From Tethya wilhelma (taxonomy: Eukaryota > Porifera > Demospongiae > Tethyida > Tethyidae), in NCBI GenBank assembly GCA_964030475.1, contig CAXIPT010000004.1, positions 698,437-762,436 of the forward strand: a stretch of 64,000 nt of DNA, given 5' to 3'. The notes under the pieces are model-generated. The model saw only the letters and a program-made list of their open reading frames with translations. It was not told the origin of the DNA and did not search any database. A program made the translations under genes and the position numbers. Positions within the stretch are counted from its first letter, which is position 1, and each line of letters opens with the position of its first letter. Below are positions 1 to 64,000 of the stretch, piece after piece.

Positions 1-3000
1 GGTTTGTCCCCATTTGTCCAAAATGTCCAGGAGATGCATTAGGAGGTAAAGATTGCATTGGATCATGTTGTTGTCCCATTGCCATGGATACAGGTACATG
101 CTGCTGCTGCTGCTGCTGTTGAAAGTTCTCTAGATACTGCCCACCATGTTGAACACCTTGTACATTTCCCTGCTGTTGAGGGTAATTCAATTGTTGATGA
201 GTGTTTCTCATCCGTGGTGAAGGCATGGGATGGTGACCCTGTCCTGGTCCTTGTCCATAAGGTTGGTTAGGCTGCACATTAAAGTGCTGGACATTGTTGT
301 AATCCTGTCTAGCTTTGTATTCTGTAAGACTCTTCTGTTCTCCATCAGGCTGTAGCCTCTGACGCTGGTGGTAGTTTGGATTGTCTCTGCTACTCCCTGA
401 GCCAGCTTGCCCACGTCCTTGGGCCTGCATCTGGTGTAACTGGTTTCGACGCATCTCTTCCAAATTGCTAGAAAGGAAACCTTCCTCTCCAATGCTGGCT
501 GCGGATCCACTCAGACCCTGGTACTGAGAGGGAGCAAGGTAGCCTGGCTGTTGGGTCCCGACGGTGGCTTGGGTAGGAACGTTGTTAGGATTGTAAGGAA
601 ACTGAGTCTGTCCTCCACAGAAGAGAGAGATCGATGGTATTGCAATTGAAAAAAAAAACAAACTAAAACAATATTTGATATCTTATAGATAATTATGAAG
701 CTCTAGGAGCTATACAGTCATTACTACAAACAAAAATACAGTCATGCAATACACCAACAAAGGCTTAGTAAAGTCAAAGTACAAAAAACACTATACCATG
801 TTCACAGCTGGCTGAGGAAGGGTTGCTGGATCTATAGGTTGACTAGATTCTGAATCAAGGGTCATGAGTGTGAGCTGGACGTGAGGATGAAAGAAAATTA
901 TAGTTAAGTTGAAAATTATATAAACTCACACACAACATCATAGCTCCTCCACCTCTTCCTAAGAAGAGTCATCCCACACCTCCTTACCAGACAGAACAAC
1001 NAAAAAAAAAAAAAAAAAAACAGCAAGAAAGAGGCAAAAACCATGATTCTAAGGGATGGGGGGCCATCATGAACCACCCTCCGCTTTCCCCCTGGATCCA
1101 CCACTGCACACACACACACACCTTGGGTTGTTCTGTCTGGTAAGGAGGTGTGGGATGACTCTTCTTAGGAAGAGGTGGAGGAGAAATGTTGTGTTGTTTT
1201 AAAATGGCCTTCAACTGGTCATTGTGTCTGAACAACACCTGCAAAGCATTGTTCACACATATTGAATATCATTACAGACAATGTCATTCTCATGAGTGCA
1301 GCAAGGGTTACAGTAGTCGTTTTGTATGTCTGTGCTAGCCTCATTCCCAGGCTCTCTCCCAGTGAATATTTATGCACACGCGCACACAAAAATAGAGCCT
1401 GGGAATGAGGCTATGTCTGTGCGACTGTGGACTTTTCTTTGTTCACTCTATATCTCAAGAACGGAAGGCTCAGTCTTCAAAAGCGACATACCAAGGTAAA
1501 ATATCAAGATTATCTAAAAAAAAAAATTACACGTAGCATTCAACAAAAACCTATAGCTCCTGAGATCTGAAGCTTTTCAGCCTCTCGAGTGCTAAGCTTC
1601 TAGGTCACACCTGCTGATCATGCCCATTTGTTGGTTTATGCATTATTTAGAGTTGACTCAAAGCTGAATGTTTTTCCTGACACAACACAGAAGGAGCTGA
1701 GAAAGGATATATACTGACTCACTTTTGTAGGTAAATTTAGCTGCTATACTCTTCTTAAGCATGCTGTTTTGGCATATTATAAACAAGTTTTTATTGAAAC
1801 TCAGTTATGCATGACAGGTAACTCTGTCGTCTGTGGTTACCTTACAGCATACTGCTTGCAGTTATCAAACATAGCCTAATCATGTCAATCATTTGTAGTG
1901 ATCAAATTGGTTTATATTATGCAGTGTCCTCCAGCAAGCACATGGTGACAGGTAGATTTATCCAGCATGTGTGAGCATGCATCATTGATCATACACTGCA
2001 TAAAATTTGTTAAAGCACTAAGGGTTAGGCACCTTGGTGCCTTTCCATTAATGTACGGGTAACAATGATGGTTGCACACATGTATATAGTTAGAAATTCA
2101 GCTAGCTCTGCAAAAACTGACGTGAAAAAAAATTAGTACAAAATCAGCTCAAAGCTTGTTTGGATCAACATATTCATGAGCTAACTGGTACTCACATCAT
2201 ATCGGTCTCGCAGTTCTTCGTACTTTCTCTTCACTTGACGAAGCTCATTTTGAACAAGCATCATATCACTTTCAGTTTTCTCCTTCTCAAAATGAGCCTA
2301 ATGTTATATGTGTATATGGTGAATGTGTGTGTGTGTGTGTGTGTGTGTGTTTGTCTTTTGCCATTGCCTAGCAACCAAAGTTTTTATAGGCTAAAATTGC
2401 TGGTTACTGGCTGGGGGAGGTGACAATAGAGTAGCTAGCTATAGGGTTCACAGGGGGTCAATGGCAAACAAAATAGTTGCATGCCCTTAAGTGTGCGGCA
2501 CTCGACCATTCATTGAGTACCTCCCACTTAAGGGTCATGCAACTATAGCATGACATTTTGTGTGAGGAGGGGATGGGGGGGAAGGGGGGGTCCAGAGAGA
2601 GGATATTTACCTTTGACTCAGCATCTTCATTTGTTTGATCCAGTGTCTCTTGGTACAACTGTATTTGTTCCTGTAAAGCACCTCGTGTCTTTATCAGTTG
2701 ACCTCTTGTCCTGTCTAGCTCGGCATAGGTTTCTGTGTATTGACCTTTGACCCTCTCTAGCTCAGCTCTGGTGTTATTCAGTTCAACTCTGTACTCTTCC
2801 ACTTGTTTCCTCTTCTGTTTCACTTGTTGGTTCTTGCCCATCACCTCAATGGTCTTCTCTTTGACAGTTTCATCTAGCTGGTTCCTGAGTTGAGCCACTT
2901 CCCTTTGAACTCTCTCAAGTTGTTCATTAAGACTTTGTTTTGTAACATTTGCAATCTCAAGCTCCTCTCTGAACTGGTCCAGCTGACGTTCAAGAGCTGC

Positions 3001-4438
3001 AGCTGTATGTTCAAATCCAGTTTTGGCTCTCTTTGTGGCTTCAAGTTCTTTGTTGAGTTCTGCTAAAGAGTCATACTGGTAAGAATGCAGACAATGTATA
3101 ATTGTGTATTGTACTTGTGATCCCAACAAGAGGAGCAAAGAAGGCAAACTAACAACTACAATTGAAGTACATATAGTAATAGTATTATGGTATGTTAGTA
3201 AGAATCAGCTCTGGTTCTACATTATTATTTTGTATGTACAAAAGTTATGTAATATCTCCAAATTCTTGTGACACAAAAGTTAAGTTCATGAAAATCCTCT
3301 TAATTAACTGTTTAGAACCAATATTCGTGAATCGCGATTTCTGAAATTATACTCTTATACGGTTTTCTAAATTTTCATGATAATATTATATGGTCCAATC
3401 ATGAAATTCACTAAACTATACTGTGCCACAAAAATACGGTTGCTACGTACACGCAACATAATCATAATATTATGCATTTTGCATTATGATAATACTTACA
3501 TTTTTTTGACATGGTAGAGGATAATCTTTCACCATTCTTGAATACCTTTTACCCAATGCTTGTACTCTATCTCTCAGTTCAGCTGTCTCTGGTCGTTGGG
3601 TTGGGTTGTCATGGAGACACTGGGTGATAAGAGGGTACATACAGTGATCACGGCCGATTTTCTCCAAAGCTACTCTTCGTCTTTTTACTTCACCATTTTT
3701 CTCCTGAAGAGCTTTTGCCATAACTTGTGCAGGAAGTCTGGCAATCACTTCAGTATCCTCCTGGTTAATGGCGAACAGGGAGAGGTGACCAAATGAGAAT
3801 ATGTCGATTTTGGGAGTACATTCAGGATTCTCTGTCAGTGCTTCAGGCGGCATATAGTATGGTTGTCCGGGAGCTGTTGTGTGTTTGTTAACAGTCCTCA
3901 TATCTCGTGGGGTAAGTAGCTTGGCTACACCAAGGTCAGCAATTTTGGCACGCCCATCAGTTGTGATGAGGACATTACGTGCCGTGAGATCACGATGGAC
4001 AATCTGAGGATCGTGAGTGTGTAGGTAGAGAAGACCATTGGTTACGTCTAGAAGAATAGACAGTTTGAGGGGGAGAGAAACTTGTGGGTGTGTCTCAAGG
4101 AAAGATGACAAATCAGAATGAAGGCTCTCCATTATCAGTGTAAGGTCATCAATTCCCCGCCCATAATGTACACCAATGAAATGAACAATGTTTGGATGTT
4201 TGAGACGACTCAGTGTGATACATTCACTTCGAAACTTTCGTTTTATGTTTTCACTATCTCGGACCTGGTACACTAATTCTTTGTGTATCTTCTTAGCAAC
4301 GCACGGCAGTCCGTTCAAAGTGACGTTATAGATGACTCCATAGGCTCCGTGTCCAGCCTCTTCACCGTCTTCTCTCAGTCCTACCACATTAGTGAGAACA
4401 AAGGGAGCTAATTCATCACCACCTCTATGTGCAGCCAT
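1..4438 (-). CDS. Kinase gene 1: TKL-like kinase with coiled coil and Q/N/P-rich tail (3' end outside window)
   Basis: Six phase-0 exons: 4438-3500 (kinase), 3075-2611 and 2297-2196 (coiled coil), 1238-1122, 874-797 and 607-<1. The kinase has a glycine loop GHGAYG (residues 29-34), lysine 49 in VAK, an alpha-C glutamate in FRSEC, HRDLTARN (from 148), DLG in place of DFG (168-170) and PPE in place of APE, so it looks catalytically competent and TKL-like. The second exon encodes about 155 residues of continuous heptads rich in E, K, Q and R. A short Pro-rich exon (PPPLPKKSHPTPP) follows, then a tail rich in Q, N, P, Y and G with a CAG-coded Q run. The ATG at 4438 was chosen because it gives the short leader before DELAPFVL seen in the paralogs; an upstream in-frame ATG at 4480 is less likely. 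Substrate unknown. The missing end may or may not carry a zinc finger. Confidence 0.8.
944..1127. repeat. Fold-back copy of an exon segment beside an ambiguous base and poly(A)
   Basis: Bases 944-1000 repeat, in inverse orientation and almost without mismatch, the exon segment at about 1129-1185. The copy ends at an undetermined base (1001) followed by a run of about 19 A. A short foldback touching an N and a homopolymer looks more like a sequencing or assembly join than a biological element, but a real small inverted duplication cannot be excluded. Confidence 0.6.
1109..1121. repeat. Short CA/TG repeat at a splice donor
   Basis: A (CA)n tract on the plus strand reads (GT)n on the coding minus strand directly after the exon ending CCCAAG. 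The donor GT is therefore the first unit of a microsatellite. Confidence 0.6.
1336..1413. mobile_element. Hairpin MITE, TAGCCTC..GAGGCTA family, 9-bp target duplication
   Basis: Arms of 20 bp (1336-1355 TAGCCTCATTCCCAGGCTCT and its inverse at 1394-1413) flank about 38 bp. The 9-bp direct repeat TGTCTGTGC borders both sides (1327-1335 and 1414-1422), a convincing target-site duplication. The element lies in an intron of kinase gene 1. Related copies are at 48561-48657 and, as one arm, near 33550. It encodes no protein, so a non-autonomous DNA transposon is inferred. Confidence 0.75.
2322..2350. repeat. (TG)n microsatellite
   Basis: Uninterrupted TG dinucleotides in an intron of kinase gene 1, just upstream (in gene orientation) of its third exon. 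Confidence 0.9.
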
Positions 4439-4504
4439 GTCAGTTATTATAATGGTCACGTGCACAGCCCCACCCATCAATGAATATTGCCTCAGTGGAA
4501 ATTA

Positions 4505-4515
4505 TGCGCATGCGC
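4505..4515. promoter_or_regulatory. NRF-1-like palindrome upstream of kinase gene 1
   Basis: TGCGCATGCGC core, matching the animal NRF-1 (alpha-Pal) consensus YGCGCAYGCGCR, about 70 bp before the chosen ATG at 4438. The same element recurs before six other kinase genes here. Binding is inferred. Confidence 0.6.
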
Positions 4516-4690
4516 ATAGAAATTTGATGTTACCAATATCTATGTTTAATCAGAGTGAAACTGAAACTGAAAGTATTTATAATTATCATGTATATGCACA
4601 GGGAAAGAAATAACAGCACTGACTGACTTTCACATCTGCAGACCAGCCTAGTAAATAAAAGTCCCAGTATTGCACAATTGCAAGTGATTG

Positions 4691-6874
4691 TCAGTGATCT
4701 TCCACGACACTCTCTTGAGTTGTTGCATCTCTCTCCTTTTTCTTTTTCGTCTTGTAAGCTTCTTCCTCCAACTTCAACTTGAACACTTTCTTTGTCACCT
4801 TTTCAAGCTTGTCACTCTAAAAAGGGAAAGAAAACACTCCAGTTAACCAATTGATTGTACAGTAATAATGTTACCTTTTCATCTTGTTCTATCTGGTTGT
4901 GAATATCTTTGTCTTGACATTTCTTTTGCAAATCTGTTGAGTGACTTCTAAATTCCTCCAATTCTTTTGCCATCTCTTGTGTCATGATGTTTCAATGTAG
5001 CTGCTTGGTTACGCCAAAATTCAACATCATCCAGTAAGTTTTGTTTCTTAGCTAGCTCCTTTTTAGCTTGCTCCAACTCCTGTTGAGCTGCTTCCATTTC
5101 AGTCTTGGTGTGCTGTTGATATCTGGTGTTTGTAATCCATGGTAACCTCATTGAATAGTGTTTTCTGTTCATCAAGTTCTTTTTCTAGGTCAGCTAGCTT
5201 GCTATGAGCTTTTTCTCTATCTCTTCTCTCATCTGTAAAATCCTTTTTATAGACCATGACCTATATATATATATATGTATAATTATTAAAGATAATCAGT
5301 ATTCATGTAATTATCTGGGCTTAATAAGCATGCATAGCACAAGCCATGAAGTTTTACATAAACATTTCTACCTGGGCTTGAACAGCATCTAATTTTTCCT
5401 TCAGCTCTGCGTTTTCATTTTCCAGCCGAAATACTTCCTTCTGATGATTATTTAGATCTTCAAAAGACTCTGAAAGCCTGTACATTTGATCTCGTAGGTC
5501 TTCGTTTTCAGCCTTTGTAGAAGATGCATGCCTCTTCTTTGACAGCAAGAAGTTCCTTTTTAGTGACCTCCAGTGTTTCCAGTTGTGACTGGGCCTCATA
5601 AAGATCCTTCTGTAACTTACTTTGCTGTTGCTAAAATTAATAAAAAAGAATATATAGGGTCATCAATGTCAGCCATATAGTACATTCAATAGTAGTGTAT
5701 ACGACCACTACTACTACCAAGATCTGCACGTAGTGGGGGTACGTGCTTGAGTGGGCTCATTGATAATTTGAATTAAGGTACAGTGCAGTGTGGCCACTCA
5801 TGAATTTTGCAGGAATTAGGGTCATTAATTATGTAACACCAACAAAGCCATGCAATCATTTGCATTCATATGACACGATATTACATAATATACCTTCATA
5901 GAAAGCACTTCTTTCGGCTCAAAGGTTCCTTTGTAAAGGGCCACAATGTTTTCAAGACCTGCAGCCTGGGGGTGCTTCATACAAAGTTCATGTAATTTTT
6001 CCGTAAGTTCAGCTATCTCTGGTCGTCGAGTTGGGTTGTCATGGAGACACTGGGTGATAAGAGGGTACATACAGTGATCTGGGCCAACTTTTTCAACCGA
6101 AGGTCGTCGTCTCAGTACTTGAACACCACCTTGCTTTTTGGCTGCTTTTGGAAAGTCCAATAGTTCAAAGACTTGAGGGTCTTCCTCATTGACAATAAAT
6201 AATGAGACACAACCAAATGAGAAAATATCAATTTTTGGGGTACACTCTGGATTCTCAGTCTGAGTCTCAGGAGGCATGTATGATGGTCGACCAGGAACTT
6301 TGGTGTGCTTTATATCAAGAGCATTCAGAGCTTGTAGAGTGAGTAGCTTGGCCATTCCAAGGTCTGCAATTTTGGCACGGGCATCAGAAGTGATGAGGAT
6401 GTTCCTGTCAGTGAGGTCATGATGGACAATGGGAGGGTCGTGGGTGTGGAGGTAGAGAAGACCGTACGATACGTCCAGGAGGATCGACATCTTTAGAGGG
6501 AGGGGAACTTGGGGGTGTTTCTTGAGAAAAGCATTTAAATCGAAAGTTAAACATTCCATAATCAGGGTTATATCACCTTTCTCTTTTCCATAGTGAACAC
6601 CAATGAAATGGACAAGGTTTGGATGCTTCAATCGACTCAAAATGATGCATTCATTTCGAAATTTCTTCTTCATAGTTTCACTGTCTTCTACTTCATCCAC
6701 TAAAGCTTTGTGTAGTCTCTTAGCAACGCATTGCAGACCATTTACGGTGACGTTGTAGATGACTCCATATGCACCTTGTCCAGCTTCTCCGCTGTCCTTT
6801 TTCAGCCCCTCGACATTTTTGAGAACAAAGCGAGCTAGCTCATCACTTCGGGCCCTCCGTGTACGTGTTGCCAT
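4691..6874 (-). pseudogene. Kinase gene 2: TKL-like kinase with coiled coil disrupted by three frameshifts
   Basis: Exons by homology to kinase gene 6: 6874-5894 (kinase, 327 codons, open), 5630-5372, 5260-4875 and 4816-4691 (ends in TGA). The kinase keeps GQGAYG (32-37), lysine 52 and DLG, but HRD reads HHD, losing the arginine that normally helps position an activation loop. The coiled-coil exons carry three +1 shifts, near 5531, 5105 and 4985. Each is followed by a stop in the original frame, and each lies where the paralog can be aligned across it. The splice sites are intact. There is no zinc finger; the last exon encodes a basic helix like that ending gene 6. Either the gene is decaying or the assembly has small indels; a truncated kinase-only protein is also possible. 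It is the only family member without the NRF-1-like site. Confidence 0.7.
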
Positions 6875-7068
6875 TTTTAGAAGTTTACTATGCAGTTGAT
6901 CACATGCACTCAACTAGCTCCTCCCATTTATGATCAATGAATATCATGCATGATTAATCAGCTTGTGTTTGCTATAATCATAAATCGTCGTGATGTGTAC
7001 ACAGGCTTGCAAACAAGCATTAATAAGTCTATGTAATAAGAAAATAGAACTTGAATTTGAAGACAGGG

Positions 7069-10000
7069 TCACACTTGATGATTGTCATCAGTTAATTCTG
7101 CTGTCTTACAATGGTTCACATGATACCGAAATTCTGGATCATTTTGAAATTTCTTTTGGCACTTTGGACACACCAAGCTGGGATGAAAAGGACGATCATC
7201 TTCACTCAGGCTCAATTCAGGAGGCTGTTCATGGTCGGTATTTTTCTTGCAGTCACACTGGTTCATATGAGCTTTAAAATTTTGAATCTCTCCAATCCTG
7301 AACCCCTTGCTACACATTGGACACACCAAGTTGGGATCAAAAGGAGCTGCACCGGAACTAGCTTGTTTGTGCACTTTTTCTCCCTCAGTGTCTCGAATAT
7401 CCCTATCAATGTTCGTTGCTGAAAATTTATTTGAGTCTTGAGACAATCTTTCTGTAGGAAGAGGTGAAGGTTGAGACGCTAATAGATTTTGGTCTGCTTG
7501 TGGTGTATGCCTAGGTTTAGGAGGTCGAGGTGGAGGGTTAGCAGAACTTGACTTCTGAGGGTGCTGTTCATGTTGCTCCAAAAGTGCTTCAAAGTTTACT
7601 GACTGTCTGTCACCTGATTTTGGTAGCAAGGATGCATGTGCTTGTGGTACCAAAGGACCTATGTTCGGCCAAGGTTGAGATGCTAGATTTTTATCTGCTT
7701 GTGTTGTACGCCTAGGTTTAGGAGGTCGAGGTGGAGGGTTAGCAGAACTTGACTTCTGTGGGTGCTGTTGCTCCAAGAGTACTTCAAAGTTTACATGTTG
7801 TACTGACTGTCTGTCACCTGATTTTGGTAGTGAGGAGGAATATGTTTGTGGTACTGAAGGACTCATGTTGGGCTTATCAGGTTGGGAACTAGCATGTTGT
7901 GTTCCCAAGGGTTGTACACGTGAATGTGGTATGTCCAGCACTATAACAAACAAAACAAAACAGTTAATTTTATTAACATTCATACATGAGTGGTGATTTA
8001 GCTAGAACAGTTGATTCAGCAGGCTGAATTTATGATCTACATACCTGGAGGATTTGCACCTATGTATCGTCCACTTGTGCTGCTACTACGCCTGTATTTA
8101 GGAGGAGCAGAGGCTTCTGCAGCTGGGATACGAGAAGCATCTTGGTTCATTGCAGGTACCACTGAATTTCCTTGTGGATTAGGATTGCTATTGATTCGTT
8201 GTTGAGTATAATGTGAGCTGTGGAGAGAAGGCTGTGATGTAGCTTGCTTGAGATCTTTTTCTAACTTTTCTATCTTCACTTTTGCATCCTGATATTTTTG
8301 CCGTTCTATGTGTAATTCAGTCTTTAACTCATCTACTTCTTGACGCAAGTTATCTTTTCTATTAACTAGGTCATCGTTCGACCTCACCACTTCAGAAACT
8401 ATGGCCTCTGATTCTTTTTTTACAGTTTCAGTTTCTCTTTGGGCAGTACTTAAATGTACTTTAACTCTGGTAAGCTCTTCTTCTAACTCAGTTCGTTCGC
8501 CTTTAAGAGTGTCTTGTGCTGTTCCCATTGTTTCAAATTTCACTGCTAGACCTTTCTTCTCCGCTAGGAGTGTTTCAACAGTCATTTCTAACTCTTTGTT
8601 TCGCTTTAGCAATTGTTTTTCCCCAGGAGTCTGTGTCCGCCTATCAGTTTCTTCCAGTTGGGCTTTCAATCGAGTATTTTCTTTTACAAGTCCGCTTATT
8701 TGTATTCTCAATTTATTTTCAGCTTCGATATCAATAGATTCTGAAAATTTAATAAGCTTGGCTCTGAGTCCCTGGTTTTCCATTGTCAGTGTTTCCAATT
8801 GTGAATGAGCACTATTTAGTAATCTCTACATGTCAATATAATAATAACACAATACCATTACAGTTATAATAGTGATATTCATGACCATTCCATACACAAT
8901 TATCATGTAATGGACAATAATTGCAAGTTAGTTTAGCGTAACGTGAACCGTGACATACCTCATTTTTGACTCCCTGATCCTTTAGCTCAAGAATCGTACG
9001 ATTCTGCTCCTCAGAGTGTGCTCGAAGTGTGGCAAACTGATCTTTCTGTTTTGCAAAATTCTCACGACATTCTTCCAATTCACTTGTAATCTTCAAGATT
9101 TCTTGACTTTGGCTAGCCTGTAAGATAATGTGGAAACAAGACACACTGATGGATTCACTTGCATGACAACTTTGACAAATAATAGTTATGGTTAATAAAT
9201 TTACATCGGTACATGAATGTAATGATCCATTACTAACATATGTCTCAATATAGTATTATCTCCTAACCTGTTTTACAGCTTCTTCAACTATTGGATGTTG
9301 TTTGCAAACTCTCTCCACTTTTTCTTTGAGTTCAGTAGCATTTGGTCGTTGGATTGGGTTGTCATGGAGACACTGAATGATAATAGGGTACATACAGTGA
9401 TCCTGACCAAGCTGTTCAAGTGCTGGTTTTCGTTCTTGAATACTTTTATTTTTCTGATGGTCTTCAATGACAACAAATTCACAATCTTCTTGGTTAATTG
9501 TGAACAGGGAGAGATGTCCGAAAGAGAATATGTCAATTTTGGGTGTACATTCAGGATTATCTGTCAGTGTTTCTGGCGGCATGTAGTATGGTTGTCCGGG
9601 AGCTTTAGTGTGTTTAGTAACATCCATCAAAGCTTGTCGTGTGAGTAGCTTAGCTACACCAAGGTCAGCGATTTTGGCATGACAATTCCACGAGATAAGA
9701 ATGTTGCGAGCTGTAAGATCACGATGAACTATCTGTGGATTACGTGTGTGCAAATAGAACAGACCCTGAGTTACATCCATGAGAATGGATAGTTTGAAAG
9801 AGAGAGGAAATTGTTGATGTTCTTCGAGAAAACAGGCCAAATCAGATGGTAGACATTCCATTATCAAGGTCAGGTCATTCCTATCCCTACCATATTGAAC
9901 TCCTACGAAACGGACGATGTTTGGATGTGAAAGACGGCTCAAAATGATACATTCATAGCGAAATTTCTTCTTGATATTTTCACTATTTGGTACTCTCCTC

Positions 10001-10173
10001 ACCAAGGCACTGTGCAGTCTCTTAGCAACACAGGGTTCTCCATTTACAGTGACCTTATGAATGACCCCATACGCTCCATGTCCAGCCTCTTCACTGTCTT
10101 CTGTCAGTCCCTCCACGTTATTGAGTACAAAGGGAGCTAGTACATCACCACCAACAGAATTACCTTGGGCCAT
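7069..10173 (-). CDS. Kinase gene 3: TKL-like kinase, coiled coil, SH3-ligand repeats, two UBZ-type zinc fingers
   Basis: Four exons (10173-9268, 9117-8959, 8825-8045, 7940-7069) sum to 906 in-frame codons, 905 residues. Kinase: GHGAYG 31-36, lysine 51, glutamate 74, HRDLTARN from 150, DLG 170-172, PPE. Then about 250 residues of coiled coil. The last exon has two tandem copies of a roughly 55-residue unit, each with SGDRQSV, VNFE[AV]LLEQ and PPPRPPKPR (a PxxPx[KR] SH3 ligand type). Two zinc fingers follow: CPMC-x14-H-x3-C, and CPKC-x12-H-x3-C, the latter spaced as in optineurin. This C2HC type binds ubiquitin in optineurin, TAX1BP1 and NDP52; ubiquitin binding here is inferred. It is the most complete member of the family. 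The start is the first ATG before VLAPFVL. Confidence 0.85.
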
Positions 10174-10262
10174 TTTGGATAGAATTTCAGTATAATTAGC
10201 TTTCCGAGACCGTCACGTCCACAAGCACAAGCCACTCCCACAGCCGCTCGTTTTCGTTTACA

Positions 10263-10272
10263 CGCATGCGCA
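10263..10272. promoter_or_regulatory. NRF-1-like site upstream of kinase gene 3
   Basis: CGCATGCGCA about 90 bp before the ATG at 10173, in the 184-bp gap between genes 3 and 4. Confidence 0.6.
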
Positions 10273-10357
10273 GTAAGCAGTTGTCTGTTGCGCGTCAGAT
10301 GAACAACAAAACAATAATATTATTTCAACTCAACTCTTAACACTAATAATCATAAAG

Positions 10358-13300
10358 TTAATCCTGAATTAATGGGATAGATAATTTTTTATTACAATTC
10401 TCCACATGAGCTTGAAACTCTCTTGCCTCACCAACTCGGAAAGTCTTCTCACATACTGGACACACAAAATCAGGACTGTATGGAAGTTCAGAAACGGTTG
10501 AGGCTCGATATCGATACATAGCTGTTAACACATCTTTACTGGTTTGCTTATTCAAGCTATATTTGATAGGAGTGGGAGGTGTACTAAGTGCCTTAGTGAG
10601 TTGTCTATGTGGCCTACTAATAGTAGGTTCTTCTTCACTAGATTGTTGGGTAACTGAGAGACATGGATTGCTTTGGGCTCTGGAAAGTGGAAAATCAGTG
10701 CCAAGAATTGTCGCTAGAGGAAATGGTTTATCGCTTAGGGCACTTATAGGAGGAGTGTCATGACTGCCAGTGAGTGTCTAAAAATTTGAAAGGGACATAG
10801 ATTAATTTTTGTCACTTGAAATGAATAACTCAAATAATCATAAAATTCTAGTTTTCTAACGTACAGTTACTTGGACTTCCAGATTACCACAAAGTTGAAC
10901 CAGCTGTTGGTACTGCTTCTCCACCTTTAGTCTTAAGCCTTGTTCTTTCTGGAGCTCTGCAGATGTGTGTTCCAGGCTTGCTTTGAGTTCCTTCAGCTCA
11001 TGGAGAAGGGCTTTATTTTTCTCCATGTAACTATCAGTTTCACTCGCAAAAGTTTGAGCCTATTATTGACAGACCACATCATGTACACTTAATATTGTCA
11101 GCAATACTGAATTTTTCAGCCAATTATTTAATGCGGCTTCTTTTGAATTAATTCATGTATGTATGTTTGGTGTTTGACAGGCCTACCTGTTTCTGATGTA
11201 ATTCAGTCCGTTCTAAGCTTGAACTCAGTTCGTCTTTGTATTGAGTTATCATCTCGTAATACTCATTTCCTTGCTCATTGTACAAATGTACCTCATCCTG
11301 CCATATTAATTATGTACAAACAATGGTATTATATAAAGGAACTGTGTCACTATTATAGTTAACTAAAAATAGAAATTGTGACATTTTTGGTCCAAAATTG
11401 TGATTGTTTGTGTACTGCCGCATTTGTTACTACTGGCGTAATAATAACTACAAGAAGTGTGGCTCACTTCGCTTGCCACGCTCCTTGCATGTGTATGAAG
11501 CATACTTATGTTTACTGCTAGATGTATGCAAACACAGACATCTGCATAGTATAAGCTAATAGCTGGGCATTGATAACTATGTGGTTAGTTTTTATTACCA
11601 ACTGTGTACCTCCGCATAAGTGCACTTAAAATAATTGTAAGGTTCCTGGTCGTGTTTGATACTTTTAGCAAATTCCTGTCTACTATTTAGTGACACAGTT
11701 CCTTTAATACCATTACAAGTGAACTCATAGAGATACTTCTGAAGGAACAACGATGAAGCTATAAATACACTTTGAGTATCCATAACTTCCTGGAAAATTA
11801 TCCTTCATTTACTCTAGCTAGTGCATGCTTTATATTATAATAATGTAATTACTATGTACATGCATACGTACCTGCAGATCTTTTACTTTTTTCTGTAATT
11901 TATTAAGAGTCTTGTTGTTGTCTTGCTGGACAGCTGCCATCTGTTCTTTGTGCTCTCGTTCGGTTTCTTCAAGTCTTCTTCTTAAAGTGTTTCTCTCTCT
12001 AGTAACTTTGTCGAGTTTATTGTAAAGCATTTCCAATTCTTGAACAAGCAGTTTCTCCTTGTGTATATAAAGATAGTGGGAACATTTTAGTTATGTTCAT
12101 GCACTTAAAAAAATTTATTAATACCTTAAAGACACTATTATTGCAGGTACTAATTTTAGCGATTTTAGTGCATAAGCCTATTTCTGCCAATTTTGAGTAC
12201 TGTCCAAAATTGATTTCCAAGGAAAAATAATTCGTATAAATAGAAAAGAAATTTGTTAGTGAGTGTGTCCACTTCAGTTTTACTCTCGCCGCTATCAGAC
12301 CCTGAGCACAGTTCCTCCAGTATCTAAATTAAAGGTTGGAAGAAAGCAGGAATTGCAGGGATACTGGATGGAACTATTGTTCTCCCTCCTGAAGATCCTT
12401 TTTGAAGATATCTCTTGAGAATAGTGATAACTCTGAGAGTAATGATACATGACATTGTAGCTATAGTATTGTATTGTTTTCCCTGTGCATATCACTGTTG
12501 AACTTTCTAATAATATCTGAAAGTAAGAATGATGGTAAACGCTCTGAATTCGCTAAAATTAATACCCCCCAAATCCAATATCCTTTAAATCCGCTAAAAT
12601 TAGTAATAGTGTCCTTAAGGTAGATGCTCATCACTATTGTAACATTATTGTTAAATTAATATTTACCTTTTTATCGATCTTTTCTGGGTGCTTTGTGCAC
12701 AGTTCTTGTAGCTTTGTCATCAACTCACAAGCATTAGGCCTCTTGGATGGGTCATTTTCAAGACACTTGGTTATAAGGGAATACATGCAATGGTCACGCC
12801 CAACTTTATCAAGTGAAGGCTGGTGTTTCTTGCTACCAGATCGTTTAAACCAGGCCTTACGTTCAGTCTGGACAGGTGTATCAGATTCCTCCTGGTTTAT
12901 TGTAACTAGTGAGAGATTACCGAACGAAAATATGTCAAACTTTGGTGTACATTCTGACAAATCAGTAGCTTCAGGCGGCATGTACATTGAACTCCCGGGA
13001 GCATCTCTTTGCTCACTGACAGCCAACAATGCTTGTTGCGTGAGTAATTTTGCTACACCTAGGTCAGCAATTTTGGCTCTATAATCATTTGAAAGTAGAA
13101 CATTGTGAGCAGTAAGTTCACCATGAACCACTGGCGGATCATTGGTGTGGAGATAGTCAAGACCACTTGCAACATCTAAGAGGATTGAGAGTTTGATAGG
13201 CAGTGGGAAGAGAGGGTGAGATTCAAGAAATGACGATAAATCATAGGGTAGATGTTCCATTATCAGCGATAGTTCACTTTGCAAACTCCCATAATGAACA

Positions 13301-13557
13301 CCAACAAAGCTGACGATGTTTGGATGTCTGAGACGACTCAGTGTAATGCATTCATGATGAAACTTCTGATTTATGTCTTGTTTATCTAAACCTTCTGCAA
13401 GGGCTTCATGAAGTCTCTTGGCAATGTGTAATTTACCATCCACAGTCACCTGGTATCTAACTCCGTACTGCCCATCTCCAGGTTCTTTAAAGTCTGGCAG
13501 TCCTTCCACATTATTGAGAACAGGAGCTAGCTCATCTTTACGTTCGGAAGCCTCCAT
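10358..13557 (-). CDS. Kinase gene 4: pseudokinase, coiled coil, one UBZ-type zinc finger
   Basis: Exons 13557-12667 (kinase), 12057-11872, 11297-11187, 11059-10871 (or to 10865 if the stronger GTACGT donor is used) and 10777-10358, all phase 0, giving about 600 residues. The kinase fold is kept (GDGQYG 27-32, lysine 47, HEC in helix C, DLG 165-167, PPE), but the catalytic loop reads HGELTAHN: the HRD aspartate is glutamate and the arginine is glycine, so little or no phosphotransfer is expected. The tail has TPP motifs and one finger, CPVC-x14-H-x3-C, near the C terminus. The first intron holds a transposon-like insertion (12120-12623). The gene pairs with gene 5 as a tandem duplicate. A scaffold or allosteric role is inferred. 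Confidence 0.82.
11321..11715. repeat. Inverted repeat in intron of kinase gene 4
   Basis: About 32 bp around 11322-11357 (AATGGTATTA..AAGGAACTGTG..) recur inverted at about 11683-11714, with about 330 bp between. No terminal target duplication was found. Possibly a decayed MITE. Confidence 0.45.
12120..12623. mobile_element. MITE-like element with TA flanks in first intron of kinase gene 4
   Basis: The left end reads TACCTTAAAGACACTATTA with CTAATTTTAGCG shortly after; the right end, inverted, reads TACCTTAAGGACACTATTA followed by CTAATTTTAGCGG. TA borders both ends, as expected of a Tc1/mariner-type target duplication. About 500 bp, no coding capacity seen. Confidence 0.55.
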
Positions 13558-13797
13558 TATCGTTGTTCTTTAATTAACGCACATGTAGCTGCATTCGATC
13601 GAGCTAGAGACACTCCCACTTATTGCGCGTGTTGAACGTTGGGTGGGAATGAATCTAGACATGATCCGACAATGATTTTAGTTAAAATTGCTGCTTTGGT
13701 ATGCATATCTAGACCTATTTGCATAGCTGTTTCTCGATATCAGTTGATAAACTTTTTACCTTTATACCTGTATTGAAGTGCTTCATGGACCTTATAC

Positions 13798-13807
13798 GCA
13801 TGCGCAC
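13798..13807. promoter_or_regulatory. NRF-1-like site upstream of kinase gene 4
   Basis: CGCATGCGCA about 240 bp before the ATG at 13557, in a promoter stretch (about 13600-13850) that is recognisably duplicated before gene 5 (about 16490-16710). Confidence 0.55.
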
Positions 13808-13879
13808 GCCTATCATATCTATAGATCTAGATAGGAAAAATTGCTAAAATTGAGACAATGTCATGCCTTATAAACACTG

Positions 13880-14245
13880 AGGCTATAAGGGTGTTCCATT
13901 TACATTGACTTTGTGAATAACCCCATGTGCTCCATTTCCAGCCATGTTAATACTGTTGGTGGTGATATCTTTATACTCAATAATGTGGAGGGGCAAATAG
14001 AAGATGGTGAAAAGGGCCATTTTGAATGTATATAATCATAGTAGAATTATTCACTGTCATGCACAAGCAGAAGCTACTCTCACACTCCTACCATACGTAT
14101 TCCACTCATTTTTATTTAGCTATACACATGCATGCACTGTCTGTTGCGCGGTTACAAGAAGAACAACAAAGCAACAATCTTTCAACTCAACTCTTACAAT
14201 AACAATCATTGGAACTCAAGAGTTAATCCTGAATTAATGGGATAG
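13880..14245 (-). pseudogene. Relic of the 5' end and promoter of kinase gene 3
   Basis: On the minus strand the stretch around 13885-13945 reads a glycine-loop fragment (GNGAHGVIHKVNVNG, then a stop) closest to gene 3. Further upstream, AAGGGCCATTTTGAATG near 14015 mirrors the gene 3 start-codon context, and 14150-14248 matches 10280-10385, including the shared phrase before the zinc-finger exon. It is the leftover of the duplication that made gene 5 from gene 4, with the neighbouring gene 3 front end carried along and then lost. Confidence 0.65.
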
Positions 14246-14248
14246 ATA

Positions 14249-16435
14249 TTATTTACCCTTGCAATTCTTCTTATGAGTTTGAAACCTTTGTCTCTCACGA
14301 ACTCCAAAAGTCTCCTCACATATTGGACATACAAAATATTTATCAGGATTGTAAGGACGTTCAGTGAGAGTAGAAGCTCGTGGTCGATACCTATCCTTGG
14401 TTTGCTTGTTCAAGCAGTGCTCATCAGGAGTGGGTGGTGTATTAAATTGTTTGTTTAGTTTTGATTCTTCCTCACTCAGTTGTTCAGTGACTGGGAAACA
14501 CGGGTTGCTTTTGGTTCTGTAAAGTGGGAAATCTGAAAGTGTGGCCTTAACTCTCAATGGAGAAAGTGGTTTATCACTCAAAGGACTTGTAGGAGGTGTG
14601 TCATATCCAAGTGCCTGAACCAAAAGAGACATGCATATTGTTGAACGTTAACTTGAAATGACTAAAATGATGATAATCATTGTGAAGTCGTGCATACTGA
14701 GTCTCAGACTTATATTATACTAGCTTATAACAACGTACAGTCAATTGAACTTCCAAGTTATCATAAACTTGAGATAGCCGCAGGTAATGTTTCTCCACCT
14801 TTAGTTTTAAGCTTTGTTCGTTCTCGAGCTCTGCAGGTGTGTGTTCCGTGCCTGCTTTGAGTTCTTCATTCAGTTCATGGTCAAGGGTTTCCTTTTTCTT
14901 CATATCGCTATCATCTTCACTGGCAAAATTTTGAACCAGCGTTGACTGCAATTACAATCGCCATCATATCATTTATTCAGTATGATAATAATTATTATTC
15001 TTAGCGTTCGCAATTGGCAGACCTATAGTACTATATATACCTGTTTCTTATGTAATTCAATATGTTCCAGCTCATCTCTGTACTGGGATATCATCTCGTA
15101 GTACTGATTTCCTAGCTCATTGTACAGCTGAGTCTCCTCCTGCCATATTTGCACATAAACACATTGTCAATAGTAAAATAGTTATACACAATGTAGATGT
15201 ATGAACTTATGCACTCAAGTGAATGGAAAGATTAAAATTAATACTGATGCATTAATATATGTCTATAGAAGTACAAGCATACCTTCAGGTTTTTAAATTC
15301 TTTCCGAAGAGCTGCCATCTGTTCTTTGTGTTTTCGCTCAGTTTCCTCAAGTGTCTTTCTAAAGGTATTTCTCTCTCTTGTCACTTTGTTAAGTTTACTG
15401 TAGAGTAGTTCCAATTCTTGAGCAAACAGTGTCTCCTTGAGAGTGCAAGGAAACCATTGATTTAATGGCATGCAATAAGTATAATAGCATAACAATAAAA
15501 TTTACCTTGCCATCAATCTTTGCCGGGTACTTTTTACAACGTTTAAGCAATTTTCTTGTCAATTCACCAGCATTAGGTCTTTTGGTCGGGTCATCATCGA
15601 GACATTTGGTAATAAGAGAATGCATGCAATGTTCGTGTCCAACTTTTTCAAGTGCATACTTGAGCTTCTTTGTTCGAGGACTTTCTTTTGTGCTACCAGG
15701 CCTTTTAAACCAGCTTAAGGCCTTATTATGTTCCATTTTGACAGGCATATCAGATTCCTCCTGGTTTATTGTAACTAGTGAGAGATTACCAAACGAAAAT
15801 ATGTCAAACTTTGGTGTACGATTTGAACTCTCTGACAAATCTGTGGCCTCTGGTGGCATGTACATTGAACTTCCACGAGTATTTCTCCTTTCATTGACAG
15901 CCGTTAATGCTTGTGGCGTGAGTAGCTTTGCTACACCTAGATCAGTAATTTTGGCTCGATAATCTTTTGAAAGTAGAACATTGTGAGCAGTAAGTTCACA
16001 ATGAACTACAGGCGGATCGTTGGTGTGGAGGTAGTCAAGACCATGTGCAACATCTAAGAGGATTGAGAGTTTGATAGGCAGTGGGAAGAGAGGGTGAGAT
16101 TCAAGAAATGACGATAAATCATAGGGTAGATGTTCCATTATCAGCGATAGTTCACTTAGCGAACTCCCATAATGAACACCAACAAAGCTGATGATGTTTG
16201 GATGTTCAAGATGACTCAGTGTAATGCATTCATGGCGAAACTTCTCATTTATGTTTTCTTTATCTGGACCATCTACAAGTGCTTCATGAAGTCTCTTAGC
16301 AATATGTGGTTTACCATCCACAGTCACTTGATATCTAACTCCGTACTGCCCATCTCCAGGTTCTTTGAAGTCTGGCAGTCCTTCCACATTATTGAGAACA
16401 GGAGCTAGCTCATCTTTACGCTTAGAAGCTTCCAT
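14249..16435 (-). CDS. Kinase gene 5: pseudokinase, coiled coil, one UBZ-type zinc finger
   Basis: Exons 16435-15506, 15435-15283, 15139-15041, 14945-14739 and 14614-14249, all phase 0, about 584 residues. A close paralog of gene 4 with the same exon plan. The catalytic loop reads HCELTAHN (145-152): aspartate is replaced by glutamate and arginine by cysteine. The glycine loop GDGQYG, lysine 47 and DLG are kept. The tail has TPPTSP-type motifs and one finger, CPIC-x14-H-x3-C, ending KGK. The donor after EVQ in gene 4 (GTAACT) is mutated here to TTGACT, so the exon must use GTACGT six bases on, which suggests both paralogs use that site. The start MEASKRKDELAP was preferred over an upstream ATG because gene 4 has the same leader. 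Confidence 0.82.
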
Positions 16436-16945
16436 TATCTTTGCACATTGTTCTCTGTCTTGCAAACAGCTGCATTCGATCGAGAGACCCTCCCACTTTT
16501 TGCACGTTGGGGGGGGTTCAATGAATCTACCGAAAATGCTACTATGAATAAAGTTAAAGATCTAATTTCACTTTGATATGCAGATATCTAGACCTATTTG
16601 CATAGCTGCTACTCTAAACAACCTTGATATCAGTTGATAAACGATTTACCTTAGTTCTAAAGAGCCGAAGAGCTTCGTGGTTTACGCATGCGCACGCGTA
16701 GATAGGAAGTTTAACGATCGTACGAACAAGTTTCAGATTCCAGACAACCAGTCATGGGTTCCAAAAGGAAGTCTGTGGCTTTGTTGACAGTTGGAAGTTC
16801 AGTCTTGCTATTGAGTTTCAGACCACATTTGACAGTGCACCTGTAGTGTTAGGTAGTTCCCCGACTGAGTTCATCGCATCATCATCAAGTTGGCAGTCAC
16901 CTCCAAGGTCATCCTCAGACCGCTCTAGTAGCCTACTAACAAATT
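16436..16945. promoter_or_regulatory. Shared divergent promoter of kinase genes 5 and 6
   Basis: A 510-bp gap between two outward-facing start codons. It contains one NRF-1-like CGCATGCGCA (16685-16694) and no clear TATA box. A short upstream reading frame begins at about 16754 before the gene 6 start. Shared control is inferred. Confidence 0.5.
16685..16694. promoter_or_regulatory. NRF-1-like site between kinase genes 5 and 6
   Basis: CGCATGCGCA, about 250 bp from each of the two divergent start codons. Confidence 0.6.
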
Positions 16946-18954
16946 ATGGCAGAAGGTACTAGGAGTGGTGTTGACGATGAGCAGCTTGCTCCCTTTGTTC
17001 TCTCTGATGTTAAAGAGTTGAAAAAACACAGTGCACTAGAAGACAATGAAGCTGGACGTGGTTCTTATGGAGTCATTTATAACGTCACAGTGAATGGTCT
17101 ACCATGTGTTGCAAAGAGAATACACAGTATTTTTGTGGACCAAGTGGAGAACAATGAAGTTATGAAGAAGAAATTCCGTGATGAATGTGTCACCCTGAGC
17201 CGTCTTAAACACCCAAACATTGTCCACTTTGTGGGAGTTTGCAGCAATGCTTTGGATCTCATGCTGATAATGGAGCAACTACCTTCTGATTTATCATTCT
17301 TTCTGGAGTCTCACTCACAAGTTCCCTTGCCTCGTAAACTGGCTATTCTACTAGACGTAGCTCATGGTCTTCTCTACCTTCACTCACACAATCCTCAAAT
17401 TGTTCACAGAGATCTGACATCTCGTAACATTCTTCTAACAAGCGACTGTCGAGCAAAAATTGCTGACCTTGGAGTGGCAAAACTACTCACACCAAAAGCT
17501 TTGATGGCTATTAACAATCACACTAAAGCTCCTGGACAGCCATTGTATATGCCGCCAGAAGCACTGACAGAGAATCCTGAGTGTACTCCGAAAATCGACA
17601 TTTTCTCTTTCGGACATCTTTCACTGTTTGCTATAAACCAGGAAGATACTCAAGTGTTCGAAGTCACTATTACCCCAGAAATGCTCGCACAAGGATCTAT
17701 TCAAATGTCAAAACGAAGACAAGCGCTGGAAAAAGTCAGCGAAAGTCACTGCATGTATTCTCTAATCATTCAGTGTCTTCATGACAAGCCATCCAAAAGA
17801 CCAGAAACTGCTGAGCTTGTAGAGAAATTGCATGAATTATGTGTGAAGTATCCACTTGTTTCCCAGGAAACAGCTGGAGTGAAGGATGTTTGCGAAGTGT
17901 TACAAGACAACAAGGAGCTCCAACTCAAACTGGTCAAGTTTGCCAAAGCTATTGATGGTGAAATAGAACTGAACAAAACCATACTCGCACTTCAAGATCA
18001 CGTAGCGGAATTGACCGATCAGAGAGACAGTGCACAAGCCCAGGTAAATCAATTTAGTACTTTGATATGCAGGGCAGCATACACGGTCATGTAATTTGAT
18101 GCTTTGTTTACAATAATGCTAAGAAGCTTGTTTTTTTTTTTTCAAAACTGCTGACCTCACAACAGTTGTATACTTCATTTTCACATCTATAGGTATTGGT
18201 GTTCAAGCAAGATTTTGCCGATGAGAGAAAAGATAGAGAAGCAGCTCATAGCAAGATTGCCGACTTGGAGAAGGAACTTGTCAAACAGAAAACACTCTTC
18301 AACGACTTAACGATGGACTTCAAACACGAATTATCAATGGCACAGCAAGACAAGGAAGCAGTACAAAAGGAGCTCAAAGAGACCAAGACTGCTTTAGCTG
18401 AAGCAGAAGAGTTGAACAAACAACAGAAAGAAACTGAAGAGTATTGGCGGAAGCAGGCAGCCCAGTTGCAACAAGAAGATAAGTTTTATACGCATACCGC
18501 GAAGTTAGAGGAGCTGCAAGCCCAAAACGCACAACTACAGAAAGATAGTCAGACGAAAGAAAGCCTGGTAAAGCAGCTGAAGAGGGATTTGGATAAGAAG
18601 GTAAAAGAATAATAATTAGTGATTGGATACTAGCTGTAATTGATGCATCATTAGCAAGAACCACCAACAGATTTTGGTAATAATAATATTATTATAATAA
18701 TGTAATTGGAGTCTAGCACTAAAACAACACTAATGAGTCACTAGCTGTGTTTGTATATTATAGATGGTCATAATTTTGGGACAAAATGCAGTAATGACAT
18801 TATAACTTTATTTGTACATAGTTTTATGTTCAACATGTTTGTTGATTCTTGTATTATACACATCATGATTCTGTAGACTAATGAGTTGGAGAAGGTTACG
18901 AAGAAAGTTCAGAAATTGGAAGAAACCCTCAAGACAAGCAAGAAATCAAACTAG
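16946..18954 (+). CDS. Kinase gene 6: TKL-like kinase with coiled coil, no zinc finger
   Basis: Three phase-0 exons (16946-18043, 18193-18600, 18877-18954) give 527 residues. Kinase: GRGSYG 37-42, lysine 57, HRDLTSRN from 154, DLG 174-176, PPE; apparently active. From about residue 320 it is continuous coiled coil, starting in the kinase exon and ending in a basic helix. It is the only family member on the plus strand and the intact counterpart of decayed gene 2: both have VLVFKQDF/VMVYKKDF at the start of the second coil exon and EKVTKKV near the end. The lack of a zinc finger is genuine, because the frame closes with TAG inside a homologous last exon. Likely a dimeric partner of the longer members (inferred). 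Confidence 0.87.
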
Positions 18955-19172
18955 CTATATATTGCTTTTATTACCACTGCACTAGATACAAATTGTATTC
19001 ATGAACTATAGATCTAGAACCAAAGCTATACCTATTTATATATTTATTATATAATAATGATATCTTGAATAATTTTATAATATTAAATAGCTGTTTTTGA
19101 ATTCACACACAATACAATATAAATAATTATATAAAACACATACATACATAATATCATCAACTGTCAGTATCT

Positions 19173-21595
19173 TTAATTCTTCCCCTCACACTGGTTCACG
19201 TGAGCTCTAAACTTCTGAATCTCTCCAATCCTAAATGGTCTGCTGCACATCGGACACACCAAGTTGGGATCAAAAGGGCGATCTGTATTTGTTGCAACAT
19301 CAGTACCTGCGGGCTTAATGTACTGATCAATGATATTCTCAATATCTTCTTGCATAGAGCTCCTCCAATGTTCTTTGCTTGACGATGAAGAGAAAGTTTG
19401 GCCTCTTTGCACCATACTCTGATCTCTAGCATTAATATTGATGTTACCACTATCTATATTGTTGTCAGTGACATGTTGTCTTGGGTTTAAATCTTCCTGC
19501 ATTCGTTCGTCAATGCCTTGAGATTGCGAATCCCCTACCGTTGGAAGTGCTTCAGTTTGGTAGGTGGGAATAGGGTAAGCTGATTGAACTTGGTTAATTT
19601 CTTGAGGAAAATCAATGTTTTCACGATGTGGAGAAACACTTGCCGAATTTACAGGTAGTACAGCACTTCCATTTGACGTATCATGGTTACTTTGACTGTA
19701 GTTTACAGCACTAGACACCGGATGAAAATATTCGTGATGGAGTTCAACATTTGGCTGAAATGGTGCTTGAGCAGATTGGAATAGAGGGATGTTTTGATAG
19801 ATTGGCTGTTGCTGGTGGGGGAGTTCTAGCATGTCTCGTGTGCTTTCATCTCCTGGTTTGTTTGGAACAGTCTCATGTGCATGCTCTTGAGCTTGGACAT
19901 ACTCCTGACTCTTAGCTTGTGATATTTGCTGATCTTGTCCAGGTAGGTGTGCGTTATAAAATTGTTCGTGATCTACAGGTGATTCTCCTTGCGGAACTAG
20001 GTGCACTTCTTGTAGATCTGAATTCACATCTGGTTGTTGAGCAAACAATTGATTCTGTTCACGATGTGTGGATGATTGTTGATAATATTGTACGTGTGGC
20101 AGTTGTGGTTCAACCATGTTGTATGCACGTGGTCGGAAACCATGCTGAATTGGATCGAGACTTGGAACTGATATTTCGGGAGATTGGAATGGGGAGAAAC
20201 GTACGCGCCTTTGATTCGATGAAGTAGGTGAGGAAAGATCACTTGGAGTTGTGCCGGTACCAATGCTTGTGGAAGGGGAAGGTAGATTTACATATAAGGA
20301 GTCGTTTGAAGAAGTGGGAGCATTTGCCAATGGTACAGGTGAGGCTCTGAGGGGTAGGTTCGTAGGTTGGGCTGGCCCACCTGCTGAACTTTGGACCAGT
20401 TCAAGATTGGGAGTGACTAGGTGTAGTTGTTGTTGTTGAGTTCGAAAAGTGGAAGCTCCTTCAGCACTGTGAACAGCTCTTATCGGTAACTTGCTCACGT
20501 CATGCATGTTGTTTGGGGTGCTTTCAACTGATTTGGCATGCTTGAACTCTTGCCTGTCATGTCCGTCGAATTGGTTCTGAAGTTGCCTAGGGATTTCAAT
20601 GGCTGTCGTGGGATACTGGGCCTCTTGTGGGTTTTTTTGCTCCAATTGTTTGTCCTGTGAACAATGGAATGTAAAATAGTGCAAGGTTATCATGTGACTG
20701 TGTACATAATCTAGTTTCCATAGCAGCAAGATATGCTTCACAATCACATTTCCATGGTAACACAGATGTGATCATATGACATGCATAATCTAGTTTCCAT
20801 AGCAACAAGACATGCTCCACAAACGTGATTCAACCATGATTGTTTCCATGGCAACACAGATGTGTCACTCTTAAGAGGTAGCTACACAATTACTATAGTA
20901 AACAAAAATAAAAAGCTAACTTACTTGATCTTCAACAAAATCTTTCAGTAGTTTCACTTGTAGTTGCAGTTCATCCTTTTCAATCTGTAATAGCTGCGTG
21001 TGTGAGTAAATGTACTACGTATTAAACATTGATCTCAAAACACATTATTAAATTCCTTACATTATTCTTTGCCTTCACTTGTGTCAACTCGTCTTCCAAT
21101 GACGCAACTTTAGCAGCAAGTTCCTATAGAAACGAATGGTCATGAACATGCACACATGATGATGAAAATATGCCAATACAGATAGATTTTACCTTGTCAG
21201 TTCTTTCTTGCCCTTTCAAGTCAACAGTCTGCTGGTCAGACGGCTTCTTCTTAAGTTCTTTGTTTTCAGCTGTCAGCCGCTCACACTCGTATCGAAGTAG
21301 CTGAAGTTCCTGCTTAGCTACTTCAACTTCCTGAGCCAGGGCCAGCTGTCGAGTGTACTTGGCTTTCTCAGCATCATGGCGTTCTTTTTGTTGCTCCAGT
21401 TGGTTTTGCAGATCACCTATTTTGCTGTGAGCAGCTTCTCTATCTCTTCTCTCATCATTGAAATCAGATTTAAAGACTTGAACCTTAAATAGTTTGTATA
21501 GTAACAGTGTCATAAAAATAATTATACTATTATGGTACTATATATACAGCTGATTTATAATGTTAATTTTGTGGCATGCAGAGGAGTATAGATCA

Positions 21596-21631
<36 letters not shown>

Positions 21632-21829
21632 CTACGTAACAAATGATAATGGTTGGGTATTTTCTCATGATGTGTTATAATGGTACAGTATGTACAATTC
21701 AAAAATAATCCATTAGTCTTTTTTTCTGCATTCTTACCTGAGCTTGAGTAGCTGCCAGTTCCGTTTTGAGGCCAGCTTTTTCTTTTTCAAGTGTCCCAAT
21801 CTTCTACAATTGCAGCAGTGTGTACATGA

Positions 21830-21865
<36 letters not shown>

Positions 21866-23233
21866 TCAAACCACAAAGTGAAAGCAGGAAGTCGTTAATA
21901 ATAGTCATGAATATGATAACATTGTATCAGTGGATTTAACATCATGAATACTGGAACTATAGCCGTGCATGCCACAAGTATTGATAGTCACACACATACA
22001 CATACACACACACACAATCAGCAGGGCACATCACATGCACCCAAAATTCACGTGCATGGTCAAGGTATTGTGTGATTGATAGTAACATCCCATCTCTTAG
22101 CATCATTTTCATGCTCTTCTCTTTTCTCTCCTTTGATCTTGCACTGTGAGTGTAAGGTCAAAGGAGAGAGCCTTAGAACGAGTTGTGAATGTCTTAGTGT
22201 TTGAAACATACTGGCCATATTGACCGGTCTTCCATGCATAGCTTGATAGGCTAACACTACCCAATTCTATAGCAAGAGTTAACCTCACCTGTTTGGCATC
22301 ATAATCCTCTGGTGCATTCCTTGGGTACATGGTGCACAATTCTTGCATGCTCTTTGTGAGCTCAGCTGTATCAGGTCGTTTGTCTGGGCTGTCATGGAGA
22401 CACTGGGTGATGAGAGGGTACGTGCAGTGATCTTGACCGATTTTTTCAAGTGCTCGTTTTCGTTTTCGTGCTTGAATGCTTCCACGTCTTTTAATATCTC
22501 GGCTAATGTTTTCAAGTTCGAAAACTTGAGGATGTTCTTGGTTTATCGTAAACAGGGAGAGATGTCCGAAAGAGAATATGTCAATTTTGGGAGTACACTC
22601 AGGATTCTCAATCAGCGTTTCTGGCGGCATGTAAAATGGCTGTCCAGGAGCTTTAGTGTTGACGGCCATCAGAGCTTGTGGAGTGAGAAGCTTGGCTACA
22701 CCTAGATCGGCAATCTTTGCACGATAGTCTGAGGTGAGAAGAACATTTCGTGCAGTGAGGTCGCGATGTACCACAGGAGGGTTGTGTGTGTGGAGGTAGA
22801 GGAGACCGTAGCTCACGTCTAGAAGGATGGATAGTTTAAGAGACAAGGCAACTTCGAGACGAGATTCAATAAAATTCATCAATTCGTAGCGCAGTGACTC
22901 CATGATCAAAGCAAGGTCGTGTTTCTCTTTGCCATAGTATACACCTATGAAGTGGACGATGTTTGGGTGCCTGAGTTGGCTTAGGGTGATGCATTCATTG
23001 CGGAATTTCTGCTTCATGTCTTCACCCTTGCGTGCTTGTTTCACAAGAGCCTTGTGTAGTCTCTTGGCAACGTATGGTAATCCGTTTACAGTCACCTTGT
23101 AGATGACGCCATAGGCACCTTGTCCAGCTTCTTCGCTGTCTCTCTTCAAGCCCTCCACATGCGTGAGAACAAAGGGAGCTAGTGCATCAGGACCACCTCC
23201 ATGAGTTGTCAGTTTTCTTCTAAGGGCTTCCAT
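19173..23233 (-). CDS. Kinase gene 7: TKL-like kinase, coiled coil, long disordered tail, one UBZ-type zinc finger
   Basis: Exons 23233-22289 (kinase), 21803-21738, 21483-21193, 21123-21061, 20984-20925 and 20654-19173, all phase 0, about 968 residues. Kinase: GQGAYG 37-42, lysine 57, HRDLTARN from 156, DLG 176-178, PPE. The small middle exons encode coiled coil. The 494-codon last exon is low-complexity (Q, S, P, N, H) with no fold visible, including SLYVNLPSPSTS, a possible YxN phosphotyrosine site. It ends in a finger, CPMC-x14-H-x3-C, followed by EGKN. The ATG at 23233 fits the family; an in-frame upstream ATG at 23293 would add 20 residues. Confidence 0.83.
20688..20868. repeat. Imperfect tandem repeat, two ~90-bp units, in intron of kinase gene 7
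   Basis: Two copies share ATAATCTAGTTTCCATAGCA, CATGCT/ATGCTTCACAA and TTTCCATGG[TC]AACACAGATGTG in the same order. They lie just before the last exon of gene 7 in coding orientation. Confidence 0.6.
21600..21631. repeat. (CA)n microsatellite
   Basis: Uninterrupted CA repeat in an intron of kinase gene 7. Confidence 0.9.
21831..21862. repeat. (TG)n microsatellite
   Basis: TG repeat in the first intron of kinase gene 7, opposite in orientation to the CA tract at 21600 and about 200 bp from it. Confidence 0.9.
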
Positions 23234-23315
23234 CTTCACTGATGAACTAGGGATATACTCATTTACCAAGAGGTCACAAAAATTTTCGCGCACTAGAATT
23301 TATCGTCAATCTTCA

Positions 23316-23325
23316 CGCATGCGCA
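23316..23325. promoter_or_regulatory. NRF-1-like site upstream of kinase gene 7
   Basis: CGCATGCGCA, 83 bp before the ATG at 23233. Confidence 0.6.
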
Positions 23326-23435
23326 CTAGTGGAGATGTCTCATAATTGATTTTCTTAATAATTATAGTATCAATCTTTCCATGAATTTAATAATAGATTA
23401 ATATCAATCAAAAAGCACAAGTCAATAATTGTTCA

Positions 23436-24789
23436 CTAATTCTCTAGCTTCTTTGCCAATAGCTTCATCAGAGCCTCTTCAAAGCTTGGAGTCGGAGAGG
23501 CAGGTGGTGGTACAGTGGTGGTCTCAGGTGGCACCTTAGGCTTAGTGCCTCCATTATCATGTTCAGAACATTCTTCCTTCTTGTTCTCTTTAGCTACAGA
23601 AGAAGAAGAAGCCATCACACACATTACAGGCAACAAGCTATGTTTTGTGTGCCTGAATCACAATCCATCATTAATTTTATGAAGCATGCATATGTACGTA
23701 CCAGAAATGGTAGTTTCGAGCTTTGGAAGACAGACTCCTTCAGACTCAGGACAGGAGCAACAGACACCTGAATCACATTGTGAATTTCGGCGACATCTAA
23801 GCTGGTCAAAGCGGTTGCAGAGTTTAGATTGCACTTCCAGTGGACACTGGTCTGCATTCTGGCGTCTTGCAAGAGCTGTAAAAGTGGGGAGGAAAAAAAA
23901 CACATTAATTTTAAGGATTTTTACGACACATGTAGTATACATGCATATAGCCATGTTAGTATTCACCTGCTTGAAGCCTAGCCAAGAGGTTAGTGACGTT
24001 GGGCTTTGTGTTGGTCATCTTGGCTCGATTACTAGTGGGCTTTTTGTTGGACATCTTCACCGGAAGAGGTACTGGAGAAGTACACACTCCTTCATTACAT
24101 TCACTCCTACAACAGATGGAGCCGGGGACTGCAGAACATTCTTCATCACTGGAGCAGAAACGTGGGATGCCACACTCCTGAGGTTCATATGGACAGGGAA
24201 GGTGTTGAAGATATTTAATAGGAAAGCCTGGAAAAGGAGTTGGAACTTTGGTGCATACAAAACGTGCTCCATAACACTCCTTGGCCCAAGTAGTAGGACA
24301 GCATTTGTCAACAAAGGTTGATTGATCGGATGGCACGGACCCAAATGGTGGAATCAGGCAGTCGTAGTCATGACCACAAGGTCGTCTAGGAGCACACTGG
24401 ATCGTCTCAGCAGCAGGGCACTCGGGACGATCTTTGACACCAGGAAATTGCTGAACACCAGGGTATTGAACACCGGTACCAGGGTATTGTCCGGGGTTTT
24501 GTCCAGGGTATCGAGGTTGAGATCCAGGATATTGCTGAAGTCGACCTGCATAATTACATACAATTGCACAAAATGATGTTATATGACATTGTATGACAGT
24601 CCACTGCAGACAGTTTTTTGTGAATTGAATAACATTTGAGGGTCGGTCCAACAATAACATTGCAGTGATTAAAGTATACATGTTCATTGAATAGCTGGTC
24701 TCTTTAGTACCTGTTGCAATGCTGGCTCCTTTTACAGCAACAACAGCGGCTAGTGTCACCACCAAAACTGACAGAATTTGAAGCGCCAT
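23436..24789 (-). CDS. Secreted multi-WAP (four-disulphide-core) protein A
   Basis: Exons 24789-24711 (signal peptide), 24545-23967, 23875-23702 and 23593-23436 sum to 330 codons, 329 residues. All introns are phase 1, the usual phase for shuffled extracellular modules. A hydrophobic leader (MALQILSVLVVTLAAVVAVKG) precedes a PG/QY-rich linker (QYPG repeats). Then come an eight-cysteine block with CCPTTW, and a clear WAP core (CPYEPQECG..CSSDEEC..GSICCRSEC..GVC). The third exon carries another cysteine block (CRRNSQCDSGVCC). A Pro/Thr-rich stretch closes the protein. WAP proteins are usually protease inhibitors or antimicrobials; no inhibitory loop can be assigned here. Confidence 0.82.
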
Positions 24790-24885
24790 TCTACGCAGAG
24801 TTGAATCCGGCAGAGTTCGAAGATTTCTGAATACACGGCTTTTCAACAACAAGACAGAGTGTCGCAATGACTGAAAAGTACCTCT

Positions 24886-24893
24886 CTTTTATA
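24886..24893 (-). promoter_or_regulatory. TATA box of WAP gene A
   Basis: TATAAAAG on the minus strand, about 100 bp before the ATG. The surrounding ~60 bp (GACTGAAAAGT..AGCCACATGG..AACAGCCCTGAAAA) is conserved before WAP gene B. Confidence 0.65.
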
Positions 24894-25134
24894 CTCAGTA
24901 AGCCACATGGCCAAAAACAGCCCTGAAAAAGGAAGAAACATGTGTTGTGGTCCATCAAGCTGCACAACAGATGATTGAGATGAAGGACTGCCCATATCAG
25001 AGTGTGTGTAAAGAATAGCTGAATAATAATTCAAGAGTTCTATGAATAGAAAGCCAAGCCCATACCGTCTGGAAGCAGAGTACAAAGAATGCCTTGTGTT
25101 CTGTGAGTAAGTGTGCATAAATTATTGCATGCAA

Positions 25135-25420
25135 ATTCATATGACGTCATTTATATTCATTGCGCATGTGCAGTAGAACACGTGGTTGAACCGGAAATCC
25201 GTTTACAGGGTTTCTGTACTGTAACAGTAGCGTGTCACATCCGTTCCTGTCTGCCATTTGCATTTAAATTCCACAGGACCAAAGCCCCAGGAGATAGTCA
25301 GTGGTACCGGTCTTAAGCTTCTTCTTGTTAGGAATTCAGAGCATAGAATTCACTGATCACTGTTTCAATCTGCAATTCTCCACCCAGTAGCTTATTGTGA
25401 AAATTAAGTGATTTGCAGTG
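25135..25420. promoter_or_regulatory. Duplicated upstream block with CRE palindrome (WAP gene A side)
   Basis: TGACGTCA at 25142-25149 is followed by TTGCGCATGTGCAGTAGAAC, GTGGTTGAACCGGAAAT (an ETS-like GGAA core) and, further on, CTGCAATTCTCCACCCAGTAG. The same order occurs at 31490-31790 upstream of WAP gene B. Homologous non-coding sequence at two loci supports a promoter or enhancer carried in the duplication; factor names are inferred. Confidence 0.55.
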
Positions 25421-25708
25421 TGGTTGTAGAATTCAACCAGATAGTGTCTGCTGTTTTGATGCCTGTCTCAGCAGATCTTCTCAAAGTTTAGGAAGGGTGT
25501 GTGTACCATTTTTTTTGTAGAGGTTGACCAGTCTCTGATTGAGCACCTTAAAAACTGAATGAACAAAGTAGAAAAGTTTCATAAAAATTAACAAAGTCTT
25601 ACAAGCTGTATGCCACAGTAATGAAAATGAAGTAGTCATGCTTCACTGTTAATCTTTACTACTTTGAATAATTATTATTAGCTAAACTGTTTCAAGTTCT
25701 TTAAGTCA

Positions 25709-28173
25709 CTATTGACTAAGACTTCTTGTATGCGCTGAGAATTCCATCCCGTGATCGGGATTTTTCCACGGTGTCCCTTGTGTTGGATAAGTAAATTCAG
25801 TAGTGACTGATGGACTAACTGGAACACTGTTCAAATCTTGGCCTTCTTGCTGAATTTGCTGTTTCTGCATGATAACTTCATAATTCACATAACCTACTGA
25901 TTGCAGTTTGAATTGGGGAACATTTGTACGTGGTGTCGGAACTACAATAAAGAAGAATACAATGTCATGTATCACTGAAGACTGCATGATTGCTTGATTG
26001 ACTATACGAAACTACTGATTACATAAACTGTATACTAAGTTAGTCTATCATACCTGGAGGCTTTTGATAACCTAAGTGTTTTTGACTGTGGTCTGTGTGA
26101 CCAATTTTAAGATAAGGACCACCTTGTAGCTGACCATCACTGTACATGTACACCTGTTGGGATTTTGCTTGAGCTGTTTGAAGCGGCTGCTTCTCTAGAT
26201 CAAATTCTACTTCTTCATCTGGATGAGTGTATCCACCATGTGGATTCACATTAGCTTGGTGATGCATATACTCAGAAGCAGTTTCAATTTGGAACTTTGA
26301 CGGAGAAGGTGGTGGTACTCCACCAGCTCTTAGAGGTTGTTTGGATGGCTGAAAAACTACCTGACCAAGAGGTACCTGCACAATGTATATATAGGAGATC
26401 ACTGCATAGCATAGATAAGGCACTTTTATAGGTCATCCAAATCTGCATAATTTACCTTGTACTCTTGTTGATGAGGTACAGGACTATTTGAGAATTGCTC
26501 CATAGGAGGTTCAGATGTATAATCCTTGTCATGACAAGAGGATGAAACTTGATCACTGAGTTGTTTCTGAGAAATAACTGCAGGATCACTGTTCCTACGT
26601 GAAGCACCTTTAGGTTTTTCCTCAACAGGTGTGAGAAGATTTCCTTGGGTCGTTGAGCGTTTTCTAGTAGAATAACCAGTCATCCATCTTATAGTCTGCT
26701 CTGAGCCTTCTTTGTGCCCTAGCTCGGCCTTCAAATGCAATAATTATTAGGGGCACAATTGCAATTAATGTACATTGTTAATGTTATAGGCTTATAGTCA
26801 TTCATAATTATATATAATACCCCTTGACATACATGATGATCATCCTTCCCGGCATTAGGACCAGACGCAAGTATTTTGGACATTTCTTCGTTTACAACAC
26901 GAAGCCGACAGATTTCCTTGTCTCTTTCATCAATAGTTTTGTACAAGAGCTATAATTATACATAAAAATCAATAATAATATAATGCATGCATGCACGTGT
27001 GTGTTCAATGTAACTCAATCATACTATAGCTATAACATGTCTTATACAATGTCATGCAATCAGGCTCAGCCTACATTGATGGTCCAACGTAAGTTATATA
27101 ACTCACATCAATTAGACTTTCAGTTTCGAGTTCTAGGTTTGTCTCCTTCACTACACTCTTAAACTTTTTTAGACCCTTTGAAATTTCTTTATCAGTCTTC
27201 TTACGGTCTTTCTTGTCTGGTTTGATTTCTTCAGACACTGACACTAGGCTTTTTGTAGCTTGAGCAAGCTGTAAGATACATGTAATAATTATGGATAACA
27301 AATTAAAGCATAATAATGATTAAGAGAGAGATATGGTTGTTATCATTAACAGAATTACTTGGGCTTGAAGAATTTTATTTTCCTTTACGTGCTCACTTAT
27401 CAACCTCTCTGCTCTTGTTTTCAGCTCATAATATGCATCCTTTGACTCTGTTAGCTTCTTTTGAAGTATAAAGTTTTCAACAACTGTTGCAGATTCTTTA
27501 ATTTGATCACCTTTCTCTTTAGCATACTCAGTTTGAGCAAACTCCTGTTTAAAGTCTGCTTTGTTTGTAGCCTAATAGCATAAAAATGTACGTGTATATG
27601 ATACAATCATAGATCAGCTACGTACAGTTAACAACTTAAAGTATAAAATTAATCTTAACATAGCACTAACTTTAGATGATTCTGACACATGGCCTTGTTG
27701 CTCCAAGTTAGCAATTTGCTGATTTATTTTTCTTGAATGTTCACACGCTGTCTCCAGTTGGGCAGTTAATTCTCGAACACCCTAAGTTGCAGTAATTATA
27801 ATCATATCCATGAAACTGAAAGATATTCCTTAAATTTAGAAATAGTTTTGCATTTTCAATATCATCTGATATCCTTGTCAATAATTATATAATAATTGTA
27901 GTATTAATTATTTGTAATATGATATAATTATTGGCTAAAATACCTGCACAATTGCAAACTGAGCCTTTTGTTTTTCCCGAAATGCCTGTACAAAAAATTA
28001 ATTGTCACAGTACAATGGCTACACATTATCCATAAGGATCGAGTCTATATAATTATACCCGAACAATATGTTTTACCTCTAATGTAGCTATTCGTCCCAT
28101 TAAAGTTGCATTTTGGTCTTCACGTTTTGCCAATTCTCTAGATAACCTTTCTAGTTGTTTAGAATACAGCTCA

Positions 28174-28247
<74 letters not shown>

Positions 28248-29274
28248 ATGCATGCGTGCAGTGTGTGTGTGTGTGTGTGTGCACGTGTGTGCGTGTGTGT
28301 GTATGTGAGTGCAATGTGTCTGTATGCATAATATATACCTGTCCATCCAAAGTAGTAATATCTTGAATTGTCTTGGGGTGTTTTGTACAAAGCTCTTGAA
28401 CTTGTTTAGTTAGTTCAGCTGTATCTGGTCGTTGGTTTGGGTTGTCATGGAGACATCGAACAATTAGAGGATACATACAGTGAGTGTAACCAACTTTCTC
28501 AACTGAAGGTCTTCTTTTTAAGACTTGAATTCCTCCCTGCTTTTTTGTTGCTAGAGGGACGTCTGAAACTTCAAATACTTGAGGGTCTTCTTCATTGATT
28601 GTGAACAGAGAGAGATGTCCGAAAGAGAATACATCAATTTTGGGGGTACACTCAGGATTCTCTGTCAGTGCTTCCGGTGGCATGTACAATGGTTGTCCAG
28701 GAGCTTTAGTGTGTTTGTTTATAGCCATGAGAGCTTGTGGGGTAAGTAGTTTGGCAACACCAAGGTCGGCTATTTTAGCATGTCCATCAGAGGTAATGAG
28801 AATGTTCCGAGCTGTAAGATCACGATGGACTATTTGTGGATTGTGTGTGTGAAGGTAGAGAAGACCGTATGTGACGTCGGCTAGGATGGAGAGCTTAAGA
28901 GGGAGAGGAACTTGGTGGTGTGTCTCGAGGAAGGACGATAAATCTGAGGGTAGGCACTCCATGATCAACGTAAGATCACTTCTCTCTTTACCATAGTGAA
29001 CTCCAATGAAATGGACAATGTTTGGATGCTTCAAACGACTCAAAATTATGCATTCATTTCGAAACTTTCTACTTATTTCTTTTCCATTTTGTACTTTTCT
29101 GATTAAGGTCTTGTGCAGTCTCTTAGCAACACAGCGTGTTCCATTTACAGTGACAATATAGAGGACTCCATATGCTCCACGTCCAGCTTCTTCACCGTCT
29201 TCTGTCAGTCCTATGTTTGTAAGAACAAAGGGAGCTAGCTCATCTGGAATAGTAAACTTTCTCAGCACTGCCAT
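25709..29274 (-). CDS. Kinase gene 9: TKL-like kinase, coiled coil, proline-rich tail without zinc finger
   Basis: Ten exons: 29274-28339 (kinase), 28175-28077, 27985-27944, 27781-27671, 27571-27359, 27268-27107, 26949-26833, 26728-26456, 26375-26054 and 25941-25709. They sum to 836 codons, 835 residues. Kinase: GRGAYG 31-36, lysine 51, HRDLTARN from 150, DLG 170-172, PPE. The small exons encode coiled coil. The tail is Pro/Gln-rich and has VGYVNYEVIMQKQ, aligning with the VNFE[AV]LLEQ repeat of gene 3 but with tyrosine. The final intron is phase 1, as in gene 3, yet the last exon stops before any zinc finger. The second exon's acceptor AG is the end of a long CA repeat. (Numbered 9 because WAP gene A, the eighth gene, lies between kinase genes 7 and 9; there is no kinase gene 8.). 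Confidence 0.82.
28177..28310. repeat. Compound TG/CG/TG microsatellite at a splice acceptor
   Basis: (TG)n, then (CGTG)n/CATG, then (TG)n. On the coding strand it is (CA)n running straight into the CAG of the acceptor for the second exon of kinase gene 9, leaving no classical pyrimidine tract. Confidence 0.85.
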
Positions 29275-29398
29275 TCTAGCAATTTTGCTACAATGTTTGC
29301 GCTACATGGTTTAAATTTTCTTCTAAGGACTTCTGATAAAACCAGGGACATACCCGTTATTTATACAGATTTTTACGCGCATAAATCGTGAAACCTCA

Positions 29399-29408
29399 CG
29401 CATGCGCA
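29399..29408. promoter_or_regulatory. NRF-1-like site upstream of kinase gene 9
   Basis: CGCATGCGCA about 125 bp before the ATG at 29274, followed by GTAG as in several sister promoters. Confidence 0.6.
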
Positions 29409-29498
29409 GTAGAGATTTGTGAGTTTGAATAGCGATTTTGAATAGTATAAAATTTCATAAAAATGAAGTGTAGGATTGGGTAGTGCTCTAAAAAGCAA

Positions 29499-29716
29499 TA
29501 AAACAAGGCAAGTCTCTGAATTTCGGCACATGACTACTTCATTTTCATCACTGGTCAAGTAATATAGTCAGGCTGACCAGTGACCAGGAGCAAACTGACA
29601 CTTGAGTGAATGCATGGTTTAAGTGATCACTTGGCTGATTTGGATGAAAGCATAATTCTATTGGCACAAAAAATGAAGTAGTCATGTGCCGAAATTCAGA
29701 GACTTGCCTTGTTTCA
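29499..29716. mobile_element. Inverted-repeat (MITE-like) element upstream of kinase gene 9
   Basis: About 46 bp at 29499-29545 (AAACAAGGCAAGTCTCTGAA, TTTCGGCACATGACTACTTC) is present inverted at about 29668-29714, with a 120-bp centre that itself contains ACCAGTGACCAG-type short inverted pieces. A fragment, ATGAAGTAGTCATG, also occurs near 25628. No open frame. Confidence 0.6.
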
Positions 29717-29800
29717 TTGTTTTTTTTAGCGAGTGGTTTGCAACCGTTAGGTAAGACTAACATTATTTTGTAATCGTAGTATGTGACAAAGTACATTCAA

Positions 29801-30015
29801 TGGTCCTGCATGCATGCTACTTAATCTCACACTGGCCAATCTCATAATGACTTTACTTTTTATGCTGTCTCTTTGCATTGGTGGCTTCATGATCAGTGGC
29901 TGAAGAATGAATCATGGCTTCTAGATCTACATTCTGGCAGCTATACACATCTGATCATTTAATCTGCATGAATAAAATTAATGATCATCCCATCAAACAG
30001 TACTGGCAATAAGTT
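29801..30015 (+). pseudogene. GPCR relic (TM2-TM3 region)
   Basis: The sequence parallels 32219-32455 of the intact receptor: TGGTCCTGC..CTACTTAATCTCACACTGG, CCAATCTCATAATGAC, GTGGCTTCAT, GCTGAAGAATGAATCAT, CTGGCAGCTATA and CAGTACTGGCA match in order. A TGA (in GCTGAAG) interrupts the frame, there are several indels, and the second exon is missing. It sits convergent to WAP gene B, as the intact receptor sits convergent to WAP gene C. Confidence 0.7.
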
Positions 30016-30231
30016 TAGGAGCACATTTGATTGTCAAGGCATCATGGTGCTAGATGCTTTCTGAACAATAATATTATGTGCCGAACTGCTTGCCTTGTAT
30101 TACACAATCATAATTTACAAGACTTAGTATAATACGTGTTGATTTTCAAAAAAATTAACTATTATAATAATCATCAATCAAAAAAAGAGTCAACTGAAAT
30201 GGTAATTTTCTAGTTTCTTTTGCCAGTAGCT

Positions 30232-31099
30232 TCACCAGAGCGGAAAAGTACATAGGCCAATATTGCATTCACTTCTACAACAGATGGAACCAGGGACTGC
30301 AGAACATTCTTCATCATTGGAGCAGGTACGTGGGAAGCCGCACTCCTGAGGTTTGGATGGACAAGGGAGATATTCGATGGGAAAGCTTGGAAAAGGAGCT
30401 TGAACTTTGGTGCACACAGAAGGTGTACCATAGCACTCATTAGTCAGAGTAGAAGGGCAGCACTTGTCCATGAAGGTTGTTTGATCGGATGGCTCAGATC
30501 CAAGCTGGCACTCATAGTCACGGCTGCAAGGTTGCCTAGGAGCACATTTGATAGTTGAGGACACAGGACACTCTGGACGATCAAGATATGCTTGTTGAGA
30601 GAAGACAGGAAATTGTTGAAGACGACCTGAATACAAAGAATGAATGTGCACAATAAGGGAGTATAAGATTCATGCAGCATATAATGTCATGCAAATTGTT
30701 ATGTACATAATTATGTAGTATACAAGTAAACTGAATAAGTGGTTAATACAAACCTGGTAGAGTGTATTCTGTTTGAATACATGTCTTATAACTGCAACCA
30801 TAGTTTTGGCAACATCTTAGTCCAGGCTGGCCAAACTTCATGCACTCTTCATCTGTTTCACAAGTTTTGCTCAAGTCACAGGTATATCGCAGAAAGTCTG
30901 GTACATTCCCACAAGAGCCTCCAGTTGCAATACGAGCTGTATATGATAATTACGAAAGAGAAATTTGCATTCACAGCTGAAAATTTCTACAGTGCAATAA
31001 TATTATCAACAATACCTAATATATACCTGTTGCAATGCTGGCTCCGTGGACAGCAACAACTGTTGCAAGTAGCATGACCACTGACAGAAGGACACTCAT
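30232..31099 (-). CDS. Secreted multi-WAP protein B
   Basis: Three exons with phase-1 introns (31099-31027, 30936-30754, 30626-30232) sum to 217 codons, 216 residues. The leader MSVLLSVVMLLATVVAVHG is a signal peptide. Exon 2 encodes a cysteine block (CGNVPDF..CDLSKTCETDEEC..LRCC..C..C). Exon 3 begins GRLQQFP like WAP gene A and has two further blocks, the last a clear WAP core (CPSKPQECGFPRTCSNDEEC..SICCRSEC..GLC). Shorter than gene A at the C terminus. A near-identical copy lies at 35325-36036. Confidence 0.82.
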
Positions 31100-31246
31100 C
31101 TTAGTACTTTCACTGTAGTCCAAGTTGTATGCACAAGAATTAAGTCCAAGCAAAATGGCACTGAAATAACAGATTTGAAATCAGGTTGACGTCACTGCTT
31201 TTCAATCAAGAGAATGGAAGAGTAGTACTGACTGAAAAGTGATTCT

Positions 31247-31254
31247 CTTTTATA
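31247..31254 (-). promoter_or_regulatory. TATA box of WAP gene B
   Basis: TATAAAAG on the minus strand, about 150 bp before the ATG, in a block conserved with WAP gene A. Confidence 0.65.
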
Positions 31255-31489
31255 CTCGGTGAGCCACATGGTCCAAAACAGCCCTGAAAAGAGTAGCATT
31301 TGTTCAGAATCATCTAGTGTGCCTAAAAGCTTCACAACATGTCATTGTGATAAAGAACTGCCCATGATTAAAGATTGTAAAGAAAGCTGAATAATTCAGT
31401 AGTTTTATGAATAGAAAGCAAAGCCCATAAGTAGAGTAGGAAGTCTAATAGAACGCACATCATGCCGGCCATAGATACTGTGATTATGC

Positions 31490-31790
31490 GTATGACGTCA
31501 CTTGTATCCATTGCGCATGTGCAGTAGAACATGTGGTTGAACCGGAAATTGTTGCATATTATGTGGGTGTAGTATGGAATGTCTACCAACATGTGAGGGT
31601 TTCCTGTAAGAAGCTGTGTCACATCCGTTCCTGTCTGGGCATTTAAAGTCCACAAGACCAACTTTAAGCTCCAGTAGATAGTCAGTGGTCTTAGGCTTCT
31701 TCTTGCTAGCAATTCAGAGCACAGAATTTATTGTATCTTAGTCAATCTGCAATTCTCCACCCAGTAGGTTATTGTGCTTGGGCAAGTGAT
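31490..31790. promoter_or_regulatory. Duplicated upstream block with CRE palindrome, between WAP gene B and the GPCR
   Basis: TGACGTCA (31493-31500), TTGCGCATGTGCAGTAGAAC and GTGGTTGAACCGGAAAT, then CTGCAATTCTCCACCCAGTAG, match 25135-25420 in order. It lies between divergent starts (WAP B on the minus strand, GPCR on the plus strand) and could serve both. Confidence 0.55.
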
Positions 31791-31939
31791 TTGCAGTTTC
31801 GTTAGAAATATTGCAGTTTTAGGATTTAATATTAGTTTTGCTTGAAGATTCATGGACATTGATGATCAGATTCTAAACTGAACTAAGTATAAAATACCTC
31901 AAATAATTATCCTTACGATAAATAATCATCCACCTTCCA

Positions 31940-34155
31940 ATGGACTTGGACGCAATCAACTCAGCTGCTACATTTACAGAGTCTGGTTCAGCTTCAGTCA
32001 TGGCCAGTACAACCACTGAACTCTCTATCAATTCATCATTGGGATTAAATGATAAAAATACAACCTTTGAAGAATCACAAAGATGGTTGCTTGACGAGGA
32101 GCTAATTGGAGGGGTCATCTCCTTCTTCATCAGCATTGAATTCCTTCTCTCTCTCCTCATCAACTCCTTCATTATTCTACACACGATAACGCACCCGAAA
32201 TCCTTACGACAAAGTTCGACGGTCCTGCTACTCAATCTTGCACTGGCCAATCTCATAATGACCCTACTCTTCATGCCATTTGCAATGGTGGCTTCGGCAG
32301 CTGAAGAATGGATCATTGGTTCCACAGACTCCCAGAGAGAAATCCCGTGTCAGATTACTGCCTTTGTGTTTGCCTATTCGGTGTCCATTTCGATCCACAC
32401 TCTGGCAGCTATATCGTTCGATCGGTTCTTGTTGATTGTCAAACCGTACTGGCACAAGAGAGTGATGACATGGAAGACATCTCTGGGGATAGTGATATTC
32501 ATTTGGGTAAGTTAATCGAGTTGCATGTTAAGCCTTTTATGTATATAGCCAATGGATACATACTATGGACCAGTCATGAGCTAGCTTCAAAGTGTCATAA
32601 TCAATTAAGGCCAATTCACCCAAAATGGGGCCAATGCCATGAAAATTTATCATTGAAAAAGTTAAATATTTTTATTTTTAACATGCATTAAAAAGGTTTT
32701 CAACTAGTATATGTTATATTTGCTGTTGCTGTTTACCCTTTTATGTAACCATGGAGACCAAAAGTTTTGTAATAACTGTAACTGGTATTATGATATCAGG
32801 GTAGCTACCAGTTGTACCTACATCATTTCAGAGAAACTTACTAAATTGGGAAGTTAACCCTTGACCCCTACAAAAATAAACAGCAGCATAGCTATACACA
32901 GCCAGTATGCAGGCATTGTCAATTCCAACAACTGAGGAAACAGATCGCTGTAGCAACAAGATATATTGATGTATGTAAACAGCTTCCAGCTTGCACATGA
33001 TTCAAAGCCTAGAAGCTTCACATACATACATTAAATTTTGTTGACTTGGAACTATACCCACCATAAACATGATTGCATGTTCAAGTTGGCATTCTACCTT
33101 GCGTAGCTTGCATATAGTGTGGTGAGATTCTCACAGAATGATGTTGACATAATATACAGTTGTCACTCCCATGCACTCAGTGAGGTGACCAGGATCAAAG
33201 AAAAGGCTTGTGACCTTACCTTGGCTGCAGCTAGATTCATGCACCCATTGAGTCAATAATTGTTTCCTGTGTTGTTCAAAAGAGTGGTGTAATGTTTGCA
33301 AATAGTCTTCTTGGGAAATACCCACTGTCTAGTACTTCTAACAATTGGCTTCACAAACAAAGCTTCTGAATTTCATAGCAACGTGCTTCAAACAAATCAA
33401 ACCTTAATACATTGTGCACGATACCTATAGCTATACAGTAGCTAACCTATGTGCATGTGAACTTGTGCTTTGTGCATGGGACTTATATAGCAAACTCGCC
33501 TTTTCACAAACATTTCCCTGAAAAATAGGCTATTCACAAGCAAGCTAGGGAGAGCCTGGGAATGAGGCTAAGTGGAATATTAAAGTCATAATTACAGTAT
33601 CATTAAGGATGCATCTTAAATATTGCGGACCTATATACCATGCATGCCATTTGTATGCACACATGACATGGAAAGTAATTTATTGCATCATACACTCTGA
33701 TAATATTATGTGGGATGATATTAAAAAGAGGGGAAAGGTGTACTTTGAGGATGACATGCTCTTTGAAAGCCTGAGAAAGGACATCAGACCTATTTGTATT
33801 GTGTGCCAGTCATGTGGAAGCTCAAAGCTTTACAGGGCTATTGTGATGTATTATCCTCTTAATTAAGTTCTTAATTCCCATTGTGTCACACACTCATCTA
33901 TATGGACACAGGAAATACATGTATATAATAGCAGACAGTTGAAATTCCCCCTAGTCCTTAGTGGGCAGTCATTAATGAACACAATTACGTGGACTCTGTT
34001 GGATATCCTCTAGAGTCTAGACAATATTAATAACAAGAGGAAATGTAAAAGTTAGATCATAAGTTATGATCTCATGAAAATTACTAGCTTCAATCATTAT
34101 GTGTCTATTGCACACAGTGTCATACCGTGACACACTGTGACACCCATACCCATAT

Positions 34156-34204
<49 letters not shown>

Positions 34205-35091
34205 AACAGCTCTACTCCATCATTCTCGACACGACACCATTCTACGGTCTCGGAGACTACGACTTTGCCGGCTCAGTCGGTGCCTGTATCCCGGTCTGGG
34301 TCAACAACAGGGACTACGTCATCTTCTTCACCATCCTCTCTCTCATCCCCTTCACAATCATCGTCGTGACGACAGCGTGGACCTACATTTTCACCCGTCA
34401 CTTCTTGAGGAAGGATTTCATCCGTCGCAAGAACACCGTGAGTAAAGAACGCCTCGAAACAGAAAAGAACGTCTACAACGTGCGTTTGAGAAATCTTTTG
34501 GGGATTTTCGGCACTCTGCTCTTGTTCAATGTACTCACGCTTTCTCCCTACATCACAGCCAGCGTGGTTGGGCTTATTGTGGGACTTGAGAGGATCCCTT
34601 CGGAGGTTTTTGCGACAGTTTTTGTCCTCTTTTTGTTGAGTAATGTGACAAATTCCATCATCCAGGCATACTTTCGTCAGGAGCTACGTTCCACCATTAT
34701 GAAGTATACCATGAAGATGATGATGGTACTACATTGCAAGAAGGGTGCAGCAATTGGTAGGGGAATAAAATGGTGTACTTGCTGTCTGTTTGTAAGAGTA
34801 AAAGAGAATTCGATGCAAAGTTTGAGAAATTCTGATATTGAAAACGGACACGGAGAAGCTAACGCCCAAGCTGTGTGTGTTGGAGACCATCAGTCCGATC
34901 GCCATGGCAATGACATACACGTAAACAGTACCGATGGAAGGATTTCTAAAGCTGGAAGTACCGAAATTTTAGGCTCTGTGGATATTATGGTAGCTAGTGA
35001 TAGTGACGACCCTTTACCAGTTGAAGAGGCTTCAACTAAGGAAAATGGAGATGTACTAGTGATGTACAACCACAACTATAGAGATTCATAA
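31940..35091 (+). CDS. Rhodopsin-like (class A type) G-protein-coupled receptor
   Basis: Two exons (31940-32506, 34210-35091; phase 0) give 482 residues. An extracellular N terminus with NSS and NTT glycosylation sequons precedes seven hydrophobic segments. Exon 1 carries TM1 to TM4: TM2 has NLALANL, the usual aspartate position being Asn; TM3 starts at a cysteine and ends in DRF (DRY class) before LLIVKP. Exon 2 carries the ECL2 cysteine (GACIPVW) and TM5 to TM7. TM7 ends NSIIQAYFRQELR, where NPxxY is expected, so proline and tyrosine are altered. A long third intracellular loop is rich in K, R and E, and a roughly 130-residue cytoplasmic tail is acidic and serine-rich. The 1.7-kb intron ends in a CA repeat before its acceptor. 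Ligand unknown. Confidence 0.82.
33541..33572. repeat. Single arm of the TAGCCTC/GAGGCTA hairpin family
   Basis: GAGAGCCTGGGAATGAGGCTA in the GPCR intron equals one arm of the element at 1336-1413; the opposite arm is absent. Confidence 0.55.
34155..34202. repeat. (CA)n microsatellite before the GPCR splice acceptor
   Basis: About 23 CA units end eight bases before the AG at 34208-34209 that precedes exon 2. Confidence 0.9.
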
Positions 35092-35324
35092 TGAATTCTA
35101 ACATCACATGTACACAATACTTTATGTTAAAGCATTTTTGTACCATATGATTATAGAAATGTGTATCTCAGAGTCAAAGAGTTGCGGAAATGCTTGCCTT
35201 GTATAACAATCATAATTTACAAGACTATACGAGTTGATTTTTAAAAAAATTTATCATCAATCAAAAAAGAGACAACTGAAACAGTGATTTTCTAGTGATT
35301 TTCTAGTTTCTTTTGCCAGTAGCT

Positions 35325-36036
35325 TCACCAGAGCCTTGTTGGAAAGGTACACACTCCTTCATCACATTCACTCCTACAACAGATGGAACCAGGAACTGCA
35401 GAACATTCTTCATCACTGGAGCAGAAACGTGGGAAGCCACACTCTTGAGGTTCAGATGGACAAGGGAGATATTCGATGGGAAAGCCTGGAAAAGGAGCCT
35501 GAACTTTGGTGCACACAGAAGGTGTACCATAACACTCATTAGTCAGAGTAGAAGGGCAGCACTTGTCCATGAAGGTTGTTTGATCGGATGGCTCAGATCC
35601 AAACTGGCACTCATAGTCGCGGCTGCAAGGTTGCCTAGGAGCACATTTGATAGTGGAGGAAACAGGGCACTCTGGACGATCAAGATATGCTTGTTGAGAG
35701 AAGACAGGAAATTGTTGAAGACGACCTGAATACAAAGAATGAATGTGCACAATAAGGGAGTATAAGATTCATGCAGCATATAATGTCATGCAAATTGTTA
35801 TGTACATATGTAGTATACGAGTAAACTGAATAAGTGGTTAATACAAACCTGGTAGAGTGTATTCTGTTTGAATACATGTCTTATAACTGCAACCATAGTT
35901 GTGGCAACATCTTAGTCCAGGCTGGCCAAACTTCATGCACTCTTCATCTGTTTCACAAGTTTTGCTCAAGTCACAGGTATATCGCAGAAAGTCTGGTACA
36001 TTCTCACAAGAGCCTCCAGTTGCAATACGAGCTGTA
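35325..36036 (-). CDS. Secreted multi-WAP protein C (5' end lost in assembly gap)
   Basis: Exons 36031-35849 and 35725-35325 match WAP gene B almost base for base, including intron sequence. The protein ends FPTRLW, six bases longer than B. One substitution gives CENVPDF for CGNVPDF. The signal-peptide exon should lie about 90 bp further into the N run. Convergent with the GPCR, separated by about 230 bp. Confidence 0.8.
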
Positions 36037-36500
36037 NNNNNNNNNNNNNNNNNNNNNNNNNNNNNNNNNNNNNNNNNNNNNNNNNNNNNNNNNNNNNNNN
36101 NNNNNNNNNNNNNNNNNNNNNNNNNNNNNNNNNNNNNNNNNNNNNNNNNNNNNNNNNNNNNNNNNNNNNNNNNNNNNNNNNNNNNNNNNNNNNNNNNNNN
36201 NNNNNNNNNNNNNNNNNNNNNNNNNNNNNNNNNNNNNNNNNNNNNNNNNNNNNNNNNNNNNNNNNNNNNNNNNNNNNNNNNNNNNNNNNNNNNNNNNNNN
36301 NNNNNNNNNNNNNNNNNNNNNNNNNNNNNNNNNNNNNNNNNNNNNNNNNNNNNNNNNNNNNNNNNNNNNNNNNNNNNNNNNNNNNNNNNNNNNNNNNNNN
36401 NNNNNNNNNNNNNNNNNNNNNNNNNNNNNNNNNNNNNNNNNNNNNNNNNNNNNNNNNNNNNNNNNNNNNNNNNNNNNNNNNNNNNNNNNNNNNNNNNNNN
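36037..36500. other. Assembly gap (464 N)
   Basis: A run of N, bordered on the right by a CA microsatellite (36501-36544), the likely reason assembly failed. It hides the first exon and promoter of WAP gene C. Confidence 0.98.

Positions 36501-36544
<44 letters not shown>
36501..36544. repeat. (CA)n microsatellite at gap edge
   Basis: Uninterrupted CA repeat adjoining the N run. Confidence 0.9.
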
Positions 36545-36545
<1 letters not shown>

Positions 36546-37174
36546 CATGCACAACATATGGCAAAACAAAAATCACACTTGAACAGCAACACAGAGAAAG
36601 AGAGACACACATACATGCACACACAGAGAGAGAGGAAACACACACACAAGCCAACCACGGACACAAGTTAACTTACAAACTACGTACAAGATCCCCAAGG
36701 CCACTCTCTTGGCCAGTTGTGTTAGCTGCTACGTCTTGGCTTCAAGCTCAAGCAGAAAACTCGTTCACAACTGAAAACTCTCCAAAAAGATCTCTGTGAA
36801 TACGCTCAGTACGCTTCAGTCACCGCCTGCGTTTCGATTTCTGAGAAAAGCAAATGGTGAATTCCCTCACACACTCCAACACCCTGCCATTTTATTTTTA
36901 GCTCGCGATTCTATGACGTAGTTGATTGTCACGTGGACGTGGCCCATGGTTAATATCGCGCTTAAATTCGCGCACAAGACAACTGGATTGACTTTTCACT
37001 ACAAAGAACAGTGCACTGGCCATGGCTTTTAAATTGACACAACTAATACACACAAAAAAACTACAAACATTGGATACATATACTCTTCGGTGCTTTGTAT
37101 GGCAACACAAATAAAAAAAAAATTTGAAAAAAAATTAAACTGAATTGCAGCACATACATATGCATGAGAATGAT
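36545..37174. other. No gene seen
   Basis: A/C-rich sequence after the gap. The part around 36900-36950 contains TGACGTAG and CACGTGGACGTGG, possibly promoter-like. No coding exon with splice signals was recognised. Confidence 0.5.
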
Positions 37175-38583
37175 TCAATAAAAGCCTAAAGCCTCCTTTA
37201 GTCTATCAGCAATTGAGGACAGTTCAACATCTTCCAGTAGTTCAATCAATCCTCTCCAGGTAGCTGGATAGTCTTTGCTCTGATTAGAAAGCCATTTGGT
37301 TAAAACAGCACAACAACAATCGCTAGGATCATGATGGTGTTTCATGCCCATGGCTTCCAGAGTTGATGGTTCAATTTCACAGAGGTCACCCATAGCTCGC
37401 CACTTGCTGCAGGAGAGAGTAAGGAGTCGGAACGTCTGGGGCTTGCCTTGGGAATCAGTGTACTTTAGTATCCGGAGCAACTTAAGTGTCGGCGTCTGAT
37501 CTGCATCAATAAATGTAAAATTATAGTTAACAAAATCATAATGATTATAGTCCAGAAATGATGTACAGTATTACTAAATGCTGGTTAGTCTGAATTAATG
37601 CCTGCCTCATTTTAACACCAGAGGGAGCTAGAATAAATTGAGAAACTGAAGATGATATTAAGAAATTGCCAGGTTCCAGAAATCGAGTGCATCGCATGGT
37701 CATAAAACTCACTACGAGTACTTTGAAAGCCAACAGAAATGATGCATGGCTCAGCAAAGAAAGTGTACAAAATCACTGAAATACACACAGAGAGCCCCTA
37801 ATAAGGGTGTTGCCCGACAGTTTTAGCAGCGAATTAGCTTCCACAAGTTGGCTCGACTAAAAAAATAATCACCAATGCACTTAGACTTTTGTATGGGTGC
37901 ATAAACCTACCAAGAACATTAACCTTGGGCCCAGAAGTACAAACAGGTTCTGCTTGCTTACAAGACAATCCTACAAGAGTAGGCCGTCTCACTTGAGTTG
38001 CTGTATTACCTGTATACATACAGTGGATTATCATACATAGTATAATTTAAACATGAATAGATTGAATGGTAAATCTGCTATATATATATATATAACCAAA
38101 AAATTCTAAAATTTCTACAAAATTGTACCTGATACAACAGTAGTGTTTTCAAAGTCCCAAATTTTTTCTGAGGCTTCTAGCTCTCCAAAGCTCATTTCAT
38201 TTCTAGTACACATCCACCAATGTTTCCCGTTCGAATCGGGTGGGGTTATCTTTGCTGGATGGGATCCTCCATTGTGACATGGACAAAGAATTGAAGGCAC
38301 CGCTTCACATGTAGTTGAGGACTTTTGCAGCTTTGGTAATTGATTGTAAAACTGCCTTCTTCACCAAAGGACACAAGGTAGCACAGAACGTTGGAGGGCA
38401 GGCTACAGTAATCTGGATAAAGTCATACGAATCAATCAGAAATACAGTTCCAGGAAAGTTAGGGACTGTGAACTGGACAATGTTTCGATTGAGACACTTT
38501 GGAGTACCATCAGGACGTAGATAAATCTTCCACGGACCAGGGAATGTATTGTCGGCTGAGAGCAGTGCAGCAATGGCTACTTA
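37175..38583 (-). pseudogene. Death-domain protein, 3' part with a frameshift
   Basis: Three exon-like blocks on the minus strand: about 38583-38129, 38009-37911 and 37500-37175, joined by phase-1 introns. The last exon encodes a death-domain-like fold (KWRAMGD..LEAM..DPSDCC..LTKWL..YPATWRGLIELLEDV..IADRL) and ends in TAA. The first block starts PGPWKIYLRPDGTPKC and contains a Cys/His cluster (CPCHNGGSH..WWMC) I cannot assign. At about 38306-38309 one base appears to be missing: the frame stops at ATGTGA, while the alternative frame continues in register. No start codon or 5' exons were found before the divergent gene at 38977. Probably a truncated, broken gene; a sequencing error is possible. 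Confidence 0.6.
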
Positions 38584-38589
38584 ATAATT

Positions 38590-38976
38590 ACTAAAATGTA
38601 TGTGTAAAATGAGCATTTGGAATATCACATACCAATTTCAACACACACATGCACATACAGACAGACATAGCAGTGTACCATGTGCTAGTTAAACCAGTGA
38701 CCGGCTCACTCTACTTGGAATTCACTAGTGGACAGGTTTTCTGCCTGTGCTTGAAGCCAGGGAGAAGACAGATGACAGAGAGAATTCAACTGGCCAAGTT
38801 GGACTTTGAGTGACGTCTTCAAAACCGAAAATAATTATTGCGCGCACGTGTGATCAACCAGCCACGCCCCACGGCCTTATGCAAACAAGTAGACCCTCCC
38901 ACTCAATTTGCACGCTTATTGGGCACAGAGAGAACCAGATTCGAGTGAGTTAGGTTGAAATACTATAGCAGGGATT
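38590..38976. other. Intergenic region, probable promoter of the plus-strand coiled-coil gene
   Basis: About 390 bp with no exon. GCGCGCACGTG near 38841 is the only GC-rich motif noticed. The downstream gene's ATG is at 38977. Confidence 0.4.
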
Positions 38977-41213
38977 ATGGATAGGGTAGGTGAGCTACAA
39001 AGAAGCTTAGAAGCTGTAGAAACGAAACTGCATCGCGAAATCAACAGAAGGGAAGTGTTTGAGAGAAAGAATGCTGACCTGGAGAAACAGAACGATGACC
39101 TAAGACTAGAGAATGAGGTATAAACGTACATGATACATAAACTTTCTAGTTCAACCAAGTTTCAGTGAATTTGTTGTTTTAAAATGTTATAATCATCTTG
39201 GCATAGAAACATTAATTTGCCAGCTATAATTTTGAATATAATATTATTGTGACATTGCATGTACAGTGTCAGTGACATGTTGATTGTTTACTGTTTATTG
39301 GGGTGTGGAGATTCTATCCAGTTATCAAGGGATTTATGCTAGGTTGAACTTGTTTACCAGAGCGTTTATTATGTACAAAGTTCCTTTAACACATGTACAA
39401 GTATGTGAAGAAATCACTGGGGATAATGATGTGATTGCAGCTGTCAATATGCATGTATTCAGTTGTCACGGGAATATTCTTTTAATTGCATCATGTCATG
39501 TGTTTGCTTTACTTCAACAGAGTATTCGATCGGACCTTGAGAGTGTAAAAAAAGAGCTAGCCGAAAAGACCCAAAAACTGGACCAAAAATTGCAAGCTGC
39601 CAATGTCAGACATAATGAAAGTGAAACCACATCTTCTTCTGAGCACGAAGATGAGTCCTCATCCAGTGAAGACTCGAATGCCTACGAAAACATTCCAAAT
39701 ACGATTGAAAATAAAATTCTCACTCTGAAGAGGGAGAAAGCTGCTTTGAAGCAACAGTTGAAGTCTGCTAACCAAATGAATTACGAGGCTGCCTTTCAGA
39801 CAGAGTTTGATCTGAGGGTGGACGTTGAAGAAAAGTTTGACAACCTCCAAGAGAAATATGAGGTAGAGTATATTATACAGATGAAACAGAATAAGTAATT
39901 GGGCAAATTAAGGTTCTTGGGTTTTCTGTTACGTATGTGCTATACTGGGAAAAGTTAATTCTTAGGTTTGATCTCCTATATGTGATACAGCATGGGAAAA
40001 GGTTTATGCCATGGAGTGGCACTTATATGCTGTGCAGCTGGCTAAAGTGTGTATTACGTACTCGGACATAATAATTATTGCAAAAGATTGCATGGCATGC
40101 ATATGCCATGGGTATATGCATGCATTCAATGTCATTGTGATATAATAGCTATATTATATCTATAATTATAGAGGCTGGAAGAGGAAAATGCTGAGCTGCG
40201 AATGGTGCTTCAAAATCACAACATTGTGGTTCGCCCCCCACCTCGGCGCAAAAACTTACCGGTAAGTCATGTGATAGTTGAATTAATATGTAAAAGAAAA
40301 TGGCTATAGTCTCAATTAATAAATCCTGCAGTTATATATAACAAATAACATTAATACATGACTCTATCTTGAACACTACAGAAACCACCATTATTTGCCA
40401 ATGACAAGAAACGTCCTCATACTGTTCAGTCTCATCCACAGTTTCCACGTAAAGCGGGAACACAGCCATCAAAATCAAAGTACGCCATCTCATCTTCAGA
40501 CACAGATGAGTCGGAAGGAGAAGATCGTGATGGCAAAAGGAGCCAAAAGGATCGTAAACCTCGTGCAAACCAACGACCACATACGATGAAAACGTACCAA
40601 GAAACTCAAAAAACTTTGGGTAAAGACAGAGAGATGAAAAATGGGTTCGAAAAACAAGTAAGGCTAGTTCCTCCAGGTCTTAAATCGACTGAAAAAGATC
40701 AAAAAGATGATCTGTCAGTTAGTCGATTGTCTGGAAGTGCCGTTTTTACTAAAGATGGTCAAACAAGTTCCAAACAAAATTCCAGCCCAGCCAATCTTCG
40801 TGGAAGTACATTCATCAACACAACTCGTACTGAAAATGAACTTTTCAGAGCAAACATTAATGCTGTCGATATTTCAAAATCACAACGACTGAAGCTGGTC
40901 GTGACTCCTCAGTTGGATGGCAAGATGAAATCATCCAAGCGTAACAGTGCTGGGATGGAAGAAGGCGGTGTGGGTGTAGTGATACAGGAGGATGACCACA
41001 CTGTGTTGAATTTACCACCCAATTCCTCAAGTGAAGAATCAGACATTGAACTGAATCATGCTGATGATGAAGAGCAGTTTATCATGGCTGAAGGACCTAT
41101 TGTGGGCGATGAAGAGTTTAACCCAGAGGAGGAACAGCTTACATTTGAACTGGTATGTATGTGTGAGGTTGTGAGGATATAGCTTAGTGCCATCTGTTTT
41201 ACATGCATGCCTA

Positions 41214-41274
<61 letters not shown>

Positions 41275-41380
41275 GGATATCTCTACCCTCATGATTTCAT
41301 CTGAACAACAGTTAAAGAATGCCAAAAGTTTCTACGAAATAGTTAACAAAACTTTGAATAATGAAGACAGTGACAACTAG
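38977..41380 (+). CDS. Coiled-coil / acidic-serine protein of unknown family
   Basis: Five phase-0 exons: 38977-39117, 39521-39862, 40172-40261, 40382-41152 and 41276-41380, 482 residues. The first 190 residues are coiled coil, interrupted by an acidic Ser/Glu stretch (SSSEHEDESSSSEDS). Then RPPPRRKNLP and a long disordered basic/acidic region with likely CK2-type sites (SSSDTDESEGED, SSSEESDIE). A final short helix (LMISSEQQLKNAKSFYEIV) closes it. No enzyme motif. The coil composition resembles the kinase tails in this window but there is no kinase or zinc finger. The last acceptor AG is the end of a CA microsatellite. Function not assigned. Confidence 0.75.
41215..41274. repeat. (CA)n microsatellite forming a splice acceptor
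   Basis: About 30 CA units (one CG interruption) run directly into the CAG that precedes the last exon of the coiled-coil gene. Confidence 0.9.
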
Positions 41381-41875
41381 ATTTAGGGGGGAAATCAACA
41401 TTTCATTACCTTTTTTGTCAAGATATCTGAATTTTTGTTTCTGTATACTTGTAAATTAAACTTGACCATGCACATTAACAAAGAAAAAACAAATAAAACA
41501 AAAAACAAAAACAAACTTCAAAAATGAGCTATAGAGTGGCAAACCTCCAGGGTCACTTGTAAAGTGCAATGTCCAATATTGAATTATTAAAATTCTTGCT
41601 GCATGATGTTTTTGTGTGTGTAGATGCTCTGTTGTTACCTGTGGAGTATGTATTATATATGTATTATTATTATTAATATTAATAGTTGATTTTGTACATT
41701 TAATTAAGCATGGGAGGGGCTATTCATGCATACCAATTATGATCGACCTATGACCTTTTAAATCTAGACCTCGTGTGATCTATGGAAAACATAAATTTAT
41801 GAAGATATATTACTACTGGGACTAGCTATATATTTGCCGCAGAGAAATGATTTAAATTTCAGAATATCATTAACA

Positions 41876-44362
41876 ATGACACTCAACACTGAAGCTGCAA
41901 TCAGCAATCATTTCCTACTGCTCTTGAAAACAGCCGCAATGATATCGATCATGCTCAGTACTACCACCCCTCCTCTCTGTGATGCTCTAGTCTACATACA
42001 GCCACGCCGCTCCATAAGGTGCTCCCTGACAGACGACCCGTGCAGAATCAATCTAACCGTGTCTAATATGCACACAATGAATGCTTACTGTATCAGACCT
42101 GATAGCATGAGTGAATTTCCTGAAAAAAGCCTCCAATCAATTCCTTTACGAATCAAAGAAAATGGACAGTTTGAATTCATCTATGGGGAAAGCTCTATTA
42201 CTGCTTGTACCAATCATACTGGACTGATCCAACCTATCATCGGAGATGGAGTTTCAAAGAGAAACTTGCTTGTCATCAACAACCAGTTACCCGGCCCCAT
42301 TCTGATTGGCTACAAGAATCAGCGGGTATTAATCACAGTCAAGAACGACCTTGGTCAAGAAGCAATCACTCTTCACTGGCACGGACAGCATGTTAACGGA
42401 ACACCTTACATGGATGGAGTGCCTTATGTTACTCAATGCCCGATTCGACCTGGAGATAGTTTTGTGTACGACTTTCGTCTGTTTCCAGCCGGCACCTACT
42501 GGTATCATTCCCACCAGTATGATGAACGCAGCAATGGTATGTACGGAGCTCTAATAGTCCTTGATCAAGATGCACCACAACCTGATCTACGTTTTGATGT
42601 CGACGACCCTGAGCAACATACCATAGTTCTCTCCGAGTGGTTTCCCATCAATTCAGATCAGTGGGGAGAAGCTCCTTATCAGCTACCTGATCCTCTAAAT
42701 GATTCTGAATGGTATTTTCCGACTAGAATAATTGACTATTCGCTAGCTGGAGATTCAGGCACGCCTTTCATTGGTGGATTAATGAATTACGGAGGCTGGA
42801 GGTATGCATTGTCTGCAAGTGACTGTCGACGTGTGGCAAACACAAGTTTGACTTTTTTCAATGTTACCCGAGGAGTGAGTTATCGATTTCGACTTATTGG
42901 TTCGCAAGCCAATTTTGCCTATCGTTTCTCAATCAGTGGTCATCGTCTACGAGTGATAGCAACAGATGGTGTTGATGCCACTGTTCCTTCTTCTATTACT
43001 GAACTAGTTGACTTTATCATTGTCCACATTGGGGAGCGATATGACTTTGTTCTTGAAGCAAATCAACCTGCAGGCAACTACCTTATGGTTGCTGAGACAT
43101 TGGAAAATCCCGATGAGCTGGTTAGAAGGAACTACTGTATCAAAGCTCATCGTGTCTATGGTGTCCTCCATTATGACGGTGCAAGTGATACTCTCCCTGA
43201 TGATTTTGATGATTCTTACGATCCTCTAACTCGTTGCACACCATCAGATCAGTGCTTTGCTTTAAACTGTCCGTTTCAAAACTACCCCAGCAACCTAAAC
43301 ATCCAATGCATCAGTGTCGTGGACCTGCAACTGACCAACCCACAACCTGTGCCTACAAATAACGTGAACCCTACAATCTTCTTAAACTTTGCATTCACAG
43401 GACTTGGATTGGCAATAAACGGCCGCAGTTTTGTTAATCCACCTCAACCTCTTTTGAGCCAGGGAGTGGACCTGAAGGACGAATCTACTCAATTTTGCGT
43501 CCCAGATGACCCTCCTTATAATCCTTATGGTCGTAGAACTGAAACAAGGTGTATACACAAGTACGACATCAAAACAGACGCGATTGAGTTTGTGCTTGCA
43601 AACATGTTTCATTTTGTCGGCACGACACACCCTGTTCACATTCACGGCCATCACTTCTTTGTAATGGATGTCGGGTACCCAATCTATAATGATTCAGATG
43701 GAACCATTTTAATTCGGAATCCAAACATTACGTGTGTCGAGCCGAATTGCACCACCAACCTGATTTGGAGCAATAACAACACCCCTCCCCCTTCACTGTG
43801 CATGGACACTAACACTTGTCCTTTGAAAGACACCGTCATTGTTCCTACTGGTGGTTATGTGAGGATACGTTTCTCGCGGGACAACTGGGGATGGTGGATC
43901 ATGCATTGCCACACCGAGTCTCATCTCCACACAGGAATGGCTATGGTCGTGAATGAAACATCGGCACAGGGTCCAGTTCCCATTCCAGGTGGTTTTCCGA
44001 CTTGTGGAGGGTATAGTTCGACAGGAGCTGATTCCCAAGATAATTTGGTCACTACGACTGATTCGGATTCGATGATGCCGGAGTCTAGACCTTGCAATCG
44101 AGATGGACTTATTTCAAGTTCCTATCGCACTGTTGCAATAGCTCTGGGAGTGGTGGTAGCTCTGTTGTCTGTATTGCTGATAGCAGTGTCCATATCTTGT
44201 TTGTACTTCATGTTTAAGAGTTTGCCGTTAAGAAAAATGGAGATTTCTTCTCTTGGTGTTACTATGGCAGACAACAAGTCAAAGAGTCGTCCTCGAACTG
44301 GAGGATATGATCGTATGGACATAGAGATAAATGAAATTGATCAAGAAATAGATCAACTTTAA
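41876..44362 (+). CDS. Membrane-anchored laccase-like multicopper oxidase 1
   Basis: A single open exon of 828 residues from the ATG at 41876 (the frame extends upstream only to a non-ATG codon). A hydrophobic leader, then three cupredoxin domains with all copper motifs: HWHGQHVNG, YWYHSHQYDERSNGMYG, HPVHIHGHHFFV and HCHTESHLHTGM. The T1 site has an axial methionine, as in other animal laccases, implying moderate redox potential. Several N-glycosylation sequons (NTS, NVT, NDS, NIT, NCT). Near the C terminus, a transmembrane segment (VAIALGVVVALLSVLLIAVSIS) and a short charged cytosolic tail. Likely oxidises phenols, catecholamines or iron at the cell surface; substrate not determinable. The lack of introns among intron-rich neighbours is notable. 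Confidence 0.87.
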   Translation: MTLNTEAAISNHFLLLLKTAAMISIMLSTTTPPLCDALVYIQPRRSIRCSLTDDPCRINLTVSNMHTMNAYCIRPDSMSEFPEKSLQSIPLRIKENGQFEFIYGESSITACTNHTGLIQPIIGDGVSKRNLLVINNQLPGPILIGYKNQRVLITVKNDLGQEAITLHWHGQHVNGTPYMDGVPYVTQCPIRPGDSFVYDFRLFPAGTYWYHSHQYDERSNGMYGALIVLDQDAPQPDLRFDVDDPEQHTIVLSEWFPINSDQWGEAPYQLPDPLNDSEWYFPTRIIDYSLAGDSGTPFIGGLMNYGGWRYALSASDCRRVANTSLTFFNVTRGVSYRFRLIGSQANFAYRFSISGHRLRVIATDGVDATVPSSITELVDFIIVHIGERYDFVLEANQPAGNYLMVAETLENPDELVRRNYCIKAHRVYGVLHYDGASDTLPDDFDDSYDPLTRCTPSDQCFALNCPFQNYPSNLNIQCISVVDLQLTNPQPVPTNNVNPTIFLNFAFTGLGLAINGRSFVNPPQPLLSQGVDLKDESTQFCVPDDPPYNPYGRRTETRCIHKYDIKTDAIEFVLANMFHFVGTTHPVHIHGHHFFVMDVGYPIYNDSDGTILIRNPNITCVEPNCTTNLIWSNNNTPPPSLCMDTNTCPLKDTVIVPTGGYVRIRFSRDNWGWWIMHCHTESHLHTGMAMVVNETSAQGPVPIPGGFPTCGGYSSTGADSQDNLVTTTDSDSMMPESRPCNRDGLISSSYRTVAIALGVVVALLSVLLIAVSISCLYFMFKSLPLRKMEISSLGVTMADNKSKSRPRTGGYDRMDIEINEIDQEIDQL

Positions 44363-45680
44363 ATTTGAGTTTTAGAATAATTGTGTATTACGCATTTTTA
44401 TTATTATTATTACTTGTAATGCTTTTTTGTCTTAGCACAGCAAATCTAGAAGTAGGTAAATCATCAGATCAGTGCTTTGCTTTAAACTGTCCGTTTCAAA
44501 ACTACCCCAGCAACCTAAACATCCAATGCATCAGTGTCGTGGACCTGCAACTGACCAACCCACAACCTGTGCCTACAAATAACGTGAACCCTACAATCTT
44601 CTTAAACTTTGCATTCACAGGACTTGGATTGGCAATAAACGGCCGCAGTTTTGTTAATCCACCTCAACCTCTTTTGAGCCAGGGAGTGGACCTGAAGGAC
44701 GAATCTACTCAATTTTGCGTCCCAGATGACCCTCCTTATAATCCTTATGGTCGTAGAACTGAAACAAGGTGTATACACAAGTACGACATCAAAACAGACG
44801 CGATTGAGTTTGTGCTTGCAAACATGTTTCATTTTGTCGGCACGACACACCCTGTTCACATTCACGGCCATCACTTCTTTGTAATGGATGTCGGGTACCC
44901 AATCTATAATGATTCAGATGGAACCATTTTAATTCGGAATCCAAACATTACGTGTGTCGAGCCGAATTGCACCACCAACCTGATTTGGAGCAATAACAAC
45001 ACCCCTCCCCCTTCACTGTGCATGGACACTAACACTTGTCCTTTGAAAGACACCGTCATTGTTCCTACTGGTGGTTATGTGAGGATACGTTTCTCGCGGG
45101 ACAACTGGGGATGGTGGATCATGCATTGCCACACCGAGTCTCATCTCCACACAGGAATGGCTATGGTCGTGAATGAAACATCGGCACAGGGTCCAGTTCC
45201 CATTCCAGGTGGTTTCCCGACTTGTGGAGGGTATAGTTCGACAGGAGCTGATTCCCAAGATAATTTGGTCACTACGACTGATTCGGATTCGATGATGCCG
45301 GAGTCTAGACCTTGCAATCGAGATGGACTTATTTCAAGTTCCTATCGCACTGTTGCAATAGCTCTGGGAGTGGTGGTAGCTCTGTTGTCTGTATTGCTGA
45401 TAGCAGTGTCCATATCTTGTTTGTACTTCATGTTTAAGAGTTTGCCGTTAAGAAAAATGGAGATTTCTTCTCTTGGTGTTACTATGGCAGACAACAAGTC
45501 AAAGAGTCGTCCTCGAACTGGAGGATATGATCGTATGGACATAGAGATAAATGAAATTGATCAAGAAATAGATCAACTTTAAATTGGATTTTTAGAATAA
45601 TTGTGTATTACGCATTTTTATTATTATTATTACTTGTAATGCTTTTTTGTCTTAGCACAGCAAATCTAGAAGTAGGTAAA
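43242..45680. repeat. Direct tandem duplication, unit 1220 bp
   Basis: 43242-44461 is repeated at 44462-45680 at a constant 1220-bp offset with only a few substitutions (for example GTTTTCC versus GTTTCCC, and TTTGAGTTTT versus TTGGATTTTT after the stop). The unit runs from mid-coding sequence of laccase 1 into its 3' flank. Near identity means a very recent event, or two haplotypes placed in series. Confidence 0.9.
44419..45582 (+). pseudogene. Duplicated 3' half of laccase 1
   Basis: Copy of the C-terminal cupredoxin domain, TM segment and tail. It lacks the first two domains, so HWHG and HSH are absent and no complete trinuclear copper site can form. The frame is open back into the former 3' flank; the first ATG is near 44419 and adds MLFCLSTANLEVGKS before the duplicated part. 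No promoter is expected inside the duplication. It may be expressed only as part of a readthrough transcript, or be an assembly artefact. Confidence 0.75.
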
Positions 45681-46328
45681 GGTCGACATAGTTATTTAAA
45701 GTTCAAAGTTCAAGTATCAGACAGCTCTAGCTGACTGAATTTCAGCCCAGATGGATGGACACATGCATAATTGCATAACTGCTATCACAAGAAAAATCAC
45801 TAAGTTACTAAACCACTATAGCATCCAACAACCACTAAAATCACTTAGGTATATTATTAGACAAAGTTAATTCAACAATAAAAACAGCAAAAAAAAGTAT
45901 GAAATAAACTCGCTAATTCGATCCACATGTACTTGTAGTATATACTCCAAACTTGAAACTGGTATTATAGCTATACCAATGCAATACATACTATTAGCTT
46001 CATGACCTATCAGAAAACATAATTACAATATATACGTATATACTTATATAGTTGAGTTAGTTGACACCAGCCTCTATAGTTTCTTAACCCTTGCTTGTGC
46101 CCAAGTTAATAATTATATTGATGTATAGTTATTGAAATTAGTATAAAACAACTTGTAACAAAAACAAACAAACAAACAAACAAACAAAAACAAACAAACT
46201 ACTATGCTAACCATGCATTATGGAAAAAGTTATAATCTACTGAGTATATAGTCTGTGTTCCTAATCAGTTTTGTTTATTGCTATTACAGTAATAATTATT
46301 ATGCTATATATAGCTGTTTGCTTAGGGA
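45681..46328. other. No gene seen; AT-rich spacer
   Basis: AT-rich sequence with many short direct repeats and a (CAAA)n tract at about 46160-46200. Probably the 3' flanks of two convergent genes. Confidence 0.6.
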
Positions 46329-47243
46329 CTAAACTCGAGCAATAAATCTTCTTGCTTGTTTGGCAATCTTTTCTTGGATCAACGCTCTGTGCTGTTCATA
46401 AAATCTTTGATTCAGGATCATTTTTTGAGTTCCTGCAAAAAGTGTAGCACCAGATGAAGCCCAATCAAAGAAGAGAATACCCTTTTTGGCTTTTCCGATG
46501 TGAAAGTAAAATGCTGTAAGGTATAGAACAACCTGCGAGCCTTGCATTTTGCAAACTCCAAACCGGAACTTTCCTACATCAACTGACTCACTAAAATGAT
46601 CGAAAAGCTTGATTTTGTGATCAGAATGATCAGACCTTTTGGTACGAAGGGCATCTATTGCTGCTGTTATTATACCAGCTTCAGACTCTGCTGCAATGGC
46701 AGCCAAAATTTTAATAAATCCTTCATCCAAGGTGAACTTCTTAGTATTTCGCCCATACTCACTGAATGACCAATCGTGAGTAACAAATCCAATTTTTTGC
46801 AGACTTTTGACATAATAGTTGTACCAGGCCATTGTATTCTTCTTGTTTTTAATATGCTTGTTTGTAGCCCATTGAGCAAACAGAGTGGCATCAAGGATGT
46901 CTTGTTTAACTTCTGCAGTAACATGACTTGCAAAGCCTTGAAGGTCAGCTTCCGAAATATACGTTTCCTGGGTATCATCTTTTATAGTAGCCATAGGATT
47001 CTGAGCAGCAAGGTAGTTAACAGTAGGTGCACCAATTGCCTCGAGGTCATACTTTGGAGGCTCAACAGACTCAACGAATTCTACTGGATCCATGGTTGTT
47101 ATAGCACTCAGACTCGCTGCGTCCGAATCATCATTTACTGCATCTTTGCAGAAGAGCCGAGAGCTAGTCAGCTGACGTGCTAGATAGGAAGAATTAGGAC
47201 AAAGAAAGTTTCCCACTTTCACAAGACGACTAAATGACAGCAT
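46329..47243 (-). CDS. Intronless protein of unknown family with probable mitochondrial targeting peptide
   Basis: 304 residues in one exon, from ATG 47243 to TAA at 46329. The first ~33 residues are basic, hydroxylated and free of acids (MLSFSRLVKVGNFL..RQLTSSRLFCK), typical of a mitochondrial presequence. The rest is a mixed helix/strand globular protein with WYNYYVKSLQKIGFV, FTLDEGFIKILAAIA, KIKLFDHFSES and LYLTAFYFHIGKAKKGILFFDW. I recall similar ~280-residue hypothetical proteins with patchy occurrence in fungi and bacteria, but cannot confirm this. Absence of introns would fit retroposition or horizontal transfer. Function not assigned. Confidence 0.8.
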   Translation of the reverse strand: MLSFSRLVKVGNFLCPNSSYLARQLTSSRLFCKDAVNDDSDAASLSAITTMDPVEFVESVEPPKYDLEAIGAPTVNYLAAQNPMATIKDDTQETYISEADLQGFASHVTAEVKQDILDATLFAQWATNKHIKNKKNTMAWYNYYVKSLQKIGFVTHDWSFSEYGRNTKKFTLDEGFIKILAAIAAESEAGIITAAIDALRTKRSDHSDHKIKLFDHFSESVDVGKFRFGVCKMQGSQVVLYLTAFYFHIGKAKKGILFFDWASSGATLFAGTQKMILNQRFYEQHRALIQEKIAKQARRFIARV

Positions 47244-48560
47244 TTTGTAAATAGCTTGCTTTCAGCCAGATCCGAATAAGTATAATTAAAGAGAGATTTG
47301 TGACTGAAGATAGCCAAAGTTGCTGCTTTTATACAATTGACCATGAAGCATTATGATCATGCATAATGATTATAATACTCAGATGTTGTGGATTCGCTAT
47401 AGTTATTCATATAGTGACAGAGAATAAGAGGAAAGAATAAGTATGTGCATAAAAAGGGGAGGGGGATGCAGAAGTTGCACCACATGTAGCATAATATTAG
47501 TACACATGCAATCATATCATATAGCACTCATCTGTGGCAGTCAGAAACCCATTGCATTCATGTGGGGCCATCCAGACAATAAAGGGGTGTGTCAGAAAAC
47601 TTTTGGTGATCAGGACAATCATGTGATGTTAGACATAATTATTCATATACTTGATTGTTGGTTCTTCCTGACCTAACCTCTTTCTAGTAGCTAGCACCTG
47701 CATGCACGTATCATGTGTCATGGCAGCTAGAAATTCATCGCATGCTTCATGTGGGTCCATCAGACAAGAGGAAACAATTGGTATTCTCTTGGGGTGTACA
47801 TGTCAGAACATCTGCTCCATGTAGGTGTATATAGTTAGGTGATAAGAGGATTGATGATTATGTAACCAAGTATTCATGTACATGTTTGTTTTTCTCAACC
47901 TAAAGACATGCATGACTCTTAGACTACCATGCCACCTGCTGGGATATGTATAAGCACTCATGATCACAGACACACAAACACATGCATGCTAGTCATAATT
48001 TCATTCCTTTAACATAGTGGCACACTATAATTGGGCTTTCTTGCATCTATGACAATGTCCTAACTTGCTTGTTTATGATATTATATTACACAAATTGCTT
48101 GTTTATAGCCACTAATTGAGTAAGACTCAATTTGTAGTATATAATTATTATTAAAAAAAAACAAAACAAAAAAAAAACAGTGTAAGCATACTAAACATGA
48201 GAATGAAAGGTTTGTAAATTGCTAGTGATTGGAAGTAACAAGGCTTCACTAGAACACATAATTACTGTTCTAGCTTGCTTCCTGGGCAAGAACATAATTA
48301 TCATAGCCAGGTATAACCTGGATTTCAGGCTCACTATTGTCAAGGAGCCGAGCATGGAGTTGAGCGTTGATGACTGTTTAAGATGTTTGATTCAAAAATG
48401 CAAGGAGGACAAATAAAACAAAAATGCTCCTAGCTTATTATAGCAAATCCTAGCCTATGACCTAATCCCTATACAAAACATCAAAGAAAAATAAACCAAT
48501 ACAGGAAAAAGAACTAAAGAAAAACTACAAGTAAAACCAAGCACCTATGCATGTCTGACT

Positions 48561-48657
48561 ATAGCCTCGTTCCCAGGCTCCTCCTTCACGTTCCCAGGCT
48601 CCTCCTTCGCGAATATTTTCGAGATATTCGTGAAGGAGGAGCCTGGGAACGAGGCTA
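48561..48657. mobile_element. Hairpin MITE, second copy of the TAGCCTC..GAGGCTA family
   Basis: TAGCCTCGTTCCCAGGCTCC (48562-48581) is inverted at 48638-48657, with an internal duplication of TTCCCAGGCTCCTCCTTC. The flanks TGTCTGACT and TGTCTGACC (48552-48560, 48658-48666) form an 8-of-9 target duplication beginning TGTCTG, like the copy at 1336. Confidence 0.75.
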
Positions 48658-48875
48658 TGTCTGACCATGTTGATCCTAGCACATACAAAATAAGGAGCAT
48701 AACTAGAAAACGAACAGACATCATACATCAACAGCTCAGGTCACTTAGGATATTAAAACACATGAAAAGCCTAGATATTGCACAAGGATTAGCCTAGATC
48801 CCAACTATAAAGAAGCCACATCCTTCATAATAAATTCCTATGCAAAATCAAATTGAGTTGATGGTAGAGAGAGAA

Positions 48876-49160
48876 TGTCATTGACGACCTTTACCAGAGG
48901 TTATAGAATTCACCACATTGTTATGACCTTTGAACTCTGATGAGTTTTTTAAAATTCCACTGCTTCCTTTTTTGTGTTTATTACTCATGTGGCATCATAA
49001 TCATCACAAGATTTAGTTATCTCACTGAGAGTCTGGGCTTCTCAGTAGAGACAGGCAATCGGACAACATGATGTCTTACATATATTATGCATACACATAG
49101 CACTGGAATTGAAGATCCATGGTCATGCTTTTGAGCTAGGCCCACCAATCAATGCAATGT
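48876..49160. repeat. Left copy of a diverged ~290-bp duplication
   Basis: Shares, in order, TTCACCACAT, AACTCTGATGAG, ATCACCACAAGA-like, TTAGTTAT.TCTCACTG, GGGCTTCTCAGT and GAATTGAA with 50286-50600. The two copies flank the laccase relic. Confidence 0.6.
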
Positions 49161-49744
49161 GCTATGAACGTTTACATGCAAGCTTAGGGAATTAATTTGT
49201 CATGCAGTAAAAGATCTAAGTTTAATTTTTTCATAATTAATTTTTATACGTACTGTAATAAAATTTAGTAGTAGCCAACTTTAGATATAATTATTGATCT
49301 ACATGGAAACTCATCAATCTCAACCTACATCTCCCAGATCTGAAATGCATGCAGGTCTATAGTAAAGCTATCACTCGATTCACTCCTGTACTCATGTCAC
49401 ACAATTGCTGGCAAAAGTAAACAACACTCATAATATTATTTATTGCACAAATTTCAATGTCACTATAATAAAATTAACGTAGACATACTAACTGAAAAGA
49501 AGTATAAAATTATAGAATGTATTATTATTAAAAACTGCACCGATGATGGCACCAGACTCAGTCAAAACAAGACTAGCAATCTCTAAAGTTTGCTTATTCA
49601 AAGAATACTATTCACAACAAAATTTAAAAAAAGGATAAAACCCAGAAAAACAACAAAACACTCACTTACTTCGCTATTATTGCTACCATTGAAAATAAAG
49701 TTCTACTGAATGCCTAAATTAAATGCTCAGCTTACTTCAGTTCA

Positions 49745-50110
49745 TGCAACCAGTTACCTCTACATTCCTAGTGTAGCTCCCACCTCCTCCAGCTAGAGTG
49801 ACCCTTAAAGCAAAAGCAGAAACCAACCAAGATGATGATGACAACAATCAGAGCGAGAAGGAGCAACCCCAATATCACACCAAGAGCAATTGCAGCATCA
49901 CAAAACTGATCTTCAGTCATTTCCCTCAGTTCCGCTTCAAATGGTGGAAATAGGGAGGAAAGTCACCACAGACAGGAAAACCAGCAGGTAGTGGAGCAAC
50001 GTTACCTTGAAAGGAACTCTCATTCACCACCAGTGCCATTCCTCCAAGGAGATGAGGCTCAATGTGGCAATGCATGATCCACCATCCCCAGTTGTTATAT
50101 ACTGAGGTAA
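49745..50110 (-). pseudogene. Laccase relic, C-terminal end
   Basis: On the minus strand it reads NNWGWWIMHCHIEPHLLGGM and the following VVNESSFQGNVAPLPAGFP, matching the C terminus of laccase 2, then, after frameshifts, a degraded transmembrane/tail segment. The upstream domains are absent. Its 3' flank (49190-49300) still resembles that of laccase 2 (51790-51900). Confidence 0.75.
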
Positions 50111-50285
50111 TTGAAAGCGAGAGCTCAGATGCATTTACAATGAACAAGACAGACAATAACCAGTAAAGCATTAACTTCAATGTTGGCCAGGGGGACTATG
50201 TATGAAACAATGCCATAGGAGTAGTGAGTTGATGGTGCATAATGGGAACTGAATCACTGCATGGCTACTGTAGTATGTTTCAATG

Positions 50286-50600
50286 CTCATGCCATAATAT
50301 TGACAACCTAAGTTCAAAGTTCACCACATACTCTTCTGACCTTCAAACTCTGATGAGATTTTTTATGCTGTATGAACTACACTGGTTCCTTCATTTCTGT
50401 GCATCATGTATGTGTCTTCATGAATCACCACAAGACTTAGTTATATCTCACTGGGCTTCTCAGTGGAGCCAGACAATGACAACTTGATGCCTTACATATG
50501 CATGTACATAGCAGGAATTGAAAACAGGCATAGCAGGAATTGAAAACAGGCATAAGCTTCAAGCTTTTAAGCTAGGTCAACCAATGCTACATGCATAAGA
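50286..50600. repeat. Right copy of the diverged ~290-bp duplication
   Basis: Pairs with 48876-49160. Includes an internal 22-bp tandem duplication around 50508-50553. Confidence 0.6.
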
Positions 50601-50840
50601 CTTCATGAAACTTCAAATGGTCACTTTTAGACTTATAGACTATCACTGAATACATTACTGCTACTCACATCAAACATATGCATGTAGGTAAGCTTTAACA
50701 AGGGGTAGACATGACCATATCTGCTGTAGTACAGTACTAATACCCGCGACCGGGATCAAAACTTAATTATTTTGTCCAATTTTTAGACCTTGAACTTAGC
50801 TTGATCGCTCCACTTTGGAAGGCTTTGATTGTACAGAATT

Positions 50841-50892
50841 TGACCTTTGACCAAGCTAAAACATACTATTTGCAGCTAGTGACCTTTGACCG
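50841..50892. promoter_or_regulatory. Two DR1-like nuclear receptor elements
   Basis: TGACCTTTGACCA (50841-50853) and TGACCTTTGACCG (50880-50892) each differ by one base from the DR1 consensus TGACCTTTGACCT used by HNF4/RXR-type receptors. More TTGACCC half-sites follow to about 50965. There is no nearby gene start, so function is uncertain. Confidence 0.35.
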
Positions 50893-52261
50893 TTGATCGA
50901 AAGCGAGCAATTGAGCTTTCTTGACCCTTGATGGAGCCAATTTTTGTTGCTTTAATTGACCCCTTGATGATATCTTGATCCTGGTCACTGGTGTTAGTAC
51001 ATTGGGTATGGTGGTGATCACCCCTTGTTTATAAGCAACCATTTCTCGATCCACACAGTAATAAAAAACTATAACTTCTTGCAAAGGAAGTTGAACTTTT
51101 ATATATATGAAAACTATACAGTCACACACTACAATCCATGCATGCTGGATTTAGGAATGATTTTGGCCAAAAAACGGAAATTATCATTGCATTGCTAACA
51201 ATTAAGCTCCAGTTAATGTTGTTAGACTTCTTCCTAGTATATTAATAACGGGAAATTTTTGTTGGTGCAAAAATTCCTATAAATCATTACAAATGTGCTA
51301 GAATTTTTTTTTTTTTTTTTTGTATACGTGGCATGTACTCGTATTGTGCATAATGTGGAAGTTAAATTTTTGCAGTTTTAATTTTTATATTATAATAATA
51401 ATTATTTGAATGGCATACAAAAAATATCCACCATATGAAAATTTTCCACTATATGGTAGATGTAACACAAGAATGTCTCTAAACTTTGCATGATTCAAAA
51501 CTGTAAAGCCAATAAATAAACTAGCCTGAATGACTACATGTACCACAATGTTGTGATTCAGAAACATGAGTAATTCACAGAAATGAAGGAAGTATAATAT
51601 TATGATGCCTAGATCAGCATTGTGCAACACAATGTGCGTTAATTGTCTGGGCAGTGCAGCTTCAACTTGTGCCTGGCATACCTTACTAGTGAAATCAATT
51701 GGCAAATTAAAGGCCTAGCACAAACAGCTATACCTATGATACAGCTATACATGCAATGCAACTTTAAGGATTTGAATTTCTAGTAAACTATGTTAATTTT
51801 TTAATTAATTCCCCACATCAGACACTTGTAGTAAATGATCTAAGTATAATGCTTATCCCTTCATACAGGCAGTAATAAAATTTGACACCATTATCATGAT
51901 CGAAGAAACTTGATCTATATACACCCATGGATAATTTACACATACACCACAAGCACCTGGCCACGTGAAAGCAGCATGCAATTAATTGGGACAATTCATA
52001 ACGTCTTAAGTTTGTCATAATATTTGATGGATATCCCAAAGTTTTATGCCAACAATACACTCCACCAATTAGTACTTAAGTCTTTGTTACTATATAAGAA
52101 AAAAAAAAAATGCTCAATAATTTTTGATCCAAACCAATCTACTAATCTATGCAAGTTATTAATAACTATCTGCATGATTCGAAAACTATAATTTATATTA
52201 CAGCTACGAAGACTTTAGTTTATCTTTATTTCTATAGTGAAAGTTTGATTCACAAGCTAGC

Positions 52262-54589
52262 CTACTTCAGTTCAACTTCCACTTTCCTAGTGGAACTCCC
52301 ACCACCTCCAGAGCGACCCTTAAAGCAACAGAACACCACAATGAATATGATGATCACAACAATCAGAAGGAGAAGAAGAAAACCAGATATCACACCAAGA
52401 GCGATTGTTGCATGACGAAACTGATCCAATTCTTCATTCAAATTTCTCAACTCGACTACAGATGGTGTGCTCTCAACAAGAGGTGGAAAATCACCACAGA
52501 CAGGGAAACCAGCAGGTAGTGGAGCAACGTTACCTTGAAAGGAAGTCTCATTCACCACAAGTGCCATTCCTCCGAGGAGATGAGGCTCAATGTGGCAATG
52601 CATGATCCACCATCCCCAGTTGTTGCGTGGGAAACGTATCCTCACGTAACCTCCAACAGGAACAATGACGGTGTCCTTTTCCGGGCATGTGTTGGTAGCC
52701 ATGCAAGCTGAAGGAGGTGGGGTGTTGTTGTTACTCCAAACAAGGTTGGTACTGCAAGCAGGCTCGGCGCACGCAATATTGGGATTTGTACGATTGATAG
52801 TTCCATCTTCGTTGTAGATTGGGTAGCCAATGTCTAGCACAAAGTAGTGATGCCCGTGAAGGTGAACTGGATGACTAGTGCCTCCACTAAAGTCAAAATT
52901 TTGTGGAATATTAACGTATACGAATTCTGCTGTATTTGTTTCAACATTTATGTGGTCAACGCATGTAGTTGGAAGCACGTTTGAATCACTGAAAGGATTA
53001 AATGGAGGATTGTCTGGAATGCAAAAGAGGCCAGCTTCACTTATTTCATCTGCTTGAGTGAGTACTGGACTGGTTGGAACATCAAATGTACGGCCATTTA
53101 TCGAAGGACCATTTGCAAATCCAAACGTCAGGAATAGTGAAGGATTCACATCATCTGAAGGCACAGGTTGCCGGTCGGTCAGTTGCAGGTTCACGACACT
53201 GATGCATCGGATGTTTAGGTTGCTGGGATAGTCTTGAAATGGACAGTTTAAAGCAAAGCACTGACTCGATCGTGTGCAACGAGTTAGAGGATCATATGAA
53301 TCATCAAAATCATCAGGGAGGGTATCACTTGCACCGTCATAATGGAGGACACCATAGACACGATGAGCTTTGATACAGTAACTCCTATTAACCAACACTT
53401 CAGGGTTTTCCAACGTCTCAGCAACCATAAGATAGTTGTCCACAGCTTGATTTGCCTCGAGAACAAAGTCATATCGCTCCCCAATGTGAACAATGATAAA
53501 GTCAACTAGTTCAGTAATGGAAGAAGGAACAGTGGCATCAATACCATCTGTTGCTATCACTCGCAGACGATGACCACTGATTGAGAAACGATAGGCAAAA
53601 TCAATTTGCGAACCGATTAGTCGAAATCGATAACTCATTCCTCGAGTAACATTGAAAAAAGTCAAACTTGTGTTCGCCACACGTCGACAGTCATCAGCAG
53701 ATGGTGTGTATCTCCAACCTCCATAATTCATTAATCCGGCAATGAAAGGAGGATCCCCGCCACCACTTCCTGAACCATCGTACGTTGGAATCGGATCGTA
53801 AGGTTTCATTTGATTAGTGGGGTCGGCTAGAGTGAAAGGTGCTTCGATCCAAGAGTCGGAATTGACTGGAAAATACTCAAAAAATGCTATAGTGTGTTGC
53901 TCAGGGTCATCGACAAAAGGAGGATCAGGTCGTGGTGCATCTTGATCAAGGACTATTAAAGCTCCGTACATACCATTGCTGCGTTCGTCATACTGGTGGG
54001 AATGATACCAGTAGGTCCCGGCTGGAAACAGCCAAAAGTCGTACACAAAACTATCTCCAGGTTGAATTGGGCATTGAGTAACGAAAGGCACTCCGTCCAT
54101 GTATTGGCTTCCATTTACGTGCTGTCCGTGCCAGTGAAGAGTGATTGCTTCTTTACCAAGGTCATTCCTGACAGTGATCTGTACTCGTTGGTTCTTGTAG
54201 CCAATCAAAACAGGTCCAGGTAACTGGTCGTTGACGACAAGCATGTTTCTCTTTGATATTCCATCACCAACGATCGGTTGGAAAAGCCTTGTGGTATCAG
54301 TGCAAGTTGAAATGGAACTGTCTCCGTAAACCAATTCAAATTCTCCATCTTCTGTGAGGGTCACAGGTAGTGAATCACTGCCTCTGCTTCCATCAGAATT
54401 GACACAATAAGCATTGAGAGTTTGCATGTACCTGACAGTGAGTTCAATTTCGCAAGGGTCATCTGTTGGATCACACCTAATGGACCTTGTTGGTTGAACT
54501 AGACCCACATCTGCTGGTAAGCACTGGACTAGCAAGAAAGCTGCACCACACAGTAGTAGTGCAATACTATAACCTTTGTCACTGAGCAT
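52262..54589 (-). CDS. Membrane-anchored laccase-like multicopper oxidase 2
   Basis: One exon of 775 residues. N-terminal signal peptide (IALLLCGAAFLLVQCLPA), then QPTRSIRC..TDDPC as in laccase 1. Copper motifs: HWHGQHVNG, YWYHSHQYDERSNGMYG, HPVHLHGHHYFV and HCHIEPHLLGGM (axial Met). Many N-glycosylation sequons. C-terminal TM segment (a long L/I/V run) followed by CCFKGR, a glycine run and a charged end. Inverted relative to laccase 1, from which it is clearly diverged but shares the whole plan. Type I topology puts the active site outside the cell. The intronless structure is shared, so intron loss predates the duplication. Confidence 0.88.
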   Translation of the reverse strand: MLSDKGYSIALLLCGAAFLLVQCLPADVGLVQPTRSIRCDPTDDPCEIELTVRYMQTLNAYCVNSDGSRGSDSLPVTLTEDGEFELVYGDSSISTCTDTTRLFQPIVGDGISKRNMLVVNDQLPGPVLIGYKNQRVQITVRNDLGKEAITLHWHGQHVNGSQYMDGVPFVTQCPIQPGDSFVYDFWLFPAGTYWYHSHQYDERSNGMYGALIVLDQDAPRPDPPFVDDPEQHTIAFFEYFPVNSDSWIEAPFTLADPTNQMKPYDPIPTYDGSGSGGGDPPFIAGLMNYGGWRYTPSADDCRRVANTSLTFFNVTRGMSYRFRLIGSQIDFAYRFSISGHRLRVIATDGIDATVPSSITELVDFIIVHIGERYDFVLEANQAVDNYLMVAETLENPEVLVNRSYCIKAHRVYGVLHYDGASDTLPDDFDDSYDPLTRCTRSSQCFALNCPFQDYPSNLNIRCISVVNLQLTDRQPVPSDDVNPSLFLTFGFANGPSINGRTFDVPTSPVLTQADEISEAGLFCIPDNPPFNPFSDSNVLPTTCVDHINVETNTAEFVYVNIPQNFDFSGGTSHPVHLHGHHYFVLDIGYPIYNEDGTINRTNPNIACAEPACSTNLVWSNNNTPPPSACMATNTCPEKDTVIVPVGGYVRIRFPRNNWGWWIMHCHIEPHLLGGMALVVNETSFQGNVAPLPAGFPVCGDFPPLVESTPSVVELRNLNEELDQFRHATIALGVISGFLLLLLIVVIIIFIVVFCCFKGRSGGGGSSTRKVEVELK

Positions 54590-55969
54590 TTCTTGACTAG
54601 CTTACTGTTAGAGAACTTCTATACAGTGAGTACTAAACTATAGTCCTTGTTCAAATCTCAAGTTAGCTCAAAAAGCTAGCAATACTGGTAGTATAACTGC
54701 TATTCAAGGTGTGTTTTATAGAAAATATTCCCACCTTGACTGCATGTAAATGCGAAAATTAAATTCTTGGCCAGGAGAATGCATTATTTCATACACACCA
54801 AGTCTCAAAAATGCTAATGTTATTCATTGGAACATCAACTGAAGCCCAACAAAGAGGACATCAAAGAGAGGCAACCCTGATTTACGTACAACACCACCTA
54901 CCTCTTCCTTGTTAATAAAGGATGCTTTACAGTCACTTCCACCAGTGTAAGGTTACCGATGAATGCTTGAGTAATGAGTTCTAGTCAACTAATAATTATT
55001 GTGCGGCCAGAAAATCTGCATAGACAATCATATGAATGCAAACAGCTTAGCGTCATGCAGCCTCATATACAATATCACCCACCTTATCCGTAATTCTTAG
55101 GACATTCAGTATTGGTACGTTGTACATACATTCATTTTCCTTCAACTGAGCTGTAAAGAAGCTAGTCTCGCACGAATTTGAAGTTCAAAAGTTCAAAAGT
55201 TCAAAGTTTTACTAATAAGAATGAATGCCGCTAAGGTCAAAGTTTATAGGTCACATGCATACGCTAAGTTTAGCGCATCAGATCTCTATCTAATAATGCT
55301 ATATCAAGAATTACTGGTATGTCTTTGAGTGCTTCAGTGGTAACGGTAGTTTTACTGGCAATTTGACTCACTGATTTGTTGCCATGGATAGTATATATCA
55401 TTCAAGATAATAATTATAAGCTTAAAGCCGAGTGACCATGCATGTTGATCTGAATGTAACTCGATTGGTATCCTATAGCCTACTGAAAAGGAGCAGTCAA
55501 AAATCTTCCTGTACGCGAGTCTGCAATTTCTAATTAGTGACCTCATTACCTAAAGTTCAAGTGTGTCCTACCTCCTCTGGAAAAGGAGTCTGGATTCTGT
55601 ACCGGGATCATGCACGTGCGTTCCGACCTTTGACCCTTGCTGCCTGAGGAACCTTGTGAAAATTAGCGGGAAAATGGCGCAATTTGGATAAACTTTGTCG
55701 ACTCTTTACCTGAAAGTTTTGGCGGGGAAATTGGCGAGCACACACAAGTTCTGTTCACACCTTAGAATGATTCAATGGATTAGCCAAAGACCCCATGCTT
55801 GGAAAATCCTTCTTAATTTTATACTTGTCAACTTTTTTTTCTGATAAGATAGTATAGAATAATATACACATGGTTTAAAAACAAAACAGAAAATAGTATA
55901 ACACTACATAACATATCAAGCAGAAACACAAAGAGAGCAAACTTGGTGAATTTCTTTTGCAAAAGTGGT
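54590..55969. other. Spacer between laccase 2 and the histone genes
   Basis: No exon supported. Contains a short GTTCAAAA tandem (about 55178-55208) and two E2F-like sites: GCGGGAAA (55666-55673) and GGCGGGGAAA (55721-55730). Confidence 0.5.
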
Positions 55970-55985
55970 GGCTTTTAAAAAAGCC
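55970..55985 (-). terminator. Histone mRNA 3' stem-loop
   Basis: On the minus strand GGCTTTTTTAAAAGCC forms a 6-bp stem with a 4-base TTTA loop, followed by ACCA, about 80 bp after the H1 stop. This is the replication-dependent histone 3'-end signal read by SLBP. Purine-rich AAAAGAAATTC follows, as expected of the U7-binding element. Confidence 0.8.
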
Positions 55986-56067
55986 GGTTGTTTTGAGTTT
56001 TAGAAAAAGAAGACAAAAGATGAAGTGGAGAAGGTAAGAGAAAATGGAGACAGTGAGTAAGTTCAGT

Positions 56068-56676
56068 TTACTTCTTGGGGGCTGCCTTCTTTGCCTTTGC
56101 TGCCGCTGGTTTCTTTGCTTTGGGAGCTGCTGCTTTCTTTGCTGCCGGTTTCTTTGCAGCTGGTTTCTTGGCAGCAGGCTTGGCTGGCTTTTTAGGAGTG
56201 GATGCCTTCTTTGCAGCAGGTTTCTTGGCAGCAGGCTTCTTTGTGGTGGCCTTCTTTACTGATTCCTTCTTCTTTTCAGCTGGTTTCTTGACAGTCTTTG
56301 GCTTGGCTGAAGCTTTCTTTGCTGCTGGTTTCTTAGGCTTAGCGGCAGGTTTCTTGGCTGGCTTCTTTGGCTTAGCTTTGGTTGCTTCAACCTTCTTTGC
56401 CAGCCTGAAGCTACCAGAAGCTCCAGTTCCCTTGGTTTGAGTGAGAGCTAAATTCTTCACCATACGCTTGAGTCCCATCTTGACATGAGTTTCAAATCCA
56501 TCAGACACCTTGTAGTTGGCGCCAATGTACTTGATGATAGCTTGACGAGAAGAACCGTTTCTTTCCTTGAGGCTAGTGACAGCTGCTGCAATCATCTCGT
56601 TGTAAGGAGGATGGCTTGGTGGAGCACGAGGCTTGCTGGCCGGCTTGGATGCTTTCTTTGGTGCGTCAGCAGACAT
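56068..56676 (-). CDS. Linker histone H1 (copy 1)
   Basis: 202 residues, intronless, from ATG 56676 (MSADAPKK; an in-frame ATG 33 codons upstream lies in the 5' leader and is less likely). A short basic N-tail, then the winged-helix GH1/H15 domain (HPPYNEMIAAAVTSLKERNG, SRQAIIKYI, KRMVKNLALTQTKGTGASGSF; about 25-95). The C-terminal tail is nearly all Lys/Ala/Pro with KKPAAKK repeats. Binds nucleosomal linker DNA. A TATA box lies upstream and a histone stem-loop downstream, so it is a replication-dependent type. Confidence 0.93.
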   Translation of the reverse strand: MSADAPKKASKPASKPRAPPSHPPYNEMIAAAVTSLKERNGSSRQAIIKYIGANYKVSDGFETHVKMGLKRMVKNLALTQTKGTGASGSFRLAKKVEATKAKPKKPAKKPAAKPKKPAAKKASAKPKTVKKPAEKKKESVKKATTKKPAAKKPAAKKASTPKKPAKPAAKKPAAKKPAAKKAAAPKAKKPAAAKAKKAAPKK

Positions 56677-56786
56677 GTTGAAGGTCTTTGAAGATGAGAG
56701 TTGCTTGAAGAAAAGTCGCTTGAGAGAGTTGCTTGAAGTTCCGTTGGAAACGCTTCTTTGAATGGAGAAATGCACCCAGCAACGAC

Positions 56787-56796
56787 CTTTATATAG
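56787..56796 (-). promoter_or_regulatory. TATA box of histone H1 copy 1
   Basis: CTATATAAAGG on the minus strand, about 110 bp before the ATG. Confidence 0.65.
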
Positions 56797-56865
56797 TAAA
56801 CATTACCCGACCCTGTTGGAAGTCGGATCACGTGATCGAGGANGGAGACAGTGAGTAAGTTCAGT

Positions 56866-57474
56866 TTACTTCTTGGGGGCTGCCTTCTTTGCCTTTGCTG
56901 CCGCTGGTTTCTTTGCTTTGGGAGCTGCTGCTTTCTTTGCTGCCGGTTTCTTTGCAGCTGGTTTCTTGGCAGCAGGCTTGGCTGGCTTTTTAGGAGTGGA
57001 TGCCTTCTTTGCAGCAGGTTTCTTGGCAGCAGGCTTCTTTGTGGTGGCCTTCTTTACTGATTCCTTCTTCTTTTCAGCTGGTTTCTTGACAGTCTTTGGC
57101 TTGGCTGAAGCTTTCTTTGCTGCTGGTTTCTTAGGCTTAGCGGCAGGTTTCTTGGCTGGCTTCTTTGGCTTAGCTTTGGTTGCTTCAACCTTCTTTGCCA
57201 GCCTGAAGCTACCAGAAGCTCCAGTTCCCTTGGTTTGAGTGAGAGCTAAATTCTTCACCATACGCTTGAGTCCCATCTTGACATGAGTTTCAAATCCATC
57301 AGACACCTTGTAGTTGGCGCCAATGTACTTGATGATAGCTTGACGAGAAGAACCGTTTCTTTCCTTGAGGCTAGTGACAGCTGCTGCAATCATCTCGTTG
57401 TAAGGAGGATGGCTTGGTGGAGCACGAGGCTTGCTGGCCGGCTTGGATGCTTTCTTTGGTGCGTCAGCAGACAT
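56866..57474 (-). CDS. Linker histone H1 (copy 2, identical)
   Basis: Same 202-residue protein at a constant 798-bp offset, with promoter included; I saw no nucleotide difference. The junction contains an undetermined base at 56843. Unlike copy 1 it has no histone stem-loop after its stop: the sequence runs straight into the copy 1 promoter. Either an incomplete tandem duplicate or an assembly duplication. Confidence 0.75.
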   Translation of the reverse strand: MSADAPKKASKPASKPRAPPSHPPYNEMIAAAVTSLKERNGSSRQAIIKYIGANYKVSDGFETHVKMGLKRMVKNLALTQTKGTGASGSFRLAKKVEATKAKPKKPAKKPAAKPKKPAAKKASAKPKTVKKPAEKKKESVKKATTKKPAAKKPAAKKASTPKKPAKPAAKKPAAKKPAAKKAAAPKAKKPAAAKAKKAAPKK

Positions 57475-57584
57475 GTTGAAGGTCTTTGAAGATGAGAGTT
57501 GCTTGAAGAAAAGTCGCTTGAGAGAGTTGCTTGAAGTTCCGTTGGAAACGCTTCTTTGAATGGAGAAATGCACCCAGCAACGAC

Positions 57585-57594
57585 CTTTATATAG
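57585..57594 (-). promoter_or_regulatory. TATA box of histone H1 copy 2
   Basis: Same TATATAAAGG context as copy 1, followed upstream by the palindrome GATCACGTGATC (E-box CACGTG). Confidence 0.6.
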
Positions 57595-59809
57595 TAAACA
57601 TTACCCGACCCTGTTGGAAGTCGGATCACGTGATCGAGGATCACTTCAGAGCTGAGAGTGTGGCTACATGGTAGTGTGCTTCGTTATGATTTTTGAACGC
57701 TTATTTCCCCACGAGAACTCAAGCTGTTCAACTCTAACCAGTGGTGTATTGTGATAGGGTGGAAAGAGTTTCTACATGTGTAGTTTTATCTGCAAGCATC
57801 CCTCTTGGAGGAAGCTAGCAAGTGATTTGTGCCTTGGTAGACATTTTCTAAACTTGGAACGTTCACAAGATCGAGTGGCAGGGACACTTGGAATTGTGCT
57901 GGAGCTCCAAGATTTGGATTTCTAATGTGGATTACTCCAAATTATCTGCTAAAAGTTGTTTTAGCTTGGAGAGATGCTGTATTCTGGAGATTTCGTGGCA
58001 TTTATGTCGAAAATTAAGCACACCTTTGCCCTCCATTGAAATCAATGTTCACCAAAGGACCCCCTTTTTCTACCAGGTAAAGCGATCGTAAAGCTTTAGA
58101 ATGACGGAAATTTTCTTGTACACCTATTTAAAGTTGTGCTGTAAAGTTTTAGATCTTTAAATGGAGTTTTAGTGACTTTTTGCGAGCATTTTCTTTCCTC
58201 CATATAAACACTGTAGTGAGCTCTGAGCATGTGACGTCATAGATAGTCCTCATAGCTTTGAGCCGATTTTTAGCTCACTTTTAGATCAATGCAGCCTACT
58301 TTTGACATAAATCAGTTGTATTTATACTTTTTTAGCTTGCTGGTTGGTTTTTTCGGAAAATGCAAGTATTTTGCGAGTGTTTTTCGAGTCTCCTCTCCAC
58401 TCAACCTTGATGCCAACTCACGTGCACAACACTTGATGAATTACATAGTCGCTTCGAGAGGCCTTCAGAAAAGTGTCTAAAAGCTTTCAAAGTAAGCTTT
58501 TGAACATTTCCATCTCTTTTTGTTATAGTTGTGACTCGAATAAAGTCTTATTTTGAAAATATTAGTGTTTCCAAAGCGATTTTTTTCACCGTCTTTTTGG
58601 GCTGTTCAGTTGGTCACGTGCCTAGAACATCAACAAACCTCGTTAGTCAGGCTCGAGTACATGCTGAACATGAGCTCCAAAACTCGCCTAAAAGGCGCAT
58701 TTCATAGCAAAACTAACGACAAAATGATAGCAGGTAACATTTATCCTGTATACATCTAGTTAGATGCAATTTCTCCATGGTTTTGAGTGAAAAAAAGTAG
58801 CAATTTGAGTGTGGTTAGAGCCCCACCCGAAAGATAGTGATCTGAAGATGAGATAGAACTGAGAATAGATGTGAATTGTTTTATATCCAAAAGATGTAAA
58901 CTTTAAGTCAATCTAAAGTTTAAAAGTAAGTTTGCCTTTGTCGCTGGCAATAAGACGGATAAAAAGTACTAACGTATACTGTGTATATTAATGTGTGTAT
59001 AGGCATGTACTGTTCCTGTTTTTGTGTATGTTGTGTTTATTTTGTGTATATTACCGTGAACATCAGTGGCACTGCATTCAATACGTATACAAAGCCTAAT
59101 TCAACACTAGAAAAGATACATGCAAGCAAGCAGCTTGAATAGCTATATACATGCATACACTGCCTAAATGGAAGTCATATTATGCCAGTCGTACTAATGC
59201 AATGCTGATACCTAGCTAGCTGACATACTCTCATTTCTACACTGGATTCATTATTATACTCTGATAAAGTTGATCACTTTTTCATCAGTATTGCCAAGAC
59301 CGTTTGGAGGGTATAGTCTACTTAAGTTCTGTGTATACAATTCTAGTATCTCAGTGTATTCACCTAAACGCTCACTGTAGTTGGTTTCTAAAATTTGATT
59401 ATGCTGTAAAAAAACCCTTTTATTTGACCAAAACTAGAACCTTCTTCAGTGAAAAAAGGCACCAAATTAGAGCATAACAGTTACTCGAAAATGGTCCAAA
59501 AATATTCACGTTTTGATAAGACTTTTTGTCAAGTTTAAGTAATTTCAAAATCAGTTATGATCAATTAGTGGTAAATCCAATTAACACATGTTATTTCTTT
59601 TTTTTTAGTTTTTTTCCAAATGTTTATCAACTCAAATATTGAAAGACAAACCCACTCAAGGAAACTCCACTCAATGGCCAAACTTTTGTACTTCCTTAGT
59701 TCCAATAGGCTTATAATTAGATTCCCCATCATAATATGGGCCATGGTTTAAGCATATTAATCCTGTGTGGTCCCTAACTAGTCCCTGTGTGTGTATCTAT
59801 CAATAAACT

Positions 59810-59904
59810 ACCGTATAGCCGGAAATATTGACGGGGATTTTAATATGATAGTTTGACAGTCAAATCCTCAAATTTAAGTCTGCCAATATTTCGGCCACCG
59901 TATA
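59810..59904. mobile_element. Small MITE-like inverted repeat
   Basis: TACCGTATAGCCGGAAATAT at the left is matched, inverted, by GCCAATATTTCGGCCACCGTATA at the right (59882-59904), about 95 bp in all, with TA at both borders. No coding capacity. Confidence 0.5.
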
Positions 59905-62421
59905 TGAATGTATAATATGTGCACATGTAAATTATTGTCAAATTTAAATTTGTCAATATTTGTATTTTACGTTCTGCAAAGCAACCATCAAATTTTTTCA
60001 CCACAAAATTGATGTACATTATTCACCAGATTTATACTTTGTGAGACTACCTCGAGATGAAACTTTCAAAAAAAAGGTCATGGAGAGAGATAAAAATGAA
60101 ATTATTGGAGGAAACACTTCAAAGAGACCAGAGGAACAAAAACTGATATGGATATAAAGGAGGAGCTGTACCCAATGTCCTTTTTCAGTAGAGATGGTCA
60201 CCCTAGAGTGATTACCATTGATAATGCGAAACTACCACCAGGGAAATTGCCATTCACGCTCTGATGTGTTCTAACGACAGCACCACACAGGAAAGGGAGT
60301 CGACTTCAAACGACACAGCTCTTGACTGCTGTCTCGCCACTATAGGGCATTTAGGGATGTATGTGCATGATTACCTCGTACACAAAATTTGTCGTGATCT
60401 TTATCTCTAACAGACTTTGTGTAATCCACATCCCTTTGATTGACCCTTACAGGGGTTATTTTTGCTATGTACCTAGTGCCTTGACCTTTGTCTGAAGTTT
60501 AATATGATTATTATTGTTCTAACCAGAAATGAACGCATATGTATACTAGACATACCCAAGTAAAAGAGTTTTGAGGTCAAAAGTTGGTTATGTAGCTCGA
60601 GATGAATGACTGTCATTTACCACAATATCATGTGTGGATTGAATCTCTCTGGCTTATGCATTGGTTCTTATCATTTTCACTGAGTGTTAGAAAAACAACA
60701 ACAAAATGAAGAGTTAAACAAATAAACAAATAAAAAAACCCAAAGAAACAGCAAAAATACGTAAAAACATTATAACATAGGGTCATGGAGACTTATTATA
60801 ATAATTATTACTTAGTATTGTTATTAATTTTAACCACATTGTCATGGAATGGAATTTGCTAGGCTTCTTAGCTTCTTTGATTCTCTACAGATCACAGAGT
60901 GTTAGGAAAAACACAACAAAAAAAACAACGCAACACTATAGATGTTGCAGAGATTCATTGCTACATTGTTGATATTGTAAATAGAATTCTTGAGCTTGAC
61001 ATAGCAAAACTTTTATCATTAATTTTGATGCATGGATGTTTCGGTCTCAAGGAATTTCTTTAGCATGGTCTCAAAGAGGTTATGTACACAAAGTGGTTTT
61101 CAACTTATTCCATCTATATTTTTAGTGTTTGCATTCGTTTCATTCATGCAAATGCTAATACCAGTCAAGAGAAATGGTCATTTTCAATGCTTGATTCTTG
61201 GAATATCAATACCAAATATGAGTATATTATACATCCTAGTTATTAGTAGAGTTGTTTAATTTCCTCTCTGATCAATATGCATGCATTTTACTTCTCTTTC
61301 ACCCACTCATATGGAAATAATTTCAGTCGTGGATGTAGTTAGATCCTCGACTCACCTCACTTCCTTCTTTCAGTTCTGTTGTGCATTTGTTATTTTTAAT
61401 TGTTTGGCTTTTTGAAGACACCAACTATTGTTTATGAATGTGGAAACGATAACTGTTACCTTAGCAGTGTTTTCAAAAGTCTTATTCAACAAGTTTAATA
61501 ACACATTATCTCTTTACCTTTTATAGTATCGCTGTGTTATTAGCATTGTGTGTTTAATTTAATTACTTTCAACGCTGCATGCTGATAATAATTATTATAA
61601 TAGTTATAAGAGCATGCAAATAAATCAGAGTCGAGTATATATTATTATGGAGTATACGAATACATGCAAGCATGATACATGTGGTACATGTTTCACCGTT
61701 CATCCTGATTCAGTGATCAAGGACATAGTTGCCTCAATACATTGTAAAAAAGAATATATAATTATATGGTTTAATGTTGAAAAAGAATGTATATTATAAT
61801 AATTGTCACTGGTGAAAACCAGTTGCCTGTACTGTGTGGTTTTATACACACTATGGAATGCACTTTGCAAACCACAAAACTTCACGTGAGATTAAGCATT
61901 ACGTCATATATGTGCACCAATATGCGCATACGTACGTACACGGAGAAACATGAACAAGAAGTTGAAAAAGGGACTTTTTATACTTTTTTGTCGATTTTAA
62001 AAGTACCCTAGCGCTTTATTTGTGCAGTGTTTGAGAGAATCGTGATCTCAGCGTCCAAAAATCCCGAAAAAAGAAGTAAGTCGTTTGTTTGCGCCAGCTG
62101 ATCATAAAAATTTCTTGTATGTGGATCAAGAATCGAAGGTCAGTCTTCTTGTGCATGTGTGTGCGTCTTCTTTGCGTGTTATTTGCTCTTGGTTTTGTGT
62201 GGTTGCGTTCCTTTTGTGATTGTAGTGCTCGGTAATAAGTCGTAAGTGGCATGAACAAGTGTTTTGCTGTTTGTAAATTGATGATAAATAAATTTATTGT
62301 TGAGTGATACCATTTACACCCTACTTTGATTTGACACTTCAGCAAATTTTCTTGGTAAGACTTTTTTATGCCTACCATAATAATGCAGGATTTAGTATGT
62401 TGTTGGAAATTGGAGAGAGAG

Positions 62422-62424
<3 letters not shown>

Positions 62425-62463
<39 letters not shown>

Positions 62464-62474
62464 GCGTGCGCATG

Positions 62475-62507
<33 letters not shown>
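62425..62507. repeat. (TG)n microsatellite pair
   Basis: GAGA tract, (TG)n, a GTGCGCATGCATG interruption, then (TG)n. Confidence 0.9.
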
Positions 62508-62508
<1 letters not shown>

Positions 62509-63801
62509 ATTTGCTGATTTGTCAAACAGATTGTTTCTATGCTGCTTGTGTTCCCTTAGCTACTTTTAACTACATAGCATGTCTATTTCATGTTCTCTTA
62601 TTAACAGTGTTGACTTTGCGACAATTTCACTTTGTCGCTAGCATAAATTTGATTTAAAAATTGGCGGATGTTCACCCTATTTTGTGTGACATTTGCATAA
62701 TTTAATTACCCTGAGTACGTGTGTTGGTATTGTAGAACATTTCATCATCCCTGTTTGTCACTTTGTGGAAATCAGTTCCATCCTCTCTCATGTGTATATA
62801 ATTTTACTTTATTTAGAAACTGTTTTATGCCTTCTTTTTTTTTTCTTTCTTCCAAGCCTTTTTTTTCAACTTAATTGGTATAAGATCAGTTTTGCTCACC
62901 ATCAATTTAGTCACTTCCTCCAAAGAGCTTGAAGGTCAGTTCATGGTCTAAGTGCTCATGAAATAAAGTTTGTATCTGGTCAGACCAAGTTGGCCCATTT
63001 GATGTTAGTCAATAAAGGCAATTCAAACCATCAAGATAGGTATGACAGCAATGTTGCTCTCGTACACGTCAATTTTATTGTGAGTTTGCGGAGTATAATC
63101 CACAGCTACTCGACTATACAGCAGTAGACTCGCTGCAAAAAACCCCCCAAAAATGAGAGTCTGGCTAGCAAGAATGACATAGCAGAACTACTGTATATAC
63201 ATGTTTTCAACATCATTGAAGTGCAGGGAAGCTTGTACAACCCCCCTGTAGGCTATTAGCCCTTCAGGCATGGAAATATGATGATGTCAGGTTGATAGTG
63301 TTTGAAAACTGAATAATTCGTGTTGGCTTGTTTTTTGCTCGTTCAACATTCCTCCAGTTAATGTTTCATTAGCATAATTAACATAATAATTATTTGTTGT
63401 TACGAAAACTACAAGAGTATAGACTCTCCACAGCTGTCTAATTAGAGTTAATTGAATAACTTTAGTACAAAGTGTGTGGTGAACTTGCTCCTTTATATTG
63501 TTGAAGCCTAACACTAAGAGGACACATACATATTTGAGTTTTTTTGTTCTTTGTCAACTTTCCTGTTTTAAGAGGTTTTGTTTGTCCATATTAGGGTTTT
63601 TAGTGCCATACCCTGTACTTTAATTTGACCCCTGTGACCTTTGATGACGTACATCCACGTTCCATTGGGCACATATTTTAATTGATGCTAATTAATAGTT
63701 GCTAGGCAACACGTTTAAGAATGCACATATTCCAGTGTATAGTGATTATAATAGACTAGTGTGTGGGCTATTAATTCAATTAGTTTATCTCAGACATTCC
63801 A

Positions 63802-63832
63802 CAAGTGAAGGGGAAAAATTTCCCCTCACTTG
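63802..63832. repeat. Short hairpin palindrome
   Basis: CAAGTGA(A)GGGGAAA and its inverse TTTCCCCTCACTTG with a 2-base centre and one bulged A. No neighbouring gene to assign it to. Confidence 0.5.
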
Positions 63833-64000
63833 AAATTGTGTGCCCACAGCTAACTCGATGTCTTTGTGAATGTAATTATCTTGTTTGTGCAGTGTTGTTT
63901 CGAGCACTCTTAATTAGAAACACGTGTCCATTCCTTGGTGTTTGTCGAACCAGTTCATGAATGTATGTATGTGTAGTGCCTAGGTGTAGGTGTATGGTTA

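Follow-up and report, generated by a model that had tools for sequence, protein, structure and literature searches.

Kinase exons with a predicted splice to NEMO/ABIN/optineurin-type tails in a gene array of the sponge Tethya wilhelma

Introduction

In the animals studied best, linear ubiquitin is read by NEMO, the ABINs and optineurin, and these proteins are distinct from the kinases which act on the signal. The module by which NEMO, ABIN and optineurin read Met1- or Lys63-linked polyubiquitin is the UBAN. IKK and TBK1/IKKepsilon combine a kinase with a coiled coil and work with NEMO or optineurin, while the ABINs are signalling regulators; to our knowledge, ABIN-1 and ABIN-2 (TNIP1, TNIP2) have no kinase domain. 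The zinc finger of NEMO has an x12 spacing. The words 'kinase domain' are absent from a review of the NEMO family (PMC11854354).

Here we describe an array of kinase genes in a 64-kb stretch of T. wilhelma DNA (64,000 nt, hereafter the window). One of its members, gene 7, has a predicted tail with the order known from NEMO/IKKgamma and optineurin, namely a coiled coil with UBAN, a disordered linker and, at the C-terminus, a C2HC finger, and the NEMO/optineurin order with the finger after the UBAN also occurs in a paralogue at C4:664-668 kb for which no kinase was found. NEMO and optineurin recruit IKK or TBK1 in trans, whereas in the genes described here the kinase is apparently located on the same chain, at its N-terminus, in the place of the IKK/TBK1-binding helix of the NEMO family. 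IKK and TBK1 resemble these genes in the combination of kinase and coiled coil, but the kinase of gene 8 is TK/TKL-like instead, with JAK2 and IRAK4 as nearest structures among the best 60 of 948 PDB matches. Further differences concern the finger, which is spaced x14 in these genes as opposed to x12 in NEMO, and which is of the C2HC type, whereas the UBZ fingers of TAX1BP1 and NDP52 are C2H2. The tail is most closely related to NEMO, ABIN and optineurin, not to NDP52. We consider it probable that the genes encode polyubiquitin-reading kinases, with splicing of a TK/TKL-like kinase exon to a tail of the NEMO/ABIN/optineurin type, and that polyubiquitin would recruit these kinases and activate them in cis.

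Results and discussion

Anatomy of the array

Eight kinase exons were found within positions 1-29274 of the window, seven of them on the minus strand and one on the plus strand (Table 1). In our splice models, which are predictions from the genome sequence with all exon boundaries picked by eye, a phase-0 GT is present directly 3' of the kinase exon in all eight genes, and a phase-0 intron of 70 to 609 bases leads to the next exon. These models bear out the sequence-only reading made before our analysis, according to which eight genes share a kinase exon followed by coiled-coil exons. The last exon boundary chosen in gene 4 is without GT, which occurs three bases earlier. The predicted tail is stop-free in seven genes; the exception is gene 2, in which the frame changes twice (exons 5372-5630 and 4875-5260), owing either to a pseudogene tail or to an assembly error. 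When genes 4 and 5 were compared, dN/dS amounted to 0.284 in the kinase exon and to 0.299 in the tail, and thus both parts evolve as coding sequence.

The copies differ in the modules they carry. A UBAN motif (DFxxERxDRE) opens a coiled-coil exon in genes 2, 6 and 7. C-x2-C-x14-H-x3-C fingers end genes 3, 4, 5 and 7, and gene 3 has a second finger with x12, exactly as had been read from the sequence before. A profile of these five fingers detected no other finger within the window, and by this profile genes 2, 6 and 8 are without one. Within the window, kinase, intact UBAN and finger come together in gene 7 only.

Table 1. Positions of the predicted features within the window
Feature	Position	Strand	Remarks
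Gene 1 kinase exon	3500..4438	-	HRD, DLG, YMPPE intact
Gene 1 tail, coiled coil and glutamine/proline-rich	1..3075	-	exons 2611-3075, 2196-2297, 1122-1238, 797-874, 1-607
Gene 2 kinase exon	5894..6874	-	HHD variant
Gene 2 UBAN segment	5162..5260	-	in exon 4875-5260; 67.6 bits with UBAN profile
Gene 3 kinase exon	9268..10173	-	
Gene 3 coiled-coil exons	8045..9117	-	8959-9117 and 8045-8825; without UBAN match
Gene 3 first C2HC finger (x14)	7237..7350	-	
Gene 3 second C2HC finger (x12)	7090..7197	-	
Gene 4 kinase exon	12667..13557	-	HGE in place of HRD
Gene 4 coiled-coil exons	10862..12057	-	11872-12057, 11187-11297, 10862-11059
Gene 4 C2HC finger (x14)	10376..10489	-	
Gene 5 kinase exon	15506..16435	-	HCE in place of HRD
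Gene 5 coiled-coil exons	14739..15435	-	15283-15435, 15041-15139, 14739-14945
Gene 5 C2HC finger (x14)	14252..14356	-	
Gene 6 kinase exon incl. first coiled-coil stretch	16946..18043	+	
Gene 6 UBAN	18193..18291	+	opens coiled-coil exon 18193-18600; final exon begins at 18877; finger absent
Gene 7 kinase exon	22289..23233	-	
Gene 7 UBAN	21385..21483	-	opens coiled-coil exon 21193-21483
Gene 7 C-terminal C2HC finger	19176..19289	-	exon 19173-20654, after long, probably disordered stretch
Gene 8 kinase exon	28339..29274	-	
Gene 8 tail	25709..28175	-	nine further exons; no finger

DLG and YMPPE are present in all eight kinase exons, as had been noted earlier for DLG and PPE, but the HRD triplet, also regarded as common to the family, is intact in five genes only (for the variants in genes 2, 4 and 5 see Table 1). 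The catalytic Lys and the Asp of D(L)G are found in 8/8 genes and the Asp of HRD in 6/8. Genes 4 and 5, in which the latter residue is replaced, are probable pseudokinases. Both genes scanned against Pfam matched Pkinase (gene 8 with E=2.2e-36, gene 4 with E=4e-30), and the TK/TKL-like kinase of gene 8 carries HRDLTARN and YMPPE.

Kinases and UBANs across the genome

The joins between kinase and tail are predicted splice models only, and kinase genes and NEMO-like UBAN/finger genes could be separate neighbours which were duplicated jointly, the fusion being an annotation artefact. Indeed, UBAN and finger genes for which no kinase was found are located at C4:657-668 kb in the same array, so that these modules also exist apart from the kinase, and a NEMO-like gene without kinase was detected at C3:3250631. 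Further, 8 of 26 UBAN matches in the genome have no same-strand family kinase inside 6 kb. Another 12 of the 26 have one at a distance of at most 1.2 kb (7 kinase-first, 5 UBAN-first) in a map into which 35 of 127 kinases, those nearest to the query, were entered; four of these 12 close pairs (C1:1068234, C4:588621, 611549 and 694891) were found only via loci retrieved in the vicinity of kinases, and two of the four have low scores (13.1 and 23.9 bits). Outside of the cluster, same-strand kinase-UBAN pairs occur on C1, C2, C3 and C5 at distances of 241-1049 bases, and this repeated pairing argues against independent neighbours. The phase-0 GT with a coherent next exon in all eight by-eye models (the tail of gene 2 is broken further on), and the single predicted proteins with kinase and finger in Ephydatia (P0039 and P0032, see below), also speak against an artefact, which we regard as quite unlikely.

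The UBAN as ubiquitin-binding module

To characterize the coiled-coil segment, a profile of 19 segments from this genome, including those of genes 2, 6 and 7, was compared to the PDB. The top 20 matches were ABIN-2, ABIN-1, optineurin and NEMO, with E-values from 6.6e-9 (ABIN-2) to 0.0012, and the next of the 27 matches at E<=10 had an E-value of 1.1. The gene 6 UBAN by itself matched ABIN-2 with E=0.014, and the ER-x-DRE core is shared with ABIN-1 and ABIN-2. With the Pfam family CC2-LZ (PF16516, cut-off 35.3 bits), the gene 7 exon reached E=2.7e-5 (25.0 bits) and gene 6 E=0.0017 (19.2 bits), both below the cut-off. A paralogous exon at C3:7819219, which follows a related kinase at a distance of 781 bases, lies above it (38.9 bits with E 1.2e-9; 39.6 bits in the genome search) and is the only one of 12 genome-wide CC2-LZ matches at E<=1 to do so. 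Ten of the 12 carry DFxxERxDR or EFxxERxDR, and eight of these ten are in the C4 array or adjoin a family kinase. Homology of the segment to UBAN is thus well supported at the sequence level.

According to PMC4999505, D474 and E478 of optineurin are required for binding of linear ubiquitin. In 25 distinct profile matches, the first motif residue, which aligns with D474, is D in 20, E in 4 and G in 1, and the motif Glu, which aligns with E478, is present in all 25; of the other positions, Phe is kept in 24 matches, and the Asp and each of the two Arg in 23. Genes 2, 6 and 7 have both ubiquitin-contact residues of DFxxE. This conservation is partly due to selection of the segments, since seven of the 19 in the profile were chosen by the motif pattern and the remainder by profile or similarity matches, and six further matches included in the counts, among them more divergent ones, were contributed by the profile.

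An alternative is that the tail is a mere dimerising coiled coil whose UBAN-like motif has lost ubiquitin reading, and that the genes encode common sponge TKL-like kinases, possibly in decay, whose coiled-coil tails vary. In line with this, UBAN is found in just three of the eight window genes, in one of them (gene 2) in a frame-broken tail, and is missing from 120 listed homologues of other sources. However, the motif is kept at the optineurin ubiquitin-contact positions beyond what a coiled coil needs, with a part of this owed to selection by the profile. We hold this alternative to be unlikely and favour ubiquitin reading by the UBAN-containing copies.

Searching the six frames of the window with the UBAN profile at E<=0.01 revealed nothing beyond the segments of genes 2, 6 and 7, and UBANs considered for genes 1, 3, 4, 5 and 8 were accordingly rejected. 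CC2-LZ was not among the Pfam families reported for the scanned part of the exons of these genes, which for genes 1 and 3 included the main coil (for gene 1, among the best 25 of 66 families). A UBAN-like pattern at 27359-27571 in gene 8 is backed neither by Pfam nor by the profile and is at best a remnant.

Weight of the C2HC finger

The sequence-only reading had based a ubiquitin-sensing, kinase- or pseudokinase-headed adaptor family on fingers of the UBZ type. Among solved structures the finger profile is indeed nearest to TAX1BP1 (top, E=0.002), with NDP52 ninth (E=0.017), and in a Foldseek comparison the finger matched NDP52 ZF2 with an rmsd of 0.8 over 23 columns and a probability of 0.41 but with E=2.1. 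Ordinary C2H2 fingers score almost as high as these two proteins in sequence and fold comparisons alike. With the Pfam model PF18112 (cut-off 23.2 bits), gene 3 reached 15.4 bits and genes 4, 5 and 7 were not among the matches; in the whole genome none of three PF18112 matches was above the cut-off and none was at a family finger. Because the UBZ-type models stay below threshold and the NDP52/TAX1BP1 matches are not separated from C2H2 fingers, the finger was dropped as main argument for ubiquitin binding. The proposal of a ubiquitin-sensing family stands nevertheless, carried mainly by the UBAN coiled coil instead of the finger.

The same reading had considered selective autophagy, in which case the proteins would be receptors with an own kinase: UBAN and finger would bind ubiquitin-coated cargo and the kinase would replace TBK1. 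The nearness of the finger to TAX1BP1 and NDP52 fits this idea, as does optineurin, which unites UBAN, finger and LC3-interacting region in one protein (PMC11854354). The closest UBAN kin, by the ERxDRE motif, are however the ABINs with their role in signalling, the PF18112 cut-off is not reached, and LIR-like motifs, counted with a simple pattern, are absent or at shuffle expectation in six of the seven tails scanned (gene 1 has 3, with 1.0 expected). Altogether an autophagic role is not borne out by the tails, and we judge this explanation improbable; signalling by polyubiquitin-reading kinases remains the reading which we prefer.

Homologues in other sponges

TKL-like kinases of Ephydatia (P0039, P0032, P0045) and Halichondria share about 39-44% identity over roughly one third of the query. 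Ephydatia P0039 is a predicted protein which unites such a kinase with the finger seen here, and in which the coil precedes the kinase. The profile made from no more than the five window fingers recovered P0039 with a best domain E-value of 4.1e-12 and P0032, the finger of which is degenerate, with 3.7e-5. A further finger-pattern match among the 120 homologues, in P0099, falls into a low-complexity stretch and was taken as chance.

A UBAN was found in none of the 120 listed homologues from other sources (of 227 found; best profile E 0.041, partial). Two database searches with the UBAN region, one giving 394 candidates at E<=0.01 and the other 226 at E<=10, also revealed no UBAN-kinase in other species, and the pairing is therefore so far known from one genome. 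Since a 35-residue motif has little power among 5.8 billion sequences, this does not demonstrate its absence elsewhere. A literature search of open papers, judged by the best-ranked matches, yielded no paper on a kinase-UBAN fusion.

A model of kinase activation in cis

Based on these observations, we propose that the N-terminal kinase would be followed by a coiled coil and UBAN, then by a disordered linker rich in proline and glutamine and finally by the C2HC finger; the UBAN, the finger or the kinase activity is present in some copies and lacking in others. The UBAN coiled coil would dimerise and bind Met1- (or Lys63-) linked chains, which a HOIP-like ligase of the same genome could supply. 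A gene for such a linear-ubiquitin ligase is located at C1:4762393-4765991, with PF18091 above the cut-off and UBA_HOIP pieces below it, in order; searches for OTULIN and for PF18394 (TBK1) gave 0 matches in the genome but were uninformative, as no control matched. Chain binding would bring kinase domains together and lead to trans-phosphorylation and signalling, probably in innate immunity, and a single chain would do the work of the two-protein systems NEMO-IKK and optineurin-TBK1.

As a more tentative proposal, an animal lineage may have fused a kinase to a NEMO/ABIN-type reader of linear ubiquitin and multiplied the fusion until it formed an array of kinases gated directly by polyubiquitin, in which pseudokinase and kinase-less copies act as decoys; this would be a one-component counterpart of IKK-NEMO and TBK1-optineurin. 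If so, ubiquitin-to-kinase signalling would be wired differently in an early animal lineage, and the array would offer a minimal system to ask whether chain binding alone switches a kinase on. Its neighbouring copies with a pseudokinase or without a kinase would reveal how such switches get built and dismantled.

Gene 1

Gene 1 crosses the left edge of the window. Its tail, for which the profile gave no UBAN match, looks by eye like the post-UBAN coil of the family locus L058, and a related C2HC finger is located at its end just outside of the window (G000:C4:698021-698122). This finger and the UBAN motifs of genes 2, 6 and 7 had been overlooked in the sequence-only reading.

Domain structure of the kinase genes and identification of a UBAN motif

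Seven of the eight kinase exons in the window (C4 698437-762436, in an assembly of 124.6 Mb and 204 contigs) are located on the minus strand, and only gene 6 is on the plus strand. In our models, for which the exon boundaries of genes 1-8 were picked by eye, all eight exons are directly followed at the 3' side by a phase-0 GT, the intron to the next exon has a length of 70-609 bases, and the frame is held through the downstream exons in seven genes. In gene 2, two frame changes interrupt the tail, which would be explained by a pseudogene tail or an assembly error. The breaks are at window 4875-5630 (-), yet the UBAN of gene 2 tops the family profile matches with 67.6 bits. The sequence-only reading had described eight kinase exons with coiled-coil tails, x14 C2HC fingers at the end of genes 3, 4, 5 and 7, and a second, x12 finger in gene 3, and all of this was confirmed. 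The terminal finger of gene 1 is a further copy, 0.3-0.4 kb left of the window edge. For the close copies genes 4 and 5, dN/dS is 0.284 in the kinase (297 codons) and 0.299 in the tail (264 codons), and therefore both parts evolve as coding sequence.

The Lys of V/I-A-K, the helix C Glu, DLG and YMPPE are present in all eight kinases. The catalytic Asp of HRD is found in six; genes 4 and 5 have Glu at this position and are probably pseudokinases. Since JAK2 and IRAK4 are nearest to the gene 8 kinase domain among the PDB matches listed (best 60 of 948), this kinase is TK/TKL-like.

Analysis of the tails revealed similarity to UBAN, the coiled-coil motif by which NEMO, ABIN and optineurin read Met1/Lys63 polyubiquitin. 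The sequence VLVFKQDFADERKDRE opens a tail exon of gene 6, VQVFKSDFNDERRDRE one of gene 7 and VMVYKKDFTDERRDRE one of gene 2. NEMO CC2-LZ is the top Pfam family for the exons of gene 7 (2.7e-5) and gene 6 (0.0017), both under the curated cut-off, and the gene 6 exon has two PDB matches in all at E<=10, with ABIN-2 first (E=0.014). A search of the PDB with a UBAN profile built from 19 segments, all of this genome (alignment A1), found 27 matches with E<=10. The best 20 are ABIN-2, ABIN-1, optineurin and NEMO (E 6.6e-9 to 0.0012), and match 21 drops to E=1.1.

According to PMC4999505, D474 and E478 of optineurin touch linear ubiquitin, and altering them abolishes NF-kappaB suppression. They align with residue 1 and the Glu of the motif in a D-F-x-x-E register, which is our own reading. 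Among 25 distinct UBAN matches, the kinase-less NEMO-like gene counted in, residue 1 is mostly D (20), otherwise E (4) or G (1), and all 25 retain the Glu; this conservation is partly due to selection of the segments, because 7 of the 19 seeds were chosen by motif pattern and the remainder by profile or similarity. The earlier idea of ubiquitin sensing is thus supported on firmer grounds than those originally given for it. The predicted kinase/UBAN/finger genes bring known domains together in a new way, and such a combination was not listed in the literature searched.

Distribution of the family in the genome

With CC2-LZ, a Pfam model independent of our profile, 12 matches at E<=1 were obtained in the whole genome, one of them above the cut-off. 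The motif [DE]FxxERxDR is present in 10 of the 12; eight are located within the C4 array or adjoin a family kinase, and two at C4:252-256 kb, where the sole family kinase nearby is on the opposite strand. The match at C3:3250631 (DFERERQARE) belongs to a gene without kinase and with a C2HC finger at the C-terminus, which probably represents the ordinary NEMO/optineurin gene of the species. Inspection of the C8 match by eye revealed no UBAN. The top match, C3:7819219, is above the cut-off also with the exon alone (38.9 bits), and a kinase on the same strand, with 45% identity to that of gene 8, lies 781 bases upstream of it.

In a neighbour map of the 35 kinases nearest to the query (of 127), 12 of 26 UBAN-profile matches have a same-strand family kinase at a distance of up to 1.2 kb (seven kinase-first, five UBAN-first), six have one at 1.9-3.5 kb, and eight have none within 6 kb. 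Finger searches of the genome gave 15 matches, 14 of them at C4 585-718 kb. UBAN-linker-finger genes are present at C4:657-668 kb, including one whose finger has 92% identity to that of gene 7. No kinase was found in these genes by tblastn (E<=1e-5) in loci L021, L023, L024, L068 and L069 and by reading of the frames; the bridging stretch L075 was scanned with the finger and UBAN profiles only. The arrangements present in the array are thus kinase-UBAN-finger, kinase-finger, kinase-UBAN, UBAN-kinase and UBAN-finger. Two UBAN exons of identical sequence at C4:658622 and 660447 (L023, L024), separated by about 1.8 kb and in genes without a kinase found, are apparently a tandem duplication. From C4:668847 (L068), a PP2C phosphatase-like open frame, seen by eye, directly follows a UBAN-finger gene.

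Homologues in other species

Those homologues of the gene 7 protein that carry a species name are from the sponges Ephydatia muelleri, Halichondria panicea, Amphimedon queenslandica and Geodia barretti, which points to a sponge as the source of the window; identity is at most 47% for all 120 homologues listed (of 227 found). A finger, scored also in a non-circular repeat of the profile search, is present in two of the 120, intact in P0039 and degenerate in P0032; both are taken to be from E. muelleri, P0032 by name and P0039 by its Em locus name. The occurrence of the same domain order elsewhere, considered in the sequence-only reading, holds for kinase and finger in P0032 (kinase N-terminal, finger C-terminal, as in the window genes); in P0039 the coil is upstream of the kinase. 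It does not extend to UBAN, for which the 120 gave no pattern match and no convincing profile match (the best, a partial one, has E 0.041). Searches started from the UBAN regions of gene 7 and gene 6 revealed no UBAN in other species. Thus, the kinase-finger pairing is found in two species and the kinase-UBAN pairing in one.

Possible function and ubiquitin ligases

According to PMC4999505 and PMC11854354, UBAN of NEMO and optineurin is a dimeric coiled coil which binds Met1/Lys63 chains, and IKK or TBK1 is held in trans. In contrast, the kinase of the window family is predicted on the same chain as UBAN. Binding to one chain or to neighbouring chains would gather kinase domains and favour trans-phosphorylation, while genes 4 and 5, with the catalytic Asp missing, and the copies in which no kinase was found would serve as decoys or scaffolds. 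Gene copies in tandem with shuffled domains are reminiscent of immune gene families; we infer an immune role of the kinase-UBAN family. For a role in selective autophagy, also proposed earlier, there was no specific support.

Pieces of a HOIP-like gene together span C1:4762393-4765991. Their order, UBA_HOIP followed by PF18091, which we take to be the C-terminal part of HOIP, makes it likely that the genome encodes a linear-ubiquitin ligase. A TRAF-like gene on C5, divergent from the adjoining UBAN-kinase gene, is a possible Lys63 ligase.

Location of ubiquitin-related genes elsewhere in the genome and of further genes in the window
Feature	Location	Strand	Evidence
UBAN + C-terminal C2HC finger gene without kinase, UBAN LYHEDFERERQARE	C3:3249131-3252253 (L016)		CC2-LZ match
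UBA_HOIP pieces	C1:4762393 and C1:4763473		E=0.012 and 0.09, under cut-off
PF18091, two pieces	C1:4765662-4765991	same strand, 3' of UBA_HOIP	E=9.6e-7, 9.6e-8, above cut-off
TRAF-like gene	L044:2548-3909, C5	+	TRAF zinc-finger and MATH above cut-offs, RING-like match under
Death domain open frame, near kinase array	window 37178-37570	-	24.3 vs 22.6 bits Pfam cut-off
Two multicopper oxidase genes	window 41795-44362, 44341-45582, 52262-54601	+, +, -	Pfam
Tandem frames, same 244-residue translation	window 56068-56802, 56866-57600	-	first matches linker histone
Repeated cysteine-rich secreted-type exons	window 23436-24888, 30232-30669, 35325-35768	-	by eye

Other genes in the window

One of the cysteine-rich secreted-type exons listed above matches WAP slightly below the cut-off (18.8 vs 20.8 bits). 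In the first multicopper oxidase gene, the 3' part is tandemly repeated, and by eye the copy is identical letter for letter at the protein level.
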